Below, in pieces: positions 1 to 16,653 of a DNA stretch of 16,653 nucleotides. The notes under the pieces are model-generated. The model had not been told where the DNA came from, did no database searches, and was given only the letters and a program-made list of their open reading frames with translations. The position numbers were made by a program, and so were the translations under genes. The stretch's first letter is position 1; each line of letters begins with the position of its first letter. Source of the stretch: Gordonia westfalica (GTDB lineage Bacteria; Actinomycetota; Actinomycetes; Mycobacteriales; Mycobacteriaceae); contig NZ_FNLM01000002.1 of the NCBI RefSeq assembly GCF_900105725.1, positions 1 through 16,653 of the forward strand, given 5' to 3'.

Positions 1-30
1 AGGATAAGCCGTCAGTGCGACGACCCGAGA

Positions 31-36
31 TAGAAT
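31..36 (+). promoter_or_regulatory. Candidate -10 box of the HNH gene (copy 1)
   Basis: TAGAAT fits the actinobacterial TANNNT -10 consensus and lies about 75 nt upstream of the HNH GTG start. No convincing -35 hexamer is seen at 16-18 nt spacing. The same box is at 8327-8332 (- strand) and 13784-13789 (+ strand). Confidence 0.3.
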
Positions 37-111
37 GGAGCGACCCCGGAGGTGCTACCAACACCAGCCGGGGCCTAACCCACTCGCTTGAAGCACCAAG
101 GAGGGGCTGCC

Positions 112-818
112 GTGAAGGCTACCCGAACCCGACGTCCATGTCCGACATGTGGATCACCCATCGACCGAGGTCCCGGACAGCATGCGTACTGCTCCGACGA
201 ATGTCGCCCATCTGCGAGCACCCCACATGCGACCGCCCTACGCGGGGCATGCAGACGGTGTGCGACTCGCACCGGGTTCAGCTTGATCGCCACGGCGAAC
301 TCCGGCCGGACACGTGGTCGAAGGAATGGGTGTGCGTCGTTTGCGGGGCAGGTGTCCCGAAGGGGTCGGGGCGCCGTAAGCACTGCTCGAGGGGCTGTCA
401 GCAAACCGACTCTCGATACAACGGGCGTCGCCCAACGACGGCGAAATGTCGGCTATGCGGGCAGGACTTCTCCCTACAGCGGCGCACCGGGGCGAGGCTT
501 CAGCGCACCGACACTCAGTGGTGCCGCACCTGCGGTAGAGAATCCCCCGAAGCGCGCCGATATCTGAAGTACGGAATCACCCCGGAGGAGTACGCGGCCG
601 CGATGAATCGGGGCTGCGACATCTGCGGCGAGCGCGTGGGGGCGCTACATATCGACCATGACCACAGCTGCTGCCCTCCACGGAGTAAGCAGTGGCGAAC
701 CTGCGGGCAGTGCGTCCGCGGATTCCTCTGCGGATCGTGCAACCGCGGATTGGGCCTACTGAAGGATGACCCGAACGTGCTGCGAAGCGCGATCGAGTAC
801 CTCGGTCGAAAGGCCTAG
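112..818 (+). pseudogene. HNH endonuclease VII-like protein, copy 1, frame broken by one lost base
   Basis: This is the same gene as the intact copy at 7544-8251. The GTG start at 112 follows an AAGGAGGGG ribosome site with good spacing. A run of four C in copies 2 and 3 is only three C here (207-209), which shifts the frame. Residues up to about 33 are read from the GTG frame. The rest, including the DHDH and C-x2-C-N endonuclease VII motifs, is in the frame that ends at the TAG at 816-818. The break is most likely a sequencing or consensus error and not a true pseudogene. Confidence 0.85.
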
Positions 819-842
819 AAACAGCGCATACATACGGACTCA

Positions 843-881
843 ACGAACACCCCTAAGGCCATGAGCCTCTGGGGTGTTCGT
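843..881 (+). terminator. Hairpin between the HNH and tape measure genes (copy 1)
   Basis: An 11-bp perfect stem (843-853 with 871-881, core GAACACCCC/GGGGTGTTC) is capped by a second 4-bp stem, AGGC/GCCT (856-859 with 865-868). CATTTC follows, a weak T-rich tail. The hairpin sits 25 nt after the HNH stop and ends about 32 nt before the tape measure start. It is probably a Rho-independent terminator or attenuator, and it is nearly symmetric so it could act on both strands. Confidence 0.6.
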
Positions 882-913
882 CATTTCTGGCGGCAAGCAA
901 AGGGGGTGGCAGC

Positions 914-3900
914 GTGGCCACGGAGCTAGGTGTTGCCTACATTTCCATCGTTCCAGAGACGAGCCGTATCGCTCCTGGCATCCGTAACGCGCTCAATGGT
1001 GCTGAACGCGGCGCTGGTGACACTGGGCGTCGCATGGGTCACACGATGTCCACCGCCCTCGGCACGGCGCTGGGGATTGGCGTGTCGAAGGCGGCGGGCG
1101 CAGCATCGAAGGTGCTGCAGGATGCCCTGTCGGCAGGCTACAACCGGATCACCACCCTGGAGAAGGCGGACATCCAGTTCCGCAATATGGGGCTGTCGGC
1201 CGGTGACACGAAGCGTCAGCTTGCCGATCTGAATGACATCGTCACCGGCACCTCGACTTCGCTGGCTGATGCAGCGGCGGCAGCAGCGATGCTGGGCGGT
1301 GCTGGCGTGGCGGCGGGCGACGACATGAACAACGCTGTGAAGGCGTTGGTGAACATCTCTGCGGCCTCTGGCGCCTCGGCGCAGGACATCGGCCTCGTGA
1401 TGATGCAGATCAAGGCGTCGGGCAAGTTGATGGGCTCGGAGGCGTTGCAGCTGGCCCAGCGCGGCGTGCCGATCTATGACCTCATTGCGAAGTCGATCGG
1501 CAAGACGACTGCCGAGGTCCGCACCCTCGGCGAAGAGGGCAAGATCTCGTTCGACCAGGTCGTCACGGCGATCAACCAGGGCACCGGCAACCTCGCGAAG
1601 GAGATGGGCGAGACCCTTCCCGCGAAGCTCGCCAACTTCCGGACCGCGATGGGCCGCCTGTCGGCTGCGGGCATGGAGCCGTTCCTTCTCCGCGCCAAGG
1701 GCGGCGTTGTCGGCCTGACCGAAGCAGTAAACGATCTCACCCCGAAGATGAAGGATTTCGCGCTCGCCGCGGACGCCAAGATCTTCGACCAGTGGGTGCC
1801 GCAGCTCAAGGGTCTGTATGCAACCCTCGAGGGCTCGGGAGCTCTTGATCGAGCGGCCGAAACCTTTACGGCGCTGTGGGATTCACTGATGGAACTCGGT
1901 CCTGCAGCGCGTACGATTGGGGCGGCACTCGCGGAAGCGTCTGCGTCGCTCGGCGTCGGCGGCTGGCAGGTGTTCCTGGCGACGGTCCAGACGGCGTCGG
2001 GGATTCTGCAAGGACTCGCCCCGGTGCTTCAGACTGTCGGCGATCTCATGGAGGCGCATCCGGGTTACGTCACCGCAGCGCTCGCGGCGTGGTTGGCGTT
2101 CCGAACCGTGCCCGCAATCCTGGGGCGCGTCACGACGGCGCTCGGCCCGATGCATACGGGAATCAGTCGTGTCGGAACGGCGTTCGGCGGTGTGCGTCCG
2201 GCAATCGGCAACTTCACCGACGCCTATCGGACCTCGCTTGGCTACATCCGGCAGGCGAACCCGCAGCTCTCGACGGCCGGCGCCCATATCCGCGTCCTTG
2301 GTGCCAACGCGGGAATGGCCGCTTCCGGCGGACTCAGCGCACTACGTGGGGCGGCCGGTGGACTGTCTGCGGCATTGGGCGGCCCTTTGAATATCGCGCT
2401 CATGGCTGGTGCCGCATATCTGATGATGGGCGCGCAGGCTCACGCCGATGCGACGCAGAAGGCGAAGGCTCAGTCGCAGGCGGTGAAGGAGCTTGCGGAG
2501 TCCCAGAGGCTGATGGGTGCCGCTTTCCGTGAGTCCCGCGGTGCCATGAACGATGACACCTGGGCCAAGGCTGCGGAACAGGTTGGGGCGTACCAGAAGA
2601 CGCTGAGCACTGCCGCCGATCAGCACAAGTCGACGTGGGAACAGCTCAAAGAGGTCGGCGGCCTCTTCAAGATGGCATCCGGCTCGAACGAAGTGCTGAA
2701 TGAGAACGCCGAGCGAGCCATGGCGGCTGAAAAGGCGATCCGCGATCTCGGGATGTCCAACGAAGAAGTCGCCCGCTCTCTGTACGGCTCCGACGGACAG
2801 TGGAAGCTGCTTGGTGACCGACTTGCCGCCACTGGCGAGGGCGGCATCATGGCGGCGGGCCAGCTCTCGAAGATCCGTGATGAGTTCATGCGCCAGCGCG
2901 AGGCGGCTGGGCGCGTGGCGCCTGGCGTCTCCGAACTCGGCGAGGCAATGCGCGTCCTGGGCGACAAGACGTCGACCGCGGCGGAGAAGACACGGGCGCT
3001 GAAGTCGGCGCTCGATGCGTTGAACCCCGCCCGCACTGAGGGTGAGGCGATTGCCCGTCACAACGACGTGATGCGTCAGGTTGCTGACTCGACCAAGGAG
3101 GCTATCAACCAGTCTGAGGGGTTCGGTGCGGCGCTCCTGAGTCAGAAGCTGGGCATCGACACGGCAACGAAGAATGGTGCTGCGCTCCGGCAATCGCTGG
3201 TGGACATTGTGGACGCCACAACTGATGCTGCCGCGTCGGGTGCTGATATGACGGAGCGGAATCGTCAGAACCAGGAGGCTCTCGCCCAGTTGGCGCGGCA
3301 GTATGGCCTGACTGGTGAGCAGATCCGTGCCGCTGCAGACAAACTCGGTCTTGATGACGTCGAAGTGACGGTGGCCCTGAAGGGTGCCCCTGAGGCGGTC
3401 CAGCAATTGGCGGCGATCTCCGCCAAGTGGAATGACATGCCGACCCAGAAGACGATGACGATCGACAGTTCGGCGGTTACCAAGGAGACGCAGGGTCTGC
3501 TGGAGCGGCTGGGTGCGACGGTTGAGCGGATTCCGAACACCAATCAGGTGAAGATCACTGCGGATGATGCGGATGCTCGGGCGAAGATTCTGATGGTTAC
3601 GCAGAACATCGCCGTGCTGAATGCGCTGCGGGCGAACCCGAAGGTCGACCTCGACAAGGCTATGTTCGATCTGCGAAATAGTGAGGCCCGGGGAGCGCTT
3701 GAAGGGCTGGATCGTACCGCTGTGTCGCCGGCTGCTGGGCTAGTTATTGACCAGTTGCTGCAGGGCAAAGCCGTGTCGATGGAGCAGCTGAATACCCTCT
3801 CGCAGACCACCGCGAATCCCAAGGTGGATATGGAGATCGCTGCGATTATGCAGAAGCTCGGTCTCATCAACACTGAGCTAGATCGGGCCGCCCGGGAGCG

Positions 3901-4141
3901 TCAGGCATACATCAATGTGCAGACTCGTGGTCTCAACCTCGGCGACACTACCCCGAGTGGCCAGGTGTGGCGCGGTCCCGGTCTGGCGAACAATGCTGAC
4001 GGCTCGGTTCGCCGCTACGCACAGGGCGGTATTCGGGATCTCGAGCAGTATGCGAATGGGAAGTTGCCGAACCAGGCGGTCATCGAGAAGGCGCGCCGAA
4101 CACTCTGGTGCAGTGGGCTGAACCTGGAGAGCTGGTGGTGA
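914..4141 (+). CDS. Tape measure protein, copy 1 (longest reading, C-terminus wrong)
   Basis: The tape measure protein sets tail length during assembly and is ejected into the cell envelope during infection. The GTG start at 914 follows an AAGGGGGTGG ribosome site. The first ~60 residues carry a typical tape measure start (VPETSRIAPGIRNAL). Residues ~75-270 resemble the TMP N-terminal helical domain with Ala/Gly-rich helices. Hydrophobic segments lie near residues 381-400 and 475-508 and are likely membrane-interacting. Long helical, Ala- and Gln-rich stretches follow. The in-frame part ends at VIEKAR (residue ~1060), where one C of a CCC run near 4096 is missing. The last ~14 residues before the TGA are therefore out of frame. 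Copy 2 shows the true continuation, PNTLVQWAEPETG, a motif common in phage tape measures. The gene is the expected partner of the upstream chaperones, although an HNH gene and a lipoprotein gene lie between. Confidence 0.93.
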   Translation: MATELGVAYISIVPETSRIAPGIRNALNGAERGAGDTGRRMGHTMSTALGTALGIGVSKAAGAASKVLQDALSAGYNRITTLEKADIQFRNMGLSAGDTKRQLADLNDIVTGTSTSLADAAAAAAMLGGAGVAAGDDMNNAVKALVNISAASGASAQDIGLVMMQIKASGKLMGSEALQLAQRGVPIYDLIAKSIGKTTAEVRTLGEEGKISFDQVVTAINQGTGNLAKEMGETLPAKLANFRTAMGRLSAAGMEPFLLRAKGGVVGLTEAVNDLTPKMKDFALAADAKIFDQWVPQLKGLYATLEGSGALDRAAETFTALWDSLMELGPAARTIGAALAEASASLGVGGWQVFLATVQTASGILQGLAPVLQTVGDLMEAHPGYVTAALAAWLAFRTVPAILGRVTTALGPMHTGISRVGTAFGGVRPAIGNFTDAYRTSLGYIRQANPQLSTAGAHIRVLGANAGMAASGGLSALRGAAGGLSAALGGPLNIALMAGAAYLMMGAQAHADATQKAKAQSQAVKELAESQRLMGAAFRESRGAMNDDTWAKAAEQVGAYQKTLSTAADQHKSTWEQLKEVGGLFKMASGSNEVLNENAERAMAAEKAIRDLGMSNEEVARSLYGSDGQWKLLGDRLAATGEGGIMAAGQLSKIRDEFMRQREAAGRVAPGVSELGEAMRVLGDKTSTAAEKTRALKSALDALNPARTEGEAIARHNDVMRQVADSTKEAINQSEGFGAALLSQKLGIDTATKNGAALRQSLVDIVDATTDAAASGADMTERNRQNQEALAQLARQYGLTGEQIRAAADKLGLDDVEVTVALKGAPEAVQQLAAISAKWNDMPTQKTMTIDSSAVTKETQGLLERLGATVERIPNTNQVKITADDADARAKILMVTQNIAVLNALRANPKVDLDKAMFDLRNSEARGALEGLDRTAVSPAAGLVIDQLLQGKAVSMEQLNTLSQTTANPKVDMEIAAIMQKLGLINTELDRAARERQAYINVQTRGLNLGDTTPSGQVWRGPGLANNADGSVRRYAQGGIRDLEQYANGKLPNQAVIEKARRTLWCSGLNLESWW

Positions 4142-4145
4142 GGCG

Positions 4146-4229
4146 GCATCCTGCGCGGGGAGCGGGTCGCAGGGTGCGCGAGGATGCTCGGCGAGCGTGG
4201 CGCGGCGTGTGGGGCGCAGAGGGAATGAA
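4146..4229. other. Fold-back loop 1 between the inverted arms
   Basis: These 84 nt lie between the two arms and are present once. Read on the - strand they continue the tape measure gene in frame past GEAF, so they are phage DNA and not adapter sequence. Within the loop GCATCCT (4146-4152) can pair with AGGATGC (4181-4187), extended by GCGC/GCGC (4153-4156 with 4176-4179). A snap-back of the 3' end here, with short similarity to the template (GGATG versus GGAATG), would explain the strand switch. Confidence 0.8.
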
Positions 4230-4573
4230 CGCCTCACACCAGTCTCAGGTTCAGCCCACTGCACCAGAGTGTTCGGGCGCGCCTTCTCGATGACCGCCTG
4301 GTTCGGCAACTTCCCATTCGCATACTGCTCGAGATCCCGAATACCGCCCTGTGCGTAGCGGCGAACCGAGCCGTCAGCATTGTTCGCCAGACCGGGACCG
4401 CGCCACACCTGGCCACTCGGGGTAGTGTCGCCGAGGTTGAGACCACGAGTCTGCACATTGATGTATGCCTGACGCTCCCGGGCGGCCCGATCTAGCTCAG
4501 TGTTGATGAGACCGAGCTTCTGCATAATCGCAGCGATCTCCATATCCACCTTGGACGCGTTCTGCAGAGTACA
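4190..4573 (-). pseudogene. Tape measure protein, copy 2: C-terminal part in a shifted frame
   Basis: This continues the tape measure of copy 2 after an 11-nt discrepancy at about 4553-4572. From KVDMEIAAIMQKLGL on, it reads the same residues as copy 1 through VIEKAR. It then shows the correct continuation PNTLVQWAEPETG, which copy 1 lost. One more missing G near 4236 breaks the frame before GEAF; repairing it gives WAEPETGGEAFIP, a common tape measure motif. The rest of the protein is lost at the fold. Confidence 0.75.
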
Positions 4574-7448
4574 GCTGCTCCATCGACACGGCTTTGCCCT
4601 GCAGCAACTGGTCAATAACTAGCCCAGCAGCCGGCGACACAGCGGTACGATCCAGCCCTTCAAGCGCTCCCCGGGCCTCACTATTTCGCAGATCGAACAT
4701 AGCCTTGTCGAGGTCGACCTTCGGGTTCGCCCGCAGCGCATTCAGCACGGCGATGTTCTGCGTAACCATCAGAATCTTCGCCCGAGCATCCGCATCATCC
4801 GCAGTGATCTTCACCTGATTGGTGTTCGGAATCCGCTCAACCGTCGCACCCAGCCGCTCCAGCAGACCCTGCGTCTCCTTGGTAACCGCCGAACTGTCGA
4901 TCGTCATCGTCTTCTGGGTCGGCATGTCATTCCACTTGGCGGAGATCGCCGCCAATTGCTGGACCGCCTCAGGGGCACCCTTCAGGGCCACCGTCACTTC
5001 GACGTCATCAAGACCGAGTTTGTCTGCAGCGGCACGGATCTGCTCACCAGTCAGGCCATACTGCCGCGCCAACTGGGCGAGAGCCTCCTGGTTCTGACGA
5101 TTCCGCTCCGTCATATCAGCACCCGACGCGGCAGCATCAGTTGTGGCGTCCACAATGTCCACCAGCGATTGCCGGAGCGCAGCACCATTCTTCGTTGCCG
5201 TGTCGATGCCCAGCTTCTGACTCAGGAGCGCCGCACCGAACCCCTCAGACTGGTTGATAGCCTCCTTGGTCGAGTCAGCAACCTGACGCATCACGTCGTT
5301 GTGACGGGCAATCGCCTCACCCTCAGTGCGGGCGGGGTTCAACGCATCGAGCGCCGACTTCAGCGCCCGTGTCTTCTCCGCCGCGGTCGACGTCTTGTCG
5401 CCCAGGACGCGCATTGCCTCGCCGAGTTCGGAGACGCCAGGCGCCACGCGCCCAGCCGCCTCGCGCTGGCGCATGAACTCATCACGGATCTTCGAGAGCT
5501 GGCCCGCCGCCATGATGCCGCCCTCGCCAGTGGCGGCAAGTCGGTCACCAAGCAGCTTCCACTGTCCGTCGGAGCCGTACAGAGAGCGGGCGACTTCTTC
5601 GTTGGACATCCCGAGATCGCGGATCGCCTTTTCAGCCGCCATGGCTCGCTCGGCGTTCTCATTCAGCACTTCGTTCGAGCCGGATGCCATCTTGAAGAGG
5701 CCGCCGACCTCTTTGAGCTGTTCCCACGTCGACTTGTGCTGATCGGCGGCAGTGCTCAGCGTCTTCTGGTACGCCCCAACCTGTTCCGCAGCCTTGGCCC
5801 AGGTGTCATCGTTCATGGCACCGCGGGACTCACGGAAAGCGGCACCCATCAGCCTCTGGGACTCCGCAAGCTCCTTCACCGCCTGCGACTGAGCCTTCGC
5901 CTTCTGCGTCGCATCGGCGTGAGCCTGCGCGCCCATCATCAGATATGCGGCACCAGCCATGAGCGCGATATTCAAAGGGCCGCCCAATGCCGCAGACAGT
6001 CCACCGGCCGCCCCACGTAGTGCGCTGAGTCCGCCGGAAGCGGCCATTCCCGCGTTGGCACCAAGGACGCGGATATGGGCGCCGGCCGTCGAGAGCTGCG
6101 GGTTCGCCTGCCGGATGTAGCCAAGCGAGGTCCGATAGGCGTCGGTGAAGTTGCCGATTGCCGGACGCACACCGCCGAACGCCGTTCCGACACGACTGAT
6201 TCCCGTATGCATCGGGCCGAGCGCCGTCGTGACGCGCCCCAGGATTGCGGGCACGGTTCGGAACGCCAACCACGCCGCGAGCGCTGCGGTGACGTAACCC
6301 GGATGCGCCTCCATGAGATCGCCGACAGTCTGAAGCACCGGGGCGAGTCCTTGCAGAATCCCCGACGCCGTCTGGACCGTCGCCAGGAACACCTGCCAGC
6401 CGCCGACGCCGAGCGACGCAGACGCTTCCGCGAGTGCCGCCCCAATCGTACGCGCTGCAGGACCGAGTTCCATCAGTGAATCCCACAGCGCCGTAAAGGT
6501 TTCGGCCGCTCGATCAAGAGCTCCCGAGCCCTCGAGGGTTGCATACAGACCCTTGAGCTGCGGCACCCACTGGTCGAAGATCTTGGCGTCCGCGGCGAGC
6601 GCGAAATCCTTCATCTTCGGGGTGAGATCGTTTACTGCTTCGGTCAGGCCGACAACGCCGCCCTTGGCGCGGAGAAGGAACGGCTCCATGCCCGCAGCCG
6701 ACAGGCGGCCCATCGCGGTCCGGAAGTTGGCGAGCTTCGCGGGAAGGGTCTCGCCCATCTCCTTCGCGAGGTTGCCGGTGCCCTGGTTGATCGCCGTGAC
6801 GACCTGGTCGAACGAGATCTTGCCCTCTTCGCCGAGGGTGCGGACCTCGGCAGTCGTCTTGCCGATCGACTTCGCAATGAGGTCATAGATCGGCACGCCG
6901 CGCTGGGCCAGCTGCAACGCCTCCGAGCCCATCAACTTGCCCGACGCCTTGATCTGCATCATCACGAGGCCGATGTCCTGCGCCGAGGCGCCAGAGGCCG
7001 CAGAGATGTTCACCAACGCCTTCACAGCGTTGTTCATGTCGTCGCCCGCCGCCACGCCAGCACCGCCCAGCATCGCTGCTGCCGCCGCTGCATCAGCCAG
7101 CGAAGTCGAGGTGCCGGTGACGATGTCATTCAGATCGGCAAGCTGACGCTTCGTGTCACCGGCCGACAGCCCCATATTGCGGAACTGGATGTCCGCCTTC
7201 TCCAGGGTGGTGATCCGGTTGTAGCCTGCCGACAGGGCATCCTGCAGCACCTTCGATGCTGCGCCCGCCGCCTTCGACACGCCAATCCCCAGCGCCGTGC
7301 CGAGGGCGGTGGACATCGTGTGACCCATGCGACGCCCAGTGTCACCAGCGCCGCGTTCAGCACCATTGAGCGCGTTACGGATGCCAGGAGCGATACGGCT
7401 CGTCTCTGGAACGATGGAAATGTAGGCAACACCTAGCTCCGTGGCCAC
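4497..7448 (-). CDS. Tape measure protein, copy 2
   Basis: The protein matches copy 1 from residue 1 to about residue 957 (through AVSMEQL). The frame then slips at 4553-4572, where copy 2 has about 19 nt in place of 30, and the last ~25 residues to the stop at 4497 are out of frame. The real gene continues on the - strand to at least the fold at about 4146. The GTG start at 7448 is preceded by the same GGGGGTGG ribosome site as copy 1. This entry and 914-4141 are one gene seen twice. Confidence 0.92.
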   Translation of the reverse strand: MATELGVAYISIVPETSRIAPGIRNALNGAERGAGDTGRRMGHTMSTALGTALGIGVSKAAGAASKVLQDALSAGYNRITTLEKADIQFRNMGLSAGDTKRQLADLNDIVTGTSTSLADAAAAAAMLGGAGVAAGDDMNNAVKALVNISAASGASAQDIGLVMMQIKASGKLMGSEALQLAQRGVPIYDLIAKSIGKTTAEVRTLGEEGKISFDQVVTAINQGTGNLAKEMGETLPAKLANFRTAMGRLSAAGMEPFLLRAKGGVVGLTEAVNDLTPKMKDFALAADAKIFDQWVPQLKGLYATLEGSGALDRAAETFTALWDSLMELGPAARTIGAALAEASASLGVGGWQVFLATVQTASGILQGLAPVLQTVGDLMEAHPGYVTAALAAWLAFRTVPAILGRVTTALGPMHTGISRVGTAFGGVRPAIGNFTDAYRTSLGYIRQANPQLSTAGAHIRVLGANAGMAASGGLSALRGAAGGLSAALGGPLNIALMAGAAYLMMGAQAHADATQKAKAQSQAVKELAESQRLMGAAFRESRGAMNDDTWAKAAEQVGAYQKTLSTAADQHKSTWEQLKEVGGLFKMASGSNEVLNENAERAMAAEKAIRDLGMSNEEVARSLYGSDGQWKLLGDRLAATGEGGIMAAGQLSKIRDEFMRQREAAGRVAPGVSELGEAMRVLGDKTSTAAEKTRALKSALDALNPARTEGEAIARHNDVMRQVADSTKEAINQSEGFGAALLSQKLGIDTATKNGAALRQSLVDIVDATTDAAASGADMTERNRQNQEALAQLARQYGLTGEQIRAAADKLGLDDVEVTVALKGAPEAVQQLAAISAKWNDMPTQKTMTIDSSAVTKETQGLLERLGATVERIPNTNQVKITADDADARAKILMVTQNIAVLNALRANPKVDLDKAMFDLRNSEARGALEGLDRTAVSPAAGLVIDQLLQGKAVSMEQLYSAERVQGGYGDRCDYAEARSHQH

Positions 7449-7480
7449 GCTGCCACCCCCTTTGCTTGCCGCCAGAAATG

Positions 7481-7519
7481 ACGAACACCCCAGAGGCTCA
7501 TGGCCTTAGGGGTGTTCGT
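7481..7519 (-). terminator. Hairpin between the HNH and tape measure genes (copy 2)
   Basis: Same hairpin as at 843-881, read on the - strand: an 11-bp stem plus an inner 4-bp stem, between the HNH stop (7544) and the tape measure start (7448). Confidence 0.6.
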
Positions 7520-7543
7520 TGAGTCCGTATGTATGCGCTGTTT

Positions 7544-8251
7544 CTAGGCCTTTCGACCGAGGTACTCGATCGCGCTTCGCAGCACGTTCGGGTCATCCTT
7601 CAGTAGGCCCAATCCGCGGTTGCACGATCCGCAGAGGAATCCGCGGACGCACTGCCCGCAGGTTCGCCACTGCTTACTCCGTGGAGGGCAGCAGCTGTGG
7701 TCATGGTCGATATGTAGCGCCCCCACGCGCTCGCCGCAGATGTCGCAGCCCCGATTCATCGCGGCCGCGTACTCCTCCGGGGTGATTCCGTACTTCAGAT
7801 ATCGGCGCGCTTCGGGGGATTCTCTACCGCAGGTGCGGCACCACTGAGTGTCGGTGCGCTGAAGCCTCGCCCCGGTGCGCCGCTGTAGGGAGAAGTCCTG
7901 CCCGCATAGCCGACATTTCGCCGTCGTTGGGCGACGCCCGTTGTATCGAGAGTCGGTTTGCTGACAGCCCCTCGAGCAGTGCTTACGGCGCCCCGACCCC
8001 TTCGGGACACCTGCCCCGCAAACGACGCACACCCATTCCTTCGACCACGTGTCCGGCCGGAGTTCGCCGTGGCGATCAAGCTGAACCCGGTGCGAGTCGC
8101 ACACCGTCTGCATGCCCCGCGTAGGGCGGTCGCATGTGGGGTGCTCGCAGATGGGGCGACATTCGTCGGAGCAGTACGCATGCTGTCCGGGACCTCGGTC
8201 GATGGGTGATCCACATGTCGGACATGGACGTCGGGTTCGGGTAGCCTTCAC
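7544..8251 (-). CDS. HNH endonuclease VII-like protein with N-terminal zinc knuckles (intact copy)
   Basis: This is the only unbroken copy, 235 aa from the GTG at 8251, which follows AAGGAGGGG at good spacing. An in-frame ATG at 8275 has no such site. Residues ~155-235 match the recombination endonuclease VII family (T4 gp49 type): C169-x2-C172, then H180-I-D-H-D-H185, then C207-x2-C210-N211. In that family the four Cys bind zinc, and the Asp-His plus Asn carry out metal-dependent DNA cleavage. Upstream lie two matching knuckles, C10-x2-C13...C27-x3-C31 and C75-x2-C78...C92-x3-C96, plus C35/C40 and C113-x2-C116...C138-x2-C141. These are likely DNA-binding zinc fingers. The gene sits between the lipoprotein and tape measure genes. 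It could be a free-standing homing endonuclease or a junction resolvase; its place inside the tail module favours a mobile HNH gene. Confidence 0.88.
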   Translation of the reverse strand: MKATRTRRPCPTCGSPIDRGPGQHAYCSDECRPICEHPTCDRPTRGMQTVCDSHRVQLDRHGELRPDTWSKEWVCVVCGAGVPKGSGRRKHCSRGCQQTDSRYNGRRPTTAKCRLCGQDFSLQRRTGARLQRTDTQWCRTCGRESPEARRYLKYGITPEEYAAAMNRGCDICGERVGALHIDHDHSCCPPRSKQWRTCGQCVRGFLCGSCNRGLGLLKDDPNVLRSAIEYLGRKA

Positions 8252-8326
8252 GGCAGCCCCTCCTTGGTGCTTCAAGCGAGTGGGTTAGGCCCCGGCTGGT
8301 GTTGGTAGCACCTCCGGGGTCGCTCC

Positions 8327-8332
8327 ATTCTA
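8327..8332 (-). promoter_or_regulatory. Candidate -10 box of the HNH gene (copy 2)
   Basis: TAGAAT on the - strand lies in the 117-nt divergent gap between the HNH and lipoprotein genes, about 75 nt before the GTG. It fits TANNNT, and no clear -35 is seen. Confidence 0.3.
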
Positions 8333-8356
8333 TCTCGGGTCGTCGCACTGACGGCT

Positions 8357-8362
8357 TATCCT
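8357..8362 (+). promoter_or_regulatory. Candidate -10 box for a leaderless lipoprotein mRNA
   Basis: TATCCT fits the TANNNT consensus and ends 6 nt before the ATG at 8369. A transcript starting at the usual distance would therefore begin at or next to the start codon. No Shine-Dalgarno sequence lies before the ATG, which agrees with leaderless translation, common in actinobacteria. The same box is at 13754-13759 on the - strand. Confidence 0.45.
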
Positions 8363-8368
8363 GTCGAG

Positions 8369-8840
8369 ATGAAACGTGCATGCATTGCCATCCCAGTAAT
8401 CGCATTCGCCCTCGCCGCCTCTGGGTGCAGCGACCGAAGCCCCGAGGCCGGTAAGGCTCCTGCGACATCGTCGGCCTCCGCACCTGCCCCTGCAGTCGCA
8501 GGTGCGTACACGTCAGTGAGTCAACTCGCGGCCGGACTAACTTCAGCCGGCTTCCCATGCCTGGTTACTGACGCAACCTCGGGCCGAAGGCTGAGCACGG
8601 ATCGTGCCCACTAACCCAACGGCCGAAGCTCGACTGAGTGTGTGGTTCTCAGAAGACCTCGCCTCGAAGGGAATCGCTGCATCGGTAAAGCACTCTGACA
8701 TCACGGGAGACATCACTGGCGATCGCCACTACTACGTAACGGGACCAACCTGGCTGATCAGCCTCGACCAGAACGCGGTCATGGCAGGCCAGATTGCGGG
8801 ACAGTTCGGCGGCGAACTAGTGAAGTCCGGTGATATCTAG
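8369..8840 (+). CDS. Secreted lipoprotein, opposite to the tail genes (frame broken by two lost bases)
   Basis: The N-terminus is a bacterial lipoprotein signal: basic MKR, a hydrophobic core, then A17-S-G-C20 as lipobox. Cys20 would be lipidated and the protein anchored on the outside of the membrane. A Ser/Ala/Pro-rich linker (~25-45) leads to a small globular domain. As written, the frame stops at 8612-8614 and a second reading begins at 8604. Adding one G to the GGG at 8581-8583 and one C to the CCC at 8615-8617 joins them into one ~157-aa protein, which passes through AEHGSCPLTPTAEARLSVWF. The copy at 13275-13747 has the second base restored, which supports this repair. There is an imperfect 12-nt tandem repeat (encoding DITG twice) near 8700. 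The family is not named with certainty; similar small lipoproteins are carried by actinophages as morons. Possible roles are superinfection exclusion or surface change. Confidence 0.75.
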
Positions 8841-9246
8841 CGCATCGACGCCGCGACCGCCCGAGCCTTCTCAGCCTCGCTGGGACCTTCGCCCTCGGTA
8901 GCTTCGGCAGCGTCATCCCGAGGCGGCCCATACCGGGCCGGGAAGTAGATCTCAGGCACTTCGTTAAACGTGGTCAACGCCTGCATGTATCGGAGGTCGG
9001 AAACGATCGTCGCCACCTCCGACAAGAGCATCACAGACGGATCAGACCACAGCCAAGTGTCAGGATTCCATGCCCGGAACAGCTCCATTGCGTGGTCTGT
9101 GCGAGCCCTGCGGACAATAGCCCGCAGGTCAGTCCATGAAAACCAGGGCTTCCCGAGATCCGCAACCTGAGGCCGCGGGAAATCAGGTCGTACTCGATGG
9201 CCTCCCCGTGCTCGTCTAGGAGTCGGCGGAGGCCGAAGATTCCCCC
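8837..9246 (-). CDS. Tail assembly chaperone frameshift extension (T part), copy 2, broken
   Basis: Same gene part as 12871-13278. It is entered by -1 frameshifting at the C run 9242-9246 (G run on the coding strand). One base is missing at about 9160, so only the segment from the internal ATG at 9088 (MELFRAW) reads cleanly to the stop at 8837. The stop overlaps that of the convergent lipoprotein gene. Confidence 0.7.
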
Positions 9247-9646
9247 ACTGTGATGTCAGGATCTTCGAGCTGCTTCTTGATCCACTGGATGGTGCCCTCA
9301 GGGATCTTCGTCATCAGGAGCTTGTACTCGGCAGCCGACACGTACGGCTTGAGCCACCGGAGGGTGACTTCCTTCTCCTCGAAACCCTTCAGGGTTTCCT
9401 CTGCGTCGACCGGGCGCGGCAGCGTCTTCTCCGCGCTGTTGAGGCTGTTCGCCCATTCGGCGATCTTCACATCCGCTTCCCCGAACGGGGTGATCCAGTC
9501 CTGGTACTTCTTGATCTCGGCGGGGTCCATCCACTTGCGCGCGGCATCGACACCAGTACCGGATCGCGCCCGGGGATGGGGACGGCGAACTTCAACAGGT
9601 GATCGTCGGACGAGGGGGCTACTGCGTAGCCTTCGGGAACAGACAT
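9216..9646 (-). CDS. Tail assembly chaperone (G part), copy 2, frame broken near 9540
   Basis: Same gene as the intact copy at 12467-12898. The proper ATG is at 9646 (MSVPEGYAV). One base of a GCCGCCGCGC stretch is missing at about 9537-9544, so the start codon and the KWMDPAEIKK part lie in different frames. An apparent longer start at 9671 (MLKGSW) is in the wrong frame for the N-terminus and should be ignored. Confidence 0.8.
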
Positions 9647-9769
9647 GGTTTGACCAGGAACCTTTCAACATTGGGATAGAACTTCAACCAGGAGCAGCCC
9701 CGGCCTGGCAAAAGGACGCGGCTCCTGGTCAGGGACAACATGACACCCCTTCGCCAGGCCGAGATTGTG

Positions 9770-9800
9770 TGCCCGGGGAGGCTAGATACCTCCCCGGGCA
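9770..9800 (-). terminator. 12-bp perfect hairpin after the major tail protein (copy 2)
   Basis: Same element as at 12313-12343: a TGCCCGGGGAGG stem with its exact complement and a 7-nt loop, starting 7 nt after the stop codon of the major tail protein gene. Confidence 0.65.
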
Positions 9801-9807
9801 AGACGGG

Positions 9808-10401
9808 TCAGCTACCCGAAGTGGCGGCGATGCCGTCCACGTCGCCGAACTCGTCGACGTAGTCGCCGTTGGAGTTGCGGAACGCTCGGATCGTCAACTC
9901 CACGCCCGACGCGTCCTGCGACTCGTCCTTCCACTCCGCGATCTCCGAGACGCGGCCCTTCTCCACGACGTACGTCTTGAACTTCTTGCCGCACTTCGTG
10001 GCGAACACGTGGGCCGACAGCGGAAGCTGCGACGAGTTGTGGCGGACGTGGTAGCGCTGCCCCTTGCCGCCGGCAGCGGGGATGAGGGTGACGTTGTCGT
10101 CACCTGCGACGGTCCGCTTCACCGACGGCAGGTCGACGTCGAGCAGCTTGATCTTGAAGCTGGTGCCGTACTCGGTCTGCACATCGACGTAGTCGCCACC
10201 GTCGAAGTCCTTGACGGTGTTCGAGGTGCGGGTGATGCCGACCGACAGGCCGTCGACCGCCGCGGTTCCGTGGTCCTCGAACGCGGCGTTCAGGTCTTCC
10301 GGCGACTCGACCGGAGCGGTGGGAAGCGTGGTACCCAGAGGTGCCCGCCAGTAGACGCCGCCGTCGAGCGACTGCGCCACGTAAGAGTGTTCGACTGCCA
10401 T
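9808..10401 (-). CDS. Major tail (tube) protein, copy 2
   Basis: Protein of 197 aa, identical to the copy at 11712-12305, where the annotation is given in full. It starts at the ATG at 10401 behind a GAAAGGGG ribosome site. Confidence 0.85.
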   Translation of the reverse strand: MAVEHSYVAQSLDGGVYWRAPLGTTLPTAPVESPEDLNAAFEDHGTAAVDGLSVGITRTSNTVKDFDGGDYVDVQTEYGTSFKIKLLDVDLPSVKRTVAGDDNVTLIPAAGGKGQRYHVRHNSSQLPLSAHVFATKCGKKFKTYVVEKGRVSEIAEWKDESQDASGVELTIRAFRNSNGDYVDEFGDVDGIAATSGS

Positions 10402-10463
10402 TGTTTTGCCCCTTTCAGGCGAGGTGACCAGGAGCCGCGAAAGGGTTATTCAGTTAGGAGACT

Positions 10464-10847
10464 TTAGGTTCGGAGCACGAAGAGTGTCCCGGTGAACTGG
10501 AACCGGGAATGCTTTTCATAGTCCGGGTTGGGATAGTCGGCCAGGCTGTTCATGACCCAGTCGGTTACCCACAGGCCTGCCCATGGGCCGCCCGAGGATG
10601 CAGCCTGGAATCCGTCCGCGATGGTTCCGATCGATTGCTCAGTCCACGCCGTGTCCGGGCTGCCCTTGGGGGTTGAGCCGTACAGTTCGACAAGGATGCG
10701 AGCGCGATCCAGTGAGCGATCCCGTGGGCCGCCGATACGAGAAACCCTCCCGAATCGGGCAGGGTCTTCTGAGACGGTCGTGGAGAACTTCACTCCAGGC
10801 AGCGCCGCTCGGCAGATGGAGAGCGCCGCCAGCGTGGGTGTCGACAT
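10464..10847 (-). CDS. Probable tail terminator protein (intact copy)
   Basis: Protein of 127 aa with ATG at 10847, three nt after the stop of the upstream neck gene, so the two are likely translationally coupled. It begins MSTPTLAALSICRAALPGV. The middle has GRVSRIGGPRD and ARILVELYG, and the C-terminus ends in FQFTGTLFVLRT, a beta-rich pattern common in small tail terminator proteins. Size and position, directly before the major tail protein, fit the protein that caps the tail tube at the head-proximal end once the tape measure length is reached. The call rests mainly on gene order; a head-tail stopper is the alternative. Confidence 0.65.
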   Translation of the reverse strand: MSTPTLAALSICRAALPGVKFSTTVSEDPARFGRVSRIGGPRDRSLDRARILVELYGSTPKGSPDTAWTEQSIGTIADGFQAASSGGPWAGLWVTDWVMNSLADYPNPDYEKHSRFQFTGTLFVLRT

Positions 10848-10850
10848 CAG

Positions 10851-11010
10851 TTATCCGAGAGCCCTGAGGATCGTGTTGTTGCGGGCATTGTCGCGTTGCG
10901 CCTTGTAGTCGGCGGTGACGACAGAGGCACGCCAACGGCCCTGGGGACGTGCCATGCCTGCCCGTGAACCCACCGCGTACGTGCCCTCGCCCATAGCGCT
11001 CGCATCGTCA
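10851..11010 (-). CDS. Head-tail connector (neck) protein, C-terminal fragment
   Basis: The - strand frame ending at the TAA at 10851-10853 reads ADDASAMGEGTYAVGSRAG, then a basic, Gln/Arg-rich tail ending NNTILRALG. Fragments of this shape (acidic DD, then a GT/GS turn, then a basic C-terminus) occur at the end of HK97 gp10-like neck proteins, which sit just upstream of tail terminators. Only about 50 codons are real. The reading frame continues past the fold at about 11031 to 11123, but that part is an inverted-copy artefact. The family call is tentative. Confidence 0.5.
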
Positions 11011-11052
11011 GCAATGCAGACTCGAGCGGGATGGACGCCTCGAGCGATCGCT
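11009..11052. other. Fold-back loop 2 between inverted arms
   Basis: The strand turns here. 10991-11008 (CCATAGCGCTCGCATCGT) reappears inverted, with errors, at 11053-11075. The loop contains CTCGAG twice, about 18 nt apart (near 11021 and 11039), and these can pair with each other. No sequencing adapter is seen. Confidence 0.7.
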
Positions 11053-11246
11053 GACTGAGTGCGAGACGCTATGGGTCGAGGTGCACGTAGACGCGGTGGT
11101 TCACGTGGGCAGTGCATGGTCACGCCTCCCCGGCGCCGTTGGCGTAGCCTCTGTCGTCACCGACCGTACGTAACACAGGCCGCAACGTCGATCAATTGCC
11201 CTGTCATATCCCAGACTACACGATCCTCCAGGGCTCTCGCGGATAA
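11053..11246 (+). pseudogene. Neck protein fragment, corrupted copy 3
   Basis: An error-rich inverted copy of 10851-11008. Blocks such as GGCGCCGTTGGCGTAGCCTC and CCTCTGTCGTCACCG still align with copy 2, but there are many insertions and no frame is open. Read-quality damage, not evolution, is the likely cause. Confidence 0.6.
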
Positions 11247-11249
11247 CTC

Positions 11250-11649
11250 GATCGTCGACACTCCACGGCTCGCGCGCCGCGCTCTCCTCATCTGCCGAGC
11301 GGCGGCTGCTGGAGTGAAGTCTCCACCCGACCGTCTCAGAAGACCCTGCCCGATTCGGGAGGTTTCTCGTATCGGCGGCCCACGGGGATTCGCTCACTGG
11401 ATCGCGCTCGCATCCTTGTCGAACTGTACGGCCTCAAACCCCCAAGGGCAGCCCGGACACGGCGTGGACTGAGCAATCGATCGGAACCATCGCGGACGGA
11501 TTCCAGGCTGCAATCCTCGGGCGGCCCATGGGCAGGCCTGTGGGTAACCGACTGGGTTCATGAACAGCCTGGCCGACTATCCCAACCCGGACTATGAAAA
11601 GCATTCCCGGTTCCAGTTCACCGGGACACTCTTCGTGCTCCGAACCTAA
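11250..11649 (+). pseudogene. Tail terminator, corrupted copy 3
   Basis: A damaged inverted copy of 10464-10847. The start codon region is altered (ATGTCGACAC became ATCGTCGACAC), and several indels lie between 11270 and 11570. From about 11570 (NSLADYPNPDYEK) to the TAA at 11647-11649 it matches copy 2 exactly. Use copy 2 for the protein. Confidence 0.75.
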
Positions 11650-11667
11650 AGTCTCCTAACTGAATAA

Positions 11668-11703
11668 CCCTTTCGCGGCTCCTGGTCACCTCGCCTGAAA
11701 GGG
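11668..11703 (+). promoter_or_regulatory. Hairpin that can mask the ribosome site of the major tail protein gene
   Basis: CCCTTTC (11668-11674) pairs with GAAAGGG (11697-11703). The second arm is the ribosome binding site 8 nt before the ATG at 11712. The loop carries CGCGGCTCCTGGTCA (11674-11688), whose exact reverse complement lies after the gene at 12382-12396. This could be a translational control element. The same arrangement lies on the - strand at about 10410-10445. Confidence 0.4.
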
Positions 11704-11711
11704 GCAAAACA

Positions 11712-12305
11712 ATGGCAGTCGAACACTCTTACGTGGCGCAGTCGCTCGACGGCGGCGTCTACTGGCGGGCACCTCTGGGTACCACGCTTCCCACCGCTCC
11801 GGTCGAGTCGCCGGAAGACCTGAACGCCGCGTTCGAGGACCACGGAACCGCGGCGGTCGACGGCCTGTCGGTCGGCATCACCCGCACCTCGAACACCGTC
11901 AAGGACTTCGACGGTGGCGACTACGTCGATGTGCAGACCGAGTACGGCACCAGCTTCAAGATCAAGCTGCTCGACGTCGACCTGCCGTCGGTGAAGCGGA
12001 CCGTCGCAGGTGACGACAACGTCACCCTCATCCCCGCTGCCGGCGGCAAGGGGCAGCGCTACCACGTCCGCCACAACTCGTCGCAGCTTCCGCTGTCGGC
12101 CCACGTGTTCGCCACGAAGTGCGGCAAGAAGTTCAAGACGTACGTCGTGGAGAAGGGCCGCGTCTCGGAGATCGCGGAGTGGAAGGACGAGTCGCAGGAC
12201 GCGTCGGGCGTGGAGTTGACGATCCGAGCGTTCCGCAACTCCAACGGCGACTACGTCGACGAGTTCGGCGACGTGGACGGCATCGCCGCCACTTCGGGTA
12301 GCTGA
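11712..12305 (+). CDS. Major tail (tube) protein
   Basis: The major tail protein forms the stacked rings of the tail tube. This 197-aa protein starts at an ATG behind GAAAGGGG. The N-terminus, MAVEHSYVAQSLDGGVYWRA, followed by a proline-rich strand and an acidic LNAAFEDHG stretch, is typical of actinophage tube proteins. Beta-rich segments follow: GLSVGITRTSNTVKDF, DYVDVQTEYGTSFKIKLLDV and the C-terminal ELTIRAFRNSNGDYV. A basic KCGKKFK patch lies near residue 140. Size (about 200 aa), position between terminator and chaperones, and the strong hairpin right after it all fit a highly expressed structural gene. It is identical to the copy at 9808-10401. The fold cannot be proved from sequence alone, but the context is strong. 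Confidence 0.85.
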   Translation: MAVEHSYVAQSLDGGVYWRAPLGTTLPTAPVESPEDLNAAFEDHGTAAVDGLSVGITRTSNTVKDFDGGDYVDVQTEYGTSFKIKLLDVDLPSVKRTVAGDDNVTLIPAAGGKGQRYHVRHNSSQLPLSAHVFATKCGKKFKTYVVEKGRVSEIAEWKDESQDASGVELTIRAFRNSNGDYVDEFGDVDGIAATSGS

Positions 12306-12312
12306 CCCGTCT

Positions 12313-12343
12313 TGCCCGGGGAGGTATCTAGCCTCCCCGGGCA
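12313..12343 (+). terminator. 12-bp perfect hairpin after the major tail protein
   Basis: TGCCCGGGGAGG (12313-12324), loop TATCTAG, then CCTCCCCGGGCA (12332-12343), beginning 7 nt after the stop. It is very stable but has no T tract. It may be a partial terminator that lowers expression of the downstream chaperone and tape measure genes, or an mRNA 3' end protector. Confidence 0.65.
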
Positions 12344-12351
12344 CACAATCT

Positions 12352-12462
12352 CGGCCTGGCGAAGGGGTGTCATGTTGTCCCTGACCAGGAGCCGCGTCCT
12401 TTTGCCAGGCCGGGGCTGCTCCTGGTTGAAGTTCTATCCCAATGTTGAAAGGTTCCTGGTCA
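12352..12462 (+). promoter_or_regulatory. Structured leader of the tail chaperone gene (possible pseudoknot)
   Basis: The 161-nt gap between the tail tube and chaperone genes holds two interleaved 9-bp stems: CGGCCTGGC/GCCAGGCCG (12352-12360 with 12404-12412) and ACCAGGAGC/GCTCCTGGT (12384-12392 with 12418-12426). Together they could form an H-type pseudoknot. The element TGACCAGGA (12382-12390) can instead pair with TCCTGGTCA (12454-12462), just before the chaperone ATG at 12467, or with the leader of the tail tube gene. The same sequence is in copy 2. Its function is inferred only. Confidence 0.4.
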
Positions 12463-12466
12463 AACC

Positions 12467-12898
12467 ATGTCTGTTCCCGAAGGCTACGCAGTAGCCCCCT
12501 CGTCCGACGATCACCTGTTGAAGTTCGCCGTCCCCATCCCCGGGCGCGATCCGGTACTGGTGTCGATGCCGCCGCGCAAGTGGATGGACCCCGCCGAGAT
12601 CAAGAAGTACCAGGACTGGATCACCCCGTTCGGGGAAGCGGATGTGAAGATCGCCGAATGGGCGAACAGCCTCAACAGCGCGGAGAAGACGCTGCCGCGC
12701 CCGGTCGACGCAGAGGAAACCCTGAAGGGTTTCGAGGAGAAGGAAGTCACCCTCCGGTGGCTCAAGCCGTACGTGTCGGCTGCCGAGTACAAGCTCCTGA
12801 TGACGAAGATCCCTGAGGGCACCATCCAGTGGATCAAGAAGCAGCTCGAAGATCCTGACATCACAGTGGGGGAATCTTCGGCCTCCGCCGACTCCTAG
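12467..12898 (+). CDS. Tail assembly chaperone (G part, intact copy)
   Basis: Protein of 143 aa with ATG at 12467. In siphophages the gene just before the tape measure encodes a chaperone that binds the tape measure protein and keeps it soluble, and a frameshifted longer form recruits tube subunits. The protein starts MSVPEGYAVAPSSDDHLLKF and has a helical, acidic body (WMDPAEIKKYQDWITPFG, the LKGFEEKEVTLRWLKPYV region, WIKKQLEDPDITVGE). It ends in a short Ser/Ala tail before a TAG. A GGGGGAA run eight codons before the stop lets ribosomes slip into the -1 frame. The ribosome site is weak: GAAAGG is 15 nt away. Copy 2 has a one-base loss, so this copy should be used. Confidence 0.88.
   Translation: MSVPEGYAVAPSSDDHLLKFAVPIPGRDPVLVSMPPRKWMDPAEIKKYQDWITPFGEADVKIAEWANSLNSAEKTLPRPVDAEETLKGFEEKEVTLRWLKPYVSAAEYKLLMTKIPEGTIQWIKKQLEDPDITVGESSASADS
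12868..12874 (+). promoter_or_regulatory. -1 programmed frameshift site of the tail chaperone
   Basis: GGGGGAA at the codons GTG GGG GAA. Slipping back one base on GGG gives GGG GGA, and the new frame reads GIFGLRRLLDEHGEAIEYD onward without a stop to 13278. The site lies just before the zero-frame stop at 12896-12898, as in other siphophage chaperone pairs. The copy 2 equivalent is at 9240-9246. Confidence 0.75.
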
Positions 12899-13278
12899 AC
12901 GAGCACGGGGAGGCCATCGAGTACGACCTGATTTCCCGCGGCCTCAGGTTGCGGGATCTCGGGAAGCCCTGGTTTTCATGGACTGACCTGCGGGCTATTG
13001 TCCGCAGGGCTCGCACAGACCACGCAATGGAGCTGTTCCGGGCATGGAATCCTGACACTTGGCTGTGGTCTGATCCGTCTGTGATGCTCTTGTCGGAGGT
13101 GGCGACGATCGTTTCCGACCTCCGATACATGCAGGCGTTGACCACGTTTAACGAAGTGCCTGAGATCTACTTCCCGGCCCGGTATGGGCCGCCTCGGGAT
13201 GACGCTGCCGAAGCTACCGAGGGCGAAGGTCCCAGCGAGGCTGAGAAGGCTCGGGCGGTCGCGGCGTCGATGCGCTAG
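12871..13278 (+). CDS. Tail assembly chaperone frameshift extension (T part)
   Basis: This frame has no stop from the slippery run to the TAG at 13276-13278. It adds about 135 residues to the first 135 of the chaperone, for a ~270-aa fusion. The extension opens with LLDEHGEAIEYDLISRGLRL, then RDLGKPWFSWTDL and RAWNPDTWLW, the pattern seen in actinophage chaperone C-terminal parts. It ends with an acidic, Ala/Glu-rich tail. An independent start is unlikely: the first in-frame start-like codon (12949) has no ribosome site and would remove the LDEHGEAIEYD block. The stop shares a CTAG with the convergent lipoprotein stop. Confidence 0.82.
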   Translation, partial: GIFGLRRLLDEHGEAIEYDLISRGLRLRDLGKPWFSWTDLRAIVRRARTDHAMELFRAWNPDTWLWSDPSVMLLSEVATIVSDLRYMQALTTFNEVPEIYFPARYGPPRDDAAEATEGEGPSEAEKARAVAASMR

Positions 13279-13747
13279 ATATCACCGGACTTCACTAGTT
13301 CGCCGCCGAACTGTCCCGCAATCTGGCCTGCCATGACCGCGTTCTGGTCGAGGCTGATCAGCCAGGTTGGTCCCGTTACGTAGTAGTGGCGATCGCCAGT
13401 GATGTCTCCCGTGATGTCAGAGTGCTTTACCGATGCAGCGATTCCCTTCGAGGCGAGGTCTTCTGAGAACCACACACTCAGTCGAGCTTCGGCCGTTGGG
13501 GTTAGTGGGCACGATCCGTGCTCAGCCTTCGGCCCGAGGTTGCGTCAGTAACCAGGCATGGGAAGCCGGCTGAAGTTAGTCCGGCCGCGAGTTGACTCAC
13601 TGACGTGTACGCACCTGCGACTGCAGGGGCAGGTGCGGAGGCCGACGATGTCGCAGGAGCCTTACCGGCCTCGGGGCTTCGGTCGCTGCACCCAGAGGCG
13701 GCGAGGGCGAATGCGATTACTGGGATGGCAATGCATGCACGTTTCAT
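13275..13747 (-). CDS. Secreted lipoprotein, copy 3 (frame broken by one lost base)
   Basis: Same gene as at 8369-8840. Here the CCCC run near 13500 (GGGG on the + strand) is complete, so the downstream frame is open back to the region of the first break. Only the base missing from the GGG-to-GGGG site (CCC on the + strand near 13533) remains. The N-terminal signal and lipobox read from the ATG at 13747. The TAG stop (13277-13275) and the chaperone TAG (13276-13278) lie on opposite strands of one CTAG. Confidence 0.75.
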
Positions 13748-13753
13748 CTCGAC

Positions 13754-13759
13754 AGGATA
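13754..13759 (-). promoter_or_regulatory. Candidate -10 box of the lipoprotein gene (copy 3)
   Basis: TATCCT on the - strand, 6 nt before the ATG at 13747; see the equivalent at 8357-8362. Confidence 0.4.
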
Positions 13760-13783
13760 AGCCGTCAGTGCGACGACCCGAGA

Positions 13784-13789
13784 TAGAAT
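13784..13789 (+). promoter_or_regulatory. Candidate -10 box of the HNH gene (copy 3)
   Basis: TAGAAT, same position relative to the GTG as in the other copies. Confidence 0.3.
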
Positions 13790-13864
13790 GGAGCGACCCC
13801 GGAGGTGCTACCAACACCAGCCGGGGCCTAACCCACTCGCTTGAAGCACCAAGGAGGGGCTGCC

Positions 13865-14570
13865 GTGAAGGCTACCCGAACCCGACGTCCATGTCCGACA
13901 TGTGGATCACCCATCGACCGAGGTCCCGGACAGCATGCGTACTGCTCCGACGAATGTCGCCCCATCTGCGAGCACCCCACATGCGACCGCCCTACGCGGG
14001 CATGCAGACGGTGTGCGACTCGCACCGGGTTCAGCTTGATCGCCACGGCGAACTCCGGCCGGACACGTGGTCGAAGGAATGGGTGTGCGTCGTTTGCGGG
14101 GCAGGTGTCCCGAAGGGGTCGGGGCGCCGTAAGCACTGCTCGAGGGCTGTCAGCAAACCGACTCTCGATACAACGGGCGTCGCCCAACGACGGCGAAATG
14201 TCGGCTATGCGGGCAGGACTTCTCCCTACAGCGGCGCACCGGGGCGAGGCTTCAGCGCACCGACACTCAGTGGTGCCGCACCTGCGGTAGAGAATCCCCC
14301 GAAGCGCGCCGATATCTGAAGTACGGAATCACCCCGGAGGAGTACGCGGCCGCGATGAATCGGGGCTGCGACATCTGCGGCGAGCGCGTGGGGGCGCTAC
14401 ATATCGACCATGACCACAGCTGCTGCCCTCCACGGAGTAAGCAGTGGCGAACCTGCGGGCAGTGCGTCCGCGGATTCCTCTGCGGATCGTGCAACCGCGG
14501 ATTGGGCCTACTGAAGGATGACCCGAACGTGCTGCGAAGCGCGATCGAGTACCTCGGTCGAAAGGCCTAG
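13865..14570 (+). pseudogene. HNH endonuclease VII-like protein, copy 3, frame broken twice
   Basis: The GTG at 13865 follows AAGGAGGGG. Two G runs have each lost one G compared with copy 2 (GCGGGGCATG near 13997 and GAGGGGCTG near 14145), giving two frame shifts. The CCCC run missing in copy 1 is complete here. The C-terminal endonuclease VII part, from MNRGCDICGERVGALHIDHD to the TAG at 14568-14570, is intact. The three copies together confirm the 235-aa protein of copy 2. Confidence 0.85.
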
Positions 14571-14594
14571 AAACAGCGCATACATACGGACTCA

Positions 14595-14633
14595 ACGAAC
14601 ACCCCTAAGGCCATGAGCCTCTGGGGTGTTCGT
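14595..14633 (+). terminator. Hairpin between the HNH and tape measure genes (copy 3)
   Basis: Same 11-bp plus 4-bp hairpin as at 843-881, unchanged in this copy. Confidence 0.6.
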
Positions 14634-14664
14634 CATTTCTGGCGGCAAGCAAAGGGGTGGCAGC

Positions 14665-16653
14665 GTGGCCACGGAGCTAGGTGTTGCCTACATTTCCATC
14701 GTTCCAGAGACGAGCCGTATCGCTCCTGGCATCCGTAACGCGCTCAATGGTGCTGAACGCGGCGCTGGTGACACTGGGCGTCGCATGGGTCACACGATGT
14801 CCACCGCCCTCGGCACGGCGCTGGGATTGGCGTGTCGAAGGCGGCGGGCGCAGCATCGAAGGTGCTGCAGGATGCCCTGTCGGCAGGCTACAACCGGATC
14901 ACCACCCTGGAGAAGGCGGACATCCAGTTCCGCAATATGGGGCTGTCGGCCGGTGACACGAAGCGTCAGCTTGCCGATCTGAATGACATCGTCACCGGCA
15001 CCTCGACTTCGCTGGCTGATGCAGCGGCGGCAGCAGCGATGCTGGGCGGTGCTGGCGTGGCGGCGGGCGACGACATGAACAACGCTGTGAAGGCGTTGGT
15101 GAACATCTCTGCGGCCTCTGGCGCCTCGGCGCAGGACATCGGCCTCGTGATGATGCAGATCAAGGCGTCGGCAAGTTGATGGGCTCGGAGGCGTTGCAGC
15201 TGGCCCAGCGCGGCGTGCCGATCTATGACCTCATTGCGAAGTCGATCGGCAAGACGACTGCCGAGGTCCGCACCCTCGGCGAAGAGGGCAAGATCTCGTT
15301 CGACCAGGTCGTCACGGCGATCAACCAGGGCACCGGCAACCTCGCGAAGGAGATGGGCGAGACCCTTCCCGCGAAGCTCGCCAACTTCCGGACCGCGATG
15401 GGCCGCCTGTCGGCTGCGGGCATGGAGCCGTTCCTTCTCCGCGCCAAGGGCGGCGTTGTCGGCCTGACCGAAGCAGTAAACGATCTCACCCCGAAGATGA
15501 AGGATTTCGCGCTCGCCGCGGACGCCAAGATCTTCGACCAGTGGGTGCCGCAGCTCAAGGGTCTGTATGCAACCCTCGAGGGCTCGGGAGCTCTTGATCG
15601 AGCGGCCGAAACCTTTACGGCGCTGTGGGATTCACTGATGGAACTCGGTCCTGCAGCGCGTACGATTGGGGCGGCACTCGCGGAAGCGTCTGCGTCGCTC
15701 GGCGTCGGCGGCTGGCAGGTGTTCCTGGCGACGGTCCAGACGGCGTCGGGATTCTGCAAGGACTCGCCCCGGTGCTTCAGACTGTCGGCGATCTCATGGA
15801 GGCGCATCCGGGTTACGTCACCGCAGCGCTCGCGGCGTGGTTGGCGTTCCGAACCGTGCCCGCAATCCTGGGGCGCGTCACGACGGCGCTCGGCCCGATG
15901 CATACGGGAATCAGTCGTGTCGGAACGGCGTTCGGCGGTGTGCGTCCGGCAATCGGCAACTTCACCGACGCCTATCGGACCTCGCTTGGCTACATCCGGC
16001 AGGCGAACCCGCAGCTCTCGACGGCCGGCGCCCATATCCGCGTCCTTGTGCCAACGCGGGAATGGCCGCTTCCGGCGGACTCAGCGCACTACGTGGGGCG
16101 GCCGGTGGACTGTCTGCGGCATTGGGCGGCCCTTTGAATATCGCGCTCATGGCTGGTGCCGCATATCTGATGATGGCGCGCAGGCTCACGCCGATGCGAC
16201 GCAGAAGGCGAAGGCTCAGTCGCAGGCGGTGAAGGAGCTTGCGGAGTCCCAGAGGCTGATGGGCCGCTTTCCGTGAGTCCCGCGGTGCCATGAACGATGA
16301 CACCTGGGCCAAGGCTGCGGAACAGGTTGGGGCGTACCAGAAGACGCTGAGCACTGCCGCCGATCAGCACAAGTCGACGTGGAACAGCTCAAAGAGGTCG
16401 GCGGCCTCTTCAAGATGGCATCCGGCTCGAACGAAGTGCTGAATGAGAACGCCGAGCGAGCCATGGCGGCTGAAAAGGCGATCCGCGATCTCGGGATGTC
16501 CAACGAAGAAGTCGCCCGCTCTCTGTACGGCTCCGACGGACAGTGGAAGCTGCTTGGTGACCGACTTGCCGCCACTGCGAGGGCGGCATCATGGCGGCGG
16601 GCCAGCTCTCGAAGATCCGTGATGAGTTCATGCGCCAGCGCGAGGCGGCTGGC
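14665..16653 (+). pseudogene. Tape measure protein, copy 3, many single-base losses, cut by the window end
   Basis: Same gene as 914-2912. The GTG at 14665 is intact, but the frame breaks at about 14823, 15170, 15749, 16048, 16175, 16381 and 16575, each by loss of one G from a G run, and at 16263 by loss of TG. The in-frame segments read the same residues as copy 1; the longest is 15176-15750 (MGSEALQLAQRGV onward). The apparent chimeric ORFs here are frame jumps and not new proteins. The last bases of the window lack one more G. Confidence 0.9.

Follow-up and report, generated by a model that had tools for sequence, protein, structure and literature searches.

The window, that is, the whole 16,653-nt stretch analyzed here, is one contig (C2) of the 38 (6,405,003 bp in total) that make up the Gordonia westfalica assembly, and it is probably (about 0.8, judging from the sequence) a long-read sequencing and assembly artefact, in which fold-back reads of a phage would have been retained by the assembler. 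If this is so, its repeated genes are to be counted once.

Layout of the window

The sequence-only reading had described the window as a phage segment of about 6.9 kb in three alternating passes, its inverted pairs and direct repeat covering nearly every base, and both our self-BLASTN and a mapping to contig C27 of the same assembly, which we used as the phage reference for the three passes, bore this out. Self-BLASTN returned inverted self-matches over 1-8362 (99.1%, 22 mismatches, 52 gaps) and 5452-16652 (98.5%, 10 mismatches, 158 gaps), as well as a direct repeat, 1-2910/13754-16652 (99.55%, 0 mismatches, 13 gaps). The passes together span one 6.9-kb phage segment (Table 1), and only 17 bases of the window lie outside the matches to C27. 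The copies had also been said to differ by indels; of the 50 differences from C27 counted where the inner portions of the passes align, 49 were of this kind, and 27 of the 50 fell in runs of at least 3, which hold 12% of the bases. At the first turn the sequence deteriorates, the first arm having 15 errors over its final 50 nt. The contig may represent a pair of there-and-back reads that the assembler joined rather than one molecule read three times. Among the listed open reading frames, pass 3 holds no complete frame for the tail terminator; in contig C15 the tape measure frame is open over 1811 aa.

Table 1. Passes, turns and gene copies in the window.
Feature	Positions	Strand	Remarks
Pass 1	1-4194	+	C27 34033-38225, BLASTN 99.4%
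Turn 1	4146-4229		best split 4210 (by alignment); arm offset 50 bp; poorly supported sequence
Pass 2	4211-11068	-	C27 38190-31336, BLASTN 99.46%
Turn 2	11003-11068		best split 11054; offset 33 bp; both arms match, with errors
Pass 3	11003-16652	+	C27 31343-36940, BLASTN 98.3%, 88 gaps; indel-richest pass
Endonuclease VII-type gene, pass 1 copy	3-818	+	5' part in another frame
Tape measure gene, pass 1 copy	914-4141	+	3' end changed by turn
Tape measure protein, pass 2 copy	4497-7448	-	983 aa, changed and truncated near turn; PF20155 E 3.6e-24, phrog_10780
Endonuclease VII-type HNH protein, pass 2 copy	7544-8275	-	243 aa; PF02945 E 4.4e-18, phrog_2914 E 8.2e-26
Lipoprotein-like gene start, pass 2 copy	8369-8614	+	frameshifted; 157 aa in C27
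Major tail protein, pass 2 copy	9808-10401	-	197 aa; phrog_117 E 1.6e-33
Tail terminator, pass 2 copy	10464-10847	-	127 aa; phrog_123 E 5.6e-12
Major tail protein, pass 3 copy	11712-12305	+	
Tail assembly chaperone, first frame, pass 3 copy	12467-12898	+	matches of the tail chaperone frames: phrog_23607 E 7e-4, phrog_28033 E 6e-17
Tail assembly chaperone, second frame, pass 3 copy	12949-13278	+	
Lipoprotein-like gene, pass 3 copy	13502-13747	-	
Tape measure gene, pass 3 copy	14665-16652	+	indels break frame into several

Turns across the assembly

The window is not an isolated case. A single phage of about 58.2 kb accounts for 35 of the 38 contigs (683,863 bp, 10.7% of the assembly length), and its tape measure protein had 16 matches in this assembly vs at most 2 in each of 58 other genomes of the genus, among the candidates scored. 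Defining a turn as a join of opposite strands with a match of at least 150 bp on each, we counted 49 inverted turns in 27 contigs, namely 26 of the 35 phage contigs and the phage end of C36. Their positions along the phage fit a uniform spread with no preferred site (KS p = 0.69; 24 high, 25 low), and the offset between arms had a median of 47 bp and was at most 200 bp at 47 of the 49, the exceptions being in C10 (573 bp, the maximum) and C16 (203 bp). Besides the turns, there were two direct discontinuities, which count against the fold-back reading: C3 has one of 136 bp next to a turn, and C36 has a tandem duplication of 177 bp lying 4.2 kb away from its turn. The end of C28 carries an inverted piece of 60 nt at an offset of about 1 kb, which stands outside the count of 49.

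The error relative to the phage reached 25% within 0-25 nt of a turn and fell to 0.28% between 400 and 800 nt out, with 0.57% between 800 and 1000 nt; the controls gave about 0.2% in the interior (249 points, exact 30-mer anchor) and 0.7-1.4% at 67 contig ends, and 458 of 500 interior 30-mers were exact. Moreover, all nine homopolymer runs of at least 9 nt in the 872,832 bp examined lay within 155 nt of a turn, eight of them within 59 nt, the longest being 107 G. Since both errors and long homopolymers concentrate at the turns, these appear to lack consensus support, although a true palindrome could also make the consensus break down. Only one of the 49 junctions, with 15 exact bases on both sides, was clean enough for a comparison of microhomology (2-21 nt). 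Turns at different sites had only homopolymer sequence in common. The scatter of the turns and the breakdown of the sequence at them agree with the earlier claims that the zigzag is an artefact and not the arrangement of a phage genome, and that its genes should not be tallied three times.

Two readings in which the turns are real DNA were tried and rejected. A phage with hairpin telomeres is ruled out, as the turns are at no fixed place, and no genuine chromosomal inverted duplication was found in C34 or C36 (genome searches with two phage stretches, scoring 40 out of 139 initial candidates in one and 40 out of 89 in the other).

Origin of the turns

The contig ends carry information on how the turns arose. 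Among the nine contigs with a single turn, five have both their ends within 20 bp of one phage base (P about 7e-11), as three of seven still do (P 1.6e-6) once two contigs ending at the phage end are dropped. Such coincident ends suggest that both strands of one duplex were read in succession. The turn lies in the central 40-60% of the contig, measured on contigs and not on reads, in eight of the nine, C17 being the exception; the unequal arms of C17 (2674 bp) and C32 (2420 bp) count against fold-back reads. The coincident ends and central turns resemble those of fold-back artefact reads, in which an opposite-strand second arm covers the same place, the turn is near-central and positions are scattered (PMC12870357, PMC13141652); the present case differs in that assembled contigs of one phage are involved instead of single reads, often with 2-3 turns. 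Fold-backs without amplification made up 0.5% of the PacBio reads in one set (PMC6218980), 0.55-0.6% of ONT genomic DNA reads (PMC12870357) and 0.18-7.33% in ligation libraries (PMC13141652). Against this, the PacBio HiFi data examined in PMC12870357 were virtually free of them.

Could the polymerase instead have shuttled over one PacBio insert, its adapters unrecognized, so that each contig holds several passes of a single insert? The interior passes (4.2-11.2 kb, n=22) resemble an insert library, and the window taken alone would fit. Nevertheless, an adapter was found at none of the 49 turns (best score 14/45 vs a control maximum of 18 in 909 windows); a remnant of an ONT adapter was not found at the turns either. 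In all five contigs with three turns, the first and third turns lie 0.9-4.8 kb apart, and in C6, C10, C20 and C26 an outer pass extends past the opposite turn. The three-turn contigs speak against missed adapters as the sole cause, and we regard this explanation as highly improbable.

The sequence-only reading had offered two causes, fold-back reads and multiple displacement amplification (MDA), of which the former fits better. In the latter, phi29 strands would have switched to nearby displaced strands before sequencing, leaving inverted chimeras. Rolling-circle amplification would favour circular phage DNA, which counts for MDA, as does the displacement between first and third turns. In amplified Arabidopsis DNA, 44-48% of PacBio reads were palindromic (PMC6218980), and PMC1855051 describes MDA products as mainly inverted chimeras (406 of 475) and, with PMC6218980, makes multiple turns per molecule a known feature; inverted joins also predominate in our contigs (49 vs 2 direct, against 406 and 69 there). 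On the other hand, in PMC1855051 the joined segments were more than 10 kb apart in 69 of the 406 inversions, as compared with none of our 49 turns beyond 573 bp; at that rate, the probability of no offset above 10 kb in 49 would be about 1e-4. These tighter offsets, with arm gaps of tens of bases, set our contigs apart from the MDA chimeras described in those sources, as do the coincident ends and the unfragmented chromosome, which consists of two contigs (4.51 and 1.11 Mb), next to a plasmid contig that circularizes through a 7.96-kb overlap; uncorrected amplified data have assembled far worse. All this makes MDA an unlikely source, if the least unlikely of the alternatives.

Turns were seen in phage DNA only, including the phage end of C36, and no contig was a fold-back of the chromosome or plasmid, both within the stretches read, with the chromosome interior outside them. 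This would be expected if replicating phage DNA in the cell had given rise to molecules with hairpin caps or a zigzag layout, through snap-back priming at random positions on single-stranded ends, and unamplified reads had recorded them; a true hairpin-ended fragment would likewise give coincident ends. Restriction to the phage is weak evidence, however, because the assembler would hide chromosomal fold-backs, and the turns have no preferred site and no consensus support, some of them carrying homopolymer junk. We give this explanation the least credence of all. Under the fold-back reading, the absence of fold-back contigs from chromosome and plasmid has to be ascribed to the abundance of the phage, which is a point against it.

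According to the favoured reading, fold-back reads kept by the assembler, the lysogen's prophage of about 58 kb would have been excised, some of its DNA ending at the phage terminus, and phage DNA would have been very abundant in the preparation, presumably through a high copy number. A minority of reads would have traversed a phage fragment on one strand and come back on the other; other phage reads would have corrected the arms, with nothing else to support the turns. The assembler would have retained these reads as contigs and probably joined overlapping pairs into zigzags like the window. Joining requires that the first and last passes together equal or exceed the middle one in length, and this was so in 12 of 12 two-turn contigs (about 3% under random cuts by a hand calculation), for which reason we weakly favour joined reads. 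The sign of the offset at neighbouring turns (22 pairs, counted by hand: 13 the same, 7 opposite, 2 undefined) did not tell a single molecule and joined reads apart.

The prophage and its relatives

The phage is a tailed temperate phage of the sequenced strain, integrated and excisable. The two large contigs flank the prophage, which is located at a tRNA-Gly gene. A 48-bp att core is present at the end of C34, at the start of C36 and in 7 small contigs, with phage sequence on both sides in C25; thus attL and attR as well as the excised attP form are present, attP being in the small contigs. ARAGORN predicted a tRNA-Gly(CCC) spanning the core on the C36 side and no tRNA across it on the C34 side. 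Six of 69 contig ends fell within 30 bp of the phage terminus (maximum of 4 in 5000 simulation runs), which is 49 bp from the ATG of the small terminase gene, as at the end of the BearBQ record. Among the 12 best records, the tape measure proteins of Gordonia siphophages (BearBQ, ODay, Apricot, Lucky10) showed 71-74% identity at 98% query coverage, that of BearBQ sharing 74% amino acid identity with the pass 2 copy. The order tail terminator, major tail, chaperones, tape measure is the same in BearBQ and the prophage; unlike the BearBQ annotation, the prophage has an endonuclease VII-type gene immediately before the tape measure gene.

Consequences for the assembly and the strain

The assembly is rated 100% complete and 0.3% contaminated, and one of its contigs matches plasmid pKB1 of Gordonia westfalica (99.9% identity, 20 kb searched). 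Despite that rating, 35 artefactual or redundant phage contigs persist in it. Counts of genes, prophages and copy numbers, or lists of novel open reading frames, taken from this assembly would mislead, and the zigzag contigs could pass into viral databases posing as palindromic phage genomes. The phage contigs also tell something genuine and useful about the strain, namely that its prophage excises and its ends join.

The window and the contigs around it

Self-comparison of the window bore out both inverted pairs as well as the direct repeat described in the sequence-only reading, and the three passes (runs along the phage segment) were placed on C27, the phage contig used as coordinate reference, of which they cover 31.3-38.2 kb. 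The best splits at the two turns, where the strand reverses, are 4210 and 11054, with arm offsets (gaps on the phage between the sequences either side of the turn) of 50 and 33 bp. Passes 1, 2 and 3 differ from C27 at 5, 20 and 25 positions in their aligned inner parts; 49 of these 50 differences are indels, and 27 fall in runs of at least 3 nt, compared with 12% of bases.

Coordinates of passes, homopolymer runs and the lipoprotein-like gene
Feature	Coordinates	Direction or strand	Remarks
Pass 1	C27 34033-38225	forward	placement of the window on C27
Pass 2	C27 38190-31336	reverse	placement of the window on C27
Pass 3	C27 31343-36940	forward	placement of the window on C27
Poly-C/poly-G runs	C14 11930; C8 18385; C6 7751; C35 8665; C5 21900 and 21911; C9 4857, 11011 and 19457		9-107 nt, in turn zones
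Lipoprotein-like gene	window 8369-8614 and 13502-13747; whole frame C27 33553-34026 = L018 13553-14026	window + and -; whole frame -	157 aa, lipobox by eye

The assembly, which we take to come from a PacBio project on the type strain, has 38 contigs summing exactly to 6,405,003 bp, the window being all of C2. Two contigs are large (C34, 4.51 Mb; C36, 1.11 Mb), and both contain 16S genes. C30, of 108,969 bp, has a 7.96-kb terminal overlap, leaving about 101.0 kb net, and pKB1 of Gordonia westfalica (101,016 bp) matches it at 99.9% over the 20 kb searched. The remaining 35 contigs (683,863 bp) are all one phage of about 58.2 kb, for which we summed a 58,170-bp frame by hand from C27, C7 7049-10843 and C25 1-12601; C33 alone among them includes a long stretch that is not phage, 2,050 bp continuing into the chromosome. 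A 4.2-kb stretch (97.95% identical) is common to the C34 start (piece L052, 1-4187) and the C36 end (piece L072, 13497-17658). Because it adjoins the 16S gene near the end of C36, the other chromosome break is probably at a ribosomal operon.

An integrated and excised phage

A 48-bp core is common to the end of C34, where the phage begins, the start of C36, where it ends, and C25, with phage on both sides; seven small contigs carry it exactly. On the C36 side ARAGORN called a tRNA-Gly(CCC) gene whose start is at the core, and on the C34 side it called no tRNA; the window contains no tRNA gene. These core copies represent attL, attR and attP, the prophage being integrated in a tRNA gene. Of the 69 contig ends, six cluster at C27 24437-24463 (piece L018, 4437-4463), compared with a maximum of four in 5000 simulated draws, and all six are on the left-end side. 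The presumed small-terminase gene starts 49 bp downstream of position 24437; in the record of the related phage BearBQ the end stands at the same distance. This cluster defines the left terminus of the phage genome; for the right end no counterpart was found among the 69. Beyond the left end, contig coverage goes from 13 at 12-14 kb down to 1-3 at 20-24 kb. Given the attP contigs and the clustered ends, both excised phage and a phage terminus were therefore in the sample.

Turns across the assembly

Taking as a turn any join between matches on opposite strands of 150 bp or more, a rule that would miss shorter passes, we found 49 in 26 of the 35 contigs of the phage and in the phage end of C36: one turn in 10 contigs, two in 12 and three in five. 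Their positions fit a uniform spread over the phage (KS p 0.69), 24 run plus to minus and 25 minus to plus, and arm offsets have a median of 47 bp, quartiles of 23 and 95 bp and a maximum of 573 bp. A separate look at same-strand breaks of at least 30 bp gave two, one of 136 bp beside a C3 turn, the other a unit of about 177-179 bp twice in tandem (96% alike) in the phage end of C36 (piece L054, 6815-7168), 4.2 kb from the turn there and single in other phage contigs. At the C28 end, a 60-nt phage-end piece, inverted and about 1 kb away, is below the counting size.

The consensus breaks down at the turns. Error relative to the phage contigs falls from 25.4% in the first 25 nt beside a turn to 17.2% at 25-50, 8.8% at 50-100, 2.4% at 200-300, 0.8% at 300-400 and 0.28% at 400-800, and is 0.57% at 800-1000, with control values of about 0.2% at 249 interior points (each anchored on an exact 30-mer) and 0.7-1.4% at 67 contig ends. 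Fifteen exact bases on both sides occur at one of 49 junctions; 458 of 500 interior 30-mers are exact. Among 872,832 bp examined for homopolymers (the small contigs and 80 kb of chromosome ends), nine runs reach at least 9 nt; a turn is no farther than 59 nt from eight of them and 155 nt from the ninth, a run of 107 G. They belong to eight of the 49 turns, and at 8 nt or more one further run lies outside turn zones. Such runs of C or G may offer an easy way to recognise fold-back contigs in other assemblies. Breakdown at turns is what would be expected if ordinary phage reads corrected the arms while nothing else covered the turn. The turns are without consensus support, which is strong evidence though not absolute, as a palindrome may hinder polishing of a true turn. 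With 49 such turns in the assembly, the earlier view of the zigzag as an artefact is supported, and it is no real genomic feature.

Origin of the turns

Fold-back reads of an excised, presumably abundant prophage are the likely source, and of the two causes that had been proposed they fit better than MDA (multiple displacement amplification). One source describes such reads as having a second alignment no more than 200 bp away on the opposite strand, symmetric about the middle, and reports virtually none in PacBio HiFi data (PMC12870357); another puts them at as many as 7.33% of the reads from ligation libraries, almost all at random positions (PMC13141652). Searches found no PacBio and no ONT adapter at the turns.

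MDA chimeras are an improbable origin. In one study 406 of 475 were inverted, and 69 of those 406 linked segments over 10 kb from each other (PMC1855051), whereas the arms here meet within 573 bp at 49 of 49 turns; our ratio of 49 inverted to two direct joins decides neither way. Another study gives palindromic PacBio reads as 44-48% of amplified and 0.5% of unamplified reads, with far worse assembly from uncorrected amplified sets (PMC6218980), but the chromosome here is in two large contigs. Among the contigs, no fold-back of chromosome (read as 80 kb of contig ends) or plasmid was found. Rare fold-back reads would have become contigs only at extreme depth, that is, from excised phage. A very unlikely alternative is that hairpins arise in the cell in phage DNA only.

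On the phage, the two ends of the nine single-turn small contigs are separated by 1, 3, 11, 16, 19, 73, 414, 2420 and 2674 bp, within 20 bp in five of nine (P ~7e-11 against terminal pass lengths of multi-turn contigs) or, leaving out two contigs ending at the phage end, in three of seven (P 1.6e-6). In these coincident-end contigs the arms are best understood as both strands of the same fragment. Repeated passes over a single insert do not explain the three-turn contigs, because turns 1 and 3 differ in place in all five (0.9-4.8 kb apart). Overlapping fold-back reads, once joined, could give three-turn contigs, and all 12 two-turn contigs have the lengths needed by this joined-reads model. 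In C33 24627-34370 (pieces L051 and L064), passes 1 and 2 cross attP and pass 3 goes via the same att core into the chromosome, which an assembler joining reads explains more readily than one molecule.

Phage genes and relatives

The window genes are a siphophage tail module: tail terminator, major tail protein, two chaperone frames, a lipoprotein-like gene, an endonuclease VII-type HNH gene and the tape measure. By tape measure protein the closest phage records are the Gordonia phages BearBQ, Birdsong and ODay (~74% amino acid identity). The tape measure family is present at E 1e-30 in 12 of 59 genus genomes searched, this one included, with 16 matches here versus one or two in the 11 others (with up to 14 first-look candidates scored in each genome); the multiplicity is a property of this assembly.

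The lipoprotein-like gene sits on the reverse strand within the module, between the tail chaperones and the tape measure gene. For its protein, searching the protein database gave one relative, and 50,697 phage records gave none. BearBQ and LonelyBoi have different reverse-strand lipoprotein-like genes in the same slot, that of BearBQ unrelated by BLASTP, and Apricot and Lucky10 a small membrane-protein-like reverse-strand gene, whereas in ODay and Ecliptus the slot is without an annotated reverse-strand gene. Genes for surface or exclusion functions that the prophage expresses may occupy this position.
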